A DNA stretch of 64,000 nt from Deltaproteobacteria bacterium (GCA_018266075.1 JAFEBB010000018.1:1-64000); one strand, 5' to 3'; positions 1-64,000 are shown, counted from the first letter of the stretch. The notes: generated by a model not told the origin, from the letters alone. Numbers and translations are program-made.

Positions 1-55
1 CGATGGTGCCCACGTTCACGTGCGGCTTCTTCCGGTCGAACTTCTCCTTGGCCAT
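1..55 (-). CDS. tuf: Elongation factor Tu, N-terminal fragment (cut by window edge)
   Basis: Only the first 18 codons are present, reading MAKEKFDRKKPHVNVGTI, the conserved EF-Tu N-terminus just before the P-loop. EF-Tu delivers aminoacyl-tRNA to the ribosome. It lies 36 bases downstream of fusA on the same strand, the usual last place in the str operon. The rest of the gene is outside the window. Confidence 0.95.
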   Translation of the reverse strand, partial: MAKEKFDRKKPHVNVGTI

Positions 56-91
56 TGCGATTCTCCCAAGTGTGAGACTTGTTATTGCGAA

Positions 92-2200
92 TTACCTACT
101 GATGTCCGAGTACCCACGCGTCTTGGCGATGATCTCGTCGGAGACGTGGTTGGGCACCTGCTGATAGCTCGAGAACTGCATCGTGTACGTCGCGCGGCCC
201 TGCGTGCGCGAGCGAAGGTCGGTGGCGTAGCCAAACATCTCGGCGAGCGGCACCGTCGCATCCACCACCTGGGCGCCGGCGCGCGGGTTCATACCCTGAA
301 TGCGGCCGCGGCGACGATTCAAATCGCCGATCACGTCGCCCATGAACTCCTCGGGCGTCACCACTTCCACGCTCATGATCGGCTCGAGCAGGATGGGGCC
401 GGCGGCGCGGGCGCCTTCCTTCACGCCGATGGAGCCGGCGATCTTGAAGGCCATCTCGCTGGAGTCGACGTCGTGGTAGCTGCCGTCGAAGATCTCCACC
501 TTCACGTCCACCATGGGGTAGCCGGCGAGCACGCCGCCCTCGAGCGCCTCTTCGACGCCCTTCTCCACGGCCGGGATGAACTCCTTGGGCACGGTGCCGC
601 CCACGATCCCGTTGATGAACTCGAAGCCCTTGCCGGTCTCGTTGGGGCCGACCTTCAGCCACACGTGACCGTACTGGCCCTTGCCGCCCGACTGGCGGAT
701 GTGGCGGCCCTCGGCTTCCACCGTCTTGGTGAGCGTCTCGCGGTAGGCGACCTGGGGCTTGCCCACGTTCGCCTCGACCTTGAATTCACGCAGCAGGCGG
801 TCGACGATGATCTCGAGGTGCAGCTCACCCATGCCGGCGATGATGGTCTGGCCGGTCTCTTCGTCCGAGCGCACGCGGAAGCTGGGGTCTTCCTTCGCCA
901 GCTTGTTCAGCGAGACGCCCAGCTTGTCCATGTCGGCCTTGGTCTTCGGCTCGATGGCAATGCTGATGACCGGCTCGGGGAACTCCATGCGCTCGAGGAT
1001 GATCGGCGCGTCGACAGCGCAGAGCGTGTCGCCGGTGATGGTGTCCTTGAGGCCGATGGCCGCGCCGATGTCGCCGGCGAGCACCTCGGTGATTTCGTCG
1101 CGCTTGTCGGCGCGCAGCTGCACCAGGCGGCCGATGCGCTCCTTGGTGCCCTTCACCGTGTTGAGCACGGTGCTGCCGCTCTCGAGCGTGCCCGAGTACA
1201 CGCGGATGAAGGTGAGCTGACCCACGAACGGGTCGTTGCTGATCTTGAACGCCAGCGCGCTGAACGGCGCCTTGTCGTCGGTGGCGCGCTCGAGGTCCTT
1301 GTCGCCCTTGACGCTCTTGCCCTTCACGGGCGGGATGTCGAGCGGGCACGGAAGGAAGTCGACCATCGCGTCGAGCAGGGGCTGCACGCCCTTGTGCTTG
1401 AACGCCGAGCCGCACACCACGGGGAAGAGCTTGAGGCCCAGGCAGCCCTTGCGGATCGCCTTGCGGATCTCGTCGGGCGCGAGCTCCTGGCCGTTGAGGT
1501 ACTTCTCGGTGAGCGCGTCGTCCTGCTCGGCGGCCACTTCAACGAGCCGCTGGCGGTAGGCCTTGGCCTGCTCCGCAAACTCGGCCGGGATCGGCTTGGT
1601 CTCCCAGGTGGAGCCCTCGGCCGCGTCGTTGAACTCCAGGGCCTGCATCTCGATGAGGTCGATGACGCCCTTGTGCTTTTCGGCGGAGCCGAGCGGCAGC
1701 TGGATGGCCACGGCGTTGGCGCCCAGCTTGTCCTTGATGGTGCCGATCGACATCTCGAAGTCGGCGCCAATGCGGTCCATCTTGTTGACGAAGCAGATGC
1801 GCGGGACGTGGTACTTGTCGGCCTGGCGCCACACCGTCTCGGACTGCGGCTCCACGCCGTTCACGCCGTCGAACACCGCCACGGCGCCGTCGAGCACGCG
1901 AAGGCTGCGCTCCACCTCGATGGTGAAGTCCACGTGGCCCGGCGTGTCGATGATGTTGATGCGGTACTTGGTGTCCTTGCGCGTCCACCAGGCGGTGATG
2001 CACGCGGACTGGATGGTGATGCCGCGCTCGCGCTCCTGGGGCATGAAGTCCGTGACGGTGTTGCCGTCATGGACATCGCCCATCTTGTGGATCGCGCCGG
2101 TGTAGAAAAGGATTCGCTCGGTGGTGGTGGTCTTGCCGGCATCGATGTGAGCCATGATGCCGATGTTTCGGTATCTCTCGAGGGGAGTCTGTCGTGCCAT
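92..2200 (-). CDS. fusA: Translation elongation factor G
   Basis: EF-G is the GTPase that drives ribosomal translocation. The protein is 702 aa, normal for the family. GTPase motifs are visible: AHIDAGKTT (residues 17-25), DTPGH (85-89) and NKMD (139-142), followed by EF-G domains II-V. The start chosen is the ATG giving [12 protein letters not shown], with AGGGAG upstream; an in-frame ATG 17 codons earlier would add a non-conserved tail. It lies between rpsG and tuf in the str operon. Confidence 0.98.
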
Positions 2201-2363
2201 GACACTTGCTCCCTGACTTCGAGGGGAACTACCGAACCACCGAGCTTTCAAAGAGCGATACGTACAACCGACTCTTTGCCGTCTTTTCTTCCCGCCCCGG
2301 AGTTCACTCGGGGCGGCGCTACTTACAACACCTACATCGGCCCTGCAACTGCTCGCCTGATTG

Positions 2364-2834
2364 CTACCAGCGATAGTGCGCGAAGGCCTTGTTGGCCTCG
2401 GCCATCTTGTGCGTGTCTTCGCGCTTCTTCACGGCGTTGCCGCGGTTGTTGGCGGCGTCCATGATCTCGGCGGCCAGCTTCTCGGCCATCGTCTTCTCGC
2501 CGCGCTCCTGCGAGTAGGTGATGAGCCAGCGCATTCCCAGCGCCAGGCGGCGGTCCTGACGGACCTCCACGGGCACCTGGTAGGTGGCGCCACCGACGCG
2601 GCGGCTCTTCACCTCGAGCACGGGCTTCACGTTGTCGAGCGCCTTCTTGAAGATCTTGAGCGGCTCGTCCTTGGTGCGCTCCGCGATGATGTCGAAAGAG
2701 CCGTAGCAGATCTGCTCGGCGATCGACTTCTTGCCCTTGCGCATGAGGTCGTTCACGAACTTCGTGACGAGCCGGTCCTGGAACTTCGGGTCCGGGAGGA
2801 TCTTGCGCTTCTCAACGACGCGACGACGAGGCAT
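2364..2834 (-). CDS. rpsG: 30S ribosomal protein S7
   Basis: S7 nucleates assembly of the 30S head by binding the 3' major domain of 16S rRNA. The 156-aa protein begins [18 protein letters not shown] and carries the typical motif [20 protein letters not shown]; length and sequence fit the family throughout. It starts 15 bases after rpsL and is followed by a 163-base gap before fusA. In E. coli S7 represses its own operon; whether that holds here is not shown. Confidence 0.98.
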
Positions 2835-2849
2835 GGACTTGAACCTTGC

Positions 2850-3221
2850 TTAGCTGGGGCGCTTGGCGCCGTACTTGGAACGCGACTGCTTCCGACCCTG
2901 GACGCCAACGCTGTCGAGGGTGCCGCGGACGATGTGGTAGCGAACGCCGGGGAGGTCCTTCACACGGCCGCCGCGGATCATGACCACCGAGTGCTCCTGG
3001 AGGTTGTGACCCACGCCGGGGATGTACGAGGTGACCTCGATCCCGTTCGTGAGGCGCACACGCGCCACCTTGCGAAGGGCCGAGTTCGGCTTCTTCGGGG
3101 TGGTGGTGTACACGCGGGTGCAAACGCCGCGCTTCTGGGGGCACTCGGTCAAGGCGGGGGCCTTGCCCTTGGTGCGCATCTGGGTGCGGCCCTTGCGGAT
3201 GAGCTGCGTGATGGTGGGCAT
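2850..3221 (-). CDS. rpsL: 30S ribosomal protein S12
   Basis: S12 sits at the decoding centre and affects accuracy. The 123-aa protein begins [12 protein letters not shown]. It contains [20 protein letters not shown], including the lysine position known for streptomycin resistance in other bacteria (here unmutated), and [12 protein letters not shown]. It is the first gene of the str operon and is preceded by a promoter and leader hairpin. Confidence 0.98.
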
Positions 3222-3246
3222 CGACTCTCTCAGAACAACGCGTCAC

Positions 3247-3266
3247 CCGAGCGAAAGAGCTCGGGG
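3247..3266 (-). promoter_or_regulatory. Leader hairpin of the str operon
   Basis: The sequence CCCGAGC-GAAAGA-GCTCGGG gives a perfect 7-bp stem with a 6-base loop in the rpsL 5' leader, between the predicted start site and the rpsL ATG. There is no U-run after it, so it is not an obvious terminator. A feedback or stability role is an inference. Confidence 0.4.
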
Positions 3267-3285
3267 TACCGAAAAAAGACGGCGG

Positions 3286-3313
3286 ACTGTATTCAGGCGC
3301 GCTCCAAAGTCAA
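3286..3313 (-). promoter_or_regulatory. Sigma-70-like promoter of the str operon
   Basis: On the minus strand TTGACT (3308-3313, five of six matches to TTGACA) is followed by 16 bases and TACAGT (3286-3291, four of six to TATAAT). Transcription would begin near 3279, about 58 bases upstream of rpsL. It is the only good match in the 328-base gap 3222-3549; the rest of that gap contains only the upstream region of the next plus-strand gene. Confidence 0.55.
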
Positions 3314-3549
3314 GCGCGCCCGCTTCCTCGTAGAGCCGAAGGGCACTTCCCCTCCCGTCGGCGCTTGGCGAAGAGGGGGGCGTCTACCACGCGCCTACAT
3401 TGGGGTCAAGCGTGGGCGCCCACGGGGAGCCGAAAGGCAGCCCGCTCCCCAGCGAGAGAAGCGCGCTTCCCTCGGGCGCGACGATTTGCGCCCGGACGGG
3501 GCGGCACCTGGCGTGCAGTTCGAGTCCCTGGGACACGGGGGAACGCACC

Positions 3550-5013
3550 ATGCGCAAGGCGCTCGCAATGTCGCTGCTCGGGGGCTTGCTCGGCTGCACC
3601 GGCGGAACGGTCGTTCCCACGATCAGCGGGAGCAGCTCCGGCGGCGCCACCCCGACCACCACCGGCACCACGTCGACCGCGAGCACCGGCTCCACCGGCG
3701 GCAGCTCCGGACACAGCGGCTCGACGGCCTCGAGCAGCACGGGCACGACAGGCACCGCCGGCACCACGGGCACGAGCGGCAGCACCACCGGCTCGACGGG
3801 CAGCACCGGCGTCTACCTGGGCGCGGGCCCGTGGCCGACGGCGCAGTCCACGCAGTTCGTCACCGGCGAGCCCATGGTCGACGTGAGCGTCGACGAGGCC
3901 GAGAACATCTGGGCCGTGAGCAACGACGCGCTCTACATCCTCCGCCCGGGCCAGACCGTGTTCCGCAAGTACACCGACGCCGACGGCCTGCACATCGGCA
4001 ACGCGGGCGCGCCGGGGATCATGAACGTCGCGGGCGGCAAGGCGAACGAGGGCTTCGTTGGCTACAACGGGGTGGACATCCCCACCACGCCGCAGATCAC
4101 CGGCGATCCCACCCAGGACGCGCCGCTGAAGATGGGCGGGATCGATCACATCTCGCTCAAGCCAGACGGCACGCTCACGGTCACGCACCTGGACATCCAC
4201 TCCGACGACTACGTGGTCGGCGGCCAAACCGACTTCAGCTACTACGAGGACCGCGGCACGCGCCGCATGCTCTACGACCACACGTTCCACCCGGGCACGC
4301 TCTACACGGGCTGGAACCACGGCGTGAACCGCATCGACTGGGGCACCACGGACCCCACGACGAAGCTGCCGTTCGCCGACCACGTGCATCCCATCGTCGT
4401 CAGCCAGACCGACGCCGGCACCACGGAGTGGATGGCCGAGTGGCGCGGCCTGGCGCTCGATCCCACCAACGACGGCGCGCTCTGGATGGGCGGCGAGTTC
4501 ACCGGCGGCGCCATCAAGTGGACGCCCGCGCTCTACACCTGGACCTGCCAGCGCGCGGACTGCAACCCGTCCAACGACTTCCTGCGCGCCTACGCGGGCG
4601 CGTATGGCCAGCCGCTCTTCCCCGTGCCCGCCGACGGCTCGCCCATGAACGTGCGCGGGGTGGCGGTTACCAAGGACGGCACCGCGTGGTTCGTGAGCGG
4701 ACCGCAGTGGAACCCGGGCGTGGACGCCGTCTACGGCATCGCCCAGGTGCAGGGCTGGACCGTGAACTGGCTCGATCCCGGCGCGATCGGGCTGCCGGGC
4801 AACCAGCTCATGGACGTGGTGGCGCTGCCGGATGGCACGCTCGTGTTCGCGCTCCTGGGCGGCGGGCTGTGGCACTACGACCCGAAGACCAAGACGACCA
4901 CCGCCGTCCCCAACGCGCCGGCCGACGTGAACCTCATGTGGGTCGACCCGATGGTGACGCCGCCCGCGCTCTGGGTTGCGAGCGATCAGGGCGTGACGTT
5001 GCTCCGCTTCTAG
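3550..5013 (+). CDS. Lipoprotein with Ser/Thr/Gly linker and beta-propeller-like domain
   Basis: The predicted 487-aa protein has a lipoprotein signal (MRKALAMSLLGGLLGC), so it should be anchored in the outer membrane or at the surface. A Gly/Ser/Thr linker follows to about residue 95. The rest has repeats of the DVSVDEAENIWAVSN / GTAWFVSG kind, as in propeller domains that are not enzymes. The start is set by the signal peptide; the reading frame continues upstream without a signal. Function is not recognised. It is single, divergent from rpsL and followed by an MFS gene. Confidence 0.75.
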   Translation: MRKALAMSLLGGLLGCTGGTVVPTISGSSSGGATPTTTGTTSTASTGSTGGSSGHSGSTASSSTGTTGTAGTTGTSGSTTGSTGSTGVYLGAGPWPTAQSTQFVTGEPMVDVSVDEAENIWAVSNDALYILRPGQTVFRKYTDADGLHIGNAGAPGIMNVAGGKANEGFVGYNGVDIPTTPQITGDPTQDAPLKMGGIDHISLKPDGTLTVTHLDIHSDDYVVGGQTDFSYYEDRGTRRMLYDHTFHPGTLYTGWNHGVNRIDWGTTDPTTKLPFADHVHPIVVSQTDAGTTEWMAEWRGLALDPTNDGALWMGGEFTGGAIKWTPALYTWTCQRADCNPSNDFLRAYAGAYGQPLFPVPADGSPMNVRGVAVTKDGTAWFVSGPQWNPGVDAVYGIAQVQGWTVNWLDPGAIGLPGNQLMDVVALPDGTLVFALLGGGLWHYDPKTKTTTAVPNAPADVNLMWVDPMVTPPALWVASDQGVTLLRF

Positions 5014-5059
5014 CCGAATCCGTTGCGTTCGCAATGATTGCGGATAAAACGTTCGGCGC

Positions 5060-6292
5060 GTGCCTGCCCTGCCCCACTCGCTGCGCTCGCTGCGCCACCG
5101 CGACCTGCAGCTCTTCTTCAGCGGCCAGGCCATCTCGCTCGTCGGCACCTGGATGCAGTCGGTGGCCGAGGGCTGGCTCGTGTACCGCCTTTGGAGCGAC
5201 GCCACGCTCCTCGGCTGGCTGAGCTTCCTACGCCAGATCCCCGTCTTCTTCCTCTCGGCGTGGGCAGGTGGGCTCGCGGACCGGATGCCGCGGCGCAAGC
5301 TGGTGCTGGCCACCCAGTTCTCCGCGATGGTGCAGGCGGGCGCGCTCGCGTGGGTGACGCTCGCGGGGCACCCGACGAAGTTCCAGCTCCTCGGGCTGGC
5401 GGCCGCGCTCGGCGTGGTGAACGCGTTCGATATCCCCAGCCGCCAGGCCTACCTCGTGGACATGGCCGGCCCCGACCTCGAGAACGCCATCGCCTTCAAC
5501 TCCACGCTCGTGAACGGCACGCGCGTGCTGGGCCCTGCGATCGCCGGCTACATCGTGACCGCCATCGGCGAAGGCCTCTGCTTCTTCGCGAACTCGGTCT
5601 CGTACGTGTTCGTCATCGTGGGGCTCTACTTCACGCGCGCGGGTCCACCGGCGACTTCGAAGCGCAGCCGAGGCGGGCTCGTCGAGGGCGTCCGCTACGC
5701 GTGGAACGCGCACCACGCCCGCTGGCCGCTCTTGCTCGTGACGTGCGCGTCGCTGATGGCCATGCCCTACGTCACGCTGATGCCCGTCTTCGCGAAGACC
5801 ATCTTCCACGGCAACGCCGCCACCCAGGGCCACCTCCTCGGCTCGGCCGGCGTGGGCGCGTTCCTCGGCGCGGTCAGCCTGCTGCGTCGCGGCCCCGGCA
5901 AAGGCCTCGCGCATCGCGTGGCCTGGGGCGCGAGCCTGCTCGCCGCGGGGCTCATCGGGCTCTCCCTCGCGCCGAATGAGTGGGTCGCGTATGGCGCGCT
6001 GGTCGTCACCGGCTTTGGCTTCATGAGCCAGATGGCGAGCACCAACACGCTCTTGCAGTCGCTCGCTCCGGTGGACATGCGCGGACGCGTGATGGGGCTC
6101 TATTCCATGGCCTTCATCGGCATGGGGCCGTTCGGCTCGCTGCTGTTGGGCTACGCGGCCGCGCACGTGGGCGCGCGGGTGGCCGTGGGCGTGGGCGCCG
6201 CCACGTACCTGCTCGCGAGCCTCGTGTTCCGCACCGTCACCGAAGGCATCGAGCTCGCGGCGCAGCAGGCGCGCGCCGAGCGCGTGGCGTGA
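5060..6292 (+). CDS. MFS transporter, EntS-like (DHA3-type) exporter
   Basis: The 410-aa integral membrane protein has about 12 hydrophobic segments. Its N-terminal signature FFSGQAISLVGTWMQSVAEGWLVYRL and the loop GGLADRMPRRK are typical of the EntS/DHA3 branch of major facilitator exporters, proton-driven efflux pumps for siderophores or drugs. The substrate cannot be told. The start is GTG at 5060; the conserved part begins at about residue 8, so a later start is unlikely. It converges with the next gene with only one base between the two stop codons. Confidence 0.85.
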   Translation: MPALPHSLRSLRHRDLQLFFSGQAISLVGTWMQSVAEGWLVYRLWSDATLLGWLSFLRQIPVFFLSAWAGGLADRMPRRKLVLATQFSAMVQAGALAWVTLAGHPTKFQLLGLAAALGVVNAFDIPSRQAYLVDMAGPDLENAIAFNSTLVNGTRVLGPAIAGYIVTAIGEGLCFFANSVSYVFVIVGLYFTRAGPPATSKRSRGGLVEGVRYAWNAHHARWPLLLVTCASLMAMPYVTLMPVFAKTIFHGNAATQGHLLGSAGVGAFLGAVSLLRRGPGKGLAHRVAWGASLLAAGLIGLSLAPNEWVAYGALVVTGFGFMSQMASTNTLLQSLAPVDMRGRVMGLYSMAFIGMGPFGSLLLGYAAAHVGARVAVGVGAATYLLASLVFRTVTEGIELAAQQARAERVA

Positions 6293-6293
6293 C

Positions 6294-6530
6294 CTAGCCG
6301 TTGGGCTGCGGAAAGTCGCAGCGAGGACCGCAGTCCGGAAACGTGATGCAGACCTGCCCGCGTGGACAGTCGCCGTCCTTCACGCAGTGGCAGGTACGCG
6401 CCGCACCGCAAAAGCCCGAGTCGGTGCACGAACCGCTCAGACAATCGGAGTTCTTCTCGCACGACGCGCCGACCGAGCCGCCGCACGAGACCAGCAGACC
6501 ACTCGCGAGAATCAGGAACGCGCGCCGCAT
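6294..6530 (-). CDS. Small Cys-rich lipoprotein
   Basis: The 78-aa protein begins with a lipoprotein signal (MRRAFLILASGLLVSC) and then has eleven cysteines, in repeats such as KNSDCLSGSC and KDGDCPRGQVC. This C-x-D-x-D-C pattern recurs in exported myxobacterial proteins, where the cysteines probably form disulfides. The function is unknown. It begins three bases after the stop of the DUF1015 gene on the same strand, so the two are probably cotranscribed. Confidence 0.7.
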   Translation of the reverse strand: MRRAFLILASGLLVSCGGSVGASCEKNSDCLSGSCTDSGFCGAARTCHCVKDGDCPRGQVCITFPDCGPRCDFPQPNG

Positions 6531-6533
6531 GGC

Positions 6534-7748
6534 CTAGAACCGGTGCACCACGAGCCCGCTGCGCAGCTTCGGCTCGAACCAGGTGCTCTTGGGCGGCATG
6601 ATCGCGCCCGCGTCGGCGATGGCCATGAGCTCGTCGAGGCTGGTGGGGAACATCGCGAACGCCACCGCGAACTCGCCCGACTTCACCTTCTTCTCCAGCT
6701 CGCCCATGCCCCGGATGCCGCCCGAGAAGGCGATGCGCTCGTCGGTGCGCGGATCCTGGATGCCCAGCACCGGCCCGAGCAGGTTGCTCTGGAGAATGGA
6801 GACATCGAGCGAGCCGATGGGGCTCTTCTCGTCGAAGGTGCCGGGCTTCGCGGTGAGCGTGTGCCACGCGCCGCCGAGGAACATGCCGAACTGGTGCCTC
6901 GACGTCGGCTTGCCACCGCCCGACTTCACCTCGAACTTCTCGCCGACGCGCTTCAAGAACGCTTCCGCCGACAGCCCGTTCAAGTCCTTAACCAGACGGT
7001 TATAGTCGAGGATCTGCAGCTGTGACGCGGGGAAGATGACGGCCAGGAAGAACCTGTGCTCGGCATCCGGCGAGCCGCCGCGCGACTTGGCGATGCGCGC
7101 CGCTGCCGCCGAACGATGGTGTCCGTCGGCCACGTAGAGCGCGTCCACGCGCGCGAACGCATCCTGGATCTGCTGGGTGCGCGCCCGGGGCGTGACCCAG
7201 AACGTGTGCTGGATGCCGTCGCTCGAGGTGAAGTCGTATTCGGGCGGCTCCTGCATCACCGCGTCCTGCAGCGCCACGAGCTCCGCGTTCTTGCCGTAGC
7301 AGAGGAACACCGGCTCGTCGTGCGCCGAGAGCGCGTCGATGTGCGCCACCCGATCGTCTTCTTTGTCCTGCCGCGTGAGCTCGTGCTTCTTGATGAGCCC
7401 GCGCTCGTACTCGTCGGTGCTCGCACACGCAACGATGCCAGCTTGCACGTGCTCGCCCATCTTCTGGCGGTAGACGTAGTACGCCGGCTGCGCGTCGGGC
7501 TTGAGCGTGCCGCGCGAGAGGAAGAGCTCGAGGTTCTTCTTGCCGAGCGCGTACACGGGCGCGCTGTGCGCATCGACGGAGTCCGCGAGCTCAATCTCCG
7601 GCCGCGAGACGCGGAAGAACGAGTTCGCGTTGTCGCCGGCGATGGCGCGCGCTTCCTGCGTGTTCACCACGTCGTACGGCGGCGCGGCGACCTGCGCGGC
7701 GAGCTCTTTTGGCGGGCGAAGACCGATGAACGGGCGGACGTTGGACAT
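6534..7748 (-). CDS. DUF1015 family protein
   Basis: The 404-aa soluble protein opens with VRPFIGLRPPKELAAQVAAPPYDVV and later has VADGHHRSAAAAR, both hallmarks of DUF1015. The H-H and R residues look like a catalytic or nucleotide site, but the family's reaction is not established. The start is the ATG giving MSNVRPF; 33 codons of upstream frame show no family match. A small AT-rich palindrome at 6988-7003 lies inside the gene. Confidence 0.85.
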   Translation of the reverse strand: MSNVRPFIGLRPPKELAAQVAAPPYDVVNTQEARAIAGDNANSFFRVSRPEIELADSVDAHSAPVYALGKKNLELFLSRGTLKPDAQPAYYVYRQKMGEHVQAGIVACASTDEYERGLIKKHELTRQDKEDDRVAHIDALSAHDEPVFLCYGKNAELVALQDAVMQEPPEYDFTSSDGIQHTFWVTPRARTQQIQDAFARVDALYVADGHHRSAAAARIAKSRGGSPDAEHRFFLAVIFPASQLQILDYNRLVKDLNGLSAEAFLKRVGEKFEVKSGGGKPTSRHQFGMFLGGAWHTLTAKPGTFDEKSPIGSLDVSILQSNLLGPVLGIQDPRTDERIAFSGGIRGMGELEKKVKSGEFAVAFAMFPTSLDELMAIADAGAIMPPKSTWFEPKLRSGLVVHRF

Positions 7749-7824
7749 TCTCGCTCCCTCGATGGCGCGCGAAGCTAGCGGCGAGCGTTTGCGCGGGCAA
7801 CGGGGTTGGGGCAAATTCCGCCGC

Positions 7825-8352
7825 ATGCGCATCGAAGCCGACGCCAAGATCCCCTTCCCCCGCGACGTGGTCTTCGCGGCCTACCGCGACAACCTCCCCA
7901 ACCTGGTGCAGTACCTGCCCAACGTGAAGAGCATCACCGTGCTCGAGCGCAAGGACGAGGGCAACGTCTGCAAGCTCAAGAACGAGTGGTGGGCCAAGGG
8001 CGAGATCCCCAAGGCTGCGCAGAGCGTGATCAAGCCGGAGATGCTCAGCTGGTACGACCACGCCGAGTGGTTTCAGGAGACGTTCTCCAACAAGTGGCGC
8101 ATCCAGATGCGCGTGATGGAGAAGGTGGTGAGCTGCCAGGGCGGCAACAGCTTCGAGGTCGACGGCACCGGCACCGTGCTCAAGATCCGCGGCGACCTGA
8201 ACCTCGACATGAAGGAAGTGCCCGGCGTGCCGCGCTTCCTCGCGGGCACCATCGGCCCGACGGTCGAGAAGTTCGTGGTGGGCATGCTCAAGCCGAACCT
8301 CGTCGAGGTCAGCAAGGGCATCGAGCAGTACCTGCGCGCGAAGGGCAGTTAA
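7825..8352 (+). CDS. DUF2505 (SRPBCC-like) protein
   Basis: The 175-aa protein reads MRIEADAKIPFPRDVVFAAYRD and has the helix-grip pattern of START/SRPBCC-like lipid-binding folds, matching DUF2505. There is no signal peptide, so it should be cytoplasmic. Its ligand is unknown. It is divergent from the DUF1015 gene (76-base gap) and converges with the ABC-F gene. Its TAA stop lies inside a GTTAAC...GTTAAC palindrome. Confidence 0.7.
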   Translation: MRIEADAKIPFPRDVVFAAYRDNLPNLVQYLPNVKSITVLERKDEGNVCKLKNEWWAKGEIPKAAQSVIKPEMLSWYDHAEWFQETFSNKWRIQMRVMEKVVSCQGGNSFEVDGTGTVLKIRGDLNLDMKEVPGVPRFLAGTIGPTVEKFVVGMLKPNLVEVSKGIEQYLRAKGS

Positions 8353-8365
8353 CCGATCAGTTAAC
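8348..8365. repeat. AT-rich palindrome GTTAAC-CGATCA-GTTAAC
   Basis: The inverted 6-bp arms GTTAAC surround CGATCA, between two converging genes. It overlaps the DUF2505 stop codon. It resembles a perfect 16-bp palindrome inside meaB (32182-32197). It is not in a promoter position. Confidence 0.5.
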
Positions 8366-8369
8366 TCCG

Positions 8370-9992
8370 CTAGCTTCGAAGCCCCGGCGCCTCGTGTCCC
8401 GAGCGGGCGACGTACTCGGTGTAGCCGCCGCCGTAGACGTGCGCGCCTTCCGGCGTGAGCTCCAGCACGCGGTTCGAGAGCGACGCCAGGAAGCGCCGGT
8501 CGTGCGAGACGAAGAGCATCGTCCCGTCGAAGCCCGCGAGCGCGCGCACCAGCATCTCCTTCGTTCCGAGATCGAGGTGGTTCGTGGGCTCGTCGAGCAC
8601 CAGGAAGTTGGGCGGGTCGTAGAGCATCATCGCCAACACCAGCCGCGCCTTCTCGCCGCCCGAGAGCACGCGCACGCCCTTCTCCACGTCGTCGCCCGAG
8701 AAGCCGAAGCAGCCCGCGAGCGTGCGCAGTGAGGCCTGCGTCGAGAGCGGGAACGCCTGAATGAGCGTCTCGAGCACGGTCTTGGTGCCGTCGAGGATGT
8801 CCATCGCGTGCTGCGCGAAGTAGCCCACCTTCACGCTGTTGCCGACGGTCACCTCGCCCGAGTCGGCTTCGGTCGAGTGGGTGATGAGCTTGAGCAGCGT
8901 GCTCTTGCCCGCGCCGTTCACGCCCATCACGCACCAGCGCTCGCCGCGGCGCACGAGGAAGTCGAAGCCCTCGTAGATCTTCTTGCTGCCGTAGGCCTTG
9001 TTCACCTTGGCCAGGCGCGCGACGTCCTCGCCCGAGCGCGGCGACGGCCGGAACTCGAAGTCGACGACCTTGCGGCGCTTGGGCGGCTCCACCTTTTCGA
9101 TCTTCTCGAGCTTCTTCACGCGGCTCTGCACCTGCGCCGCATGCGACGCGCGCGCCTTGAAGCGCTCGATGAATGCGATCTCCTTCTTGAGCATGGCCTG
9201 CTGGCGCTCGTACTGCGCCTGGGCCTGCTGGTCGTTGAGCGCGCGCTGCTTCTCGTAGAAGTCGTAGTCACCCGTGAAGCTGGTGAGCTCGCCGCCGTCG
9301 ATCTCAACAATCCGGTTAACAATGCGGTTCATGAACTCGCGGTCGTGCGAGGTCATGAGCAGCGCGCCTTCGTACTGCTTGAGGAAGTTCTCCAGCCAGA
9401 TGAGCGACTCGAGGTCGAGGTGGTTGCTCGGCTCGTCGAGGAGCATCGCGTCGGGCCGCATGAGCAGGATCCGCGCGAGCGCCACGCGCATCTTCCAGCC
9501 GCCGGAGAGCGCGCCCACGTCGCCGTCCATGACCTCTTGCGAGAAGCCGAGGCCTGCCAGCACCTCGCGCGCGCGGCCCTCGAGCGCGTAGCCACCGAGC
9601 TCCTCGAAGCGGCTCTGCACCTGGCCGAAGCGCTCGATGAGCTTGTCGAGCTCGTCGGCGCGCGCGGGGTCGGCGAGCGCAACTTCCAGCTCCTTGAGCT
9701 CGCGCGCCACCGCGGACACCGGGCCCGCGCCATCCATGGCCGCGGCCACGACGGTGCTGCCCTTCATCTCGCCCACGTCCTGGCTGAAGTAGCCGATGGT
9801 CACGCCGCGATCGATGGAGACCTGTCCTTCGTCGGGCAGCTCCTCCTTGGTGATCAAGCGGAAGAGCGTGGACTTGCCTGCGCCATTGGGCCCCACCAGG
9901 CCGACCTTCTCGCCCTTGTGGAGCGCCGTCGAGGCCTCGATGAAGAGGATCTGCTTGCCGTGCTGCTTGCCAATGCCGTCGAGCCGAATCAC
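8370..9992 (-). CDS. ABC-F family ATPase (ribosome-associated type)
   Basis: The 540-aa protein has two ATP-binding cassettes and no membrane segments, the layout of ABC-F proteins that act on the ribosome. Cassette 1 has GPNGAGKST (34-42), LSGGWKMRVALARILL and LLDEPSNHLDL. The linker is charged (ALNDQQAQAQYERQQAMLKKE). Cassette 2 has GVNGAGKST, LSGGEKARLVLAMML and LDEPTNHLDL. It resembles the YbiT/Uup group; a resistance role is possible but not shown. It follows the polysaccharide cluster after 42 bases. Confidence 0.92.
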   Translation of the reverse strand: MIRLDGIGKQHGKQILFIEASTALHKGEKVGLVGPNGAGKSTLFRLITKEELPDEGQVSIDRGVTIGYFSQDVGEMKGSTVVAAAMDGAGPVSAVARELKELEVALADPARADELDKLIERFGQVQSRFEELGGYALEGRAREVLAGLGFSQEVMDGDVGALSGGWKMRVALARILLMRPDAMLLDEPSNHLDLESLIWLENFLKQYEGALLMTSHDREFMNRIVNRIVEIDGGELTSFTGDYDFYEKQRALNDQQAQAQYERQQAMLKKEIAFIERFKARASHAAQVQSRVKKLEKIEKVEPPKRRKVVDFEFRPSPRSGEDVARLAKVNKAYGSKKIYEGFDFLVRRGERWCVMGVNGAGKSTLLKLITHSTEADSGEVTVGNSVKVGYFAQHAMDILDGTKTVLETLIQAFPLSTQASLRTLAGCFGFSGDDVEKGVRVLSGGEKARLVLAMMLYDPPNFLVLDEPTNHLDLGTKEMLVRALAGFDGTMLFVSHDRRFLASLSNRVLELTPEGAHVYGGGYTEYVARSGHEAPGLRS

Positions 9993-10034
9993 GTGCGCGC
10001 GCCTCGCGAAAACCCAAAGAACGCGCGCCTTGTG

Positions 10035-11189
10035 TCAGGTTTTCCCGCGGCGTGCAAAGGCATGCACGTGCGCTCGGATCTCGTCGACCTTGGCCTCCCA
10101 CGACTCGTGCGAAATCGCGGCACTGCGCGCCGCACCTGGCCCGGCTCCGCTGGCGAGCTGCTCGCGGACCGCTCGCACGAATGCTTCAGGCCCCGAAGCA
10201 ATCTTGCAGAGCCCGAGCTGGACGACCTCCGGCACGGGCGTCGACACCACCGGCAGCCCGGCCGCCAGGTACTCGCGAACCTTCAAGGGATTTGCGTTCG
10301 CGGTGAGCTCGTTCTCGGCGAACGGCATCAGCGCGAGGTCCCAGCCTTTGCAATAGGCGGGCAGCTGCGCGTACGGCTTGCGGCCGAGCAGGTGGATGTT
10401 CGGCGCGCCCTCGAGCACGCGCGTGTCGGTGGTGACCTTCCCGATGAGCACGATCGACGCGCTCGGAAGCGCGTCGGCCACCGCGCGCACCAGCCCCAGA
10501 TCGACCCAATCCGCGAGCAGCCCGAAGAAGCCAATCACCGGCTTGGGCAAGCTCGCGATGTCCTCGGGCACGAGCGTCGACGGATCGAGCGCCTTGCGGA
10601 AGTGCGCGTGATCCACGCCGTGCCGCACGAGCACCGTCCGCGGATTGAGCTTGGCCTTGGCCGCGCGCAGCTTCTCCGCGCTGGTGATGACCAGATCCGC
10701 GCGCCGCACGAGGTCGGCCTCCATCGAGCGAACCTCGTCGGCCGCGTCGCTGAAGGCGCTGAACTCATCGACGCAGTGGTAGACGACGCTCGCCTCGCCC
10801 AGGTGCCCCGCGACCGGCGCCGCCGAAGGCAGGAACGACCAGCTGATGGCGCTCTTGAACTGCAAGCGTCGCATGGCCCAGAGCACCTGGGCGCGCACCA
10901 GCCGCGCGTTCACCGCGCGCGACATCGCGTCGAAGAATGGCAGCGCCACCGGCCCGAGCACATGCAGGTTGGGCTCGACCTCATGCGTGCCACCGAGCGC
11001 GTCGCCGAGCTTCTTCACGATGCGCTGCGCATCATGCGGGTTCGCCTTCGGCGCGCGGTTGCCGAGCGAGTTCACCCAGAGCACGCGGTTGTCGCGCGCG
11101 AGGATGCGCATGAGGTGCGTCTTGGAGAGCGGATCGCCGTCCCAGTCGTTGGAGAAGCAGACGATGTCGCGTCCACGGAGCTCGGCCAT
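10035..11189 (-). CDS. Glycosyltransferase, GT1/GT4-like
   Basis: The 384-aa cytoplasmic enzyme has a GT-B C-terminal half: KPVIGFFGLLADWVDLGLV, IHLLGRKPYAQLPAYCKGWDLALMPF and KVREYLAAGLPVVSTPVPEV, the last being the nucleotide-sugar site. It should add one sugar during repeat-unit assembly; donor and acceptor are unknown. The start MAELRGRD is preferred over an ATG nine codons upstream. It is the last of the polysaccharide genes, 45 bases after asnB. Confidence 0.85.
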   Translation of the reverse strand: MAELRGRDIVCFSNDWDGDPLSKTHLMRILARDNRVLWVNSLGNRAPKANPHDAQRIVKKLGDALGGTHEVEPNLHVLGPVALPFFDAMSRAVNARLVRAQVLWAMRRLQFKSAISWSFLPSAAPVAGHLGEASVVYHCVDEFSAFSDAADEVRSMEADLVRRADLVITSAEKLRAAKAKLNPRTVLVRHGVDHAHFRKALDPSTLVPEDIASLPKPVIGFFGLLADWVDLGLVRAVADALPSASIVLIGKVTTDTRVLEGAPNIHLLGRKPYAQLPAYCKGWDLALMPFAENELTANANPLKVREYLAAGLPVVSTPVPEVVQLGLCKIASGPEAFVRAVREQLASGAGPGAARSAAISHESWEAKVDEIRAHVHAFARRGKT

Positions 11190-11234
11190 CGCTGCGCTGT
11201 GATCTTCGCGTCGCACGTCGCCACCCTCCCCGGC

Positions 11235-13118
11235 TCAGGCGCTCGCCCGCTCCGGCTCCCGACCCGGCGACGCCAGAAGCTTCTGGTGCCAGGCCTCGAA
11301 AATCCAAAGCGCGTACAGCTCCTCGGTGCGGTCCACGCGCGCGAGCCGGTGCTCATCCAGCAGCCGCGTGAGCAGCGCCGCCGGAAACAGCGCGCGACAC
11401 GCGCCGTTCGCCGCGAGGATCGTCGACCGCATCTGCTCGTGCAGCGGCTCACGGAGCCACGCGCCGGTGGGCACCGGGAAGCCGCGCTTGGGCCGCTCGA
11501 GGATCGCCGCCGGCAGGCGATTCTGCATCGCGCGCCGCAGGATGTACTTGCCCGTGCGCCCGTTCAGGCGAAGCGAATCCGGCAAGCTCCAGCAGAGCTC
11601 CACGAGCTCGTGGTCCAGGAACGGCACGCGCAGCTCGATGCTCGAGGCCATCGACATCTTGTCGGCCTTGAGCAGCAGGTCATCCGGCAGCCAGCCCTTG
11701 GTGTCGGTGTAGAGCATGCGCCGCAGCGGCGACAGGCCCTCGGTGCGCGCGTAGTACGGCGCCACGCGCTCCGCCGCGCGCGGCCCGCCGAGCCCGCGCA
11801 AGAGCGCTTCGACCATGGCGTCGCTGAACGCGCGCGACACGCCGCGATACCGGTCCGGCAGCTCGCGCGTGGCCAGGTCGAGGTACTTGCGCGCCTTCGG
11901 ATTGCGAATCGCCGTCGAGAGCAGCGGCGCGAGCAGATCCACCAGGGGCCCGAAGCGCCGCCCTGACTCGAGGGCGAGCTGTTTGAGATATATCGGATAT
12001 CCGGCGAGCGCCTCGTCGGCCCCCTCGCCCGAGAGCACGACCACGACCTCTTCGCGCGCGCGCCGCGAGAGGTGGAAGAGCGGGATGCACGCGGCGTCGG
12101 CGATGGGCTCGTCGAGGTGCCACGCCAGCTTGGGCACGAGCTCGCCGAAGTCGCTCGAGCTGAGCTGGATCTCGCGGTGCTGCGTCCCGAGCTGGTCCGC
12201 GGCGAGCTTCGCGAACGCCAGCTCGCCTTCGCGATCTCCCTCGTAGCCCACGCTGAAGCTCTTCACCTCGCCCTGGGCGTTGCGCTTCATGGCCCACGCA
12301 ACCGCCGACGAGTCGATGCCGCCGGAGAGGAACACGCCCACCGGCACCTCGGCCATGAGCCGCAGCCGCACCGCCTCCTCGAACATCTGCGCGAAGCGCT
12401 CCACCTGCTCCTGCTCACAGAGCGACGGATCCGGCTCGGCGCGCGCGGGCAGATCCCAGTACGGCAAGATGCGCAGCTCGCCGTCGCGGAAGGTCATGGC
12501 GTGGCCCGGTTGCAGCCGCGAGATGCCCTCGAGCAGCGTCGACGGCCCGGGCACCCAGCGCAGCGCCAGGTAGGCCGCGAGCTGCGAGGGATCGAGCCGG
12601 CGCGCCACATCCGGGAAGGCGAAGAGCGCCTTGGCCTCGCTCGCGAACACGAGGTCGCGGCCCGCGCGCGCCCAGTACACGGGCTTGATGCCCAGGCGAT
12701 CGCGAGCGATGAACGCCGTGCGCGTGCGGCCGTCCCAGATGCAGAACGCGAACATCCCGCGCAGGCGGCTGGGCAAGCCGTCGCCCCACTCTTCCCAGCC
12801 GTGCACGAGCACTTCGGTGTCGGAGCGCGTGGCGAAGGTGTGGCCGCGCGACTCGAGCTCCGCGCGCAAGAGGCGATGGTTGTAGATCTCGCCGTTGAAC
12901 GTGACCCAGACGTGGCTGCCACAGCCCGCGAGCGGCTGCGCACCGCCGGCGAGGTCGATGATCGAGAGCCGCCGGTGCCCGAGCACGGCCGGGCCGGCCT
13001 CATGGATGCCCCAGCCGTCCGGGCCGCGGTGCGCCATCACGTCGCACATCGCGCGCACGGGCGCCGCGTCCAGCCGTGCCGTGGGGTCCGCCGCGATCCG
13101 CCCTGCGATGCCGCACAT
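11235..13118 (-). CDS. asnB: Asparagine synthetase (glutamine-hydrolysing), polysaccharide-cluster type
   Basis: The 627-aa protein has an N-terminal glutaminase domain with catalytic Cys2 (MCGIAGR) and FNGEIYNHRLLR. The synthetase domain has the PP-loop VFLSGGIDSSAVAW. Such AsnB copies are common in exopolysaccharide loci, where they are thought to amidate a carboxyl group, perhaps of a uronic acid; it may also make plain asparagine. It lies between two glycosyltransferase genes, ten bases after the upstream one. All key residues look intact. Confidence 0.9.
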   Translation of the reverse strand: MCGIAGRIAADPTARLDAAPVRAMCDVMAHRGPDGWGIHEAGPAVLGHRRLSIIDLAGGAQPLAGCGSHVWVTFNGEIYNHRLLRAELESRGHTFATRSDTEVLVHGWEEWGDGLPSRLRGMFAFCIWDGRTRTAFIARDRLGIKPVYWARAGRDLVFASEAKALFAFPDVARRLDPSQLAAYLALRWVPGPSTLLEGISRLQPGHAMTFRDGELRILPYWDLPARAEPDPSLCEQEQVERFAQMFEEAVRLRLMAEVPVGVFLSGGIDSSAVAWAMKRNAQGEVKSFSVGYEGDREGELAFAKLAADQLGTQHREIQLSSSDFGELVPKLAWHLDEPIADAACIPLFHLSRRAREEVVVVLSGEGADEALAGYPIYLKQLALESGRRFGPLVDLLAPLLSTAIRNPKARKYLDLATRELPDRYRGVSRAFSDAMVEALLRGLGGPRAAERVAPYYARTEGLSPLRRMLYTDTKGWLPDDLLLKADKMSMASSIELRVPFLDHELVELCWSLPDSLRLNGRTGKYILRRAMQNRLPAAILERPKRGFPVPTGAWLREPLHEQMRSTILAANGACRALFPAALLTRLLDEHRLARVDRTEELYALWIFEAWHQKLLASPGREPERASA

Positions 13119-13128
13119 GCTGCCTCCC

Positions 13129-14112
13129 TCAGGCCACCGCTCGTGATAGGTCTCGATATATCTGTATCAGCCTGGGCAGCGCGTCGTCGCCCCGCGGCTC
13201 GGGCCGCGGCTGTGCCAGCGCCAGCTCGATGGCCTCCGCGAGCGAGAACGGATCGCCCGTGCGGAACACGCGAACGCCCTCGGGTCGGCGAGCGGCATCG
13301 CTCGCGACGGTGCGTACGCCCAACGCCAGCGCCTCGCGGACGCTCAGCGCATCGCCATCGATCGACGTCGGCCGCACGAACGCGTCGCTCTGCTTCATGA
13401 CCGCCAGCGCCTGCGCGTGCGCGAACTCGCCCAGAGCGACAACGCCTGGGTCGTTCGCATCCACGAGTTGCTTGCTGGACGGCCCGAAGACCACGCAGCC
13501 CAGCTCTGGCCGACGTCGACGCAAGAGCGCGAGCGCCGACGCGAGCACGCGCAGCCCGTACACCGGCGAGGGCGCGACGGCGCACGAGAGCAGCGGCCTG
13601 AAGCGCTCTCGAATCGCGAGCGCATCCGCGGTCGGACGACCGGGCCGCACGGACCCGGGCCAGAACGCGGGCAGCTCCATCATCCGCGCGTGCGACACAC
13701 CTGCCATCGCCAGCGCATGGCGCACTGCCGCGCTGACCGCGACGATTCGCCCAAAACCTGCGAGCGCACTTCGCGCCGCCACCTTCCGCGCGGGCGCGCC
13801 CGCCAGATAGCCCGGCAATAGCCCCGAGTGCAGTGTAACCAAATTGTGATGAAGCGGCGCGCGCGCCAGCCCACACGCGGCCACCAGCGCCCACGACTTC
13901 GGGTTGTGCCCCGAGGTGTGCACGTGAATCAGAAAGCCGCGCGCCGCGAGCGCCGCGAGCCTTGTCCCGAAGCGCCACATCGATCCCGGCCGCGCGGTGT
14001 CCACGAGCTCGACGGTGTGGCCCTGCGACGCGAGCTCCGTCGCGAGAGCCTCCACGTGCACGGCGATGCCACCGAAAGGCGGCGGCCGGTCGCCGACGAG
14101 CGCCACCTTCAT
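13129..14112 (-). CDS. Glycosyltransferase family 4-like
   Basis: The 327-aa protein starts MKVALVGDRPPPFGGIAVHVEALATELASQGH, the glycine-rich N-terminal loop of GT4 enzymes. Its C-terminal half has the EALALGVRTVASDA donor-site region (S-V-R-E-A-L-A-L-G). No membrane segments are seen, so it should act at the inner face of the inner membrane on the lipid-linked repeat unit. It starts two bases after the acyltransferase gene upstream. The sugar is unknown. Confidence 0.82.
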   Translation of the reverse strand: MKVALVGDRPPPFGGIAVHVEALATELASQGHTVELVDTARPGSMWRFGTRLAALAARGFLIHVHTSGHNPKSWALVAACGLARAPLHHNLVTLHSGLLPGYLAGAPARKVAARSALAGFGRIVAVSAAVRHALAMAGVSHARMMELPAFWPGSVRPGRPTADALAIRERFRPLLSCAVAPSPVYGLRVLASALALLRRRRPELGCVVFGPSSKQLVDANDPGVVALGEFAHAQALAVMKQSDAFVRPTSIDGDALSVREALALGVRTVASDAARRPEGVRVFRTGDPFSLAEAIELALAQPRPEPRGDDALPRLIQIYRDLSRAVA

Positions 14113-14114
14113 GG

Positions 14115-14588
14115 CTAGCCCGCCTCCGCCGCGTTCTCGCTGCCGCGTCCGATGATGCGCGCGGGGACACCGGCCACCGTCGCGCCAGCGGGCACGTCGT
14201 GGATGACCACCGCGTTCGCGCCCACGCGCGCGCCCGCGCCGATGCGCACCGGGCCGAGGATCTTCGCGCCCGAGCCCACGATGACGCCGTCCTCGAGGAT
14301 GGGCGCGCCCGCCTTCTGCGAGCGGCCACCGAGCGTGACCTGCGGCGAGAGGAAGCAGCTCCGTCCCACGCGCGCTTCCGGGTGAATCACCACGCCCAGG
14401 CCGCCGTAGCCGAGCTCCGTGCCCTCGCCGAGATCCGCCTCGGGTGGCAGGTAGCTGCCGTGCAGGTACTGGATGAGCTTGCGAATCACCTTCGGCACCA
14501 CCGGCACGCCCCGGAGGTGCAGCAAGCGCGAGGCCCGGTGCAGCTGCACGGCATCGAACACGACCCACCTCCGCCCAATCACGCCCAC
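14115..14588 (-). CDS. Serine acetyltransferase-like (left-handed beta-helix) acyltransferase
   Basis: The 157-aa protein has hexapeptide repeats of the LbH fold (EDGVIVGSGAKILGPVRIGAGARVGANAVV) and ends with the AGVPARIIG motif of the CysE group. CysE uses acetyl-CoA and serine; short versions in polysaccharide clusters are usually read as sugar O-acetyltransferases. The location between a glycosyltransferase and a second LbH gene favours that reading here. The reaction is inferred. Confidence 0.8.
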   Translation of the reverse strand: MGVIGRRWVVFDAVQLHRASRLLHLRGVPVVPKVIRKLIQYLHGSYLPPEADLGEGTELGYGGLGVVIHPEARVGRSCFLSPQVTLGGRSQKAGAPILEDGVIVGSGAKILGPVRIGAGARVGANAVVIHDVPAGATVAGVPARIIGRGSENAAEAG

Positions 14589-14629
14589 TCAAACTTGGGG
14601 GTCGCGCCGGGGGCCGGCAACCGCGTGGG

Positions 14630-15271
14630 TCAGCGGAGCTCCGTCGTGCGCACGGCGTTGCGCGACGGGCGACGCTCCACGCGCACCTCGTTCTTCGCCG
14701 CGCGCGCGGCCGGCAGTCGCTCGGGCTGGAGGTAGGCCGCGCTCCCCTTGCGCGAGATGACGCGCGCCGGGATACCGCCCACGCTCACGTGATCCGGCAC
14801 GTCGCGACAGACCACCGCGTTCGCGCCGATGGCCACGTCACTGCCAATCGAGATCGGTCCGAAGACCTTTGCGCCGGGCGCGACGTACACGCGGTCACCG
14901 AGCGTGGGCTCGCCGCGCAAACCGTCGCGCATGCCCACGCCGAGGATGACGCCCGGTGAGAGGTTGCAATCCGCGCCCATGACGACGCTCGGCCCCACGC
15001 GGATGCCACCCCAGTGTCCGATGTAGAGCCCGGGGCCGATGCGCGCACCGGGCGCGATGGCCACGCCCAGCGCCCAGCTCGCCACGCGCGCGAGCGGCTC
15101 GAGCGGCAGCTTCACCAGGAGTGAAACCGGCCTCGGGAGCTTCGTGTGCACGTGCCGACGCGCGCGATACAGCGCGGCCGCATAGAAGCCGGGGCTCTCG
15201 AGCGCGAGCCGGAGCGACCTCCACCCGCCGCCCGGAAACCGCGCGAGGTCCGCTCGAAGGTTCTCGAACAT
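14630..15271 (-). CDS. Serine acetyltransferase-like (left-handed beta-helix) acyltransferase
   Basis: The 213-aa protein has a helical N-terminus, then hexapeptide repeats (GARIGPGLYIGHWGGIRVG; GDRVYVAPGAKVFGPISIGSDVAIGANAVV) and GGIPARVIS. It is of the same general type as the gene just downstream but longer and only partly similar, so this looks like two different specificities rather than a fresh duplication. It lies 15 bases after the wzx stop. It probably O-acetylates the polysaccharide. Confidence 0.8.
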   Translation of the reverse strand: MFENLRADLARFPGGGWRSLRLALESPGFYAAALYRARRHVHTKLPRPVSLLVKLPLEPLARVASWALGVAIAPGARIGPGLYIGHWGGIRVGPSVVMGADCNLSPGVILGVGMRDGLRGEPTLGDRVYVAPGAKVFGPISIGSDVAIGANAVVCRDVPDHVSVGGIPARVISRKGSAAYLQPERLPAARAAKNEVRVERRPSRNAVRTTELR

Positions 15272-15286
15272 GCGCCCTCTCCCCGG

Positions 15287-16774
15287 TCAGCGCCGCACGA
15301 AGCCCGCCACCAACTCCAGCGGGCGCCCGCCCAGCAGCGCCAGCCCGCCCGCGTAGATCCCGCCAAAGAGCAGCCCCTCGCAGGTCAACCGCGCGAGGTG
15401 TCGGGAGGGCGGCGCCAGCGAGGCGAAGAGCGCCACCGCACCGGCCGCGACGACGCCCGAACCGACCGCGCGCGCGAGGTCCGGCAGTGGCACGAGCCTC
15501 CGCATGCTCGCGCCGAGCGCCGTCGGCAGCCGCGACATCAGCAGCCCCTTCCCGAACGCCTCGCCCAACAGCCACGCGAGGATCGCGCCCACGATGCCCA
15601 TGAACTTCAGCCCCACCAGCACCAGGGGCACGGCGACCACGGCCTTGGCCACGTAGCTCTGCAGGATGAAGTCGGTGCGCTTGCGAGCACGCAGCGCGCC
15701 GTCGACGGGGAAGCTCGCGAGCACGATGGCCCACACCGCGATCCGGAAGATCGGCACCGCGCTGCGATAACGCTCCGAGAACAGCGCAGGCACGAAGTCG
15801 GGCGCCGAGGCGAAGAGGAAGAGCGCCAGCGGCACGAAGAGCAGCAAGAGTCGACCCGTCGCCTCCCGGAACACGCCGGCGCCCTCTTCGCTGCGGTGCT
15901 CGGCGTCGAGCTCGCCGATGCGGACCATCAGGATTTCCGTCGTCGGCAGATAGAGCAGATCCACCAGCGGCAGCTGGAAGCAGCCCACCGAGTACACCGC
16001 GAACGACGCCGCGCTCACGCTCGCCGAGACCGCGTACTGGTGGAAGTAGCTCTGCGGCACCGCCACCAGCATCGCCGTGCCAAAGGGCAGCGCGTAGCGC
16101 CACTGCGAGCTCCAGGTGCGCGCGCTCACCATCGGCCCGGTCTCGCCGCGAACGGTGAACAGCAGCGCCGCGAGCCAGCGCGCGGTGGCCCAGGCCGCAA
16201 GTCCTGTGGCGAGGCCCGTCATGCCGAAGCCGAAGAGCACAGGCAGCGTCATCACCGCGGTGCGCACGAAATCGCTGGCGACGTAGGTGATCGCCGCCTG
16301 CCCCGTGCGCCCGCGCGCGGTGAACGTCACCTCGAACGGCAGCGACGCGAGCAGCCCCGCTGCGTAGAGCCCGAGCTGCACCTTCAACGCGCCGAGCCCG
16401 GGATTTCCGAGGCGAATCGCGAGCGGATCGCCGAAGCGCCAGAGCACGAGCGCCGCGGTCGCCGCCACGGCGCCGATGAAGAGGTGCGTCTGACAGAGGT
16501 ACGCGCGCCGGTCCTGACCGCGGGGCAAGAAGTAGTAGAGGCTCTGCACCACGCCAAACGGCAGCACCATGTAGAGCGTCTGCGCCACGAGCACGAACTG
16601 CTTGTAGGTGCCGTACTCCGTCGCGCTCAGCATCCGCGCGAGCACCAGCGGGATGCAGAACGTCATCAGCGCCGACACGCCACGCGCGAGCACCAGCTGC
16701 CGCGTGCGCGCCATCGTCGAGCGCGTCTCGGCCTGGACCTGAGCCGGAGCGTCGGCTGTCTCGGCGGGGTTCAA
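15287..16774 (-). CDS. wzx: Wzx-type polysaccharide flippase
   Basis: The 495-aa protein has about 14 hydrophobic segments and the start of the polysaccharide-biosynthesis (MOP) family: TRQLVLARGVSALMTFCIPLVLARMLSATEYGTYKQ. It should move undecaprenol-linked repeat units across the inner membrane for the Exo machinery. It overlaps the deacetylase gene upstream by four bases, so translation is probably coupled. In M. xanthus the spore-coat flippase is encoded away from exoA-I; here it is adjacent. Confidence 0.88.
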   Translation of the reverse strand: MNPAETADAPAQVQAETRSTMARTRQLVLARGVSALMTFCIPLVLARMLSATEYGTYKQFVLVAQTLYMVLPFGVVQSLYYFLPRGQDRRAYLCQTHLFIGAVAATAALVLWRFGDPLAIRLGNPGLGALKVQLGLYAAGLLASLPFEVTFTARGRTGQAAITYVASDFVRTAVMTLPVLFGFGMTGLATGLAAWATARWLAALLFTVRGETGPMVSARTWSSQWRYALPFGTAMLVAVPQSYFHQYAVSASVSAASFAVYSVGCFQLPLVDLLYLPTTEILMVRIGELDAEHRSEEGAGVFREATGRLLLLFVPLALFLFASAPDFVPALFSERYRSAVPIFRIAVWAIVLASFPVDGALRARKRTDFILQSYVAKAVVAVPLVLVGLKFMGIVGAILAWLLGEAFGKGLLMSRLPTALGASMRRLVPLPDLARAVGSGVVAAGAVALFASLAPPSRHLARLTCEGLLFGGIYAGGLALLGGRPLELVAGFVRR

Positions 16775-17877
16775 TCAGCACCCACACCCGGAGTGAAGTC
16801 GCCCACGACCGGCCGCTGGAGGCCAAGCGTCCCGAACACGGAGTCGACCTGGCACCCGAGGAGCGCGTCCGAGTGGCCGCCGAAGAGGCCGCGGCTGTGG
16901 TTCTCCCAGAGCGTCTTGCGCCGGAGTCGAAACGGATCGCCGCCGAGCTCGTTCTGCGCGTCCTCGGTCGTCACCGCCGACCGGTAGCCCGCGTGCACCA
17001 GGGCGTGCATGAGCTCGCGGCTGTAGAAGCCATTCGGATACGCGAAGTCGCGACAGGGCGCGCCGAGCTCGCGCTCAACCGTTGCCTTCGCTTCGCCCAG
17101 CTCGCGCGCGATCGACGCTGCGCTCTCGCGCGGCAGCGGCACGTGCCCCACGGTGTGCGCGCCAAAGCTCACCAGCCCCGAGCGCTGCAGCGTCCGACAC
17201 TGCTCCCAGTCGAGCAGCGCGCCATCGAGCGGCGGCGCCGGCTCGTTCAGACGCGTCGCGAGCGCGTCGATGGCCGCGAGCACCTGCGCGTGCGGCCAGT
17301 TGGTGATGAAGCGCTCCACGGCCTCCACGGGATCGAGCCGAATCAGCGGCGCCCATGCATCGACACCACCTGCCCACTCGAAGATCGCCGGCTCGCGACG
17401 CGCGCGCGCGTGCACGAGGCGCAGCAGGTGAAAGAGCCGATCGTGCGGCAGTCGCGCGTCGGTACCGATGAAGCCCGTGGGCAGGAAGATCGTCGCCGGC
17501 ACGCCCAGCTGCTTCAGGATCGGAAACGCGACGTCGAAGTTGTCTCGATAGCCGTCATCGAAGCTGATGACCGCCACGTCGCGCCGCGGCTGGCGAAGGC
17601 CCGCGTTCACCTCGAGCGCCTCCGCGAGCGGCACGATGTCGAAGCCGCGCCGCACTTCTTCCAGATGCCGCGCGAACGTCTCTGCCGAGACGAGCAGCCC
17701 CGGAATCACGCGCTGCGAGTCGGCGTGAAAGTCCTGCACCACGCGGTGGTACGCGAGGATGAGCGTGCGTCGTCCGCCGGCCTTGAATCGCGCGGCGGCG
17801 GCGAGCACGCGACGCGCGCCCGAGTGATGGAGCGCGGCCGCGCAGGCCGCCTTCGCCGCCTGCTTGAGCCCGCCCAT
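16771..17877 (-). CDS. Polysaccharide deacetylase (NodB domain)
   Basis: The 368-aa protein has NodB motif 1, VISFDDGYRDN, with Asp107/Asp108, and the metal pair HTVGH (His241, His245) of motif 2. The family removes N- or O-acetyl groups from sugars using a divalent metal. There is no clear signal peptide, so it may act on lipid-linked units in the cytoplasm or be exported otherwise. It lies 15 bases after exoI. Confidence 0.88.
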   Translation of the reverse strand: MGGLKQAAKAACAAALHHSGARRVLAAAARFKAGGRRTLILAYHRVVQDFHADSQRVIPGLLVSAETFARHLEEVRRGFDIVPLAEALEVNAGLRQPRRDVAVISFDDGYRDNFDVAFPILKQLGVPATIFLPTGFIGTDARLPHDRLFHLLRLVHARARREPAIFEWAGGVDAWAPLIRLDPVEAVERFITNWPHAQVLAAIDALATRLNEPAPPLDGALLDWEQCRTLQRSGLVSFGAHTVGHVPLPRESAASIARELGEAKATVERELGAPCRDFAYPNGFYSRELMHALVHAGYRSAVTTEDAQNELGGDPFRLRRKTLWENHSRGLFGGHSDALLGCQVDSVFGTLGLQRPVVGDFTPGVGAD

Positions 17878-17892
17878 CGCCCGCCCCTTCCG

Positions 17893-19074
17893 CTACGTGC
17901 TCGCCCACCGCCGACGCAGCCGCCGCAACGCCTCGTACCCCTCACCGCCGAGCAGCGACTGCCCCCAACTGCGCACCGTGGCGCGCGCGGAGTGACCCGC
18001 GCTCCACGCCCGCCCACGCAAGGTAGGAACGACGCTGCGCAGCGTCACCGTGCGGCGCTCACCTGTCGCCCACTCGAACTTGTACGGCTCCGAGCCATGC
18101 AAGAAGTCGTACTCGCGCGCGCCTTCGGTGAACGCGTCTTCAATCGTGCGCGCGAGCAGCACCAGGCCCGGGCTCTGCTTCGAGAACGCCGGGTCGTAGC
18201 CCGATTGGTAGAAAAACCGACGCTCGCCCTTGCCGAGCATGTACACGCTCGCGATGGCCTGGCCCTTCACCTTCAGCGTGTACAGGCGAACGAGCTCCTC
18301 GCGCGCCAGACGACGCGCGACATCGCGATGGAACGCCTCGACGCGCGGGCTGGTGATGCCCTGTGAGCCGCCGTCGCTCTTCCAGCGCAGCGCGTGCAGC
18401 CGCAAGAAGTCCTCGAGCGCCTTGGGAATCTCTTCGTCCGTGCGCGCGATGGCGATCTCGAAGCCCTCCTCGCGCTCGAGCTGCTTCTTGCGACGCTTCA
18501 AGTTGTCCGCGCGCGAGACCTTCGAGAGGTGCTGCTCGAAGGTCTCTTGAATCGCGATGTACGGGCAGCGGAAGCCCGGCACCTCTTCGAGCTCGAGCCC
18601 GCGCGCGCCCGCCTGTTCGCGAAGCAACTGCGTGCTCAGCGAGCCCTCGAGCATCTCGCGCAGCTCGAGCACGTCGTAGCGCGTGCCCGCGAGGTGAAGG
18701 GCCTCCGTCCAGAGCGCGCGCTTCACCGCGCTTTCGAACGACGGCGAAGCGAGCGCGTCGAGATAGTCGGAGCCAACGGTCTCGTCCGCGAGGAAGCGCG
18801 CGACCCGCGCCGGCCCCGAGCGCTGGATCGAGAGCGGCAGCACGCCCACCAGCTCGCCATCCGCCGTGCGCGCCACGAGGATCAGCGGCCGCCGCCCGGT
18901 GTGCAGCCGCGCCCACGCGCCCGTCATCCACGGCCAGCTCAGGAACGGCGGCTCGCCGGCCTGGTACCACAGCCGCGTCCACGACACGCGCAGCCCCTGC
19001 AATCCCGTCGCGTCCTGCACGTGCTCCAGCTTCAACGCAGGCGACAGCTCCTCGGCCAGCTCGCCGGTCATCAT
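17893..19074 (-). CDS. exoI: FemAB/GNAT-type N-acyltransferase, ExoI-like
   Basis: The 393-aa protein belongs to the acyltransferase family often called FemAB-like or BioF2-like (DUF482-type). It has the basic motif SRADNLKRRKKQLEREEGFE and a C-terminal region RRFFYQSGYDPAFSKQSPG...EYDFLHGSEPYKFEW. In M. xanthus exoI encodes an N-acyltransferase for the spore-coat polymer. The start ATG overlaps the exoH stop (ATGATGA). Together with exoH it should acylate an amino sugar. The symbol is given by order and family. Confidence 0.82.
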   Translation of the reverse strand: MMTGELAEELSPALKLEHVQDATGLQGLRVSWTRLWYQAGEPPFLSWPWMTGAWARLHTGRRPLILVARTADGELVGVLPLSIQRSGPARVARFLADETVGSDYLDALASPSFESAVKRALWTEALHLAGTRYDVLELREMLEGSLSTQLLREQAGARGLELEEVPGFRCPYIAIQETFEQHLSKVSRADNLKRRKKQLEREEGFEIAIARTDEEIPKALEDFLRLHALRWKSDGGSQGITSPRVEAFHRDVARRLAREELVRLYTLKVKGQAIASVYMLGKGERRFFYQSGYDPAFSKQSPGLVLLARTIEDAFTEGAREYDFLHGSEPYKFEWATGERRTVTLRSVVPTLRGRAWSAGHSARATVRSWGQSLLGGEGYEALRRLRRRWAST

Positions 19075-20273
19075 CGGCCCACCTCGCGAACCGCGGCCGC
19101 CACGGCCTCCGCCAGTGCCGCGGCCGCTTGCGGCGTGACGTCCTGGTGAATCGGAATCTCGAGCACGGTGCGCCGCAGCTCCGCCACCTCGGGAAACTCG
19201 GCGAGCGCGCACGAGGGATGTCCCGTGCGCCAGAAATCGACGGTCTCGACGCCGCGTGCCGCGAGCAGCATGGCCACCGCGTCGGGCCGCTTGGTGCGCA
19301 GCGGGTAGAAGAGCGGACACACGCCCGCGGGAAGCGTGGTGAAGACCGGCGGTGCGATCTCGCGGAGCCGCGCCATGAGGAGGAAGTAGTTGCGGCGGCG
19401 AGCAGCGACGATCTCCGCCACGTCCTGCGCGAGCGCGAGCCGCAGCGCCAGCGGCGACATCCCCAGCGACGAGTTCGAGCGCTCGAAGTGCTGCGTGCCC
19501 GTCGCGACGTTCCCCACGCCGGCTGCGTTCGCCGTACCGCGACCCAAGGCGCGAATGCCCTGCCTGAGCAAGCGCCCTGCGACTCCCGCACGGAGCTCGA
19601 GGTTGGAAAGAAGCAGCGTCGCGAGGTGTCTCGCGGTCGCAGCGCGCGGCGGCGGATGTGGAACGGGAAGCCCCGACGGCCGGCCAGGCGCGAGCACCAG
19701 CGCGCCGCCGTGCGGCACGGGCAGCGTCTTGTAGAAGCAGAAGATGCTCGCGTCACCGAGGCGCCCGAGCGGCAGCAGCCCGTCGCCCGAGAAGAGCGCC
19801 AGCGCGCAGTCCTCCACGAACACCAGCCCGCGCCGGTCGCAGAGCTCGCGAATCTCTTGGGCCGGCCCCGGAAAGCCCAGGTAGTGGATGAGGTACACCG
19901 CGCGCGTCTGCGGACCGATGCGACGCTCGAGGTCCATCAGATCCGGCTGCATCTTCGAGTCGACGCGGAAGAACTTCACCTTCGCGCCCGCGTCGATGAG
20001 CGCCTCGACCTCCACGCCGTGGTGGTACGCAGGCACCAGCACCTCGCGACCTTCGAGCCCGAGCACCTTCACCGCGAGCCACACGGCGTTTCGCGCGAAG
20101 TAGAAGTGCCGGACCTGCGGCGCGTCGAAGGGGAACGCGGGCTCGCCGCGAGGCGCTTGCCAGAGCATCTCCGGCCAGAGCGTGGGCAGCGCGGGCACAT
20201 GGCCGGGTCCGCGAACCTTCGACGGCGACGGCGCGACGCGCTGCGCCTCCTGGGCTAGCGCTTCCACGGCCAC
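19071..20273 (-). CDS. exoH: PLP-dependent sugar aminotransferase, DegT family, ExoH-like
   Basis: The 400-aa protein matches the DegT/DnrJ/EryC1 fold: VEDCA with Asp155 for the PLP ring nitrogen, and the Schiff-base lysine in FCFYKTLPVPHGG (Lys182). These enzymes transfer an amino group to a nucleotide keto-sugar. The start is GTG and overlaps the exoG end by 19 bases; the stop overlaps exoI. Set between two acyltransferases, it should make the amine that they acylate. The conserved N-terminus is somewhat divergent. Confidence 0.85.
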   Translation of the reverse strand: MAVEALAQEAQRVAPSPSKVRGPGHVPALPTLWPEMLWQAPRGEPAFPFDAPQVRHFYFARNAVWLAVKVLGLEGREVLVPAYHHGVEVEALIDAGAKVKFFRVDSKMQPDLMDLERRIGPQTRAVYLIHYLGFPGPAQEIRELCDRRGLVFVEDCALALFSGDGLLPLGRLGDASIFCFYKTLPVPHGGALVLAPGRPSGLPVPHPPPRAATARHLATLLLSNLELRAGVAGRLLRQGIRALGRGTANAAGVGNVATGTQHFERSNSSLGMSPLALRLALAQDVAEIVAARRRNYFLLMARLREIAPPVFTTLPAGVCPLFYPLRTKRPDAVAMLLAARGVETVDFWRTGHPSCALAEFPEVAELRRTVLEIPIHQDVTPQAAAALAEAVAAAVREVGR

Positions 20274-21382
20274 ACCTCCGAGAGCGTGGCCTTCACGCCC
20301 GGCGCGACCTTGAACTTTGCGGCGTGCAGCGCGCGTCCGCGCAAGCTGTCACCAAACGCGTAGCACCAGTGGTGAACGCGGACCTTGTCCGTCCACTCCT
20401 GCTTCCAGGGCATGTTCGGGCCGAGGAAGTCGAACTCGCGCAGCCCGCGATCGCAGCAATCCGCGAGCACGTCTTCGAGGATCAAGTGGCCCGGCGAGGC
20501 CTGCGAGAGCGACTCGTCGAAGCCGAGCTTCGGCAGCGCGCAGATGCCGGCGTGCGTGAGCGCGAAGTAGAACGCCACCGTGCGATCGCCGGCTCGCAGG
20601 AAGAAGAGCGACAGCGTGCCTGCATCGGCCGACGCGTGCGCGAGCGCGCTGTAGAACGCGCGCGTAGCCTCGTCGCTCGAAATCGCTGTGCCCTCTTTGC
20701 CCTTCCAACCTGCGGCTTCGAGCGCGAAGCCCTCGTCGAGCTTTGCGTCGAGTGCGGGCCCGCCCGTGAAGCGCTCGAAGGTGATCTCGCCCTGCTCCGC
20801 GAGCTTCTTGCGACGCCGACGCAGGTTGGAACGGAACTTCGCCGTCAGCCGCTCCATCAGCACGTCCTTCGACACGCCCAGCGGAATGAATGGCGTCTGC
20901 ATCGACTCCCAGAGCCCCGTGTGCCGCCCCGCAGCCTTGGCAAGCTCGATGAGTGAGCGCGCAGCGCCGCTCGGTGGCACATCGGGGAGCTCGAGCACAT
21001 CCCAGTCGAGCTCAGCGAGTGCGCTCCACACGGCCTGAATCGCCGGCGCGTCATCCGCGCGCGCCACGAGATCGAAGCGCGCGGAGTGAACGTTCGCCGC
21101 GCCCGAGAGCAACGTCGCGGGCAAGCCGTAGAAGCCCTCGCGCCGCTCCACGAGCACCAGCCCCGCACGCAGCCCGCTCGCGTCGTGCACGGCGATGCAG
21201 CGCACCGGCTTCTCCTTCGCGAACGCGTCCAGCCAGCAGCGCAGGAACGCGTGCGAGTAGAACGGCGCGTCGTGTTCGGTGCGCGTCAGCAGCGCGCGCC
21301 ACGCGGGCTCGAGGGCGTCGAAGCCCGCGCGATCCAGCACCTCCACGCGCAGCGATTCATTGGGCAGCGCAGGATTCGCCAT
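20255..21382 (-). CDS. exoG: FemAB/GNAT-type N-acyltransferase, ExoG-like
   Basis: The 375-aa protein is of the same family as exoI. It has KFRSNLRRRRKKLAEQGEITFERF and the C-terminal RTVAFYFALTHAGICALPKLGFDESLSQASPGHLILEDVL...EFDFLGPNMPWKQEW. It starts three bases after exoF and overlaps exoH by 19 bases. It is clearly related to exoI but diverged, so the two probably act on different sugars or donors. M. xanthus exoG is described as an N-acyltransferase. Confidence 0.82.
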   Translation of the reverse strand: MANPALPNESLRVEVLDRAGFDALEPAWRALLTRTEHDAPFYSHAFLRCWLDAFAKEKPVRCIAVHDASGLRAGLVLVERREGFYGLPATLLSGAANVHSARFDLVARADDAPAIQAVWSALAELDWDVLELPDVPPSGAARSLIELAKAAGRHTGLWESMQTPFIPLGVSKDVLMERLTAKFRSNLRRRRKKLAEQGEITFERFTGGPALDAKLDEGFALEAAGWKGKEGTAISSDEATRAFYSALAHASADAGTLSLFFLRAGDRTVAFYFALTHAGICALPKLGFDESLSQASPGHLILEDVLADCCDRGLREFDFLGPNMPWKQEWTDKVRVHHWCYAFGDSLRGRALHAAKFKVAPGVKATLSEVWPWKR

Positions 21383-21385
21383 GGC

Positions 21386-22474
21386 TCACTCCTTCCCGCC
21401 CGGCGCGCGCCGTGCGGCGATGGCCCGCTTGAGCTCCGCGAGCCGCAAGATCCAATTCGCCAGCTTCCGCGCGTCGTGACGCACCCGGGCGCCGCGCGCG
21501 GTCACGTCGGCCTGCACCAGGTGCACCCCGAGCGCCTCGAGCTTGTCGCCGTCCACGCCCACCGGCTGCGCGCCCTCTCTCGCGTAACGCGCGATCTGCT
21601 CGGGCGTGTGCTCGCCCGCGTGCGCGAGGACGCAGTTCAGCACCGGCCCCACGTGCTCGTGCAGCGCGCGGACGTGATCCGCCGCCTCGTAGCCGTCGGT
21701 CTCGCCGGGCTGGGTCATCAAGTTCAGCACCAGCACCTTGAGCGCGCGCGAGCGCGCGAGCGCCTCGGCCACGCCACCCACGAGCAGGTTCGGCAAGATG
21801 CTCGAGTAGAGCGAGCCCGGCCCGAGCACGACGACGTCCGCGAGCTCGATGGCCGTGAGCACGCCGGGAGCTGGCGGCGGCGAGGGCGGATCGAGCGCGA
21901 GTCGATCGATGCGTCCGCCTGCGTGGGTGATGGCCTGCTCGCCCACGATGCGTCGACCGTCGTGCAGATCCGCCACCAACTGCACGCGCCGCAGCGTCGA
22001 GGGCAGCACGCGTCCGCGCGCGCCGAGCAGCGTGCCCGCGACACGAACCGCCTCGAGAAAATCACCCCGCAACTGCGAGAGCGCGCCGAGCACGAGATTT
22101 CCGACGGTGTGTCCCTCGAGTCCCGCGCCGCGCTCGAAGCGAAACTGGAAGAGCTCCTTGAGGCCCTGGTTGCGCGGCCCCGCGAGCGCCACCAGGCAGT
22201 TCCGCACGTCGCCGGGCGGCAAGAGATCGAGCTCGCGCCGCAGCCGCCCCGACGAGCCGCCGTCGTCGGCCATGGTGACGATGGCCGTGAGCTGGAGCAG
22301 CGGCTCGCCCGGCTTGGGCGAGGTGTGCGGGCGCAGCCCGCGCAGCACCACGGGCATGCCCGTGCCGCCGCCCACGCAGACCACGCGAATCGGCTCGGGC
22401 ATGTTGAAGAGCCCACGACCGATTTCGGAGCGCGGCTGGTTCGGCCCGCGGACGAGCTCTTCTTCGAGGCGCAT
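21386..22474 (-). CDS. exoF: YvcK/CofD-like protein, ExoF-like
   Basis: The 362-aa protein has the nucleotide-sugar-binding signature VVCVGGGTGMPVVLRGL, then TMADDGGSSGRLR and LGPGSLYSSILPNLLV, all typical of YvcK (UPF0052). In Gram-positives YvcK binds UDP-sugars and controls wall metabolism. In M. xanthus a YvcK-like ExoF lies at this place in the exo operon. It starts two bases after exoE. A regulatory or UDP-GlcNAc-sensing role is inferred. Confidence 0.88.
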   Translation of the reverse strand: MRLEEELVRGPNQPRSEIGRGLFNMPEPIRVVCVGGGTGMPVVLRGLRPHTSPKPGEPLLQLTAIVTMADDGGSSGRLRRELDLLPPGDVRNCLVALAGPRNQGLKELFQFRFERGAGLEGHTVGNLVLGALSQLRGDFLEAVRVAGTLLGARGRVLPSTLRRVQLVADLHDGRRIVGEQAITHAGGRIDRLALDPPSPPPAPGVLTAIELADVVVLGPGSLYSSILPNLLVGGVAEALARSRALKVLVLNLMTQPGETDGYEAADHVRALHEHVGPVLNCVLAHAGEHTPEQIARYAREGAQPVGVDGDKLEALGVHLVQADVTARGARVRHDARKLANWILRLAELKRAIAARRAPGGKE

Positions 22475-22476
22475 GG

Positions 22477-23835
22477 CTACCTCGCCCCCCGGCCGAGCAG
22501 CACGTGCCGCACCGTATGAAACAGAATGGTTATATCGAGGAAGGCCGAGCCGTTCTTGATGTAGTAGAGGTCGTACTCGAGCTTGTTCCGCGCGTCCTCC
22601 ACGCTCGCGCCGTACGGGTAGCGGATCTGCGCCCAGCCGGTGACGCCCGGCTTCACCGCCTCGCGCAGCCCGTAGAACGGGATCACGTCCTTGAGCTGGT
22701 TCACGAAGACGGGCCGCTCCGGCCGCGGGCCCACGAGCGTCATGTCGCCGCGCAGCACGCTGAAGAGCTGCGGCAGCTCGTCGAGCCGGCAGAGCCGCAG
22801 CCACTTGCCCACGCGCGTCACGCGCGGGTCGTTCTTCTGGGCCCACTGCGCGCCCGCAGCCTCGGCGTCGACGCGCATGGTGCGGAACTTGGTGATCTGG
22901 AAGACCTTGCCGCCGAGGCCGACGCGCTCCTGGCTGTAGAAGAGCGGCCCCTTCGAGTCGAGCTTCACCGCTGCGGCCACCACGAGCATGACCGGCGCGG
23001 CGAGCAGCGCGAGCGTGCCTGCGGAGATGAGGTCGAGCGCGCGCTTCACGAACGCCCGAACGCGCGACGGTCGAAGCTCTTCGGCGTAGATGAGATCGCT
23101 CTGGCGAAGCTGATTCACCGGCAGCCGACGCAGCACGCGCTCGGCGAAGCGCGCGCCCTCGAGCACATTCCGGCCGTCGAGCCGGCAGCGCAGCAGCGCA
23201 TCGGCCGGCAGCCCTCGACGCGCGTCCCCGCTGGCCACCACCACCGCGTCCGCGCGCAGGCGCGCTGCCACCTCGGCCACGTCGCCACGAAGCACGTTCG
23301 GCGGCGCACCCTCGGGATCGCCGTCATCGACGAAGCCGAGCAGCTCGCACGTGCCCTCGCCGTCTTTCTGGATCGAGCGCGCGAGCTCCTGCGCGCGCGG
23401 ACCTGAGCCCACGATGAGCACGCGCGATGGATGCGCGAGCACGATCCACAGCGCGTAGCGGACCGCAACGGCACCGAACACCGCACCCGCAGCCGCGCCG
23501 AGCGCTGTCCCACGCGGGGCGCCATGCAGCACGTGCGCGAGGAGCGGAGCTACGAACGCGAGCGCCAATCCGCCGGCGCGCAGGAGCCGCGTGCCCGTTT
23601 CGCGATCGCGCTGGGCGACGCCGAGGTCGTACAAGTCGCCCGCGTAGAGCGCGACCTGCACCAGGCCGGTGACTCCTATCGCGAGCGCCAGCCCCGCGCG
23701 CGTGTGCATCGCGGCCGGACCGGCGAGCAGGCCCTCACCCGCGAGCGCCGCGGAAAAGAGCGCCATCAGCTCGAGCGCGAACAAGCCCACCTTGCGCGGC
23801 GAGAACCAGTGATTGAAGACCCGCGCCATCGCCAT
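22477..23835 (-). CDS. exoE: Polyprenyl-phosphate hexose-1-phosphate transferase, ExoE-like
   Basis: The 452-aa protein starts the repeat unit by moving a sugar-phosphate to undecaprenyl phosphate. The N-terminal half has four or five membrane segments and a Rossmann-like domain (VLIVGSGPRAQELARSI). The C-terminal catalytic part has FVKRALDLISAGTLALLAAP, FQITKFRTMRVDAE, LDELPQLFSVLRGDMTLVGPRP and PGVTGWAQ. The ATG at 23835 is chosen; TTG at 23868 is possible. An 80-base gap with a palindromic repeat separates it from exoD. Confidence 0.9.
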   Translation of the reverse strand: MAMARVFNHWFSPRKVGLFALELMALFSAALAGEGLLAGPAAMHTRAGLALAIGVTGLVQVALYAGDLYDLGVAQRDRETGTRLLRAGGLALAFVAPLLAHVLHGAPRGTALGAAAGAVFGAVAVRYALWIVLAHPSRVLIVGSGPRAQELARSIQKDGEGTCELLGFVDDGDPEGAPPNVLRGDVAEVAARLRADAVVVASGDARRGLPADALLRCRLDGRNVLEGARFAERVLRRLPVNQLRQSDLIYAEELRPSRVRAFVKRALDLISAGTLALLAAPVMLVVAAAVKLDSKGPLFYSQERVGLGGKVFQITKFRTMRVDAEAAGAQWAQKNDPRVTRVGKWLRLCRLDELPQLFSVLRGDMTLVGPRPERPVFVNQLKDVIPFYGLREAVKPGVTGWAQIRYPYGASVEDARNKLEYDLYYIKNGSAFLDITILFHTVRHVLLGRGAR

Positions 23836-23880
23836 GGTGTCCGCCCGCCCTGCCCCGTCCAGCGCCAACCGTCCGACCCC

Positions 23881-23947
23881 GTTTCAAGACCCGGCCTCCA
23901 AGCCTGTCGGCTGCGCCGGCTGAGTCACCGGCGAGGTCTTGAAGCCC
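23881..23947. repeat. Palindromic intergenic repeat, copy 1
   Basis: It begins GTTTCAAGACCC, has the core CGGCTGCGCCGGCTG and ends GGTCTTGAAGCCC, so the ends are inverted. A second copy is at 55898-55962. This one lies in the exoD-exoE gap, inside the operon, just after the exoD stop. Confidence 0.7.
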
Positions 23948-23948
23948 A

Positions 23949-24665
23949 TCAGCGATACGCCAGCTCCGCCACGTCGACGCCGTTCAGCACGCAGCCCAGC
24001 ACGGGCGCGTCGTGCAGCTGCGAGAGCGCCTGTGACACCCGCCGCGACGACGTCTGCCCGGCCTTCACCACCATCACCACGCCCTGACACTGCGTGGCCA
24101 GGATGTGCGCGTCGGCGAAGGCGAGGCACGGCGGCGCGTCGAGGTAGACCTCGTCGAAGTGATCGGCCGCGTGCTTCATGAGCTGCCGCATCACGCTCGA
24201 ATGCAGCAGGTCCGCGGCCTCTTCGACCTTTCCACCTGCAGGCATCACCGCCAGCCGCGTGCTCGCGAAGCGCCGCAGCGCGCTCGGCACCTGCGCCTCG
24301 CCGCGCAGCACCTCGGCCAGGCCAGGCTGAGGCGTGAGGCCGAGCAGCGTGTGCACCGTCGGCCGCCGCAGGTCGCAGTCCATGAGCAGCACGCGCCGCT
24401 CGGGGTTCGCGGCGGCCGCGGCGAGCGCGAGGTTCACCACGGTGAGCGTCTTGCCCTCGCCCGCGACCGCGCTCGTGAACGCCACGGTCTTCAGCGGCCG
24501 CGTGGCGCGCACGCGCTCCAGCCGGTGGTACAGCAAGCGGAACTGCTCCGCCGCGGCCGATGCCGGTTGGGTGATGGCGACCACGCGATTGTCGATGTCG
24601 TTGAAGCTCGCGTTGGCGTCGACGCGGGTCGCGAAGTTTCCACTGCGCTCGATGGTGGGATTCAT
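23949..24665 (-). CDS. exoD: Bacterial tyrosine (BY) kinase, ExoD/BtkA-like
   Basis: The 238-aa cytoplasmic ATPase has Walker A SAVAGEGKT (65-73), Walker A' VLLMDCDLRR (92-101) and VYLDAPP as Walker B. It matches CpsD/CapB kinases, which phosphorylate tyrosines and are activated by a membrane partner, here ExoC. The C-terminus ends AELAYR, so the usual tyrosine cluster is reduced to one residue. It lies 15 bases after exoC. The split ExoC/ExoD arrangement matches M. xanthus. Confidence 0.88.
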   Translation of the reverse strand: MNPTIERSGNFATRVDANASFNDIDNRVVAITQPASAAAEQFRLLYHRLERVRATRPLKTVAFTSAVAGEGKTLTVVNLALAAAAANPERRVLLMDCDLRRPTVHTLLGLTPQPGLAEVLRGEAQVPSALRRFASTRLAVMPAGGKVEEAADLLHSSVMRQLMKHAADHFDEVYLDAPPCLAFADAHILATQCQGVVMVVKAGQTSSRRVSQALSQLHDAPVLGCVLNGVDVAELAYR

Positions 24666-24680
24666 GGCGTTTCTCCTGAG

Positions 24681-26138
24681 CTACGCGTCGAGGGTGGTGG
24701 GCCGATTCACGAGGGGCCGCAGCTTCTTCCCGCTGCCGAGGAGCTGCGCCTTGCCCAGCTGCGGCACCGCGGCCAGCACCGGCAGCTGCAGCGCGACGTG
24801 CGCGTCGCCGACCTCGCGCAGGCTGTCGTCCTGCAGCTCCAGCACCACACCCGCGAGGAGCCCCAGCGCCAGCGCGGCGAGGGCCACGAGCATCATCCCC
24901 GCGGTGCGGTCGGGCCGCGCCGGGAGCGCCGGCACCGCCGCCGCCGAGATGACGTGGAACATCTGCGCCCGCGCGCGCAGCTCCTGATCCTGGGCCACCT
25001 CGGCCTCGACCTTGCGCGAGAGCATCTGCTGGTACTTGGTCTTCAAGACCTCGTACTGCCGGTCGAGCTCGGCGAGCGGCGCGCTCCAGCGAGGCGTGTC
25101 GTCGATGCGCTGGCGGTAGATCTCGGACTGCTGCTTCAGCTCGGACACCTCACGCTCGAGCTCGCGCACCTCGTTGGCCGCCTCGGCGACGCTGGTGTCG
25201 GCGTTGCGGATCGCGGCCTCGAGGTGGGTGCGCTGGCTGTGCGTGCTCTGCAGCTCGCGCTCCAGCCGCTGAACTTCGGGGTGGTCCTCGGTGAACTGGC
25301 TGCGGGCGGCGTTGAGCGCGCCCTGGAGCTCGCTCTCGTGGTGCGCGAGCCGGCCGGCGTCGGTGTCGGCGTCGATCCTGCCCTTGCTGGCTTCGGCGTG
25401 ACGGCGCTGGGCGTCGTGGAGCGCGTCGGTGCGCGTGCTGAGCACCATGGTGGTGCGCTCCAGGCCGCGCATGTTGGCCTCCATCTGCTCGGGCAGCTCG
25501 CCGAGGTGCGCGACCTTGAAGTCGCCGAGCTTCTTCTCCTGCGCCGCAACTTCAACCGAGAGCTTCGACAGCTCGTCCTCGAAGAGGTCGTGCACCAGCG
25601 CGGCCTGGTTGGCGCGCACGGAGAGCGTCTCCTCGGCGAACAGGTCGGGCAGCCGGTTGGCCACGTTCGCGGCGATCTGCGGGTCCGCGTCTTCGAACGT
25701 GAGGTCGAACGCGTTCTCGCCCTCCACCTTCACGTCGAGGTGGTGGCGCAGCTCGCCGGCCGCGGCACTGAGCCCGTTCTTCTTCACGATGTCCGGGTAC
25801 AGGTTCTGCTCCTGCACCACCTGCTCGAGGATCGGCCGGCTGAAGAGCTCGGTCTGGATGGTCTTAAGCCGGTCCTCGATGAGCTGGGTGACCGTGGGGT
25901 TCACCAGCTCGGGCGAGACGCGCGCCTGCTCCACGCGCATCGTCGACTCCGCCCGGTACACGTTCGGCGAGCCCTGCACCACGGCCGAGCCAATCGCCAA
26001 GACGATCGCGCCGACCAGCAGGCACAGCTTGCGCCGCCGCCAGATGCCGGCGAGCACGCGCTGCGCGTCGATGCCCTGCTCGGCCGACCTGCGCTGAGCG
26101 TCCATCATGAAGTTTCGCGTCGGCAGCTCCGATGCCAT
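24681..26138 (-). CDS. exoC: Polysaccharide co-polymerase / chain-length protein (Wzc N-terminal type), ExoC-like
   Basis: The 485-aa inner-membrane protein has a Wzz domain with a first membrane segment (RRRKLCLLVGAIVLAIGSAVV), a long periplasmic coiled-coil region rich in Glu/Gln/Arg, and a second membrane segment (MMLVALAALALGLLAGVVLE) near the C-terminus. It lacks a kinase domain, which ExoD supplies. It should set chain length and couple to the export channel. The ATG giving MASELPTRNF has AAGGGG upstream and is preferred over one 22 codons earlier. Confidence 0.88.
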   Translation of the reverse strand: MASELPTRNFMMDAQRRSAEQGIDAQRVLAGIWRRRKLCLLVGAIVLAIGSAVVQGSPNVYRAESTMRVEQARVSPELVNPTVTQLIEDRLKTIQTELFSRPILEQVVQEQNLYPDIVKKNGLSAAAGELRHHLDVKVEGENAFDLTFEDADPQIAANVANRLPDLFAEETLSVRANQAALVHDLFEDELSKLSVEVAAQEKKLGDFKVAHLGELPEQMEANMRGLERTTMVLSTRTDALHDAQRRHAEASKGRIDADTDAGRLAHHESELQGALNAARSQFTEDHPEVQRLERELQSTHSQRTHLEAAIRNADTSVAEAANEVRELEREVSELKQQSEIYRQRIDDTPRWSAPLAELDRQYEVLKTKYQQMLSRKVEAEVAQDQELRARAQMFHVISAAAVPALPARPDRTAGMMLVALAALALGLLAGVVLELQDDSLREVGDAHVALQLPVLAAVPQLGKAQLLGSGKKLRPLVNRPTTLDA

Positions 26139-26216
26139 TCCCGTGCCCCTTTCCAACCCGCCCCGGGTGTCGCCGCGCCCGTCACCCCGTCCCATGCTCG
26201 CCAAGGCCTGCTCCCG

Positions 26217-27356
26217 TCAGATGTGCTTGGGCGCGAACTCCGGCGCCCAGGTGAGCTGCACCCCGAAGATGTTTCGGTCCACGTTCACCAGCTGGGCCGC
26301 GCCCGTGTTGATGTCCTGCTGCTGGATGCGCTGCGCCTGCAGGTGCCCGGAGATCTCCCGGGTGAAGGCCCAGCCCAGCCCGCCGCCAATCGAGTAACCC
26401 TGCACCGTGGTCGGTCCATCCGGCGCGAGGCCGTTGCGGAACGCGCCCGAGCCCAGCCAGAGGTTGAGCTTGCGCCACGGGTGCCAGGCCACCGCGAGCT
26501 CGGCGTAGTCGGCCCACACGGCGGCCGCGTAGCCCGCGGAGCCGAGCAGGTCGTGCCCGCCGATGAGATCGATCTCGCTGAGCTCGCCGGCCCAGGTGAT
26601 GCCCGCCTCGCCCACCGGGACGACCGACGTCGCGCCGCGCTGGGTACCGTCGACCCAGGCCAGCGGGCCGCCCTTCGCATACGCGTGCCACTTCTCGGAG
26701 AGCTGGTGGTCCCAGGTGAGGAGGCCGGTGTGCGTCTGGCCGACGACGTCCGGCACGGCGATGAAGGCCTGGTAGCGGTACGTGACGCCGACCGTGCCGC
26801 GCGCGCCGAGCTTGTACTGGTACGAGGCCGACGGCGCCTGGGTGAGGCTGAGCGGCAGCCCGGCCTGATCGATCTTTGCGACCTCCTGGCGATCGTCGAG
26901 GAGGACGCTGCTGCGCGGCGAGAGCTGGTAGGTCAGGCCGGCGCCGCCCGTGCTGTAGAAGATCGGCACCGGGATGGCGGCCAGGCCCAGGCGCGGCAGC
27001 GACGTCGGATCCTGCACGCGCCACGCCTCCACGTCGCCGCGCACCGCGAGTCGATGGGTGAGCTGGTCCTTGATGTCGAAGGCAGCGCGGTGATCGAGCT
27101 CGGGCACCTGTTGCACGGCTTTGTAGAGCGCGTCGGCGGCGTACCAGGCGTCGAGCTTGAGCTCCTCGTTGGCTGCCGTCAGGCCGAGCTTGGGCGAGAT
27201 CTTGGAGAAGACCTCCTGGTTGCCGTTCAGGTACGGGTCGGTGTCGTAGCGGGCCTCGGTGCCCAGCTCGACGAGCGGCTTCACGATCGTCTCCGCGCGC
27301 GCCACCTGCGCGCCCAGGACGCCGACCACCGCCACGCTGAAGGCCGCCCACCGCAT
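26217..27356 (-). CDS. exoB: Outer-membrane beta-barrel protein, ExoB-like (Wzp porin type)
   Basis: The 379-aa protein has a signal peptide (MRWAAFSVAVVGVLGAQVARA) and then many alternating strands, for example YQYKLGARGTVGVTYRYQAF, ending in LTWAPEFAPKHI. This fits an outer-membrane barrel. In M. xanthus the exo operon encodes a beta-barrel partner thought to give the outer-membrane pore when the OPX protein is too short to cross it. It lies between exoA and exoC. Weakly conserved in sequence; assigned by order and fold. Confidence 0.78.
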   Translation of the reverse strand: MRWAAFSVAVVGVLGAQVARAETIVKPLVELGTEARYDTDPYLNGNQEVFSKISPKLGLTAANEELKLDAWYAADALYKAVQQVPELDHRAAFDIKDQLTHRLAVRGDVEAWRVQDPTSLPRLGLAAIPVPIFYSTGGAGLTYQLSPRSSVLLDDRQEVAKIDQAGLPLSLTQAPSASYQYKLGARGTVGVTYRYQAFIAVPDVVGQTHTGLLTWDHQLSEKWHAYAKGGPLAWVDGTQRGATSVVPVGEAGITWAGELSEIDLIGGHDLLGSAGYAAAVWADYAELAVAWHPWRKLNLWLGSGAFRNGLAPDGPTTVQGYSIGGGLGWAFTREISGHLQAQRIQQQDINTGAAQLVNVDRNIFGVQLTWAPEFAPKHI

Positions 27357-27411
27357 CGCCCGCCCCCCGCCGCCTCGACCGCCCACGCCTCAACCCGCCC
27401 CGAAGCCCTCC

Positions 27412-28005
27412 CTACGGCACGTAGATGGTGTCGCCCGCGTCGAGGTAGATCGCGTCGCCCTTGTTGCCCTTGACCATGTCCGAGTAGCGCACCGTGTAGC
27501 GCTGCGTGGCCTGGCCTTCCTGCTGCCGCACGATGGTGATCGCGTCCTGATCGGCAAACGGGTTGAACCCGCCCGCGGCAGCCAGCGCCTGGAGCAGGGT
27601 CACGCTGCCGCGAAGCGGAAAGGTGCCCGGCTTTTGCACCTCGCCGATGACGTGGAACCGCGGCGCGTTCACCTCACGCACGATGACGGCCACCTTCGGG
27701 TCCTCGACGTACGGCCTGAGCTTCTGCTGGATCTCGCCAGCCAGCTCCCCTGCGGTCTTGCCCTGCGCGGTGAGCTCGCCCAGGAGCGGCAGGCTGATCT
27801 TGCCGTCGGGTCGGACCGGCAGCGTCCGCGAGAGGTCCTCGCTGTGCCAGACCGACACCTCGAGCACGTCCTCCCGACCGATGTGGTACTCGGTCAGCGT
27901 CTGCGGCTGGGCTGGCGGAGCCGACGTCGTGGCGCAGCCCGAGAGCGCCAGCGCCGCCAGAAGCCCGCAGATCCCGCTGCCGCCCAAAATCCGTCTGGAG
28001 CCCAT
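27412..28005 (-). CDS. exoA: Polysaccharide export lipoprotein (OPX/Wza), ExoA-like
   Basis: The 197-aa protein has a lipoprotein signal (LLAALALSGC), a polysaccharide-export domain (YHIGREDVLEVSVWHSEDLSRTLPVRPDGKISLPLLGEL) and one SLBB domain (FHVIGEVQKPGTFPLRGSVTLLQALAAAGGF). It is much shorter than E. coli Wza and lacks the C-terminal helix that crosses the outer membrane. It is first in the operon, 55 bases before exoB, and has a sigma-54-like promoter upstream. Confidence 0.92.
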   Translation of the reverse strand: MGSRRILGGSGICGLLAALALSGCATTSAPPAQPQTLTEYHIGREDVLEVSVWHSEDLSRTLPVRPDGKISLPLLGELTAQGKTAGELAGEIQQKLRPYVEDPKVAVIVREVNAPRFHVIGEVQKPGTFPLRGSVTLLQALAAAGGFNPFADQDAITIVRQQEGQATQRYTVRYSDMVKGNKGDAIYLDAGDTIYVP

Positions 28006-28070
28006 GGCCGCCTCCCTGGTCGTGCGCCCACGCTGGGCGCTCGGCTCCCCGAGCCGTCGCCAGCGCATGA

Positions 28071-28086
28071 AGCAGCGCGCGTGCCA
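28071..28086 (-). promoter_or_regulatory. Candidate sigma-54 promoter of the exo operon
   Basis: On the minus strand the sequence is TGGCACG-CGCG-CTGCT. It matches the -24/-12 consensus TGGCACG-N4-TTGCT with one change, and the GG-to-GC spacing is exact. The start site would be near 28060, about 55 bases upstream of exoA. M. xanthus exo is controlled by NtrC-type activators such as Nla6, which fits. The 277-base gap also carries the upstream region of the small plus-strand ORF at 28283. Confidence 0.5.
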
Positions 28087-28282
28087 CGCCGCGCTCGCTC
28101 GGCTGCTCGCCTTCGTCGCCCCGGTTGCCAGGAGCGGGCCGTCGCGGCGTGGGTGGAAGAAGTTTTCCGCGCCAGGGCTGCGGGGGCGTCAGCTGGTCCG
28201 CGGCGGGAGCCCAGAGCGCACGCCGCGCATGACGCGACCTACCGTTGATGCGGCAATTCGAGAGCTTCGCTGGGAGGTCATC

Positions 28283-28513
28283 ATGGGGAAGGCAGCGATG
28301 GCGGCGGCGGCGGCGGTGGGCGCGGGGATGGTGGCCTTCCCGACGCTGGCGGTGTGGCTGCCGGCGGCGTGGGCGGAGTGCGGGGCGCTGGGGATCACCG
28401 GACTGAGCCTGGTCGGCGCGAGCTATGCCATTTCGAGGCGCGCGGCGACGCAGCAGGCACGGCCGGAGGCGCACGAGGCCCCGACCACGCCGCAGGAAGC
28501 GCAGGAGATCTGA
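28283..28513 (+). CDS. Small predicted membrane protein
   Basis: The 76-aa ORF begins MGKAAMAAAAAVGAGMVAFP, with a GGGAGG sequence six bases upstream. It has two hydrophobic stretches (about residues 5-28 and 36-50) and an acidic, Gln/Pro-rich tail. No family is recognised. It is divergent from exoA. Strong ribosome-binding site and codon use support it; no homologue could be checked. Confidence 0.45.
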   Translation: MGKAAMAAAAAVGAGMVAFPTLAVWLPAAWAECGALGITGLSLVGASYAISRRAATQQARPEAHEAPTTPQEAQEI

Positions 28514-28576
28514 GTCGGCGCGGACGTGGCGGGGGGACGCCAGGCTTCCCCAAGCACGCGACGTAACGAGGTGCCG

Positions 28577-28649
28577 TGGGAACCGTGTCGGTGACTGGTA
28601 AACGGGAAACGGGCCGTTGCCCATTCACCGGTCACCGTCACTGTTCCCA
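28577..28649. repeat. Long imperfect inverted repeat
   Basis: The arms 28577-28606 and 28620-28649 are about 30 bases each and match at 25 of 30 positions; both contain GGTGAC and GGGAAC. It lies between the converging genes at 28283 and 28710, so it may be a bidirectional terminator or a dispersed element. The loop holds AAACGGGCC. Confidence 0.6.
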
Positions 28650-28709
28650 AAGTACGCGAAGTATCCCGAGCGTCGTAAGGAAAGCCGAACGCCCAGGTCC
28701 TGCGCGTCC

Positions 28710-29045
<336 letters not shown>

Positions 29046-29119
29046 TCACGGGAAGGGCGGCGCGTTCCGTTCTCCACTCGCTTAGGTCACGCCGCGCGGC
29101 GCGTCAAGATCTCGAGGGC

Positions 29120-29545
29120 CTACTCGGTCACCACCACCGCGCCGGTGACCATGTTCATCGGGCACGCAAAGGCGATGCGCCCCACCTTGCTGGCCTTCAC
29201 CGGCACGGCCACTTCCTTGTTCAGCGGCAGCTCCACCCGGACCTTCTGGTCGGGGATGACGATGGCCGTGGCACAGGTCTCGTCCGTGACGCGGGTGATG
29301 TCGAGGACGAGGCTCTCGCCGTTCTTCGCCCGGATCTCCGAGGGCTCGAAGCCCGCCTCCGTCACGCCGACCTTGACGTGCCGCGCGTCGGCCGGCTTGG
29401 CCGCAGGCTTGGCGTCCGCGGGCTTGGCCGCTTGCTTGGAGTCGGCCGCCTTTTCAGCCGGCTTGGCCTTGCCGTCGGCGTAGGCGGTGCCCGCGAGGGC
29501 GAGCACGCCCAGGAGAGCAATCGAGAGGTTCTGACGCGAGGACAT
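29120..29545 (-). CDS. Exported cupredoxin-like copper-binding protein
   Basis: The 141-aa protein has a signal peptide (MSSRQNLSIALLGVLALAGTAYA), a Lys/Ala/Pro linker and a cupredoxin_1-type domain. The domain has VTEAGFEPSEIRAKNGE, DETCATAIVIPDQ and FACPMNMVTGAVVV; the two cysteines and two methionines are the likely metal ligands. Related domains occur alone or with copper ATPases. It should be periplasmic. The gene is divergent from the PHA-system gene. Function in copper handling is inferred. Confidence 0.75.
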   Translation of the reverse strand: MSSRQNLSIALLGVLALAGTAYADGKAKPAEKAADSKQAAKPADAKPAAKPADARHVKVGVTEAGFEPSEIRAKNGESLVLDITRVTDETCATAIVIPDQKVRVELPLNKEVAVPVKASKVGRIAFACPMNMVTGAVVVTE

Positions 29546-29667
29546 GTCTGCTCCGGGAAAACGGTCGGCCCAATGTAAAGACGTGAGCGCCCGCTCGCAA
29601 ATTCGCCCCTTGGAGCGCCCCACGCTCCGGCCGTAGATTTCAGGTCACGCCAAGCCTCGGAGGGGCG

Positions 29668-29979
29668 ATGCGCATCGAAGAGAACCACACCTTCACGACC
29701 GAAGAGGCGCAGCAGCGGCTCAAGCTGCTCGTCGACGGCTGGCAGAAGAAGTACGGCGTCAGCGCAGCCTGGACCGGCAGCGCCGTGCAGGTGAACGGCA
29801 AGGCGATGGGCGTGACCATCGACGCCAAGGTCACCATCGAGCCCAACAAGATCGTCGCCGACGGCAAGGATCCCGGCTTGCTCCTGCGCGGCGCCGCGGT
29901 CGGCTACTTGAAGAAGAAGTTCGCCGAGTACTTCGATCCCAAGGTCACCGTCGCGGATCTGTCCACGCGGCAGAGCTGA
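29668..29979 (+). CDS. Polyhydroxyalkanoic acid system family protein
   Basis: The 103-aa soluble protein begins MRIEENHTFTTEEAQQRLKLLVDGWQKKYG, and has KVTIEPNKIVADGKDPGLLLRG. This is the small family named after PHA granule loci. Its role is not well known; many members lie away from PHA genes, as here. It is probably cytoplasmic. It ends just before an inverted repeat and converges with rnc. Confidence 0.75.
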   Translation: MRIEENHTFTTEEAQQRLKLLVDGWQKKYGVSAAWTGSAVQVNGKAMGVTIDAKVTIEPNKIVADGKDPGLLLRGAAVGYLKKKFAEYFDPKVTVADLSTRQS

Positions 29980-29994
29980 CCGAACAGCCGTTGC

Positions 29995-30080
29995 TCGTGG
30001 CTCGTCGTTCGTTCGCCGTCACGCGCGTGGAAACCCACGCCCGCGCCCGAGAACGCGCCACGAACCACGAGCCACGAACC
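29995..30080. repeat. Inverted repeat between converging genes
   Basis: The left arm contains CTCGTGGCTCGTCGTTCGT and the right arm, read in reverse, CGTGGCTCGTGGTTCGTGG. It fills most of the gap between the stops of the PHA-system gene and rnc. It may act as a terminator for both, but there is no T-run. Confidence 0.5.
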
Positions 30081-30102
30081 CGATTGGGATGAAGCCGATC
30101 GC

Positions 30103-30831
30103 TCAGCTGCCTTGGGCCGGCTGCGCGAGCTTCTCCAGCGCGACCTTGGCCGCGGCCTGCTCGGCGTCCTTCTTGTTGCGGCCGCTGCCGGTGCCGTAGG
30201 TCTCGCCGCCGATCACCACCTCGACCTCGAACGTCTTGGCGTGATCCGGCCCCTCCTCGTGCGTCACCCGATAGCGCGGCTGCGCGTGCACCACGCTCTG
30301 CGCGCGTTCCTGCAGCTCGGTCTTGTAGTCGTGCTCGAGCGTGCCATCGCGCGCGCGCTCGAAGAGGTCGCCGAAGAGCCGCTCCACGACCGCGACCACG
30401 GCCGAGAAGCCTTGCTCCAGAAATATCGCGGCGAGCACGGCCTCCAGCGCGTCCGCGAGCAGGGAGCTCTTGTCGCGGCCGCCGGTGCGCTCCTCGCCCT
30501 TTCCCAGCCGCAGCAGCTCGCCCAGCCCATGCATCCGGGCCACGCGCGCGAGGCCCTCTTCGTTCACCAGGCTGGCCCGGAGCCGCGAGAGCTTCCCCTC
30601 GCTCGCGTCGGGACAGAGCGCCATGAGCTTGTGGCTCACGGCCAGGTCGATGACGGCGTCGCCGAGGAACTCGAGGCGCTCGTTGTCCGAGCAGGCCTCG
30701 CCGCGGCTCTCGTTCACGTACGACTTGTGGGTGAGCGCCTCGAGGGCGCGCTCGGGCTGCGCGAAGCTGCAGCCCAAACGCGTCTCGAGGGAGTTGACCC
30801 TCGCCAGGTGATCTGGGTCGACGAGGCTCAA
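30103..30831 (-). CDS. rnc: Ribonuclease III
   Basis: The 242-aa enzyme cuts double-stranded RNA (rRNA and mRNA processing). The signature NERLEFLGDAVIDL (50-63) has the catalytic acidic residues, and LADALEAVLAAIFLEQG holds the second pair. The C-terminal double-stranded RNA-binding domain is GSGRNKKDAEQAAAKVALE. The start is TTG. It starts 13 bases after the lipoprotein gene upstream. era, often next to rnc, is not present in the window. Confidence 0.95.
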   Translation of the reverse strand: MSLVDPDHLARVNSLETRLGCSFAQPERALEALTHKSYVNESRGEACSDNERLEFLGDAVIDLAVSHKLMALCPDASEGKLSRLRASLVNEEGLARVARMHGLGELLRLGKGEERTGGRDKSSLLADALEAVLAAIFLEQGFSAVVAVVERLFGDLFERARDGTLEHDYKTELQERAQSVVHAQPRYRVTHEEGPDHAKTFEVEVVIGGETYGTGSGRNKKDAEQAAAKVALEKLAQPAQGS

Positions 30832-30844
30832 GCGAACACGACGA

Positions 30845-31306
30845 CTACGGGGTCGTCGACCAGTCCGGCGTGCCGTACGCGATGAGCGCGTGCGCGTGGA
30901 TCTGCGAGTCGTTGCCCACGACCATCTTCATCTTGGCGCCCTGCGCGCCGGGGCCGTGGAGGATGACCTCCCAGGACTTGTTCTTGAAGTTCGCCGCCAC
31001 CGGGCAGCCGCCGGGGAGGCCGTACTTCTGCGAGTTGGCCGCGGCGATCTGCGTCGCCTGCTGATCGGAGATGGTGGCGCCCTTGGGCATCTGGCCGCTG
31101 CCGAACGGCGCGCAGGCCTGGGGAGCGGGCATGGGCGCAGGCGTGGGGGCCGGCGTCGGCGCAGGCGTCGGCGCCGGCGTGGGAGCAGGCGTGGGCGCGG
31201 GCTGCTGCACCGGCGCGGGCTCGGGCTTCGGCTCGTTGTGGCTACAACCGGCGGCCAGCACCGCACCCGCCAGCACGCCCATCAGCTTCATGAAGTTCTT
31301 CGACAC
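30845..31306 (-). CDS. Lipoprotein with Pro-Ala-Pro-Thr repeats
   Basis: The 153-aa protein has a lipoprotein signal ([13 protein letters not shown]) and a PAPT repeat of about 30 residues, likely a stiff stalk through the peptidoglycan. The C-terminal part ([36 protein letters not shown]) has two cysteines. The GTG start is supported by GGAGGG eight bases upstream; an ATG five codons later is also possible. Function unknown. It is in line with rnc, 13 bases apart. Confidence 0.7.
31139..31203. repeat. Tandem repeat encoding Pro-Ala-Pro-Thr
   Basis: Units of about 12 bases close to GGCGTCGGCGCA or GGCGTGGGAGCA repeat five times. They code for the PAPT stalk of the lipoprotein gene and may change in number between strains. 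Confidence 0.7.
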
Positions 31307-31366
31307 GCGTTCCCTCCGTTCGACCCACCCCTCCCGGGCTGGGCATTGAAATGTTCGACAAGGAAT

Positions 31367-32386
<1,020 letters not shown>

Positions 32387-33526
32387 CTACTTGAGCAGGC
32401 TGCGGGCGATGACCATGCGCTGCACCTCGCTGGTGCCCTCGCCGATCTCGCAGAGCTTGGCGTCGCGGTAGTACCGCTCCACCGGGAACTCGTTGGTGTA
32501 CCCGTAGCCGCCGTGGATCTGGATGGCCTTGTCGCAGGCGCGGTTGGCGACCTCGCTCGCGAAGAGCTTGGCCATGCTCGCCTCGCGGCCGTACGGCTTG
32601 CCCGCGCTCGCCAGCGCCGCCGAGCGCCAGATGAGCAGCTGCGCCGCGGAGAGCTCGGTGCGCATGTCGGCGAGCATCCACTGGATGGCCTGGAACTTGG
32701 CGATGGGCTGGCCGAACGCCTGGCGGTCCTTGGCGTACTTCGCCGCTTCTTCGAGGGCGCCGCGCGCGAGGCCCGCCGCGAGGGCGCCGATGGTGATGCG
32801 GCCGCGGTCGAGGATGGCGAGGGTGTCGATGAAGCCGTGGTCGACGTCGCCCAGGCGGTTCTCGTCGGGCACCTCGACGTCTTCGAATACGAGCTCGGCG
32901 GTGTCGCTCGAGCGCATGCCCATCTTTCCGTGGATGGGGCGCTGGGCGAAGCCCTTCATGCCGCGCTCGAGGATGAACGCGGTGATGCCGTGCTGCTTCT
33001 TCTCGGGCGCGGTCACGGCGAGCACGACCCAGCTCGAGCCGACGGTGCCCTGGGTGATCCACATCTTGCTGCCGTTGATGACCCAGCGGTCGCCCTTCTT
33101 GACCGCCTTGGTGCGCATGCCGGCGGCGTCGGAGCCGGAGCCGGCCTCGCTCAAGCCCCAGGCGCCGAGGAACTCGCCTGTGGCCAGCTTGGGGAGGAAC
33201 TTCTGCTTCTGGGCCTCGTTGCCGAAGACGCGGATGTGGCTCGATCCCAGCCCGTTGTGCGACGCGACCGTCAGCGCGAGCGAGCCATCCCAGCGCGCGA
33301 CCTCTTCGACGGCGACCGCGACCGCGAGGCTGTCCATGGCCGCGCCGCCGTACTCCTCGCCGACCAGGATCCCGAGCGCCCCCAGCTCGCCGAGCTGCTT
33401 CACCACCTCGAGCGGGAACGTCTCGGTCTTGTCCCACTCGCGCGCGTGCGGGCGGACGTTCTTTTCACAGAAGGCGCGGAGGCTTTCCTTCAGCGCCAGG
33501 TGGCTTTCGGGGAGCGAGAAGTCCAT
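32387..33526 (-). CDS. Acyl-CoA dehydrogenase
   Basis: The 379-aa flavoenzyme makes the alpha-beta double bond in an acyl-CoA. Visible: LSEAGSGSDAAGMRTKA (FAD/substrate loop), WVINGSKMWITQG, QAFGQPIAKFQAIQWMLADM and the C-terminal catalytic Glu363 in IGEGTSEVQ. Length is typical of short/branched-chain members. It precedes meaB directly, suggesting a role in branched-chain amino-acid or propionate-linked breakdown. The start MDFSLPES is chosen; upstream codons are not conserved. Confidence 0.93.
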   Translation of the reverse strand: MDFSLPESHLALKESLRAFCEKNVRPHAREWDKTETFPLEVVKQLGELGALGILVGEEYGGAAMDSLAVAVAVEEVARWDGSLALTVASHNGLGSSHIRVFGNEAQKQKFLPKLATGEFLGAWGLSEAGSGSDAAGMRTKAVKKGDRWVINGSKMWITQGTVGSSWVVLAVTAPEKKQHGITAFILERGMKGFAQRPIHGKMGMRSSDTAELVFEDVEVPDENRLGDVDHGFIDTLAILDRGRITIGALAAGLARGALEEAAKYAKDRQAFGQPIAKFQAIQWMLADMRTELSAAQLLIWRSAALASAGKPYGREASMAKLFASEVANRACDKAIQIHGGYGYTNEFPVERYYRDAKLCEIGEGTSEVQRMVIARSLLK

Positions 33527-33551
33527 GGGCGTAGCGCTTATATGTCGGGCC

Positions 33552-33575
33552 TCGGGCGCTGGGAAGCGCCCCAAC
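33552..33575 (-). repeat. REP-like hairpin, degenerate copy
   Basis: The minus strand shows GGCGCTTCCCAGCGCC followed by CGA, with a degenerate head. It lies in the 57-base gap between the acyl-CoA dehydrogenase and DedA genes. Confidence 0.55.
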
Positions 33576-33583
33576 GGCGCGGG

Positions 33584-34300
33584 TCAGTGCGTGGTCCGGC
33601 TCTCCACGGGCTGCGCCGGCTGCTCCACCTGCTCCTGCGGCGCCGGCTCGGGCAGCTTCGTCTCGAGCGCCTTCGCGGCCTCGGCTTCCTGAGCCTTGCG
33701 CTTGGCCCGCGCGCGCTGCAGGCCCACCCAACCGAGCACCAGCCCGAACGCGACCACGAGCACGGTGAACTGCGCCCGCTTGGCCACCATCATGAAGTGG
33801 GTGATCTCGCCGCCGAAGTGCTTCGCGAGCAGCACCAGCAGCGGCACCGAGATGCACGCCGCGAGGCCGTCGAAGAGCACGAACTGCCAGTAAGCGAGCC
33901 CGCTCGCGCCCGCGGCGAAGAACACGCCCGCGCGCACGCCCGGCATGAAGCGCGCGGCCATGACGATCTTCTGCCCGTACTTCGCGAAGAGCGCCTCAAC
34001 CTTCGCGAGCTTCTCCGGCGTGACCAGCCGGCCGATGAAACTATTTGGTTTCAGATTTCGGCCCGTGCGGCGGCCGAAGAAGAAGATGGTCGAGTCGCCG
34101 GTGAGGATGCCCAGGAAGGCCACGGCGACCATCACCCGGCTGTCGGCGGCGCGGGAGTACGCGAGGTACCCGCCCAGCATGAGCGTCACGTCCTCGGGCA
34201 ACGGCAAACCCAGGCCGCACAAGACCAGGATCGCGTACACCATCGCGTACGCGACCAGGCCGTGCGTCTGCCCGAGGAGGCCGGTGAGGAAGTGCTCCAT
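33584..34300 (-). CDS. DedA family membrane protein
   Basis: The 238-aa inner-membrane protein has the DedA/SNARE-associated (VTT) pattern. Key parts are GLPLPEDVTLMLGGYLAY (with the E and D needed in the family), GDSTIFFFGRRTGR and RFMPGVRAGVFFAAGASGL (the conserved R-x3-G/P-x-R). DedA proteins move or flip lipids, including undecaprenyl phosphate in recently studied members. A Glu/Pro-rich tail of about 40 residues is unusual. It follows an exported protein gene on the same strand. Confidence 0.88.
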   Translation of the reverse strand: MEHFLTGLLGQTHGLVAYAMVYAILVLCGLGLPLPEDVTLMLGGYLAYSRAADSRVMVAVAFLGILTGDSTIFFFGRRTGRNLKPNSFIGRLVTPEKLAKVEALFAKYGQKIVMAARFMPGVRAGVFFAAGASGLAYWQFVLFDGLAACISVPLLVLLAKHFGGEITHFMMVAKRAQFTVLVVAFGLVLGWVGLQRARAKRKAQEAEAAKALETKLPEPAPQEQVEQPAQPVESRTTH

Positions 34301-34323
34301 GCGGAAGCGCGCGAACCCGCGCC

Positions 34324-35334
34324 CTACTTCTTGCGCAGCTCGATGCCCGCCAACACGTCGGGCACCACCTGCTCCAGCGGACGATCCGGCTTGCCGATCG
34401 TGTCCACCGCGCGCACGGCCTCCTTGATGCCGGCGAAGCCCAGCTTGAGCTGAGCTTCTTCATCACCAGCAGGGTCCGTCGACGCCACCTTGATCGCGAT
34501 GGCGCGGGCCAAGAGCTCGCTGGCGAAGTCCGAAGCGCTTTCCAGCGCGGGGCCGCCGTTCACGCGAACCACCGCGGCCTGCTCCGCCGCGCCTTTGAGG
34601 ACGCCGCCGCGCTTGGCCAGGATCGGATCGAGCACCAGCCGCGCATAGGCGCGAACCACGGCCTGCACATCCGGCTTCGGGCTGGGCCCCAGCACGAGCA
34701 GCGCGTCCGCACCGACGGGGACGGCCTGCGCGGCGCCGCGACCGTCGAGATCGTTCACGGCCACGATGGCGCGTCCGGCCGGGTCGCGCAGGATCTTGCG
34801 CGCCTTGCCCAGCGGCTCATCGACGAGCGCCAGGTACGCCTTGGTGTCCGCGCGATACGCCTCCTGCACCTCGGCGAAGAGCTCGTGGATCTTGGCGGCC
34901 TGGTACACGGCGGCGAGCTGCTTCTCGAAGCCCTGCAGCTGCGCGGGCTGGACGCTCGCGGGCGCGGCAAACTGCGGCGCCGGCCCGAGCTGCGCGGTGT
35001 AGGCGACGTACTGCCCCAGCGCGAGCGGGTGCTCGTCGAAGAACGCGCTCATCTGCTCCTTGAGCTTGGGGTCGAGCGAGGCCAGCGCCTGCCGGACGTG
35101 CGCGCGCACATGCGAGAACTCGCGCCGCGCCACGGGGTACTGGCGGACGACCGGGGCGTCGTCGTAGCCGAGCGCGTTCATCACCGCGAAGAGCGTGAAG
35201 AGGCGCTCGTCGGCGCGCACCTCGACGCCCTGCGGCGAATACACCGACGCGAACCAGTCCTGCGCGGCGAAAGCGGACCCGGGCGCGAGCAGCAAACCCA
35301 GCGCAACCAGGGGGAGAAGAGCACGGCGGAGCAA
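34324..35334 (-). CDS. Exported protein of unknown function
   Basis: The 336-aa protein has a clean signal peptide (MLRRALLPLVALGLLLAPGSAFA) and a soluble domain starting AQDWFASVYSPQGVEVRADERLFTLFAVMNALGYDD. No catalytic motif or family is recognised. The TTG start is supported by GGAGG six bases upstream. It should be periplasmic. It lies between the cNMP-binding gene and the DedA gene; cotranscription with dedA is likely. Confidence 0.75.
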   Translation of the reverse strand: MLRRALLPLVALGLLLAPGSAFAAQDWFASVYSPQGVEVRADERLFTLFAVMNALGYDDAPVVRQYPVARREFSHVRAHVRQALASLDPKLKEQMSAFFDEHPLALGQYVAYTAQLGPAPQFAAPASVQPAQLQGFEKQLAAVYQAAKIHELFAEVQEAYRADTKAYLALVDEPLGKARKILRDPAGRAIVAVNDLDGRGAAQAVPVGADALLVLGPSPKPDVQAVVRAYARLVLDPILAKRGGVLKGAAEQAAVVRVNGGPALESASDFASELLARAIAIKVASTDPAGDEEAQLKLGFAGIKEAVRAVDTIGKPDRPLEQVVPDVLAGIELRKK

Positions 35335-35423
35335 CGAAGCCTCCAGAGCGAAGCGCCACGTCGGCGCAACCCTTGGGCAATAGCACGAAGGCCGGCGTGT
35401 GTCCCCGGCTGGCTGGGTGACGC

Positions 35424-35885
35424 TTAGCCTGGCTTAGCGAGCGCCAGCAGCCTCAGCCCGTCGCGGTTCAGGTTGAGCTTCTTCCCGAACTCGGCGCTGA
35501 TGTTGAGCATCAGCTTCAGGCAGGCCTGCGGCTTCTGGGCGAGCAGCTTCTTGAAGGCGTCGGCGCGGATCTCGACGGCCTTCACGTCGCTCTCGGAGAG
35601 CGCGGAGCACAGCCGCCGCGAGGGCGAGAGGAGCGCGAGCTCGCCCAGCGTGTCGCCGGGGCCGAGCGTGGCCACGTGCTGGTCCTTGCCGTCGCCGTTC
35701 TTGATGCCGATGGCCACGCGGCCTTCGATGACGAAGTACATGGCCTCGGCGACCATGTTCTCCGCGAAGATGAGCGTGCCGCGGGGGAAGGTTTTCTCCG
35801 CGCAGACGGCCGCGATGATCTGCAGGCCCGTGGGCGAGAAGTCCTTGAGGAGCGGACTCTCTTTGATGAGCTCCTCAGCCGGCAT
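35424..35885 (-). CDS. Cyclic-nucleotide-binding domain protein (single domain)
   Basis: The 153-aa protein is one cNMP-binding domain: FPRGTLIFAENMVAEAMYFVIEGRVAI and LGPGDTLGELALLSPSRRLCSALSESD, the latter being the phosphate-binding cassette, in which the usual R-A pair is replaced by R-R-L-C-S-A. It has no DNA-binding helix-turn-helix, so it is not a CRP-type regulator. Such single-domain proteins are numerous in myxobacteria; a partner is not known. Confidence 0.85.
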   Translation of the reverse strand: MPAEELIKESPLLKDFSPTGLQIIAAVCAEKTFPRGTLIFAENMVAEAMYFVIEGRVAIGIKNGDGKDQHVATLGPGDTLGELALLSPSRRLCSALSESDVKAVEIRADAFKKLLAQKPQACLKLMLNISAEFGKKLNLNRDGLRLLALAKPG

Positions 35886-35970
35886 ACACGTCCCCTAGAC
35901 GGAACTTCGCCACCCAGTTGTAACCCGGCTCGGGCCGCACGGAAAGAAAGCCCCCTGCCCAGTCTGGGAC

Positions 35971-36492
35971 TCAGCGACTTCCAGCGTCCTCGGCGAAGGC
36001 GCGGGCGTTCTCGACGTAGCCCTGGGCGCTGCGGATCAAGAGCTCGCGTTCGGCGTCGTTCACCGGGCGCTTCACGCGTGCGGGCGAGCCCACCACCATC
36101 GAGCCCGGCGGAATCACGGTGCCGGGCGTAACCAGGCTGCCGGCGGCGACGAGGGAGCCTGCGCCGATGCGGCAGCCGTCAAGGAGGATGGCGCCCATGC
36201 CGATGAGGCAGCCGTCCTCGACGGTGCAGCCGTGCAAGACGACGTGGTGTCCGACGGTCACGCGCGCGCCGATGTCCAGGGCGAACTTGCCGCCGAGCAC
36301 GTGCAAGCACGAGAGGTCCTGGATGTTGGTCTCGTCGCCGATGCGGATCGCGTCGACGTCGCCGCGCGCGACCACGTTGCACCAGATGCTCGCGCGCTCG
36401 CCGAGGGTGACGTCGCCAATGACCACTGCGCTCGCGTCGACGTAGGCGCTCGGGGGGATGATCGGGCTCTTGCCGCGGAAGGGACGGATCAT
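35971..36492 (-). CDS. Gamma-carbonic anhydrase family protein (YrdA/PaaY-like)
   Basis: The 173-aa protein folds as a left-handed beta-helix trimer. Likely metal ligands are His64 (SCLHVL), His82 or 83 and His87 (GHHVVLHGC), spaced as in the Cam/YrdA family. It may hydrate CO2 or act as an acyltransferase-like enzyme; many members are not active as anhydrases. It is just upstream of the MYXO-CTERM gene on the same strand (9 bases). Confidence 0.88.
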   Translation of the reverse strand: MIRPFRGKSPIIPPSAYVDASAVVIGDVTLGERASIWCNVVARGDVDAIRIGDETNIQDLSCLHVLGGKFALDIGARVTVGHHVVLHGCTVEDGCLIGMGAILLDGCRIGAGSLVAAGSLVTPGTVIPPGSMVVGSPARVKRPVNDAERELLIRSAQGYVENARAFAEDAGSR

Positions 36493-36501
36493 CCGCAGAC
36501 T

Positions 36502-38445
36502 CTAACCTCGCGCGCGGCGACGGCGCAGGCCGAGCATTGCGAGCGCAAGCACACCGAAGGCGGCGCTGTCCGGCGTGCTCGTGCAGCCGCAGCCCCCGGA
36601 CTCGGCCTTGCTGCCGCCGCCCGTGGAACCGGACGCCGCCGCGCTCGCGTGCGAGCCGGTGCTGCCCGTGGTGGCGCCCGCGGACGTCGTCGAGGTGGCC
36701 TCGCCGCCGCTCGAGCCCGTCGACGAGGAAGTGGAGATCGTGCTGCCGCTGCTGCTGCTCGACGACGAAGAGGTCGCGGAGCTGCTGCTCGCGCTCGAGG
36801 ACGAAGCAGACGTCGTGGAGCTGCTGCTGCTGGTCGTGCCCGACGAGGACGACGACGAGCTCGTGGAGCTGCTGCTCGTCGACGACGTCCCGCTGCTGCT
36901 CGCGCTCGAACCGCTGCCCGAGCCGCTGCCGCTCGACGACGCGTCCGTCGACGCACCGCTCGAGCTCGACGTGCTCGAGTCGCTCGAGCCGCTGCTGCTG
37001 CCACTTCCACTCGACGTGCTCGAGTCGCTCGAGCCGCTGCTGCCGCTGGTGGCGCTCGACGACGAGTCCGTCGTCGAGGTGCCGGTGCTGGAGCTGGCGA
37101 CCGTCGTGCCCGGACCGGCGTCCGTGGCCTGGCAGTTTCCGGAGGCGTCGCAGGTGCCGCCCGTGCAGGCGGTGCCCTCGGGCGCAATCGCGTATTGGCA
37201 CGCGCCGGACGGGATCGCGCACGTGCCCACCTGACACGGACCTGCGCTGCTGGCGCAGTCGGCGTCCTGGGTGCACTGGCAGGTGCTCGAGGTGACGCCG
37301 CAGACGCCCGCCGTGCACTGCGCCTGCTCGCACGTGAAGGCCGCGGTGCACGCGGTGCCGTCGGAAGCGGGGTCGAAGTCGCAGGTGCCGTTGGCGTGGG
37401 CGCACGAGGGCGCGGCCTGGCATGGGCCCGGCGCCGCGCAGAGCGCCGGGAGCGTCGCGTCGCCGCTGGTGCAGCGGTTGAGGCGGTTGCTCCACCACTG
37501 CTGCACGTACCAGGTGCGGCCCTGGTAGGTCACGGTGTCGCCCACGCCGCCCGTGTCGCAGATGTCGGAGATCTCGCCGCACTGGTTGCTGTTGTCGCCC
37601 CAGGCCGCGGGGTTGGCGTACTGGACCTGCGTGTCAAGGCCGATGTCGGGATCGGTGGCCGCCTCCACGAGCTCGTGCGAGGCGGTGTCGGTGGTCCGGG
37701 CCAGGCCGGTGTTCTCGCCGCCGCAGCCCACCGCGCAGTTGCCGGTGTACTCGTCCGCGACCACGCCGTACACGAGCGGCGCGCCGTTGAAGGTGCCGGT
37801 GTTGTGGTACGCGCAGAACTGCGCGCACGAGTCGCCCGAGCCGTCCGGACCGGTGATGCGCACGTTGGCCGGGAAGTTGATCATGTAGACGGTGCTGGTG
37901 TTCCCGGTGCAGTCCTGCACGGGCGCCTCGAGGTTTCCGGCGGTGATTTGCGCGGCGAGCTCGGACTGAATCTGTGCGTCGGAGACGGTGCAGGTCGTGG
38001 TCACCGAGGCCGGACAGTGCGCCGGGGAGATGACCACGCCCGCGCTCGCGCTCCCGGTGAGGATGCCCTGCTGCGTGCCGCCACTGAGGAAGGTGGCGTA
38101 TTCCTGCAGGCCGGCCCAGTACGGCGTGCGCGTCACGTCGTCATAGAACTGCGGCAGGTTGGTCTGCAGCTCCGCCTCCACCGAGCTGTTCCAGAACACG
38201 GGCACCACGCGCGCCTGCTGGAGCACCGGCCCGCCGAAGTACGAGAGCTTCGGGCTCCGGCAGACGGGGTTCACCCGCGGGGTCGGCCCGGCCGACGGCC
38301 CGCGATAAGGCACGATCCCAAATCTCTGTGTGGTCAGCGGCGCGCGCGCGCTCGACGGTCCGGCGTGGTCATCCTGCGCCGCCGCACCACACCCCACGGC
38401 CCACACGCCCAACGCCAATGCCACGGACATCGACAGTGCTCTCAT
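36502..38445 (-). CDS. MYXO-CTERM surface protein with HELVE metalloprotease-like domain
   Basis: The 647-aa protein has a lipoprotein-like signal (MRALSMSVALALGVWAVGC). The N-terminal domain has SHELVEAATDPDIG, a zinc-protease-like H-E-x-x-E motif also found in EXORDIUM/phosphate-induced proteins. A Cys-rich region (TCQCTQDADC, GTCDASGNC) follows, then about 140 residues of Ser/Thr/Gly. The end, GGCGCTSTPDSAAFGVLALAMLGLRRRR, is a MYXO-CTERM tail: Cys motif, hydrophobic stretch, arginines, processed by a rhombosortase-type enzyme. Surface anchoring is expected. Confidence 0.85.
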   Translation of the reverse strand: MRALSMSVALALGVWAVGCGAAAQDDHAGPSSARAPLTTQRFGIVPYRGPSAGPTPRVNPVCRSPKLSYFGGPVLQQARVVPVFWNSSVEAELQTNLPQFYDDVTRTPYWAGLQEYATFLSGGTQQGILTGSASAGVVISPAHCPASVTTTCTVSDAQIQSELAAQITAGNLEAPVQDCTGNTSTVYMINFPANVRITGPDGSGDSCAQFCAYHNTGTFNGAPLVYGVVADEYTGNCAVGCGGENTGLARTTDTASHELVEAATDPDIGLDTQVQYANPAAWGDNSNQCGEISDICDTGGVGDTVTYQGRTWYVQQWWSNRLNRCTSGDATLPALCAAPGPCQAAPSCAHANGTCDFDPASDGTACTAAFTCEQAQCTAGVCGVTSSTCQCTQDADCASSAGPCQVGTCAIPSGACQYAIAPEGTACTGGTCDASGNCQATDAGPGTTVASSSTGTSTTDSSSSATSGSSGSSDSSTSSGSGSSSGSSDSSTSSSSGASTDASSSGSGSGSGSSASSSGTSSTSSSSTSSSSSSSGTTSSSSSTTSASSSSASSSSATSSSSSSSSGSTISTSSSTGSSGGEATSTTSAGATTGSTGSHASAAASGSTGGGSKAESGGCGCTSTPDSAAFGVLALAMLGLRRRRARG

Positions 38446-38634
38446 CGGACTCGTTCCTGCCTCGAATAGGGGGTGCGCAGCAGCGCTGGCCTGAAGCGCG
38501 CGCGTTGCGTGCGTCGAAGGGTGTCGCCGCCGGGATCGTCGAGCGCAAGGACACGGGCTCATTCTGCCGCTGCACGACCGCCCGCCCTCTCCCCGCGCGC
38601 GCATCCTACCCGCCTCGCACCGGTCGCCAAGGGC

Positions 38635-39117
38635 TTACTGCTTGTACTTGCCGAAGTCGTCCGCGGTCAGGCTCATGGCGAGCTCGGTCCACTTCTCGTC
38701 TTCGCTCGCGGGCACGCCGTGCTTCTCGATCTCCTCGAGCACGCGCGTGTTCACCATGATCTTGGACTGCGTCCGGAGCGCGAGGGCGATGGCGTCGCTC
38801 GGGCGGGCATCCAGCGTGAGCCGCTCGTCGCCGCGAATGAGGCGAATCTCGGCGTGGAACGTTCCGTCCTGCAGATCCGAAATCTCGACGTACTCGACGG
38901 TGAACCCAACCTGCTCGATCACGGCGACCAGCAAGTCGTGCGTGAGCGGCCGCGGCGGCGTGACGTCTTCCAGCTCGGCGGCGATGGCCATGGCTTCCGG
39001 CTCGCCGATCCAGATGGGGATCTGGGTGTCGCTCTCCGGCTCTCGGAGGAGGATGACCGGCGTCTTCGAATCGGGCTCAATGCCGAGGCCTTCGAGCTCG
39101 AGCGGTTTAGACGGCAT
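38635..39117 (-). CDS. Bifunctional nuclease (BFN/DUF151) domain protein
   Basis: The 160-aa protein matches the BFN domain, with VILLREPESDTQIPIWIGEPEAMAIA and LDARPSDAIALALR. The plant founder member has DNase/RNase activity; the bacterial role is unclear. It overlaps the 3' end of miaB by 11 bases, so translation is probably coupled and a link to RNA metabolism is plausible. No signal peptide. Confidence 0.88.
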   Translation of the reverse strand: MPSKPLELEGLGIEPDSKTPVILLREPESDTQIPIWIGEPEAMAIAAELEDVTPPRPLTHDLLVAVIEQVGFTVEYVEISDLQDGTFHAEIRLIRGDERLTLDARPSDAIALALRTQSKIMVNTRVLEEIEKHGVPASEDEKWTELAMSLTADDFGKYKQ

Positions 39118-40486
39118 GTGCCGAGCTTACCTGGATCCCGGCGAGGGCGTTATGCCGCGCGCCCTCCACCTTCACGCGTGCGAACGTGCCTGCCGCCGCG
39201 TCTCCAGCGAAGTTCACCACGCGATTGTGGGCCGTGCGGCCCATGCGCAGATCCGCGCGGGTGCGGCTAGGGCCTTCCACGAGCACGTCGACGATCTGCC
39301 CCAGGCTCTCGCGCGCGAGCTCGGTGCCGATGTCCTGCTGGCGCTTCTGCAGACGCTCCAGCCGCGCGACCTTCACGTCGTGCGCCACCACGCCCCACTC
39401 TTCCTCGTGGCGAATGGCCGAGGTGCGCGGGCGCGGCGAGTACACGAAGGAGTAGATGTTGTCGTACCGGACGCGCTCGAGGAGCTGCATGGTCTTCTCG
39501 AAGTCGTCGTCGGTCTCGCCGGGGAAGCCCACGATGATGTCGGTGGTGACGGCGATGTCGGGCCGCGCGGCGCGGAGCCTCGCCAGCCGCTCCAGGTACT
39601 CCTCGACCGTGTAGTCGCGGCGCATGCGCTTGAGCACGGTGTCCGAGCCGCTCTGGACGGGGAGATGGAAGTGCGGCGCGATCTTGGGCTCCTTGCGGAA
39701 GGCCTCGATGAGCGCGTCGGAGAGGTCGTGCGGGTGCGAGGTGGTGAAGCGCACGCGCTCGATGCCGGGCACCTGCGCGGTGCGCAGCAGCAGCTCCGCG
39801 AAGTCGACGCCGCCCAGGTACGAGTTCACGTTCTGCCCGAGCAGCGTGACCTCTTTGACGCCCACGTCGGCGAGCGCCTTCACCTCGAGCATCACCTCGG
39901 CGACCGGGCGGCTCACCTCGCGCCCTCGCGTGCGCGGCACGACGCAGAACGCGCAGACGTTGTTGCAGCCCTTCATCACCGTAACGAATTCACTGACTTT
40001 GCCGCGGGCGCTGTCGGGATCGGCGCGGGGGAAGACGTACTCCTCGGAGTCCATCCACGCGGTCTCGACCACGCGCTCCTTCTGCTCCACGCGCGCGAGG
40101 ATCTCGGGCAGCTTGCCGATGGCGTCGGGGCCGAGCACGAAGTCCACGTAGGGCACGCGCTGGGTGAGCGCTTCCTTCTCCTGCTGGGCCACGCAGCCGG
40201 CCACGCCGATGAGCGCGCCGCGCGAGAGCTTCACCTGGCGGTAGCGGCCGAGCGCGGAGAAGAGCTTCTGCTCGGCCTTCTCGCGGATGGCGCAGGTGTT
40301 GAGGAGGATGAGATCGGCGCTCTCGGCGTCGGGCGTGGCCGCGTAGCCCTGGTTCTTGAGGATCTCCGCCATGCGCGCGGAGTCGCTCTCGTTCATCTGG
40401 CAGCCGAAGGTGTGGATGAACGCGCGCTTGCCCGTGGAGGCGAGAGCGGGCGTTTCGGGCTGGGTGGGCAGGACATTCAGCTTCAT
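39107..40486 (-). CDS. miaB: tRNA-2-methylthio-N6-dimethylallyladenosine synthase
   Basis: The 459-aa enzyme adds a methylthio group to i6A37 of tRNA. It has the N-terminal MTTase domain with Cys29 (FGCQMN), Cys65 and Cys98 for one cluster, and the radical-SAM motif GCNNVCAFC (Cys174, 178, 181), then a TRAM domain at the C-terminus. It could be confused with MtaB/RimO, but FIHTFGCQMNESDS and VPRTRGRE fit MiaB best. It is upstream of the BFN gene, with an REP cluster before its start. Confidence 0.95.
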   Translation of the reverse strand: MKLNVLPTQPETPALASTGKRAFIHTFGCQMNESDSARMAEILKNQGYAATPDAESADLILLNTCAIREKAEQKLFSALGRYRQVKLSRGALIGVAGCVAQQEKEALTQRVPYVDFVLGPDAIGKLPEILARVEQKERVVETAWMDSEEYVFPRADPDSARGKVSEFVTVMKGCNNVCAFCVVPRTRGREVSRPVAEVMLEVKALADVGVKEVTLLGQNVNSYLGGVDFAELLLRTAQVPGIERVRFTTSHPHDLSDALIEAFRKEPKIAPHFHLPVQSGSDTVLKRMRRDYTVEEYLERLARLRAARPDIAVTTDIIVGFPGETDDDFEKTMQLLERVRYDNIYSFVYSPRPRTSAIRHEEEWGVVAHDVKVARLERLQKRQQDIGTELARESLGQIVDVLVEGPSRTRADLRMGRTAHNRVVNFAGDAAAGTFARVKVEGARHNALAGIQVSSAHAV

Positions 40487-40511
40487 CGCGCGGGCTTCCT
40501 ACCTCGGCTGG

Positions 40512-40545
40512 GTCGGGGCTTGGAAGCCCCTCCTGCATCCACCAC
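40512..40545 (-). repeat. REP-like hairpin, type B
   Basis: The minus strand reads GCAGGAGGGGCTTCC-AAGCCCCGAC, with a 7-bp stem GGGGCTT/AAGCCCC. The copy at 46335 includes the same flank, GTGGATG. Confidence 0.65.
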
Positions 40546-40551
40546 GGGTTT

Positions 40552-40576
40552 GTCGGCGCTGGGAAGCGCCTCCCAC
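40552..40576 (-). repeat. REP-like hairpin, type A
   Basis: On the minus strand it has a GTGGGAG head, stem GGCGCT/AGCGCC and a GAC end. It faces the copy at 40626 in inverted orientation. The gap 40487-40809 has no gene and is mostly these elements. Confidence 0.7.
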
Positions 40577-40625
40577 AACCTGGGTCGGCCAAGTGGTCTC
40601 CAAACAAGTTTGGGTAGGAGAGTCT

Positions 40626-40650
40626 GTGGGAGGCGCTTCCCAGCGCCGAC
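40626..40650 (+). repeat. REP-like hairpin, type A
   Basis: GTGGGAG head, stem GGCGCT/AGCGCC, GAC end. With 40552-40576 it forms an inverted REP pair. Confidence 0.7.
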
Positions 40651-40683
40651 ATCCTTGAGAAACCAACCGGTGACCTGAGCTTC

Positions 40684-40707
40684 GTGGGAGGCGCTTCCCA
40701 GCGCCGA
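40684..40707 (+). repeat. REP-like hairpin, type A
   Basis: Same sequence as the copy at 40626, in tandem with it 34 bases later. Confidence 0.7.
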
Positions 40708-40809
40708 GACTGGATTGCCAGCGCCTCGCCCCCTCGCTTGCTATTCATGGCCCCCGGCGACGCCACGGCAGACCTACGTTGCCTAATCCCCCAAACCTCG
40801 AGGACGACG

Positions 40810-41703
<894 letters not shown>

Positions 41704-41714
41704 CAGATTGCGCC

Positions 41715-42329
41715 TCACCGCCCCGTCGCCAGCGCCGCCGGGAACTTCCTTTTCCGCGACACGCAGGTCCAGCACTTCATCGGGCCGAACTGCGTATCGA
41801 ACTCGGTCGTGCGCAGCTCGAGAACCTCCAACTCGGGCTCGATCGCGTCCACGATGTCGCGCGCGGTGCGCCGCGGCGGTCCCATCTCGCGCCCCTTCAC
41901 CTCCGTACTTCCCACCAGCGTCAGCCAGAGCCCGCCCGGCTTGAGCGCGCTCGCCACCCGTTCCGCAAACCGCGCGCGCTCCTTCGCCTCGTCGAACACG
42001 TGGAAACAACCGCGGTCGAAGACGAAACCGACCGGCTTGATCGGCGCGTCGCCGAGAATGTCCATCACCTCGAAGCGGACGCGCTTGGCGCCCTTCGCCT
42101 TCGCCCTCGCCTGCTCTACCGCGAGCGGCGCGAGATCGACGCCGAGGACGTCGAAGCCCTTGCTCGCGAGCCAGATCGCGTTCGTGCCCGTGCCGCATCC
42201 AATCTCGAGCGCGCGCGTTGGCTTCAACTTGGTCGACTTCACGAACGCCACGAGCAGCGAATCGGGCTTGCCGGTGTCCCAGGGCAGGAAGCCCTGCGCG
42301 TAGGCGTCGTTCCAGGAGGGATGGGCCAT
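41715..42329 (-). CDS. SAM-dependent methyltransferase
   Basis: The 204-aa protein has class I methyltransferase motif I (ALEIGCGTGTNAIWLASKGFDVLGVDLA) and a tail with KCWTCVSRKRKFP. The N-terminus WNDAYAQGFLPWDTGKPDSLL resembles the thiopurine/TehB-type group, whose members methylate small sulfur, selenium or tellurium compounds. The substrate is not known. The two C-terminal cysteines (C-W-T-C) are unusual. Confidence 0.85.
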   Translation of the reverse strand: MAHPSWNDAYAQGFLPWDTGKPDSLLVAFVKSTKLKPTRALEIGCGTGTNAIWLASKGFDVLGVDLAPLAVEQARAKAKGAKRVRFEVMDILGDAPIKPVGFVFDRGCFHVFDEAKERARFAERVASALKPGGLWLTLVGSTEVKGREMGPPRRTARDIVDAIEPELEVLELRTTEFDTQFGPMKCWTCVSRKRKFPAALATGR

Positions 42330-42402
42330 GCCCGAGAGCGTAACGAACGCCCTCGGGCACGACCAGCGACCGCTTCTCGGATGTGGGCCCCACCGCGAGC
42401 CG

Positions 42403-43137
42403 CTACGGGCGGCACTCGTTGAGCTCGGGGACCTTTCCGTTGAGGGTCATGGCCAGGTTGCGAACCATGCCCGGCGGCGCGCCGACATAAATCGTAGAGC
42501 CCGTCTTGGTATTGGCGACGTCACTCACGCAGTACTTGAGGTAGGACTTGTCGCAGGGATACGGACCCATGATCTCGTGCCCCACGACCACGGCGGCACC
42601 GGACGCCGTCGTGATGGGACACGCACAGATGATCTGCCCCTTGGGGATGGGCTTGTCGAAACCCGGGAACGACTTGCCCTCGGTGCTCGCGAAGCACATC
42701 CCGCCATCACACTGTGCGTAGGCGCCTTCGGAGGGTCCGCCGCCGCAGTGGTAGATCGCGCGCTTGCCGTTCGGCGCGATCACCTCTTCCGGCAGGCTGT
42801 ACGTGCTCACCATGTAGCGATTGATCGGCCCCTTCGCGTTGACCTCGCAGACGTCCCCTTTGTGCATCGGGAACGGCAGGCTGATGCTGTTGCCCTTCTT
42901 CACCTCGCACTGACAGTAGGCAACCCCGTCGTACACCGTGCAGCGCGCGGACGCGCAGAGCGCGTAGGTCTGGTTCGCGCAGATCTTCATGTCCTGCTTC
43001 TCAATCGCCTTCTTTTCCAGATCCTCTTTCACACTCTCCGCCCGGGCACTCGCGCCCCCCACGGCCATCGCGAGCACCGCGGCGATTGCGCCAAGCCAGC
43101 GCGTCGGGTGCTTCGCAAACTTCCTGGAGCGAATCAT
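42403..43137 (-). CDS. Secreted Cys-rich protein of unknown function
   Basis: The 244-aa protein has a signal peptide (MIRSRKFAKHPTRWLGAIAAVLAMAVGGASARA). The mature part has about 14 cysteines in pairs (KICANQTYALCASARC, AYCQCEVKKG, ICACPITT), probably disulfide-bonded. No family was recognised. It is likely periplasmic or secreted. It is downstream of a small membrane protein gene on the same strand, with a 58-base gap. Confidence 0.7.
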   Translation of the reverse strand: MIRSRKFAKHPTRWLGAIAAVLAMAVGGASARAESVKEDLEKKAIEKQDMKICANQTYALCASARCTVYDGVAYCQCEVKKGNSISLPFPMHKGDVCEVNAKGPINRYMVSTYSLPEEVIAPNGKRAIYHCGGGPSEGAYAQCDGGMCFASTEGKSFPGFDKPIPKGQIICACPITTASGAAVVVGHEIMGPYPCDKSYLKYCVSDVANTKTGSTIYVGAPPGMVRNLAMTLNGKVPELNECRP

Positions 43138-43195
43138 CGTCCCTCCCCTTCAAGGTTCGACACTTGCGACTTCGGCCATTCACGAAGAGCAACAC

Positions 43196-43636
43196 TCAAG
43201 AATGCACCCGGCGCTCGCGGATACCGTGCAGGGCAGGACCGGCGCGCACCTGAAGCACCGCCTGCGCCGCGCCGATGGCGATGTGAAACAGGCAAGCCGG
43301 CAGCAGGACAATCCCCACAGGCGCCCCGCGAATCGCGACGAAGGCGAAGTAGAGCCCCACCAGAAGGTTGTAGGCGATCATCCCGCGAGCGGCCCGGGCC
43401 AGGTCGTGCTCCGAACCGGGCCGCGGCCAGGACGCGAGACAAAGCGACGCGAGCGCGAGCGCACACACCTGGCCCAGAGCCTCCGCTTCGACTCCAGCCT
43501 CGGAGCCAAACAGCAGCCGCGCCACGAACGACGGGGCAATCAATAGGACCAGACTCGTCGAGGCCCCGACCAGGACCGACAGAATCAATAGCTCGCGCAG
43601 AACCCTGACTTGCCTATCGTGTGTCCAGGCTTTCAT
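43196..43636 (-). CDS. Small integral membrane protein of unknown function
   Basis: The 146-aa protein has about four hydrophobic segments (ELLILSVLVGASTSLVLLI, CALALASLCLAS, NLLVGLYFAFVAI, GIVLLPACLFHIAIGAA). No conserved motif is recognised. It is probably in the inner membrane. It lies at the edge of a gene-free stretch. Confidence 0.6.
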   Translation of the reverse strand: MKAWTHDRQVRVLRELLILSVLVGASTSLVLLIAPSFVARLLFGSEAGVEAEALGQVCALALASLCLASWPRPGSEHDLARAARGMIAYNLLVGLYFAFVAIRGAPVGIVLLPACLFHIAIGAAQAVLQVRAGPALHGIRERRVHS

Positions 43637-43842
43637 GAACCCTCAGTCATGGTCCGAAGGGCTCATGAATGTTGGACACTGAGATCGGCACGGGCAAGAC
43701 CGCGGTCAGAGAACCCCTTCGTCCTCCGGGACGAATCCGGGGTGCACACTCCGACACGCTCACTCGCTGACTGCTGTGCGTGTGGGAATCCAAGTCATCG
43801 CGTCAGCGGAGTCGAACCTGTTGACGGGCAGCCCAGCTCGGC

Positions 43843-43865
43843 GTCGGGGCTTGGAAGCCCCTTGC
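43843..43865 (-). repeat. REP-like hairpin, type B
   Basis: The minus strand has GGGGCTTCCAAGCCCCGAC, the same stem as at 40512, with a shortened head. Confidence 0.6.
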
Positions 43866-44014
43866 TTATAGGGCGTGAGGTATCACTTCGCTTGTCGGGG
43901 CTCACCAGGCCGACAAGCCCAAAGTCGATTGAGACTGTGTAGGAGCCAGGACCGGTGAGCCCCGCGTTTACTCGAAGCCCGGACAGTTGCATGAGCCGAG
44001 GTTCGCCTCGAGTC

Positions 44015-44038
44015 GTCGGCGCTGGGGAGCGCCTCCCA
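44015..44038 (-). repeat. REP-like hairpin, type A
   Basis: The minus strand has a GGGAG head and stem GGCGCT-CCCC-AGCGCC; one base differs in the loop. It is inverted relative to the copy at 44098. Confidence 0.65.
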
Positions 44039-44097
44039 CAACGACACTTCCACATCGATCGAACCGAGTTTGGGATCCAATTTGACGCCTGAGTTCT

Positions 44098-44122
44098 GTG
44101 GGAGGCGCTTCCCAGCGCCGAC
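44098..44122 (+). repeat. REP-like hairpin, type A
   Basis: GTGGGAG head, stem GGCGCT/AGCGCC and GAC end, identical to the copy at 40626. Confidence 0.7.
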
Positions 44123-44158
44123 CCAACTCGGCATCGTGGTCAACAGACATCTCGGATG

Positions 44159-44180
44159 TAGAGCCGCTTCCAAGCGGCAA
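44159..44180 (+). repeat. REP-like hairpin, type C
   Basis: Stem GCCGCTT/AAGCGGC with a TGTAGA head. Compared with types A and B the stem has paired changes on both sides. Confidence 0.5.
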
Positions 44181-44221
44181 GCCTCGTGCCTACCCATTCC
44201 TGAATTTGGATGGGGGGCGCG

Positions 44222-46321
44222 ATGGCGTCTGCACGATTCTCCGCATGGCTTCTGTTGGCATTCGCGTTCGCGACCTCGAGTGACGCGCTCGCGCAGCCGA
44301 TGGCGGGCCGGGCGCGCTCCAATCGAATTCTGGGCGTCGTGCGCGGCGGAGGCGCGCCGATTGCGGCTTCGACCGTGACGCTCTGGGAAGCGAGCGCGCA
44401 GGCGCCGCGGAAGCTCGCTCAGATCAAGACGAACGCGAACGGCGAGTTCCAGCTCCCCACGGCGGGCGCCCACGCCACCGCCAGCCTCTACCTGACGGCC
44501 GTCGGGGGTGCCCCCAAGGCCGCAAAGGAGAACGGCGACGCCTCCACGATCACGCTGATGACCATCCTGGGGAGTCGTCCACCTCCGCGCGTCACCATCA
44601 ACGAATTCACCACGGTCGCCTCGGTCTGGACGCACGCCCAGTTCCTCACCGGCGCCGACCTCCGCGGAACCCCGCTCGGGTTGCGCATCGCCGCGGGGAA
44701 CATGCCCAGCTTCGTCGATCTCACCACGGGCGATTACGGCGCCACGATCATCGATGCCATCAACGGTCAGCAGACGCCGACCCTGGCGAACTTCACAACC
44801 CTTGCGAACGTCGTGGCCGCGTGCGTGACGCGCCTGAAGCCCGACGCGTGCAACACCTTCTTCACCGCCGCGACCGACCCGCGCGGGAAGACCCCGACGA
44901 ACACGCTCGAGGCACTTCAGACCATCGCGCGGAATCCCTCGTATCAACCCAATCGCGTGTTCGCGCTGCTCGACACGTTCTATCCGGTCGACCACGCGAA
45001 GGAGCTCCGCCCCACCCCGTTCCTCCCCTACCTGAGCAATCCGCCGACCGCGTGGGTCCTGCCCCTCAAGTTCACGGGCGGCGGCTTGAATGGCCCGGGC
45101 AAGATCATGTTCGACAGCGAGGGCAACGCCTGGTCGGGTGTGAACTTCGTCGTCGGCGGCCAGTCGCTCGACGCGTTCTGGAACGGAAATCTTTCAAAGT
45201 ACTCGCCGAACGGGAAAGCGCTCTCGCCGACGCCCTCGGGCTTCACCGGCGGCGGCATCCTCGGGCCTGGCTTCGGCACCGCCATCACCTCCGACGACAA
45301 GGTCTGGGTCACCAGCACCTCGGGCAAGACGATTTCCCTATTCGACAAGAACGGCAAAGCGCTCTCGCCACCCGAGGGCTACAACTTCGGCGGCAAGCTC
45401 GGCTTGATGCAGTCGATCATCGTCACGCCGAAGGGCGACGTGTGGGCGCTCGACTTCGGTAACGATCAAATTGTCTATTTGCCGCAGGGCGACCCCAGCA
45501 AAGTGAAGTTCTATTGTCAGACGCCCGAGGGCCAATCGAAGAAGGACAACCCGTGCAAACTGAGCGGGCCCTTCCACCTCGCGATCGATCAGCAAGATCG
45601 AATCTGGGTCGACAACGCCACCGGCGACACCGTCACCCGCTTCCCCGCGAGCGATCCGACGAAGTTTGAGGTCTTCCCGGTCGGCGGACACTCGGGAAAG
45701 GGCATGGCGGTCGACAGCCACGGCTACGTGTGGGTCACCAACACCATGGGCAAAGGGCTCGACGTCGCGACGAAGGCCAAGCTCCTCGAGCTCAAGCTGA
45801 CCGGCAAGATCAAGGACCTCGACGAGACGGTTTACAACTACCTCGCGCAACGTGAGAACGGCAGCATCACCATGTTGCAGCCGGATGGGCAGCAATTACC
45901 CGGCGGCTCGGTGTTCACGGCCGGCGACACGCTCTGGGGACCGTGGGGCGTGGCGATCGACGGGAATGATCACGTCTGGGTTTCACTCTTCATGGGACCT
46001 GGCCGCTTGGCGGAGCTCTGCGGCAGCAACATCGAGACGTGCCCGCCCGGGATGAAGACCGGCGACGCCATCTCGCCGCCGGGTGGATACGCCGGCGGCG
46101 GCATGCAGCACCTCACGGATGTCGGCGTGGATCCCGCGGGCAACGTCTGGGTCGCCGACAACTGGGAGGACCCGCAGGCGTGCTTTGGGAAAGCGCCCGA
46201 GTCGGAGTCGACCCGGTGCGGTGGAAATGGCCTGACCATCTTTTATGGAATGGCCAAGCCGGTGCGCGCGCCGCAGATCGGGCCGGCGCAGCCGGAGAGG
46301 GAACATCTCGCCGGGGAGTAG
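44222..46321 (+). CDS. Exported protein with regulatory-like Ig domain and beta-propeller
   Basis: The 699-aa protein has a signal peptide (MASARFSAWLLLAFAFATSSDALA). An N-terminal carboxypeptidase-regulatory-like fold follows (ILGVVRGGGAPIAASTVTLWEAS...TNANGEFQLP). The rest is a propeller with repeats such as GPWGVAIDGNDHVWVS, VGVDPAGNVWVADN and HLAIDQQDRIWVDN, as in NHL or virginiamycin-B-lyase-like proteins. The lyase residues cannot be confirmed. The ATG at 44222 has GGGGGG upstream; one at 44210 is possible. Confidence 0.75.
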   Translation: MASARFSAWLLLAFAFATSSDALAQPMAGRARSNRILGVVRGGGAPIAASTVTLWEASAQAPRKLAQIKTNANGEFQLPTAGAHATASLYLTAVGGAPKAAKENGDASTITLMTILGSRPPPRVTINEFTTVASVWTHAQFLTGADLRGTPLGLRIAAGNMPSFVDLTTGDYGATIIDAINGQQTPTLANFTTLANVVAACVTRLKPDACNTFFTAATDPRGKTPTNTLEALQTIARNPSYQPNRVFALLDTFYPVDHAKELRPTPFLPYLSNPPTAWVLPLKFTGGGLNGPGKIMFDSEGNAWSGVNFVVGGQSLDAFWNGNLSKYSPNGKALSPTPSGFTGGGILGPGFGTAITSDDKVWVTSTSGKTISLFDKNGKALSPPEGYNFGGKLGLMQSIIVTPKGDVWALDFGNDQIVYLPQGDPSKVKFYCQTPEGQSKKDNPCKLSGPFHLAIDQQDRIWVDNATGDTVTRFPASDPTKFEVFPVGGHSGKGMAVDSHGYVWVTNTMGKGLDVATKAKLLELKLTGKIKDLDETVYNYLAQRENGSITMLQPDGQQLPGGSVFTAGDTLWGPWGVAIDGNDHVWVSLFMGPGRLAELCGSNIETCPPGMKTGDAISPPGGYAGGGMQHLTDVGVDPAGNVWVADNWEDPQACFGKAPESESTRCGGNGLTIFYGMAKPVRAPQIGPAQPEREHLAGE

Positions 46322-46334
46322 GTCGTTCGTGAGA

Positions 46335-46366
46335 GTCGGGGCTTGGAACCCCTCCTACATCCACCA
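46335..46366 (-). repeat. REP-like hairpin, type B
   Basis: The minus strand has a TGTAGGAG head and GGGGTTCCAAGCCCCGAC. It shares the flank with the copy at 40512. The stem has one G-T pair. Confidence 0.6.
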
Positions 46367-46415
46367 CGTCCGTGCTTCCGATTGGGTCGGCCCAACGTGA
46401 TGGGCACTCTCGCGA

Positions 46416-47024
46416 TCAGAACGTCCCGTTCAGGGTCACGTTGCTCGCGCCCGCCTTCTGCACCGTGCCCGTGAAGCTGCCGTGGATGGTGTACGTGCAG
46501 CCGCCCGTGAGCGTGGAGCTGGTGATCGACATCGAGAACGTCCCCGGGACGAGCTCGTAGGGATGGGCCGCGTCGGACGGGTCGAAGAGCGCAAGGCCCA
46601 GACTGCCGCTGGCGAAGTCGCTCTCGGTGTAGCTCCCGACGTCGGGGTTCGCGTTGAAGTGGCCCTGGAGCGTGGTGGTCCAGCCGGTGAAGTTGCCCTG
46701 GTCCGCGCCGAAGCTGAACAGGCCGCCGATGCACGTGCCGCTCGCGCTGATGATGCAGTCGTGGGTCATGCTCTGGGTCTCGCCGCCGCTGGCCTCGACG
46801 TCGCACGAGGTCCCGCCGGTGCTGCCGCTGCTGCCGGACGTGCCCGTGGTCGACGACGCGGTGCTGCCCGAGCCCGTGGTGCTCCCGGAGCTGGTGGTGC
46901 TGCCCGAGCCGGAGGTTCCGGTCGAGCCGGAGGTGCTCGAGGACGTCGACGAGCTCGACCCGCTCGAACCGCTGCACGCCGCGAGCACGCCTGCGAAGGC
47001 CAAGACCAGCAAAGCGCGATTCAT
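46416..47024 (-). CDS. Lipoprotein with Ser/Thr/Gly linker
   Basis: The 202-aa protein has a lipoprotein signal (MNRALLVLAFAGVLAAC) and a Gly/Ser/Thr linker of about 55 residues. The C-terminal domain has ASGTCIGGLFSFGADQGNFTGWTTTLQGHF and strands ending GGCTYTIHGSFTGTVQKAGASN. It is probably a surface lipoprotein; no function is recognised. The start ATG has CGGGGGAA upstream and sets the signal peptide. Confidence 0.7.
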   Translation of the reverse strand: MNRALLVLAFAGVLAACSGSSGSSSSTSSSTSGSTGTSGSGSTTSSGSTTGSGSTASSTTGTSGSSGSTGGTSCDVEASGGETQSMTHDCIISASGTCIGGLFSFGADQGNFTGWTTTLQGHFNANPDVGSYTESDFASGSLGLALFDPSDAAHPYELVPGTFSMSITSSTLTGGCTYTIHGSFTGTVQKAGASNVTLNGTF

Positions 47025-47181
47025 GATTTCCCCCGGAGTGAGTAACGCCGCCATTCTCGCCCCAGGGATTTGGTCCAGCAACAAATCGATCGCTCAGTGA
47101 ACACAATCACTAGGAGTGAAGAGGTGCGAGAGTTCCTGCTTGCATCCTCAGCACGCCGCCCACGAGCGCTGGCGCAATTCT

Positions 47182-47625
47182 TCAGGCCCAAAGCGAGCCC
47201 GAGCGCGTGCTCCGGGCGCAAGACGTCGCGGAGGTTTCGAACGGGGCGGCCCGGTGTGCTACGCGAAGCAACTCGACGTCGTCGAGCACACGCGGAACCG
47301 GCAGCCGTCGATCCGGTTCGCCATCGAATTCCAGAAGGCCGTCACACTCCTCGTTCTTGCTTCGAAATTGGACACTCGCGGCGCGAAGGTTGAGGCGACG
47401 GAGCGGGACTCCATCGAGCGTCCCTGGCTCTGCGCAGATCTTCCGAGCGCGATCGATGGCATCACCGATCGATTCCCCCAGCACAGACGACTCGAGTTCG
47501 AATCCGAAGCGGTCCTCGATCACGAACTGTTCGCGCCGCCTCGAGGGCGGGCTTACCATCGTCTCCACCCCAATCGCACAGCTCAGGATTGGCGATTCCA
47601 GGTTGCGCTTTAGCTTCAGTTTCAT
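47182..47625 (-). CDS. Hypothetical protein
   Basis: The 147-aa ORF reads MKLKLKRNLESPILSCAIGVETMVSPPSRRREQFVIEDRFGFELES, an ordinary protein-like composition. The plus-strand ORF over the same place is Arg/His-rich and looks like a shadow. No family was recognised, and no ribosome-binding site is clear. It could be a remnant. Confidence 0.35.
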   Translation of the reverse strand: MKLKLKRNLESPILSCAIGVETMVSPPSRRREQFVIEDRFGFELESSVLGESIGDAIDRARKICAEPGTLDGVPLRRLNLRAASVQFRSKNEECDGLLEFDGEPDRRLPVPRVLDDVELLRVAHRAAPFETSATSCARSTRSGSLWA

Positions 47626-47822
47626 TCGGAGCGCTCAGGCAAGCCCATCCAATGGAAGGCTATCGCGTTTCCACACGGGGAGAGCTGGAAGCAAGTCGAG
47701 TTCACGCGCCGAAATCCGCTCGACTTGAGTCGAGTTCGCGGCGATTGGTTGCGCCAAGCAGTCTGGAATCAAGAAGATTATCAATCGCACCAGCGCGAAG
47801 CTGGAGAGCAACTGAGCGCCCC

Positions 47823-48611
47823 ATGGCCAACGAGCAAATCCAATTCAACGACGGCGCCGCGTACGAACGCTACATGGGCAAGTGGAGCCGACTGGTGGGC
47901 GCCGCCTTCCTCGACTGGCTCGGCGCAGAGTCCGGCAAGCGCTGGCTCGACGTCGGCTGCGGCAATGGCGCCTTCACCGAGCTGATCCTCGATCGCTGTG
48001 CGCCGGGCTTCGTCCATGGGATCGACCCGTCGGAAGGCCAGCTCGCCTACGCGCGCGCACGGTTCTCGTCGCGCGTCGCGGAGTTTCGCCAGGGCGACGC
48101 GATGGCCCTGCCCTTTCCTGATGACTCGTTCGACGCCGCGGTCATGCCGCTGGTGATCTTCTTCGTCCCCGAGCCGGCCAAGGGCGTCGCCGAGATGGCG
48201 CGCGTGGTTCGTCCGGGCGGCCTCGTGACGGCGTATGCGTGGGACATCGTCGGCGGCGGCTTCCCCTACGAGTTGCTGAAGGTCGAGCTGCGCGCGCTGG
48301 GCGTCATCGTCCCCGAGGCGCCGAACGTCGATGCCGCTCGCATCGACGCCCTCCTCAAGCTTTGGATGGGCGCGGGCCTGGAGGCGGCCGAGACGAAGGA
48401 GATCACCGTGCAGCGGTCTTTCGCGGACTTCGACGACTACTGGGCGACCGTCCAGGGGGCGCCGAGCGCCGGTCCGAAGCTCGCGGCCATGGCCGACGCA
48501 GACCTCGCGACGCTCAAGATGCGGCTGCGTGCGCAGCTGCCGGCCGATGACCGTGGGCGCATCACCTGCAGCGCCCGGGCGCATGCCATCAAGGGCCGCA
48601 CGCCCGGCTAG
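47823..48611 (+). CDS. SAM-dependent methyltransferase (UbiE/COQ5-like)
   Basis: The 262-aa protein begins MANEQIQFNDGAAYERYMGKWSRLVG and has motif I WLDVGCGNGAFTELIL, FRQGDAMALPFPDDSFDAAV and VVRPGGLVTAYAWD, the typical methyltransferase-11 pattern. The N-terminus (AAYERYMGKWSR) is common in this subfamily. Substrate unknown. The ORF extends 78 codons upstream, but the family match begins at this ATG. Confidence 0.88.
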   Translation: MANEQIQFNDGAAYERYMGKWSRLVGAAFLDWLGAESGKRWLDVGCGNGAFTELILDRCAPGFVHGIDPSEGQLAYARARFSSRVAEFRQGDAMALPFPDDSFDAAVMPLVIFFVPEPAKGVAEMARVVRPGGLVTAYAWDIVGGGFPYELLKVELRALGVIVPEAPNVDAARIDALLKLWMGAGLEAAETKEITVQRSFADFDDYWATVQGAPSAGPKLAAMADADLATLKMRLRAQLPADDRGRITCSARAHAIKGRTPG

Positions 48612-48939
48612 ACGATCGTCGCGGCTCGAGCGAGCCGGCAGCAGCATCCCCGCGTTCAACGCGCGTTGTTCGATCGTTCAGGAGGCGCTTCAGCCCACGG
48701 ACGCTCCGCTCTCTGATTGCGCGCTGAACGAGGCCATCCGCGCGTTTGATCGTGCGCTCGCGGTGAAGTTGACGCCGCACCGGGGATGTCCGAGGCCTGC
48801 GCGAGCTGCGTGGAGATCGAGCCCGCGTGCAGAAGCCACGGCTGGGTGAAAGAGTCGGACGAGTCCCGGCGGGCTCAACATCGACGTCCCCGGCATCGCG
48901 TGCGTTGCGGCGCAGGCCAGCTGGACTCACACTGGCCGC
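48612..48939. other. Gene-free stretch
   Basis: About 328 bases between two plus-strand genes. Open frames here are short and Arg/Ala-rich, without family matches or start signals. No repeat was seen. Confidence 0.5.
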
Positions 48940-49785
48940 ATGAAGATCGCCTTGATCGGCCCGGGAGCCATTGGCAGCACCTTCGCCTACCAGCTCTCGC
49001 GCGCCGGACACGAGGTGACCGTGGTCGCCCGCGGCGCGCGCCTCGCGTACCTCCAGGGCGAAGGCGCCATCGTGCTGGGCTCCGGTGAGCGAGCCCCCGT
49101 CACCGTGGCCGACGCGCTCGATGCGACGACGCCCTGGGACCTGGTGATGGTCACCGTGCTCGCGCACCAGGTCCAAGCGGTACTTCCGGCGCTCCAGGCC
49201 AGCGCCGCGCGGCAGGTGATGTTCCTCTTCAACACCTTCGAATCCATCGAGCCGCTGCGCGACGCGGTCGGGCGCGAGCGCGCGCTCTTCGGCTTCCCCA
49301 TGGGCATCTTCGCCCTGCTTCGCGAGGGCCGCGTGCTGCCCCAGATTCGCGTGGGCACCGTGAGCTCCGACCCGGCGTGGGCCAAGGTCTTCAGCGCAGC
49401 CGGGATTCCGACCTCCGTCGAGCCCGACATGCAGGGCTGGCTGCGCACCCACGTCGCGGTGATCGCTCCGATGATGACCGCCGCGGCCATCGCGTTCGGC
49501 CAGAAGCGAGGCCTCACCTGGGCCGAGGCAGGACATCACATCGACGCCTTGCGCGCCGGACTCGACGCGGTGCGCGCGGTGGGGAGCGCCATCCGTCCGC
49601 CGCTCTTCGGCCCCCTCGCCCGGCTCCCGCGCTTCGTGCTCGCGGGACTCTTCTGGATCGCCAGTCGCACCCGGATGGTGCACGACCTCGGCTCCATGGG
49701 ACCGACCGAGCCCCGACTCCTCATCGACATGATGCGCGCCGCGGCGCCGTCGTTCGCCGGCCCGCTCGAGAAGGTCCGGCCCTGA
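48940..49785 (+). CDS. Ketopantoate reductase (ApbA/PanE)-like oxidoreductase
   Basis: The 281-aa protein begins MKIALIGPGAIGSTFAYQLSRAGHEVTVVARG, a Rossmann loop (G-P-G-A-I-G) with the PanE arrangement and an NADP-type Arg. The C-terminal half is helical but is not clearly PanE: the usual N-x-L/K active-site pattern is not seen. It may be a relative with another 2-keto acid as substrate. It is a single gene. Confidence 0.75.
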   Translation: MKIALIGPGAIGSTFAYQLSRAGHEVTVVARGARLAYLQGEGAIVLGSGERAPVTVADALDATTPWDLVMVTVLAHQVQAVLPALQASAARQVMFLFNTFESIEPLRDAVGRERALFGFPMGIFALLREGRVLPQIRVGTVSSDPAWAKVFSAAGIPTSVEPDMQGWLRTHVAVIAPMMTAAAIAFGQKRGLTWAEAGHHIDALRAGLDAVRAVGSAIRPPLFGPLARLPRFVLAGLFWIASRTRMVHDLGSMGPTEPRLLIDMMRAAAPSFAGPLEKVRP

Positions 49786-49803
49786 GATCTGGCGCAGCCG
49801 GCC

Positions 49804-50013
49804 CTACTTCTTGCCGATCTTGAGCTTGAGCGCGTCGAGCGACTTCACCGAGACCTCGAAGAGCTTCCCGTCGAGCTTGGCGGTGACGTTCTTCTTCAAG
49901 TACGGCGCGATGAGCTTCAGCGACGCATCGGTCTGATCAGTTGCCGCCTTCGCCGCGGGCTTGGCCGACTTCCCCTCGATGTCGGATGCGTCGCCGAGGT
50001 CGCAGCCTAGCAA
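49804..50013 (-). CDS. Small Lys-rich ORF, possible fragment
   Basis: About 69 residues, starting at TTG and ending AKLDGKLFEVSVKSLDALKLKIGKK. The part before it reads RRRAALLGCDLGD, resembling a lipobox without a signal peptide. No ATG or GTG with a ribosome-binding site was found. It could be a decayed or 5'-truncated gene. Confidence 0.3.
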   Translation of the reverse strand: MLGCDLGDASDIEGKSAKPAAKAATDQTDASLKLIAPYLKKNVTAKLDGKLFEVSVKSLDALKLKIGKK

Positions 50014-50070
50014 CGCCGCGCGTCGGCGCGTGAGGAACTGCGGGTAGACTGCGCGTGCCCAAGGGGGCCC

Positions 50071-50815
50071 ATGCGCCGCGCGTTCGTGCTGCTGCTCTTC
50101 ACCCTCGCCGCCTGCTCGAAGAACGAGCCCGGCCCGACGGATGCCGGCCCGGTCGTCGACGCGGGCTCCATCCCGGCCACGCTCGTCGACGCCGGCATCT
50201 TCGTGAAGGGCGTGGGCATCGCCAACACCGCCTGCACGCTCGACATCTGCCAGCACAACGAAAACACCGACCTCATCCGCTGGCACGGCAACATCTAACT
50301 GGTACACCGCACCGCCGTGAGCCAGGACCTCGGCCCCGACAGCTCCCTGCACCTCTATCAGTCGACCGATGAAGGCCAGAGCTTCACCCAAGTGGCCACC
50401 CTGCTCGCGCCGCAGGACCGCTTGCCGAACGAGCAATATCCCGACGGCGGCGCGGTCACCCTCGACGGCGGCCCGGGCGTGTACGGCGGCCGCGACCTGC
50501 GCGATCCGCACTTCTTCATCGTCAACGACACCCTGCACTTCATCGCGCTCACGCGCCTGGGCACTTCGAACAAGAAGCGCACCGCACTCTACGAGCTCAC
50601 CGGCAACCTCGAAGGCGGACCGCTGGGCATCGAAGAGCGCGTGGTGCTCCCGAGCGCGGGCGACACCTCGTACGCAGGCGGCGTGAAGCTCGCCAGCGGC
50701 GACTGGCTCTTCTCCTGGTACTCCGGCGACCCCACCCTCGACGAGCCCTGGGTACCTGGGCATGTTCGACGCCACCGACATCTGGCTCGGGACCATGAAC
50801 CTCGGGATGCAGTAA
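50071..50815 (+). pseudogene. Asp-box (BNR) exported protein, broken by nonsense and frameshift
   Basis: A lipoprotein-type start (MRRAFVLLLFTLAAC) is followed by one continuous protein. TAA at 50296-50298 interrupts HGNI-x-LVHRTAVSQDLG, where TAC (Tyr) would restore it. Downstream there is a BNR Asp-box, STDEGQSF. A second lesion is one extra G at 50750-50752: without it the end reads WYLGMFDATDIWLGTMNLGMQ, then TAA at 50813-50815. Sialidase-like or glycosidase-like propellers carry Asp-boxes; the ancestor's enzyme activity is unknown. Confidence 0.75.
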
Positions 50816-50959
50816 CCTTCCAGAGTTGAAAATCCCGCGTTGCGCGAACGCCCTTCAGTCGTCTTGGAGTCGTCCGCGGGGGCAGTCCAGACGGAATTGT
50901 TGGAACCCATAGCATTTGGTACAAGCGGACTACCCGTCCCCAAACGTTTGCGAGGTGAC

Positions 50960-51976
50960 ATGTTCGTGCGCCGAGTCGTATTCGCCGGATTGTTCGTGTC
51001 GGCTGCAGGCTGCGCCCAGATCGACGTCGTGAACGGGGCCCAGCCCTTCCACACCGCCGAGGAGTACGCGCCCAACGTGCAGCGCCTCGAGGCGGGTGAG
51101 AACAAGGAAGACGCCCGGCGCTACTGGCTGGAGTACGGCGTCAAGGCCATTGAGAACGCGCCGCTGGCCAACGATCCGGATCTGCCGCTCGCCTGTCTCA
51201 AGGCGCCGGACGGCGAGATCATCCGCAAGAACGGCACGCCCGAGGCGCACCGCCTGCTGGATCAGGACATCCGCTACTACGCGCTCATCAACCAGAGCCA
51301 CAACCTGCTCGCGGCGCACTCCGCGGAGCTGGTGGCGGTGATGAAGGTCGCCGACGGCGAGTACGCGCACAAGGAGGAGTACAAGGAGCTCGCCCTGCGC
51401 GCGGTGGTCGCCTACGAGCGCCTGCTGGATCACCACCGCTACCTGCTCGCGCAGCTCAAGAAGTCGGGCTGCCTCTCCGACACCGCGCCGAGCACCTACA
51501 AGTTCAGCGAAGACGCGCTCGCGCGGTACCAGGGGCTGCTCAAGGACATCAAGACCAGCACCGACGCGACGTCGGACCTGACGGCGCTGGCCCAGGCGAG
51601 CTTCGCCAAGTACGCCGAGCCGCTCAAGAACCGCCGCCAGTACGCGGGGCGCGTGGAGATGCTCAGCTTCATGCACCGCATCTACGCGGAGAGCACCGCC
51701 GAGGCCGAGCAGATCTGCGGCCAGCTCTTGACCGCACCCAAGGCGCCGCCCTGGCAGCTCTTCGCCTGCGGCTACGTGTACGAGAAGGCGGCCCGCTACG
51801 ACGACGCCAAGCACACGTACGACCGCCTCAAGAGCGTGTCGACGGACAATCTGGAGTACGTGGCCCGCGCGAAGAAGCGCACGAACTACATCGACGACTA
51901 CGCGGCACCGCTGGCCGACCCCGCGCTCGGGTCGACGTCGGTCCCCAACCTGCAGGCCTTCCTGGAGCTGAAGTGA
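50960..51976 (+). CDS. Lipoprotein, partner of CsgG-like gene
   Basis: The 338-aa protein has a lipoprotein signal (MFVRRVVFAGLFVSAAGC). The rest is helical and rich in charged residues, with an odd TPR-like end (WQLFACGYVYEKAARYDDAKHTYDRLKS). GAGGTGAC lies just before the ATG, which is preferred over an ATG 40 codons upstream. Its stop overlaps the next gene's start, so the pair is coupled. It is probably periplasmic and anchored to the outer membrane. Function not recognised. Confidence 0.75.
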   Translation: MFVRRVVFAGLFVSAAGCAQIDVVNGAQPFHTAEEYAPNVQRLEAGENKEDARRYWLEYGVKAIENAPLANDPDLPLACLKAPDGEIIRKNGTPEAHRLLDQDIRYYALINQSHNLLAAHSAELVAVMKVADGEYAHKEEYKELALRAVVAYERLLDHHRYLLAQLKKSGCLSDTAPSTYKFSEDALARYQGLLKDIKTSTDATSDLTALAQASFAKYAEPLKNRRQYAGRVEMLSFMHRIYAESTAEAEQICGQLLTAPKAPPWQLFACGYVYEKAARYDDAKHTYDRLKSVSTDNLEYVARAKKRTNYIDDYAAPLADPALGSTSVPNLQAFLELK

Positions 51977-53064
51977 TGACCCCGAGAGATCGTATCGCCG
52001 CGGCCGCCCTCTTCGTCGTGGCCTCGCTGGTGGCCTGCACGCCCACCGCCACCGTGCGCAAGCTCCGCGTCCTGGACGACCCGCGCGTGAGCATGGACGA
52101 CGACGCCGTCTCCACCTACGCGCCGGACTCCAAGCTCTTCCGCATCGCGGTCGTGGACTTCGTGGACCAGACCAACAACTACGCGGGCAAGGTGGAGGAC
52201 ATGTTCGCCGACGTCCTCACCACGGAGCTCTACAAGACCAGCCGCTTCACCCTCTACGACCGCAACCAGCTCAAGCGAAAGAACATCTCCACCTCCAGCC
52301 AGCAGGCGGTGGGCGTGGCCGTCCCCGCGAACATGATGCAGGGCCAGGTCAACCAGAACGGCATGCCCGTGGTCTCCACCAACGGCCAGCCGGTGTCGGG
52401 CTCGCCCACGGTGACCGCCTCGAGCTCGACCGGCCGCCTCAACGACGAGGGCCAGGTGGAGAACGAGGCCCAGCGGCTGCGCACCGAGGTCGACGGCGTG
52501 TTCCTCGGCTTCGTGACCAACGCGGAGATCGCGAACGATCAGAGGTCGGGCGTGTACACGATCGACTACCGCATCGTGAAGAACGTGGGCTCGGGCCTCG
52601 ACGCGGCGCACGCGGCGGGCAGCCACAACGGCGCCACCGGCGGCGCGTCGACGCTGGTCATCTTCGCCGACTCGGACCGGGTGCGCTTCACCGGCAACCC
52701 CATGCAGCTCCAGGCGGCCAACGTGAACGCGCCCATCGCGCTCAACCGCGACGACCTCGCGCGCATCGCCGACAAGGTGCGCAAGTTCTTCCCCGACCTG
52801 CAGGTCTCGATGTTCCGCACCGCGCGCGTGACCGACATCAACGGCCGCACGCTCTCGATCAACCTGGGCAGTGCGGAGATCAAGCCGGGCTTCTCGTTCT
52901 TCGTGACCACCGAGCCCGACGACGCGACCGGCGAGTTCTACTACAAGGGCAAGTTCATCGTCCGCGACACCTTCGACCGCGCCAGCCGCGCCACGCTCTC
53001 CGAGGAGCTGGACGACAGCTACATGCGCAGCATCAAGGTCGGCGACCGCATCGTCTTCAAGTAG
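51976..53064 (+). CDS. CsgG/HfaB-like lipoprotein
   Basis: The 362-aa protein has a lipoprotein signal (FVVASLVAC) and a CsgG-like segment: LFRIAVVDFVDQTNNYAGKVEDMFADVLTTELYKTSRFTLYDRNQL. CsgG forms the curli-secretion channel; related proteins serve holdfast or other surface export. No curli subunit is near. It may be a family member with a different role. The ATG at 51976 overlaps the upstream stop (TGATG); GTG at 51973 is possible. Confidence 0.75.
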   Translation: MTPRDRIAAAALFVVASLVACTPTATVRKLRVLDDPRVSMDDDAVSTYAPDSKLFRIAVVDFVDQTNNYAGKVEDMFADVLTTELYKTSRFTLYDRNQLKRKNISTSSQQAVGVAVPANMMQGQVNQNGMPVVSTNGQPVSGSPTVTASSSTGRLNDEGQVENEAQRLRTEVDGVFLGFVTNAEIANDQRSGVYTIDYRIVKNVGSGLDAAHAAGSHNGATGGASTLVIFADSDRVRFTGNPMQLQAANVNAPIALNRDDLARIADKVRKFFPDLQVSMFRTARVTDINGRTLSINLGSAEIKPGFSFFVTTEPDDATGEFYYKGKFIVRDTFDRASRATLSEELDDSYMRSIKVGDRIVFK

Positions 53065-53159
53065 GGCCCGCGGCTCGCGTTCCAAGGCAGCGCTCGGCGC
53101 GCCGGTCGTCCTGCATGGACGGCCGGCGCGTGTGCATTTTGGGCCAGGAGGATTTCGCG

Positions 53160-53414
53160 ATGGCCATCTACATGGACGTCCACAGCGGCATGAAGGGCAT
53201 CACCGCCGAGCAATTCAAAGCCGCGCACGAGGCCGACTTGAAGGCCGAGAAGGACGAACAGGGCGTGCACTTCATCAAGGCCTGGGCCGACCCCAAGAGC
53301 GGCAAGGTGTTCTGCCTCTCCGAGGGGCCGAGCAAGGAGGCGGTGCAGCGCGTGCACGAGCGCGCGGGGCATCCGGCGAATGAGACGTACGAGGTGGCGT
53401 ACGTCGTGGACTGA
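53160..53414 (+). CDS. DUF4242 family protein (SCO4226-like)
   Basis: The 84-aa protein reads MAIYMDVHSGMKGITAEQFKAAHEADLKAEKDEQ and has VFCLSEGPSKEAVQRVHERAGHP, a close match to DUF4242, whose SCO4226 member binds nickel. The conserved His and Cys positions fit metal binding, but this is an inference. A strong AGGAGG lies nine bases upstream. Probably cytoplasmic. Confidence 0.8.
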   Translation: MAIYMDVHSGMKGITAEQFKAAHEADLKAEKDEQGVHFIKAWADPKSGKVFCLSEGPSKEAVQRVHERAGHPANETYEVAYVVD

Positions 53415-53424
53415 CCGACCTCGG

Positions 53425-54543
53425 CTACTGCAACGTCAGGTTCCCGGTGAGCAGATCGGTCTGCTCGAGGCCGAAGGCTTGGGCGTTGTCGCAGTTGGCG
53501 TAGAACGTCACGTCGCGCGACGCATCGATCGACGCCCCGCCCGTCTCGAGCAACTGCAGCGCCTCGGGCGGAATGGTGAACGTGCCCGGGCTGTCGGGGA
53601 CGTTGCAGCTCAAGATGTACTCCTGGCCCGGCGGCGCCGAACCCTGCTGCTGGATGTCGAACTGCACGGTCTCACCTGGGCCGTTTCCGGGCGACCAGGT
53701 CAGCGTGAGCCCCGCCGTTCGATTCACGGCGACCGCGTTGTGCGTGAAGTCCGGCGTGACCGCCGTGAGCGGCGGAGCGGCCTGGAGCTGGCCGCTGAAC
53801 GCGTGAATCGACCCACCCGACGCGCTGAACGAGATGAGATCGCCCGGGGCCCAGGTGAGCTGCGCGACCGGATATCCGCCCGGCGCGAAGCTGATCGTGG
53901 ACGCGCTGGACGGCGTGTTGATCTGCACCGTCCCCATCGAGAGCTGCGGCATGGGCAGCCCGGTGTCCGTGGTGGAGATGAGCCCGTAGCAGCACCCGCC
54001 GGTCATGGAGATGCACGAGGGCGTGAGGGCCGTGTCGTAGCCGATGGCCGTCGCGAGCGGGCCGCTCGCCCAGCCGCCCAGGAAGATCTCGGCGAGCAGC
54101 GTGGAGCCGGTGGTGCCACCGCTGCTGCCCGACGAGCCGGTCGTCGTCGTGCTGCTGCCCGTACCGGTCGTCGTCGTGCTGCTGCCCGTGCTCGACGCGG
54201 TGCCGGCCCCCGTGGTGCTCGCACTCGTGCCGCTGGTGCTCCCTGCGCTGGAGCTCGTGCTGACCGCGCTCACGCCCGAGGTGCTCGACGCGGCGGAGCT
54301 CGCCGCCACGGTGCTGAATCCAGACGAGCCGCTCGTCGCGGTCGCGGCGCCGCTCGTCCCGGTCGTTGCGCTCGCCTGGGTCTCGCTGGTCGTGCCGCTG
54401 GTGGAGGTCGTCGAGGCGGCCGACGTGGCTCCGGCGGTCGCCGTCGATGCCGCGGCGGCTTCGCCCGTGCTGTGCTGATCGTCAGGCGCAGCGAAGCAGG
54501 CGGCCATCCCCAGCGCGGCGAGCAACACGAGTCGGATTCGCAT
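53425..54543 (-). CDS. Lipoprotein with long Ser/Thr/Gly linker
   Basis: The 372-aa protein has a lipoprotein signal (MRIRLVLLAALGMAAC), then about 120 residues of Ser/Thr/Gly/Ala. The C-terminal domain has strands such as GLTLTWSPGNGPGETVQFDIQQQ and the end FGLEQTDLLTGNLTLQ. No function is recognised; surface location is likely. It starts five bases after the ABC ATPase stop, on the same strand, but with no obvious functional link. Confidence 0.7.
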   Translation of the reverse strand: MRIRLVLLAALGMAACFAAPDDQHSTGEAAAASTATAGATSAASTTSTSGTTSETQASATTGTSGAATATSGSSGFSTVAASSAASSTSGVSAVSTSSSAGSTSGTSASTTGAGTASSTGSSTTTTGTGSSTTTTGSSGSSGGTTGSTLLAEIFLGGWASGPLATAIGYDTALTPSCISMTGGCCYGLISTTDTGLPMPQLSMGTVQINTPSSASTISFAPGGYPVAQLTWAPGDLISFSASGGSIHAFSGQLQAAPPLTAVTPDFTHNAVAVNRTAGLTLTWSPGNGPGETVQFDIQQQGSAPPGQEYILSCNVPDSPGTFTIPPEALQLLETGGASIDASRDVTFYANCDNAQAFGLEQTDLLTGNLTLQ

Positions 54544-54548
54544 GACGT

Positions 54549-55877
54549 TCACGCCGCCGGCGGCGGCGCCTCGGGCTTCGGCTCCTCGGGCACGTCCTGG
54601 AAGAGCTGGTCGCTCGGCGAGTCGTAGTCGAACAGGTCCGCGTTGCGGCCCCAGTTCACGATGGTGAGGAACAGCCGCTCGGTGTCCTCGAACGGCAGCT
54701 GCACCGCGAGCTCTTCGCGGACCACATCGGCGTCGACGCGGTGCTGCCGCTTCTCCAGCGCGCTGAGCACGAACTTGAAGACGTTCAGCGTCAGCAGCGC
54801 CTTCTTGAACATCACCTTGCGCTCGGCGGGGTCGGCTTTCAGGTAGCGCCGGCCTTCTTCGGTGAGCACCACCATCTGCTTGGGCGTGTCCACCAGCTCG
54901 ATGAGCTCCGCGGCCTTCACCACGTTCATCATCTGCGCGTACTCGCGGCCCATGTCGGCGGCGAGCTTGAACACGTCCTCCTTGCCGCCGCGGTCGTCGA
55001 GCACCTCGAGCAAGCCGCCGATCTCGATGCCGCCCGCGTCCGGCAGGACCTCGAAGCCCGGCCGCTTGATGACCGAGATCTCCGCCGCCTCGGGCTCGGG
55101 CGCTTCTTCGGGGAGCTCGCTCTCGGTGATCACCGCGTGGATGTGATCCACCAGCTTCTGGAACTCCTTGCTCCGCGGGTCGCGCGGGTACGGGAGCTTG
55201 TTCTCCACGATGGTGCGGATGCGCCCCGGGTGCGCAGCGAGGATCACGATGCGCGTGGCCATGAAGGCCACTTCCTTGATGTCGTGCGAGACCATCAAGA
55301 TCGACTTGGGGTTCTTCTCGCGATCGCTCCAGAAGCGAATCGCTTCCTCGCGCAGGTTCTCGGCGGTGAGCGCGTCGACCTGGCTGAAGGGCTCGTCCAT
55401 GCAGAGCAGCTCGGGGTGCACCGCGAGCGCGCGCGCGATGCCCACGCGCTGCTTCATGCCGCCGGAGAGCTCGCGCGGGTACGCGTCCTCGAAGCCCTTG
55501 AGGCCCACCAGCTCGACCACGTCGTCCACGGTCTTCTTCCGCTGCGCCGACTCCTGGCCCTTGGCGACGAGCGCCTCCTCGATGTTCTGGCTCACCGTCA
55601 GCCACGGGTAGAGCGCCGCGCCTTGAAACACGATGGCCGCGTCGGGGTTCAAGCCCTCGAGGTGCTTGCCGTGCGCGTCGACCTGGCCCGCGCTCTGGGG
55701 AATGAGCCCCACCAGGATGCGCATGAGCGTGCTCTTGCCGCAGCCGCTTGGCCCGAGCAGGCACAAGATCTCCTCGGGGAAGACCTGGAGGTTGATGTCG
55801 TCGAGGACCTTGAGATCCTGGCCGTTGGGGAGCCGGTAGACCTTGTGGACGTGGCGCAGCTCGCAGAGCGGTTCCAT
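54549..55877 (-). CDS. ABC transporter ATPase with AAA-associated C-terminal domain (nitrate/taurine type)
   Basis: The 442-aa protein has Walker A GPSGCGKST (42-50), LSGGMKQRVGIARAL and CMDEPFSQVDALT, close to SsuB/TauB/NrtC. After residue 250 it has an AAA-associated domain (DVFKLAADMGREYAQMMNVVKAAELIELVDTPKQMV), typical of ATPases paired with duplicated permeases. The partner permease is 4.7 kb away. The start MEPLCEL is preferred over an ATG nine codons upstream. Confidence 0.88.
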   Translation of the reverse strand: MEPLCELRHVHKVYRLPNGQDLKVLDDINLQVFPEEILCLLGPSGCGKSTLMRILVGLIPQSAGQVDAHGKHLEGLNPDAAIVFQGAALYPWLTVSQNIEEALVAKGQESAQRKKTVDDVVELVGLKGFEDAYPRELSGGMKQRVGIARALAVHPELLCMDEPFSQVDALTAENLREEAIRFWSDREKNPKSILMVSHDIKEVAFMATRIVILAAHPGRIRTIVENKLPYPRDPRSKEFQKLVDHIHAVITESELPEEAPEPEAAEISVIKRPGFEVLPDAGGIEIGGLLEVLDDRGGKEDVFKLAADMGREYAQMMNVVKAAELIELVDTPKQMVVLTEEGRRYLKADPAERKVMFKKALLTLNVFKFVLSALEKRQHRVDADVVREELAVQLPFEDTERLFLTIVNWGRNADLFDYDSPSDQLFQDVPEEPKPEAPPPAA

Positions 55878-55897
55878 GGTCGGCCTCGTTAGAACCC

Positions 55898-55962
55898 GTT
55901 TCAAAACCCTGCTTCCAGGCTCGCCGGCTGCGCCGGCTGGGTTGCCTGCGGGGTTTTGAAAC
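55898..55962. repeat. Palindromic intergenic repeat, copy 2
   Basis: It has perfect 12-bp inverted ends GTTTCAAAACCC and GGGTTTTGAAAC and a GCCGGCTGCGCCGGC core. It matches copy 1 (23881-23947) over its length. It lies between the histidine kinase and ABC ATPase genes. A weak 3'-half resemblance is at about 57215-57235. Confidence 0.75.
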
Positions 55963-56022
55963 TCGCTTCCGGCCGAAACATACTCCGCGGCACGTCCGAG
56001 CGCGGCAGAAAGCGCGTGACGA

Positions 56023-57123
56023 TCAGTGGGAGGTCAGAGCGGTTTCTGGCGCGGTCGTCGAGGGCGACTGCCCCAGCGGCAAGTCGACGATGAACGTGGT
56101 GCCCTGCCCGCTCGCGCTTCGCACGCTCACCGTGCCGCCGTGCGCCTCGGCGAGCGCGCGCACGGCCATGAGGCCCACGCCCCAACCGCGCCGCGCCGAC
56201 TGCTCCGCGCTCGGGGCCCGGAAGAACTGCTCGAAGAGCTGGGCCCGGATCTCCTCGGGGATGGCCTCGCCGTCGTTGTGCACCGAGAGCCGGGCCCCGC
56301 GCGCCGACGCGCCCACCTGCACCCGAATCGCGCCCTGCCCGTACTTGGCTGCGTTGATGCACAGGTTCTCGACGATGCGGCGGATCGAGTCGCGGTCCCA
56401 GAAGCCATCGACCGCGCCGCTGGAGCCGAGCTCGATGTTCATCTGGAAGGTCGCGCGCAGCTCGGACACCGCCTGCTGAACGAACGCCACCAGCTCCAGC
56501 GGCTGCACGTTGAGCGGGAGCCGCTTGCCCTCCACCAGCCGATACGAGTCGAGGAGATCGGTGATCATCGAGAGCGTGCGGTCGATGCCGTTGAGCGCGC
56601 GCCGCGAGAGATCGGCCGCCTCGAGCGGCGCGCCGGCCTTTCGCATCGCCAGCTGCATCGCCAACCGCGCGGCCGCGAGCGGCGTGCGCAGGTCGTGGCT
56701 CAGGGCCACCACGAAGCGCTCGCGCATGGCCCGCTCCGCCTCGAGCACCTCCACGTAGCGCTCCGCACGCCGCCTCGCCTCCGCCTCGCGAAGCCCCGCG
56801 CGCCGCCGCGACGCGCCCACCACGCTCAGCATCCCGCCCACGAAGAGGTAGAGCACGAAGCGCTCCCACGCTTGCGCCCCGACGATGCGGAACGAATCGG
56901 ACGGCGGGAGCATGTACGACACCAGCAGCGCACCCACACCCAGCGTGAAGAGCGCGGGCGGCAGCCCTTCGCGCAAGGCAACCATCACCACCGCCGCGAG
57001 CGCGAGGTAGTAGTAGGCCGTCTGCAGGGCCGCGCCGCCGACACGCGCGGCCGCGCCCGCCGCCAGCCCCAGTAGGAGCGGCAGCCCGTAGCGCCGCACC
57101 CAATCGGTGAGGTTCGTCCGCAT
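56023..57123 (-). CDS. Sensor histidine kinase with DUF4118-like membrane part
   Basis: The 366-aa protein has four hydrophobic segments in the first 105 residues, as in KdpD-type DUF4118 domains. The phosphorylated His143 is in VALSHDLRTPLAA (H-box). The ATPase domain has the N-box IVENLCINAAKYGQG and G-box RRGWGVGLMAVR. No response regulator is next to it, so it is an orphan kinase. The signal is unknown. Confidence 0.88.
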   Translation of the reverse strand: MRTNLTDWVRRYGLPLLLGLAAGAAARVGGAALQTAYYYLALAAVVMVALREGLPPALFTLGVGALLVSYMLPPSDSFRIVGAQAWERFVLYLFVGGMLSVVGASRRRAGLREAEARRRAERYVEVLEAERAMRERFVVALSHDLRTPLAAARLAMQLAMRKAGAPLEAADLSRRALNGIDRTLSMITDLLDSYRLVEGKRLPLNVQPLELVAFVQQAVSELRATFQMNIELGSSGAVDGFWDRDSIRRIVENLCINAAKYGQGAIRVQVGASARGARLSVHNDGEAIPEEIRAQLFEQFFRAPSAEQSARRGWGVGLMAVRALAEAHGGTVSVRSASGQGTTFIVDLPLGQSPSTTAPETALTSH

Positions 57124-57255
57124 GCAATCCCCGGTCGGGGCCTTACAACCCCGACGACGGCCGCGGGTTACACGCGACGTGTGACTCCACCAACCCGCTA
57201 GCAGGGTCGTGGGGCGGGGTTTCGAAGGAAGCTTCGACGCGCAGCTTCTGCAGGG

Positions 57256-57777
57256 CTACCCGCGGCGGCGCTCGAAGAGAAAGACATCGCCCAGGGTCTC
57301 GTGAATTCGCGCGCCTGCGCGCACGAAGCCCAGCTTGGTGAGCACGCGCATCGAAGCGTGGTGCCAGCTGAACGTCTCGGCCTGGACCACCTGCACCTCG
57401 ACGTGGGCGAGCGCCCAGGCCACCGCGGCGCCCACGGCCTCGACGGCGAAGCCGCGCCGCTGCGAGCCCGACTCCACGCCGTAGGCCACCTCGCACCGAC
57501 CGCCGTTCGGCTTGCCGTGGAAGATGACGCTGCCCACCACCCGCGTCGGCTCGTCTCGAGTGACCATCAGCCGGTCGCCCCAGAGGCGCGTGTCGGGATC
57601 GGCACGGATGCTGTCGAGCGAGGCGCAGAACGCTTGCTCGATGAGATCGCGGCCGGGCCACTCCGGCGGAAGCCGCGCGCCCGCGATGACCTCGGCGCGC
57701 GGACGGTCGTTGGCGAAGATCGCCTCCACGAACGGGAGCGTGATCGGCCGCAGCTCGAGCCGCGCGGTCTGGAGCAT
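57256..57777 (-). CDS. GNAT acetyltransferase, RimJ/RimL type
   Basis: The 173-aa protein begins MLQTARLELRPITLPFVEAIF and has VAYGVESGSQRRGFAVEAVGAAVAWAL, the acetyl-CoA loop (Q-x-x-G-x-A) of GNAT enzymes, then HHASMRVLTKLGFVRAG. Such enzymes acetylate N-termini or small molecules. Substrate unknown. It faces the dioxygenase-like gene divergently and follows the histidine kinase region. Confidence 0.85.
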   Translation of the reverse strand: MLQTARLELRPITLPFVEAIFANDRPRAEVIAGARLPPEWPGRDLIEQAFCASLDSIRADPDTRLWGDRLMVTRDEPTRVVGSVIFHGKPNGGRCEVAYGVESGSQRRGFAVEAVGAAVAWALAHVEVQVVQAETFSWHHASMRVLTKLGFVRAGARIHETLGDVFLFERRRG

Positions 57778-57923
57778 CTCGGTCACGCCCTCTTGGTAGC
57801 GCAGGGCCCGCGCAGATTCGAGGCGCGGTGCGTCGGTTGGCGACGCGACACCTGCAGATAGGAGTTCGCAAGGCTCACCAGCCACCCTTCCTTGCTCGCA
57901 TGCCGCGGACGGAAGGAGGCGCC

Positions 57924-58957
57924 ATGGCGCAGCCCAAACCGAGTGTGAAGCTCCCCATCGTCGAGTCGCATCCCCGCCGGGCCGTCCTGCGCGCGCTCGG
58001 GCTGGGGCTCGCTGCCGCGCCTGCGCTCGCGCTCCTCGACTGTGGCAAGGATCAAGCGCTCGCCAACGGCGGCACCACCGGTAACGGCCCGGCTCGAGCG
58101 GCGCGGCGAGCACCGGCGCGAGCGGCAGCGGCGCGACGTCGGGGAGCAGCAGCGGCTCGAGCACCGGAAGCTCGGGCAGCACGGGCGGCAGCATCGACTG
58201 GGCGAGCGGCGGAACGGCCGATCTCTCGCAGGCCACGAAGAGCTACGACCCGTTCGCGGTCGCGGGCACGAGCTGCACCGCGACGTGCGAAGCCACGCTC
58301 GGGCCGTGTTACGCGCCCACGCGCGTGGCCCAGGATGTCTCCGATGGAATCGCGGGCGTGCCCATCATGATCGCCATTCGCTTGCTGGACGAGGACTGCA
58401 ACCCGGTCACCGACGCGTCGGTCGACATCTGGCACACGCTGCCCAAGGGCATCTACTCGGGCGAAGCGGCGAACCTCGCGTTCTGCACCGACAACGACGC
58501 CGACGCCATCGCCCACGAGTACTTCCGGGGCGTGCAGTACAGCGACGCCAACGGCGTGGTGCGGTTCTTCTCGTGCTACCCGGGCTGGTACTCGAGCCGC
58601 ACGGTGCACGTGCACGTCACGGTCCGGCGCGGCAGCGGCGACTACACCGGCCAGACCGAGTTCCTCACCACCCAGCTCATCTTCGACGACACGATCTCCA
58701 CCGACATCTACGCCAAGGTCGCGGCCTACGCGCGCACGAGCTCGAGAGATACTTTCAACACCAACGATTCCGTCTTTTCGGCGTCGAACTACCAGGACTA
58801 CCTGTTCGACATGACCCGCATGGCCGATGGCTCCCTCGTCTGCGCGAAGACGCTCATCCTCCGCAAATCCACGAGCGGCGCGGTCTGCAGCGTCGGAGGC
58901 AGCGGCGGCCCCGGCGATGGCGGAATGGGCCCGCCGCCGCTTCCCGACGCCGGCTAG
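57924..58957 (+). pseudogene. Tat-exported intradiol dioxygenase-like protein, frameshifted
   Basis: The start MAQPKPSVKLPIVESHPRRAVLRALGLG is a twin-arginine signal with a lipobox LALLDC. At about 58086-58090 the reading frame shifts by one missing base (GGC-CC), after which a Ser/Gly linker and LGPCYAP...GVPIMIAIRLLDEDCNPV...SVDIWH follow. This is the intradiol ring-cleavage fold, but in place of catechol-type Tyr/His ligands only some are visible (YYPGWYSSRTVHVHV-like). It may be a real lesion or a sequencing error. Confidence 0.7.
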
Positions 58958-60606
58958 AGCGTCGCGACGTCGAGCTTCACGTCGGCCTTCGACCAGGCCT
59001 TCTCGAACTGCTTCTTCGCGTCGGCGGCGGCCTTGTCGTCGCGGCCCTCGAGCGACTTCCACAGCCCGAAGAGCGCCCAGCCACTGTGCGGGTGCTTGAC
59101 GAGATCCTCGCGGAACACGGCCTCGGCCTTGTCCTTCTGGCCCGCGCGGAGCAGCGCCGCGCCGAGCTCCACGCGAACGGGGATCGGCCACGGCGGCGGC
59201 TCGTCGTAGTGCAGCGCGTCCTCGAGCGCGGCCGCCTGCTGCAGCTCGGCGATGGCCACCTCGCGCTTGCCCTGCGCCTCGGCGATGCGCGCCGCGAGGA
59301 AGTGCTGACCGATGGCGAGAACGTCCTTCATCAAGTTCTGCGGACCAAACGTGACATCCGCCGGCACCTTCGCGACGCCCGCCTCAAAGGCTGCCTGCTC
59401 TTTCGCCGCGTCGTCGAGCTTGCCCGTGGCCGCGAACGCGAGCGCGCGCGCGAAATATGACCAATTGGTTAAGTACGCAAAGTCCGCCGGCGGCGCGGGT
59501 TCCTTGAGCAACTCGTCCCAGTGCCCAAACCGCGCGAGCGCGAAGTATGGCGGCGCGAGGAACGCATCCACGCCAGGCATGTCCTTCGCCATCGCGCGCA
59601 CCATCTCCGGCGGAAAGTGCGCGGCCATCGTGCGCGCGGCATCGATTGACGTCTTGCTGCGGCCCTCCATGCCGGAGCTGAACCAGAGGAACTGGAAGTT
59701 GTGTGCCACGTACATCGCCGCGTACACGCCCTCGGCGTGCGTCTTCCCCAGGTACTTCTGGTCCGCGACGATGGCGTCCTCGTTGGCCTTGCTGGCGTCG
59801 GCGTAGCGCCCCACGCGCAGGTACACGTGCGCGGGCATGTGCACGAGGTGGCCGGCAGCAGGCGCGAGCTTGGGCAGCTTCTCCGCCGAGGGAAGCGCCT
59901 TCTCGGGCGTGGGCGAGCCTTCCCACAAGTGAATCCAGAAGTGGTTCGCGCCGACGTGCTTCGGATCGATCTTCAACGCCGCCGACAACGCCGAAACGAT
60001 CTCGTCCGTGCCCGGGTACGGCTTGCCGTCGCGCGCCCACAAGTCCCAGGGACGAAGGTCCATCATGGATTCGGCGAACAGCGTCTGCGCGTCAGCGTCT
60101 TTCGGGTTCGCCTTCGCGATTTCACGCATGGCATCTGCGTACGCCTTGTCGCGCGCCGCCCGATCCTGACCTGGCTCGCCGTAGCGCTTCGCGAGCGCGT
60201 CGATGTACGCGCGCTCCTCCGGGCGCGTCTTCACCTCGAGCGACTGCGCCTTCTGAATCGCGGCGAGCGCTTGCTTCTCGTTGTCGGGATTCAACGGCAG
60301 GTTGATGTTCGGCCCGAGCGCGAGCGCCTCGCCCCAGGCGCACATCGCGCAGTGCGGATCGACCTGCTCGGCCTTCCGGAACGACAGCACCGCGTAGTCG
60401 TGGTTGAAGCCGTAGGTGAGGTTCAGCCCCTGGTCGAACCACTTCTGCGCCTCGGGGCTCGCGGTGATCGCGTGGTGTGCGTTGCCCATCCCCTGCAGCA
60501 GGAGCGCGGTCTGGTTGCTCGGCGGCATGTCGCCATGCATCGAACACTGCGCCTGCGCCCGCGCCGCAGAGAGCAGCGCAAGCACGAGTACGAAAGCCGA
60601 TCGCAT
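58954..60606 (-). CDS. Exported TPR-repeat protein
   Basis: The 550-aa protein has a signal peptide (MRSAFVLVLALLSAARAQA) and tetratricopeptide-like helical repeats (AVLSFRKAEQVDPHCAMCAWGEALALGPNINLPL, RVELGAALLRAGQKDKAEAVFREDLVKHP). The family is found beside DUF-type enzymes in soil bacteria; no catalytic motif was recognised. The ATG at 60606 has GAGGTG upstream; it starts three bases before the permease stop. It overlaps the preceding converging gene by three bases. It contains a TGACCAATTGGTTAA palindrome. Confidence 0.75.
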   Translation of the reverse strand: MRSAFVLVLALLSAARAQAQCSMHGDMPPSNQTALLLQGMGNAHHAITASPEAQKWFDQGLNLTYGFNHDYAVLSFRKAEQVDPHCAMCAWGEALALGPNINLPLNPDNEKQALAAIQKAQSLEVKTRPEERAYIDALAKRYGEPGQDRAARDKAYADAMREIAKANPKDADAQTLFAESMMDLRPWDLWARDGKPYPGTDEIVSALSAALKIDPKHVGANHFWIHLWEGSPTPEKALPSAEKLPKLAPAAGHLVHMPAHVYLRVGRYADASKANEDAIVADQKYLGKTHAEGVYAAMYVAHNFQFLWFSSGMEGRSKTSIDAARTMAAHFPPEMVRAMAKDMPGVDAFLAPPYFALARFGHWDELLKEPAPPADFAYLTNWSYFARALAFAATGKLDDAAKEQAAFEAGVAKVPADVTFGPQNLMKDVLAIGQHFLAARIAEAQGKREVAIAELQQAAALEDALHYDEPPPWPIPVRVELGAALLRAGQKDKAEAVFREDLVKHPHSGWALFGLWKSLEGRDDKAAADAKKQFEKAWSKADVKLDVATL

Positions 60607-60608
60607 GA

Positions 60609-62351
60609 TCACCTCGAGAGGGCGTACTTGAGCTCAGCCAGGTGGTACAGCCGCTTCCACAAGATGCGGTTGATGCCCACGACCACAATCGCCATGGTCA
60701 CGACGCCGGCCGCGAGCACGGCCATGTCGCCCTTGGCGCTGGCCTGCGAGATCACGCCGCCCAATCCGAACGCGACGTGGTTCTCGCCCTTGTAGTGCAC
60801 GTACTCGCTGATGATCGACGCGTTCCACGCGCCGCCCGCGGCCGTCACCCAGCCCGTCACGAGCTGCGGGAAGATGCCCGGCAGGTACAGCCGCTTCCAC
60901 AACTGCGCCTTGGAGAACTGGTACACCACCGCCGCCTCCTCCAGGTCGTGCGGGATGTTCATCGCGCCGGCGATGACGTTGAAGAGCACGTACCACTGCG
61001 TGCCCAACATCATGAGCACCACGGAGCTGAAGTTGAGGCCCACCCCGAGCGCGCCGAACGAAGCGAGCACGAGCGGAAAGATCATATTGGCGGGGAACGA
61101 CGCGGCGATCTGCACCACCGGCTGCAGCACACGGGAGAGCTTGGGGTTGCGACCGATGGCCACGCCCACGGGCACTGTCCAGAGCGTGCCAAGCGCCACC
61201 GCGAGCGTGGTGCGCACCAAGGTCAGGCCCGTGGCCCCAAGGATGTTGCCCCACTCCTTGCCCGATACCTGGCGCAGCAAGTCGAGGAGCTTCACCGCGC
61301 CCCACAGCGCGAGCAGTCCGAACACGCCGAAGATGGCAATTTGCAGCAAAGACTCTGCGCGCGTCGGCGCGAGCTTGTGCTTCGCAGGCGCCTTCTCCGG
61401 GCGCGCACGCTCGGGCAGCATCGACTGATAGAGATCGCGCATCGCCCGAATGATGCCGCTCTTGTGGAGCAGGTCGAGCACCCAGGAACTGGCGGCCTCG
61501 GTGGCGGCCACATCGCCCACGTTGAACTTCTCGCTCCAGGCCACGAGCGGCCGCCAGAAGAGCTGATCGACGACCACGATCATCAAAATCATGGCGACGA
61601 TGGCGGCGAACATCGCGCCGGTGTCACCGCGGTCGGTGGCCACGCTCATGTACGAGCCAATGCCGGGCAAGCGGAAGTCCTTGTCGCCGAGCACCATGGC
61701 TTCGCTCGCGGAGAGGAAGAACCAGCCGCCCGCCATGGACATCATGCCGTTCCATACCAACCCCACGGTGCTGAACGGCAGCTCCAGCTTGCTGAAGGTG
61801 CGCCACCAGCCAAAGCGGTAGAGCTTCGCCGCCTCCACCAGCTCCGGCGGGATGTTCAGGAGCGAGTGGTAGAAGCTGAAGGTCATGTTCCACGCTTGCC
61901 CGGTGAAGATGAAGATCACCGAGGACAGCTCCAGGCCGATGTTGGAGTGCGGGAAGACCGCAACCAGCGTGAGCAGCACCGCGGGCATGAAGCCCAGCAC
62001 CGGAATCGACTGGAGGATGTCGAGGAGCGGGATGAGCACGCGCTCCGCGGCGCGGTTCTTGGCGGCCACGTAGCCGTACACGAGCGTGAAGAAGAACGAG
62101 AGCGCGAACGCCGCGAAGCCGCGCATCAACGAGTAGAAGGTGTACTTGGGCAGCACGGCGATGGAGAGATCGATTTCCACCACCGGCCGGTGCGGTCCGG
62201 TCCACTCGCCAGCGAAGTGGGTGACGCCCCACACCATCGCGCCCACCGCCGCGAGCACGAGCGGATCCACCCAGGTCACCTGGCGCGGAATCGCGCGCGT
62301 GAGCGCGAGCAAGGGCTGCCGGAGCGTCTTGAAGGGGCTGAGGGTTGCCAT
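60609..62351 (-). CDS. Duplicated ABC permease (two fused permease domains)
   Basis: The 580-aa protein has two BPD-transport (permease) domains in tandem with about 12 hydrophobic segments. Both contain the EAA loop pattern: IPPELVEAAKLYRFGWWRTFSKLELPF and IPHDLEEAAVVYQFSKAQLWKRLYLPG. It is the fused permease of the anion (sulfonate/nitrate/taurine) type. It probably works with the AAA-associated ATPase at 54549. No substrate-binding protein is present in the window. Confidence 0.88.
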   Translation of the reverse strand: MATLSPFKTLRQPLLALTRAIPRQVTWVDPLVLAAVGAMVWGVTHFAGEWTGPHRPVVEIDLSIAVLPKYTFYSLMRGFAAFALSFFFTLVYGYVAAKNRAAERVLIPLLDILQSIPVLGFMPAVLLTLVAVFPHSNIGLELSSVIFIFTGQAWNMTFSFYHSLLNIPPELVEAAKLYRFGWWRTFSKLELPFSTVGLVWNGMMSMAGGWFFLSASEAMVLGDKDFRLPGIGSYMSVATDRGDTGAMFAAIVAMILMIVVVDQLFWRPLVAWSEKFNVGDVAATEAASSWVLDLLHKSGIIRAMRDLYQSMLPERARPEKAPAKHKLAPTRAESLLQIAIFGVFGLLALWGAVKLLDLLRQVSGKEWGNILGATGLTLVRTTLAVALGTLWTVPVGVAIGRNPKLSRVLQPVVQIAASFPANMIFPLVLASFGALGVGLNFSSVVLMMLGTQWYVLFNVIAGAMNIPHDLEEAAVVYQFSKAQLWKRLYLPGIFPQLVTGWVTAAGGAWNASIISEYVHYKGENHVAFGLGGVISQASAKGDMAVLAAGVVTMAIVVVGINRILWKRLYHLAELKYALSR

Positions 62352-62468
62352 GACCCCACCTGCCGTGGCGTGAACCTGCGAGCTTTGTGCGCCCGTCGGT
62401 GGAATCGGTCAATCGAAAATGGCGTGATCGGCATCGACGCGCGCGGGCACAACCCCTAGGCTGCCGCG

Positions 62469-63779
62469 ATGCTCGCTGCCACCGCCGCGCTCCTGCTGGC
62501 CGCCGCGCCCATCCAGCTGCACGCGCAGCGCAGCCAGCTTCCCAACGGGCTCACGGTCATCCTCGCCGAGGACCATCAAGTGCCGGGCGTGGCCGTGCTC
62601 ATGACCTACAAGGTCGGCTCGCGCGACGAGGCGCCGGGCCGCACCGGCTTCGCGCACCTCTTCGAGCACCTGATGTTCATGGGCTCGGTGCACGTGCCCT
62701 ACCCCCAGTTCGACACGCTCCAGGAAGCGCACGGCGGCCAGAACAACGCCGACACCGGCAACGATCACACGCGCTACTACGAGTGGGGGCCGTCGAATTT
62801 GCTCGAGACGTTCCTCTGGCAAGAAGCAGATCGCCTGGCGACGCTGCCCGACGCGATGACCGAAGAGAAGGTCTCGCGCCAGCGCGACGTGGTGCTCAAC
62901 GAGCGCCGCGAGAGCTACGAGAACCAGCCGTACGGCATGGCGGAGGTCTCCGTCGCGGAGCACGTGTTTCCACCGGGGCACCCGTATCACTGGCCCGTGA
63001 TTGGCTATCCGAAGGATCTCGAGGCCGCGTCGAAGGAAGACGTGGTCGCCTTCTTTCGCCGCTTCTACACGCCGACCAACGCCATTCTGACCATCGTCGG
63101 CGACTTCAAGCCCGAGCAGGCGCACGCGTGGATCGAGCAGTACTTCGGCTGGATGCCCGCGCATCCGGCGGACCGCGCGAAGGGGCCGCCCGAGCCCGTG
63201 CTCGCGCAGCCTGCGTCGCAAGAGCTGCCGGACAAGGTGGAGCTGCCCAAGGCCGTGCTCGCGTGGCACTCGCCCGCTTCCGACACCCCCGGCGATGCCG
63301 CCGCGCAGCTGCTCGCGCAGGTGCTCGCGGGCTCGAAGGCGTCGCGCCTGTATCGCGCGCTCGTGTACGAGCAGCGCATCGCCCAGGACGTCTCGGCCGA
63401 TCAGAACTCCATGAAGCTCGGCTCCATCTTCGAAGTCGACCTCCTCGCGAGCCCCGGCCACACCGCAGCCGAGCAGATCGCCGCGTTCGATCCGGTGCTC
63501 GCGTCGCTCGCTGAGAAAGGTCCCACCCAGGCCGAGCTCGACGCCGCCAAGCTCGACGTGCGCACCTCGCTCGCGCGCGCCGCCGAGCCCCTCGTGTCGC
63601 GTGCGCTGCTGATGGAGCGACTGGAAGAGGCCTATTCCGATCCGACCGCGATCGATCGCGAGCTGGCGCGCTACGAGAGCCAGACCGTGGAGAGCGTCCG
63701 CGACGCGGCGCGCGCGCTGCGCGACCAGAACCACTTCACCCTCACCTTCAAGCCGTCGAAGGAGGCGGAGAGCCCGTGA
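62469..63779 (+). CDS. M16 family zinc peptidase (active-type subunit)
   Basis: The 436-aa protein has a signal peptide (MLAATAALLLAAAPIQLHA) and the inverted zinc motif HLFEH (His63, Glu66, His67), with the distal Glu near residue 145 (LNERRES). It is an insulinase/pitrilysin-type metalloprotease, usually periplasmic in myxobacteria. The next gene, overlapping by four bases, is also M16-like. In such pairs one protein is active and the other is a non-catalytic partner. Confidence 0.9.
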   Translation: MLAATAALLLAAAPIQLHAQRSQLPNGLTVILAEDHQVPGVAVLMTYKVGSRDEAPGRTGFAHLFEHLMFMGSVHVPYPQFDTLQEAHGGQNNADTGNDHTRYYEWGPSNLLETFLWQEADRLATLPDAMTEEKVSRQRDVVLNERRESYENQPYGMAEVSVAEHVFPPGHPYHWPVIGYPKDLEAASKEDVVAFFRRFYTPTNAILTIVGDFKPEQAHAWIEQYFGWMPAHPADRAKGPPEPVLAQPASQELPDKVELPKAVLAWHSPASDTPGDAAAQLLAQVLAGSKASRLYRALVYEQRIAQDVSADQNSMKLGSIFEVDLLASPGHTAAEQIAAFDPVLASLAEKGPTQAELDAAKLDVRTSLARAAEPLVSRALLMERLEEAYSDPTAIDRELARYESQTVESVRDAARALRDQNHFTLTFKPSKEAESP

Positions 63780-64000
63780 GAGCGCTCGCCTTCGCCATCT
63801 TCGCGTTCGCGCTCGCGGCGTGCAGCCATGCCGAGCCCACGCCGGATGCCAAGTCGGATGGCTCGGCCGTCCTCGCGAAGGCGCCGCAGGTTGGCCCGCT
63901 GCCCGCGTTCCAGGCGCCCGTGCCCACCGCGCAGACGCTGCCCAATGGCCTGACGCTCATCGTGCTCGAGCGACCCGGTGCGCCGCTGGAGACCATCATC
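63776..64000 (+). CDS. M16-like lipoprotein, N-terminal part (cut by window edge)
   Basis: 75 codons are present. It starts with GTG (VRALAFAIFAFALAAC), a lipoprotein signal overlapping the end of the previous gene by four bases. It continues with AQTLPNGLTLIVLERPGAPLETI, the M16 N-terminus. It is likely the non-catalytic partner; the zinc motif region is outside the window. Confidence 0.85.
   Translation, partial: MRALAFAIFAFALAACSHAEPTPDAKSDGSAVLAKAPQVGPLPAFQAPVPTAQTLPNGLTLIVLERPGAPLETII

Follow-up and report, generated by a model that had tools for sequence, protein, structure and literature searches.

A contiguous Exo-type (MASC) locus in a deltaproteobacterial draft genome, probably the ancestral linked form of the myxospore-coat polysaccharide operon

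Introduction

The genes of the Exo (MASC) pathway, from which the polysaccharide of the myxospore coat is made, occupy separate blocks in Myxococcus xanthus; a study published in 2020 reported insertions in this organism, a distance of 223 kb between exoI and exoJ, and a contiguous cluster in Anaeromyxobacter sp. Fw109-5 (PMC7310880). Conversion of the Exo polymer into a coat requires nfsA-H in M. xanthus (PMC3858216), and both GalNAc and glycine are present in the material of the coat, perhaps in the form of bridges (PMC9603273; PMC12288465). Among the individual products, ExoB has been dealt with as an outer-membrane barrel (PMC9601211), MXAN_3260 has been named ExoM and exoN has been described as encoding a serine O-acetyltransferase homologue (PMC7484181). 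A further group of described loci, those of the XrtA/PEP-CTERM type, possesses OPX, co-polymerase, tyrosine kinase, PGT and AsnB families related to those of the locus described below.

The locus analysed here is contained in a stretch of 64,000 nucleotides (the window; GC 68.7%) belonging to a 7.84 Mb draft genome, 96.6% complete, whose kinship appears to be with the class Myxococcia, the class name being taken from named relatives. With a probability of roughly 0.85 we regard it as the Exo (MASC) myxospore-coat polysaccharide operon in an ancestral contiguous form, a reading based on the observed gene content, gene order and orthology, on the location of exoJ and nfs in the genome and on the congruence of the trees.

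Gene content and organization

The minus strand between 10035 and 28005 carries 16 ORFs, most of them with high GC3, arranged in one tight run (Table 1). With refined starts the intergenic spacing from exoA to exoP is 55, 78, 15, 113, 2, 3, −13, −4, 15, −4, 15, 41, 2, 10 and 18 bp, so that the largest gap is 113 bp and three junctions overlap. The original prediction, made from the window alone, of sixteen same-strand genes with several overlaps and gaps mostly under 80 bases is borne out by these values; likewise, position 28005 is the best-supported among the candidate starts of exoA, as had been proposed, and the Pfam domains agree with the functions that had been listed across the locus.

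Table 1. Genes of the Exo-type locus, in the order exoA to exoP
Gene and product	Coordinates	Strand	Supporting evidence
exoA/wzaS, short OPX lipoprotein	27412..28005	-	Poly_export PF02563 + SLBB, no Wza_C; 48-56% identity to Myxococcaceae exoA
exoB/wzpS, candidate outer-membrane beta-barrel partner of exoA	26217..27356	-	no Pfam match; 31-34% identity to Myxococcaceae exoB, syntenic
exoC/wzcS, Wzz-type co-polymerase without fused kinase	24681..26138	-	PF02706; best NCBIfam TIGR03007
exoD/btkA, stand-alone bacterial tyrosine kinase	23949..24665	-	AAA_31; best NCBIfam TIGR03018
exoE, polyprenyl-phosphate hexose-1-phosphate transferase	22477..23835	-	PF02397; TIGR03013 above cut-off
exoF, CofD/YvcK-like protein	21386..22474	-	PF01933; TIGR01826 above cut-off
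exoG, tandem-GNAT, FemX-like transferase	20255..21382	-	Acetyltransf_6 PF13480; AF2 pLDDT 94.7; FemX top, Z 22.9
exoH, DegT/DnrJ-type aminotransferase	19071..20267	-	PF01041; 47-60% identity in alignment
exoI, tandem-GNAT, FemX-like transferase	17893..19074	-	Acetyltransf_6 PF13480; AF2 pLDDT 93.7; FemX top, Z 23.7
exoL, polysaccharide deacetylase	16771..17877	-	PF01522; 46-47% identity to exoL of split Myxococcaceae loci
exoM/wzxS, Wzx flippase	15287..16774	-	PF13440; best matches across class in exo-associated positions
extra hexapeptide (EpsC/CysE-like) acetyltransferase	14630..15271	-	PF00132; absent from compared Myxococcaceae exo loci
exoN, serine-O-acetyltransferase-like hexapeptide protein	14115..14588	-	PF00132; 54-58% identity at syntenic exoN position
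exoO, GT4 glycosyltransferase	13129..14112	-	PF13692; 45% identity at syntenic Myxococcaceae position
AsnB-type glutamine amidotransferase	11235..13118	-	PF00733, GATase_7; nearest NCBIfam TIGR03108 (XrtA amidotransferase)
exoP, GT4 glycosyltransferase	10035..11216	-	PF13692; 62% identity at syntenic Myxococcaceae position

No minus-strand terminator-like site is found inside any gap of the 16-gene run, the total number of such sites being not above shuffle expectation, and the 16 genes are presumably read as a single transcript. This transcript may run past exoP, since an ABC-F gene (8370-9992) follows on the same strand 42 bp downstream. At the other end, the 704 bp between exoA and the ferredoxin gene that precedes it (28710-29015) offer the obvious site for a putative promoter; sigma-70-like sites were not found in this gap, nor did the sigma-54 type patterns searched upstream of exoA give a match.

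Correspondence with the exo blocks of Myxococcus

Gene order and identity were tested by tblastn against named loci of Myxococcus, Corallococcus and Archangium. The nine genes from exoA to exoI matched Myxococcaceae contigs in order, with 31-59% identity, as expected from their initial assignment to exoA-I. The deacetylase, the Wzx, the second hexapeptide protein and the two glycosyltransferases match, again in the same order, the separate Myxococcaceae block exoL-M-N-O-P, where exoL, exoO and exoP are the names that we take to apply to the deacetylase and the two glycosyltransferases of this locus. What had been predicted as a merger of the exo genes with flippase, acyltransferase and glycosyltransferase genes must accordingly be revised, the downstream genes being orthologues of exoL-P and not unrelated to the pathway.

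The M. xanthus Exo/MASC system (exoA-I, exoL-P and exoJ/K) agrees with the locus in the genes that make up each block and in their order; in both cases Wzy is encoded apart, and an nfs cluster is likewise present in the source genome. On the other hand, a 25.7 kb insertion lies between the blocks of M. xanthus, whereas here the exoI-exoL junction, corresponding to the Myxococcus split point, measures 15 bp; moreover, AsnB and the first hexapeptide gene are found in addition, neither of which is seen in the three exo loci of Myxococcaceae used for comparison. The locus is therefore a representative of an established cluster type, a well-conserved member of a known pathway with two added genes, which supply parts missing from the Myxococcus model locus and could, judging from their absence in the Myxococcaceae loci compared, give rise to a variant polymer.

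A Wzy polymerase hidden inside the locus was sought and rejected, as it is encoded by none of the 16 genes and PF04932 matches occur on other contigs only. The Wzy of an Anaeromyxobacter-type exo locus, used as query, has one homologue in the source genome (G000), a lone gene at G000:C2:68189-69508; this exoJ orthologue has strong matches in 100 of the 147 genomes of the class, and in two Myxococcus-type genomes the exoJ match is located ~250-260 kb from exoI, a distance similar to the published 223 kb. With exoJ on another contig, the locus is incomplete. The extra acetyltransferase has as its nearest homologue a paralogue (G000:C2:65796-66383, 50% identity) that lies 1.8 kb from exoJ, a proximity that ties the extra gene to the pathway.

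As to AsnB, retention of Cys2 and of the SGGIDSS loop indicates that the protein should be active as a glutamine-dependent amidotransferase, its likely role being the amidation of a uronic acid or of an amino-acid carboxyl in the polymer. The gene is present in the exo loci of three other Myxococcia families (f2, f4 and f8), as well as in the majority of the loci from outside the myxobacteria; the compared exo loci of Myxococcaceae, of family f9 and of Anaeromyxobacter lack it.

Joined and split arrangements

The positions of the exoI, Wzx and Wzy hits were compared across the class Myxococcia, in which the family of the source organism (f1) is represented by one genome. In this family and in f2, f4, f8 (one genome) and f9, exoI and exoM are ~1.1-1.4 kb apart, with only the deacetylase between them, and in family f5 the Wzy gene also sits between exoI and exoM; altogether, the second block (exoL-P) directly follows exoI in six Myxococcia families including that of the window. 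By contrast, in Myxococcaceae the second block is found at 10-80 kb or more, and in the ~35 hand-checked Myxococcaceae genomes in which both genes could be placed, exoI and exoM are separated by 9.7 kb to megabases, and never by less than 9.7 kb. The MASC cluster of Anaeromyxobacter sp. Fw109-5 resembles the present locus in that exoA-I are directly followed by further pathway genes (PMC7310880), and the linkage put forward in the original prediction, albeit confirmed, is thus not new. The two types differ in the genes included: in the sampled Anaeromyxobacteraceae exoL and Wzy are in place and Wzx is inverted nearby or elsewhere, whereas here Wzx lies inside the locus and Wzy elsewhere.

Joined loci also exist outside the class, in named GTDB genomes of Bryobacterales and other Acidobacteriota, of Candidatus Manganitrophus (Nitrospirota), of an NC10 bacterium and of a Schekmanbacterium, usually accompanied by Wzy and AsnB. 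When exoG+H+I and exoL+M are treated in separate trees, the main clades coincide: Myxococcaceae are monophyletic and the window falls close to them and to f8, the order in which the close families branch being not resolved. Since the trees of the two halves agree and the outgroup loci are joined, linkage of the two blocks looks like the ancestral condition and their separation in Myxococcaceae like a derived one. The simplest reading of these comparisons would be one ancient joined locus that was broken before the Myxococcaceae radiated, so that the scattered spore-coat genes of Myxococcus would descend from a single linked block, present also in several other phyla; transfer of the exo-type locus between phyla is possible.

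Origin and use of the locus

The separation of the two blocks in M. xanthus (PMC7310880) could also suggest the reverse course of events, namely that exoA-I were recently joined to an unrelated capsule cassette comprising Wzx, acetyltransferases, glycosyltransferases and AsnB. Such a fusion is, however, highly improbable and can be discarded on the basis of the orthology of the downstream genes with exoL-P and of the agreement between upstream and downstream trees, to which the wide occurrence of joined loci in outgroups must be added. The same three observations, together with the exoA-I gene order shared with Myxococcus, uphold the exo assignment and the ancestral linkage implied by the suggestion of an ancestral full locus, of which the "full" must be abandoned, Wzy being encoded elsewhere.

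If linkage by descent is accepted, the use to which the polymer is put must still be considered, since an exo-type locus, being present in phyla not known for myxospores, is not by itself diagnostic of a spore coat. Indeed, the occurrence of Exo-type loci in Anaeromyxobacter and outside the phylum, together with the fact that the best NCBIfam matches of exoA, exoC, exoD, exoE and AsnB are to XrtA/PEP-CTERM exopolysaccharide families, would suit a locus producing a vegetative capsule or exopolysaccharide, the spore use in Myxococcus being a later specialisation. We consider this unlikely in view of the proximity of the locus to Myxococcaceae in the trees and of the presence in the genome of nfsA-H, which in M. 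xanthus constitute a dedicated spore-coat assembly machine (PMC3858216). The five XrtA-associated matches, four of which are below the curated cut-off, might even be taken to mean that the locus is part of an XrtA/PEP-CTERM exopolysaccharide-exosortase system, but this is hardly credible: neither the FemAB nor the deacetylase families of the XrtA type gave a match, the deacetylase and GNAT families of the present locus being different, and the exosortase domain PF09721 has no match at E <= 0.01 in the source genome (a draft, 96.6% complete), so that membership in that system can be dismissed.

The nfs genes were recognized starting from a Myxococcus-type reference genome, in which an eight-gene cluster coding for GltC, GltE, GltG and CglE-like proteins lies downstream of exo and has the gene order anticipated for nfsA-H, its identification resting on gene order and Glt paralogy and not on gene names. 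Homologues of nfsA, B, C, D, E, G and H, the seven of the eight genes that were searched, are found in order at G000:C41 with 34-47% identity, and a weaker glt-like set is present at C50 of the same genome. This cluster supports the spore-coat reading, and because Exo-type loci occur in phyla without known myxospores it is on phylogeny and on the nfs cluster that a spore-coat use in this organism, which we infer, is based.

Proposed pathway

The specificities of the enzymes can be surmised from their families, and a pathway would then begin with the loading by ExoE of a first amino sugar on undecaprenyl phosphate, the repeat unit being extended by ExoO, ExoP and probably others. ExoL would deacetylate an amino sugar, while ExoH, ExoG, ExoI, ExoN, the extra acetyltransferase and AsnB would make or decorate the sugars. 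The repeat unit, presumably flipped by ExoM, would be polymerised by the Wzy (exoJ) encoded on another contig, with the chain length under the putative control of ExoC/ExoD, and the polymer would be exported through ExoA/ExoB and compacted into a coat by the products of the separate nfsA-H cluster of the same genome.

ExoG and ExoI as possible FemX-type ligases

ExoG and ExoI are usually described as N-acetyltransferases. However, the top fold matches of their AlphaFold models are FemX, FemA, the streptothricin aminoacyl-tRNA-dependent synthases and MprF, the Z-scores being 20-24 in the Fem/streptothricin group, 16-19 among MprF-type proteins and <=16.6 among acetyl-CoA tandem GNATs. The match to FemX comes from fold comparison only, a sequence-profile search of the PDB with both proteins having returned nothing significant, and the sequence identity between FemABX and ExoG/ExoI is ~10-16%. 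Both proteins depart from the acetyl-CoA loop signature (Q/R)xxGx(G/A) at the final residue of the motif, which is V in 41 of 42 ExoI and L in 36 of 47 ExoG sequences. On the other hand, an aromatic-Lys pair near the C-terminus, YK in the ExoI and WK in the ExoG set, is nearly invariant, the Lys (K332 in 42/42 ExoI, K327 in 46/47 ExoG) fitting FemX Lys305 by aligned range only. The predicted double-GNAT fold is shared with FemABX proteins (FemX, FemA, Sbb17/Sba18), among which the aromatic-Lys pair may have its counterpart: Lys305 is employed by FemX and Phe328-Lys329 by DhpH-C. Streptothrisamine is glycylated by a related enzyme with Gly-tRNA as donor (PMC12945691).

The FemX-like fold, the broken acetyl-CoA loop and the aromatic-Lys pair, taken together with the glycine of the coat, lead us to propose that ExoG and ExoI might be FemX-type ligases, and not acetyltransferases, which would attach glycine from Gly-tRNA to the amino sugar freed by ExoL. 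The proposal is tentative, its odds being in our estimate somewhat below even, because a fold match of this sort may be a common property of the Pfam family PF13480. No paper with a FemX-type reading of the two proteins was found in a search that covered open-access literature. Should it be correct, a secreted polysaccharide would carry tRNA-derived amino-acid or peptide substituents added independently of the ribosome, and FemX-type chemistry would be common to Exo-type loci of several phyla. The resemblance of ExoG and ExoI to FemX in fold provides a testable route for the entry of glycine into myxospore coats.

Related genes elsewhere in the genome

The draft genome to which the window belongs carries further genes of this kind on other contigs (see the table). 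The second Wzx is an orphan that adjoins a methyltransferase gene, other exo genes being absent from this site. Between the acetyltransferase paralogue and the isolated Wzy gene of exoJ type there are 1.8 kb. The occurrence in one genome of an nfsA-H cluster and of a weaker glt-like cluster suggests the presence of both sporulation and gliding machinery in an unsampled Myxococcia family.

Loci of the same draft genome (G000) related to spore-coat and gliding genes
Locus	Feature	Position	Identity
L017	second Wzx	C16:77110-78609	74% (exoM of the window)
L043	acetyltransferase paralogue	C2:65796-66383	50% (extra acetyltransferase, 14630-15271)
L146	nfsA-H cluster	C41	
L147	glt-like cluster	C50	

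exo loci in other genomes

Paralogous exo loci exist, since a second exo-like locus is found in Archangium lansinium and in the Zod_Metabat.575 MAG (L108 and L100); both of these contain exoG, exoH and an exoL-like gene, and L108 also exoI. GlmS-like or UDP-sugar dehydrogenase genes lie inside five other exo loci (L023, L112, L118, L121 and L025), which suggests that related polymers contain amino sugars and uronic acids.

Homologues of exoG-H-I occur also on contigs labelled Wenzhouxiangella and Gammaproteobacteria (L098, L102 and L114), which may reflect transfer or mislabelled bins; in two of the three a hexapeptide gene resembling the extra acetyltransferase gene of the window lies upstream of these homologues. 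The record titled Comamonas sp. KCTC 72670 (L052), which is probably mislabelled, holds a typical Myxococcus exo locus.
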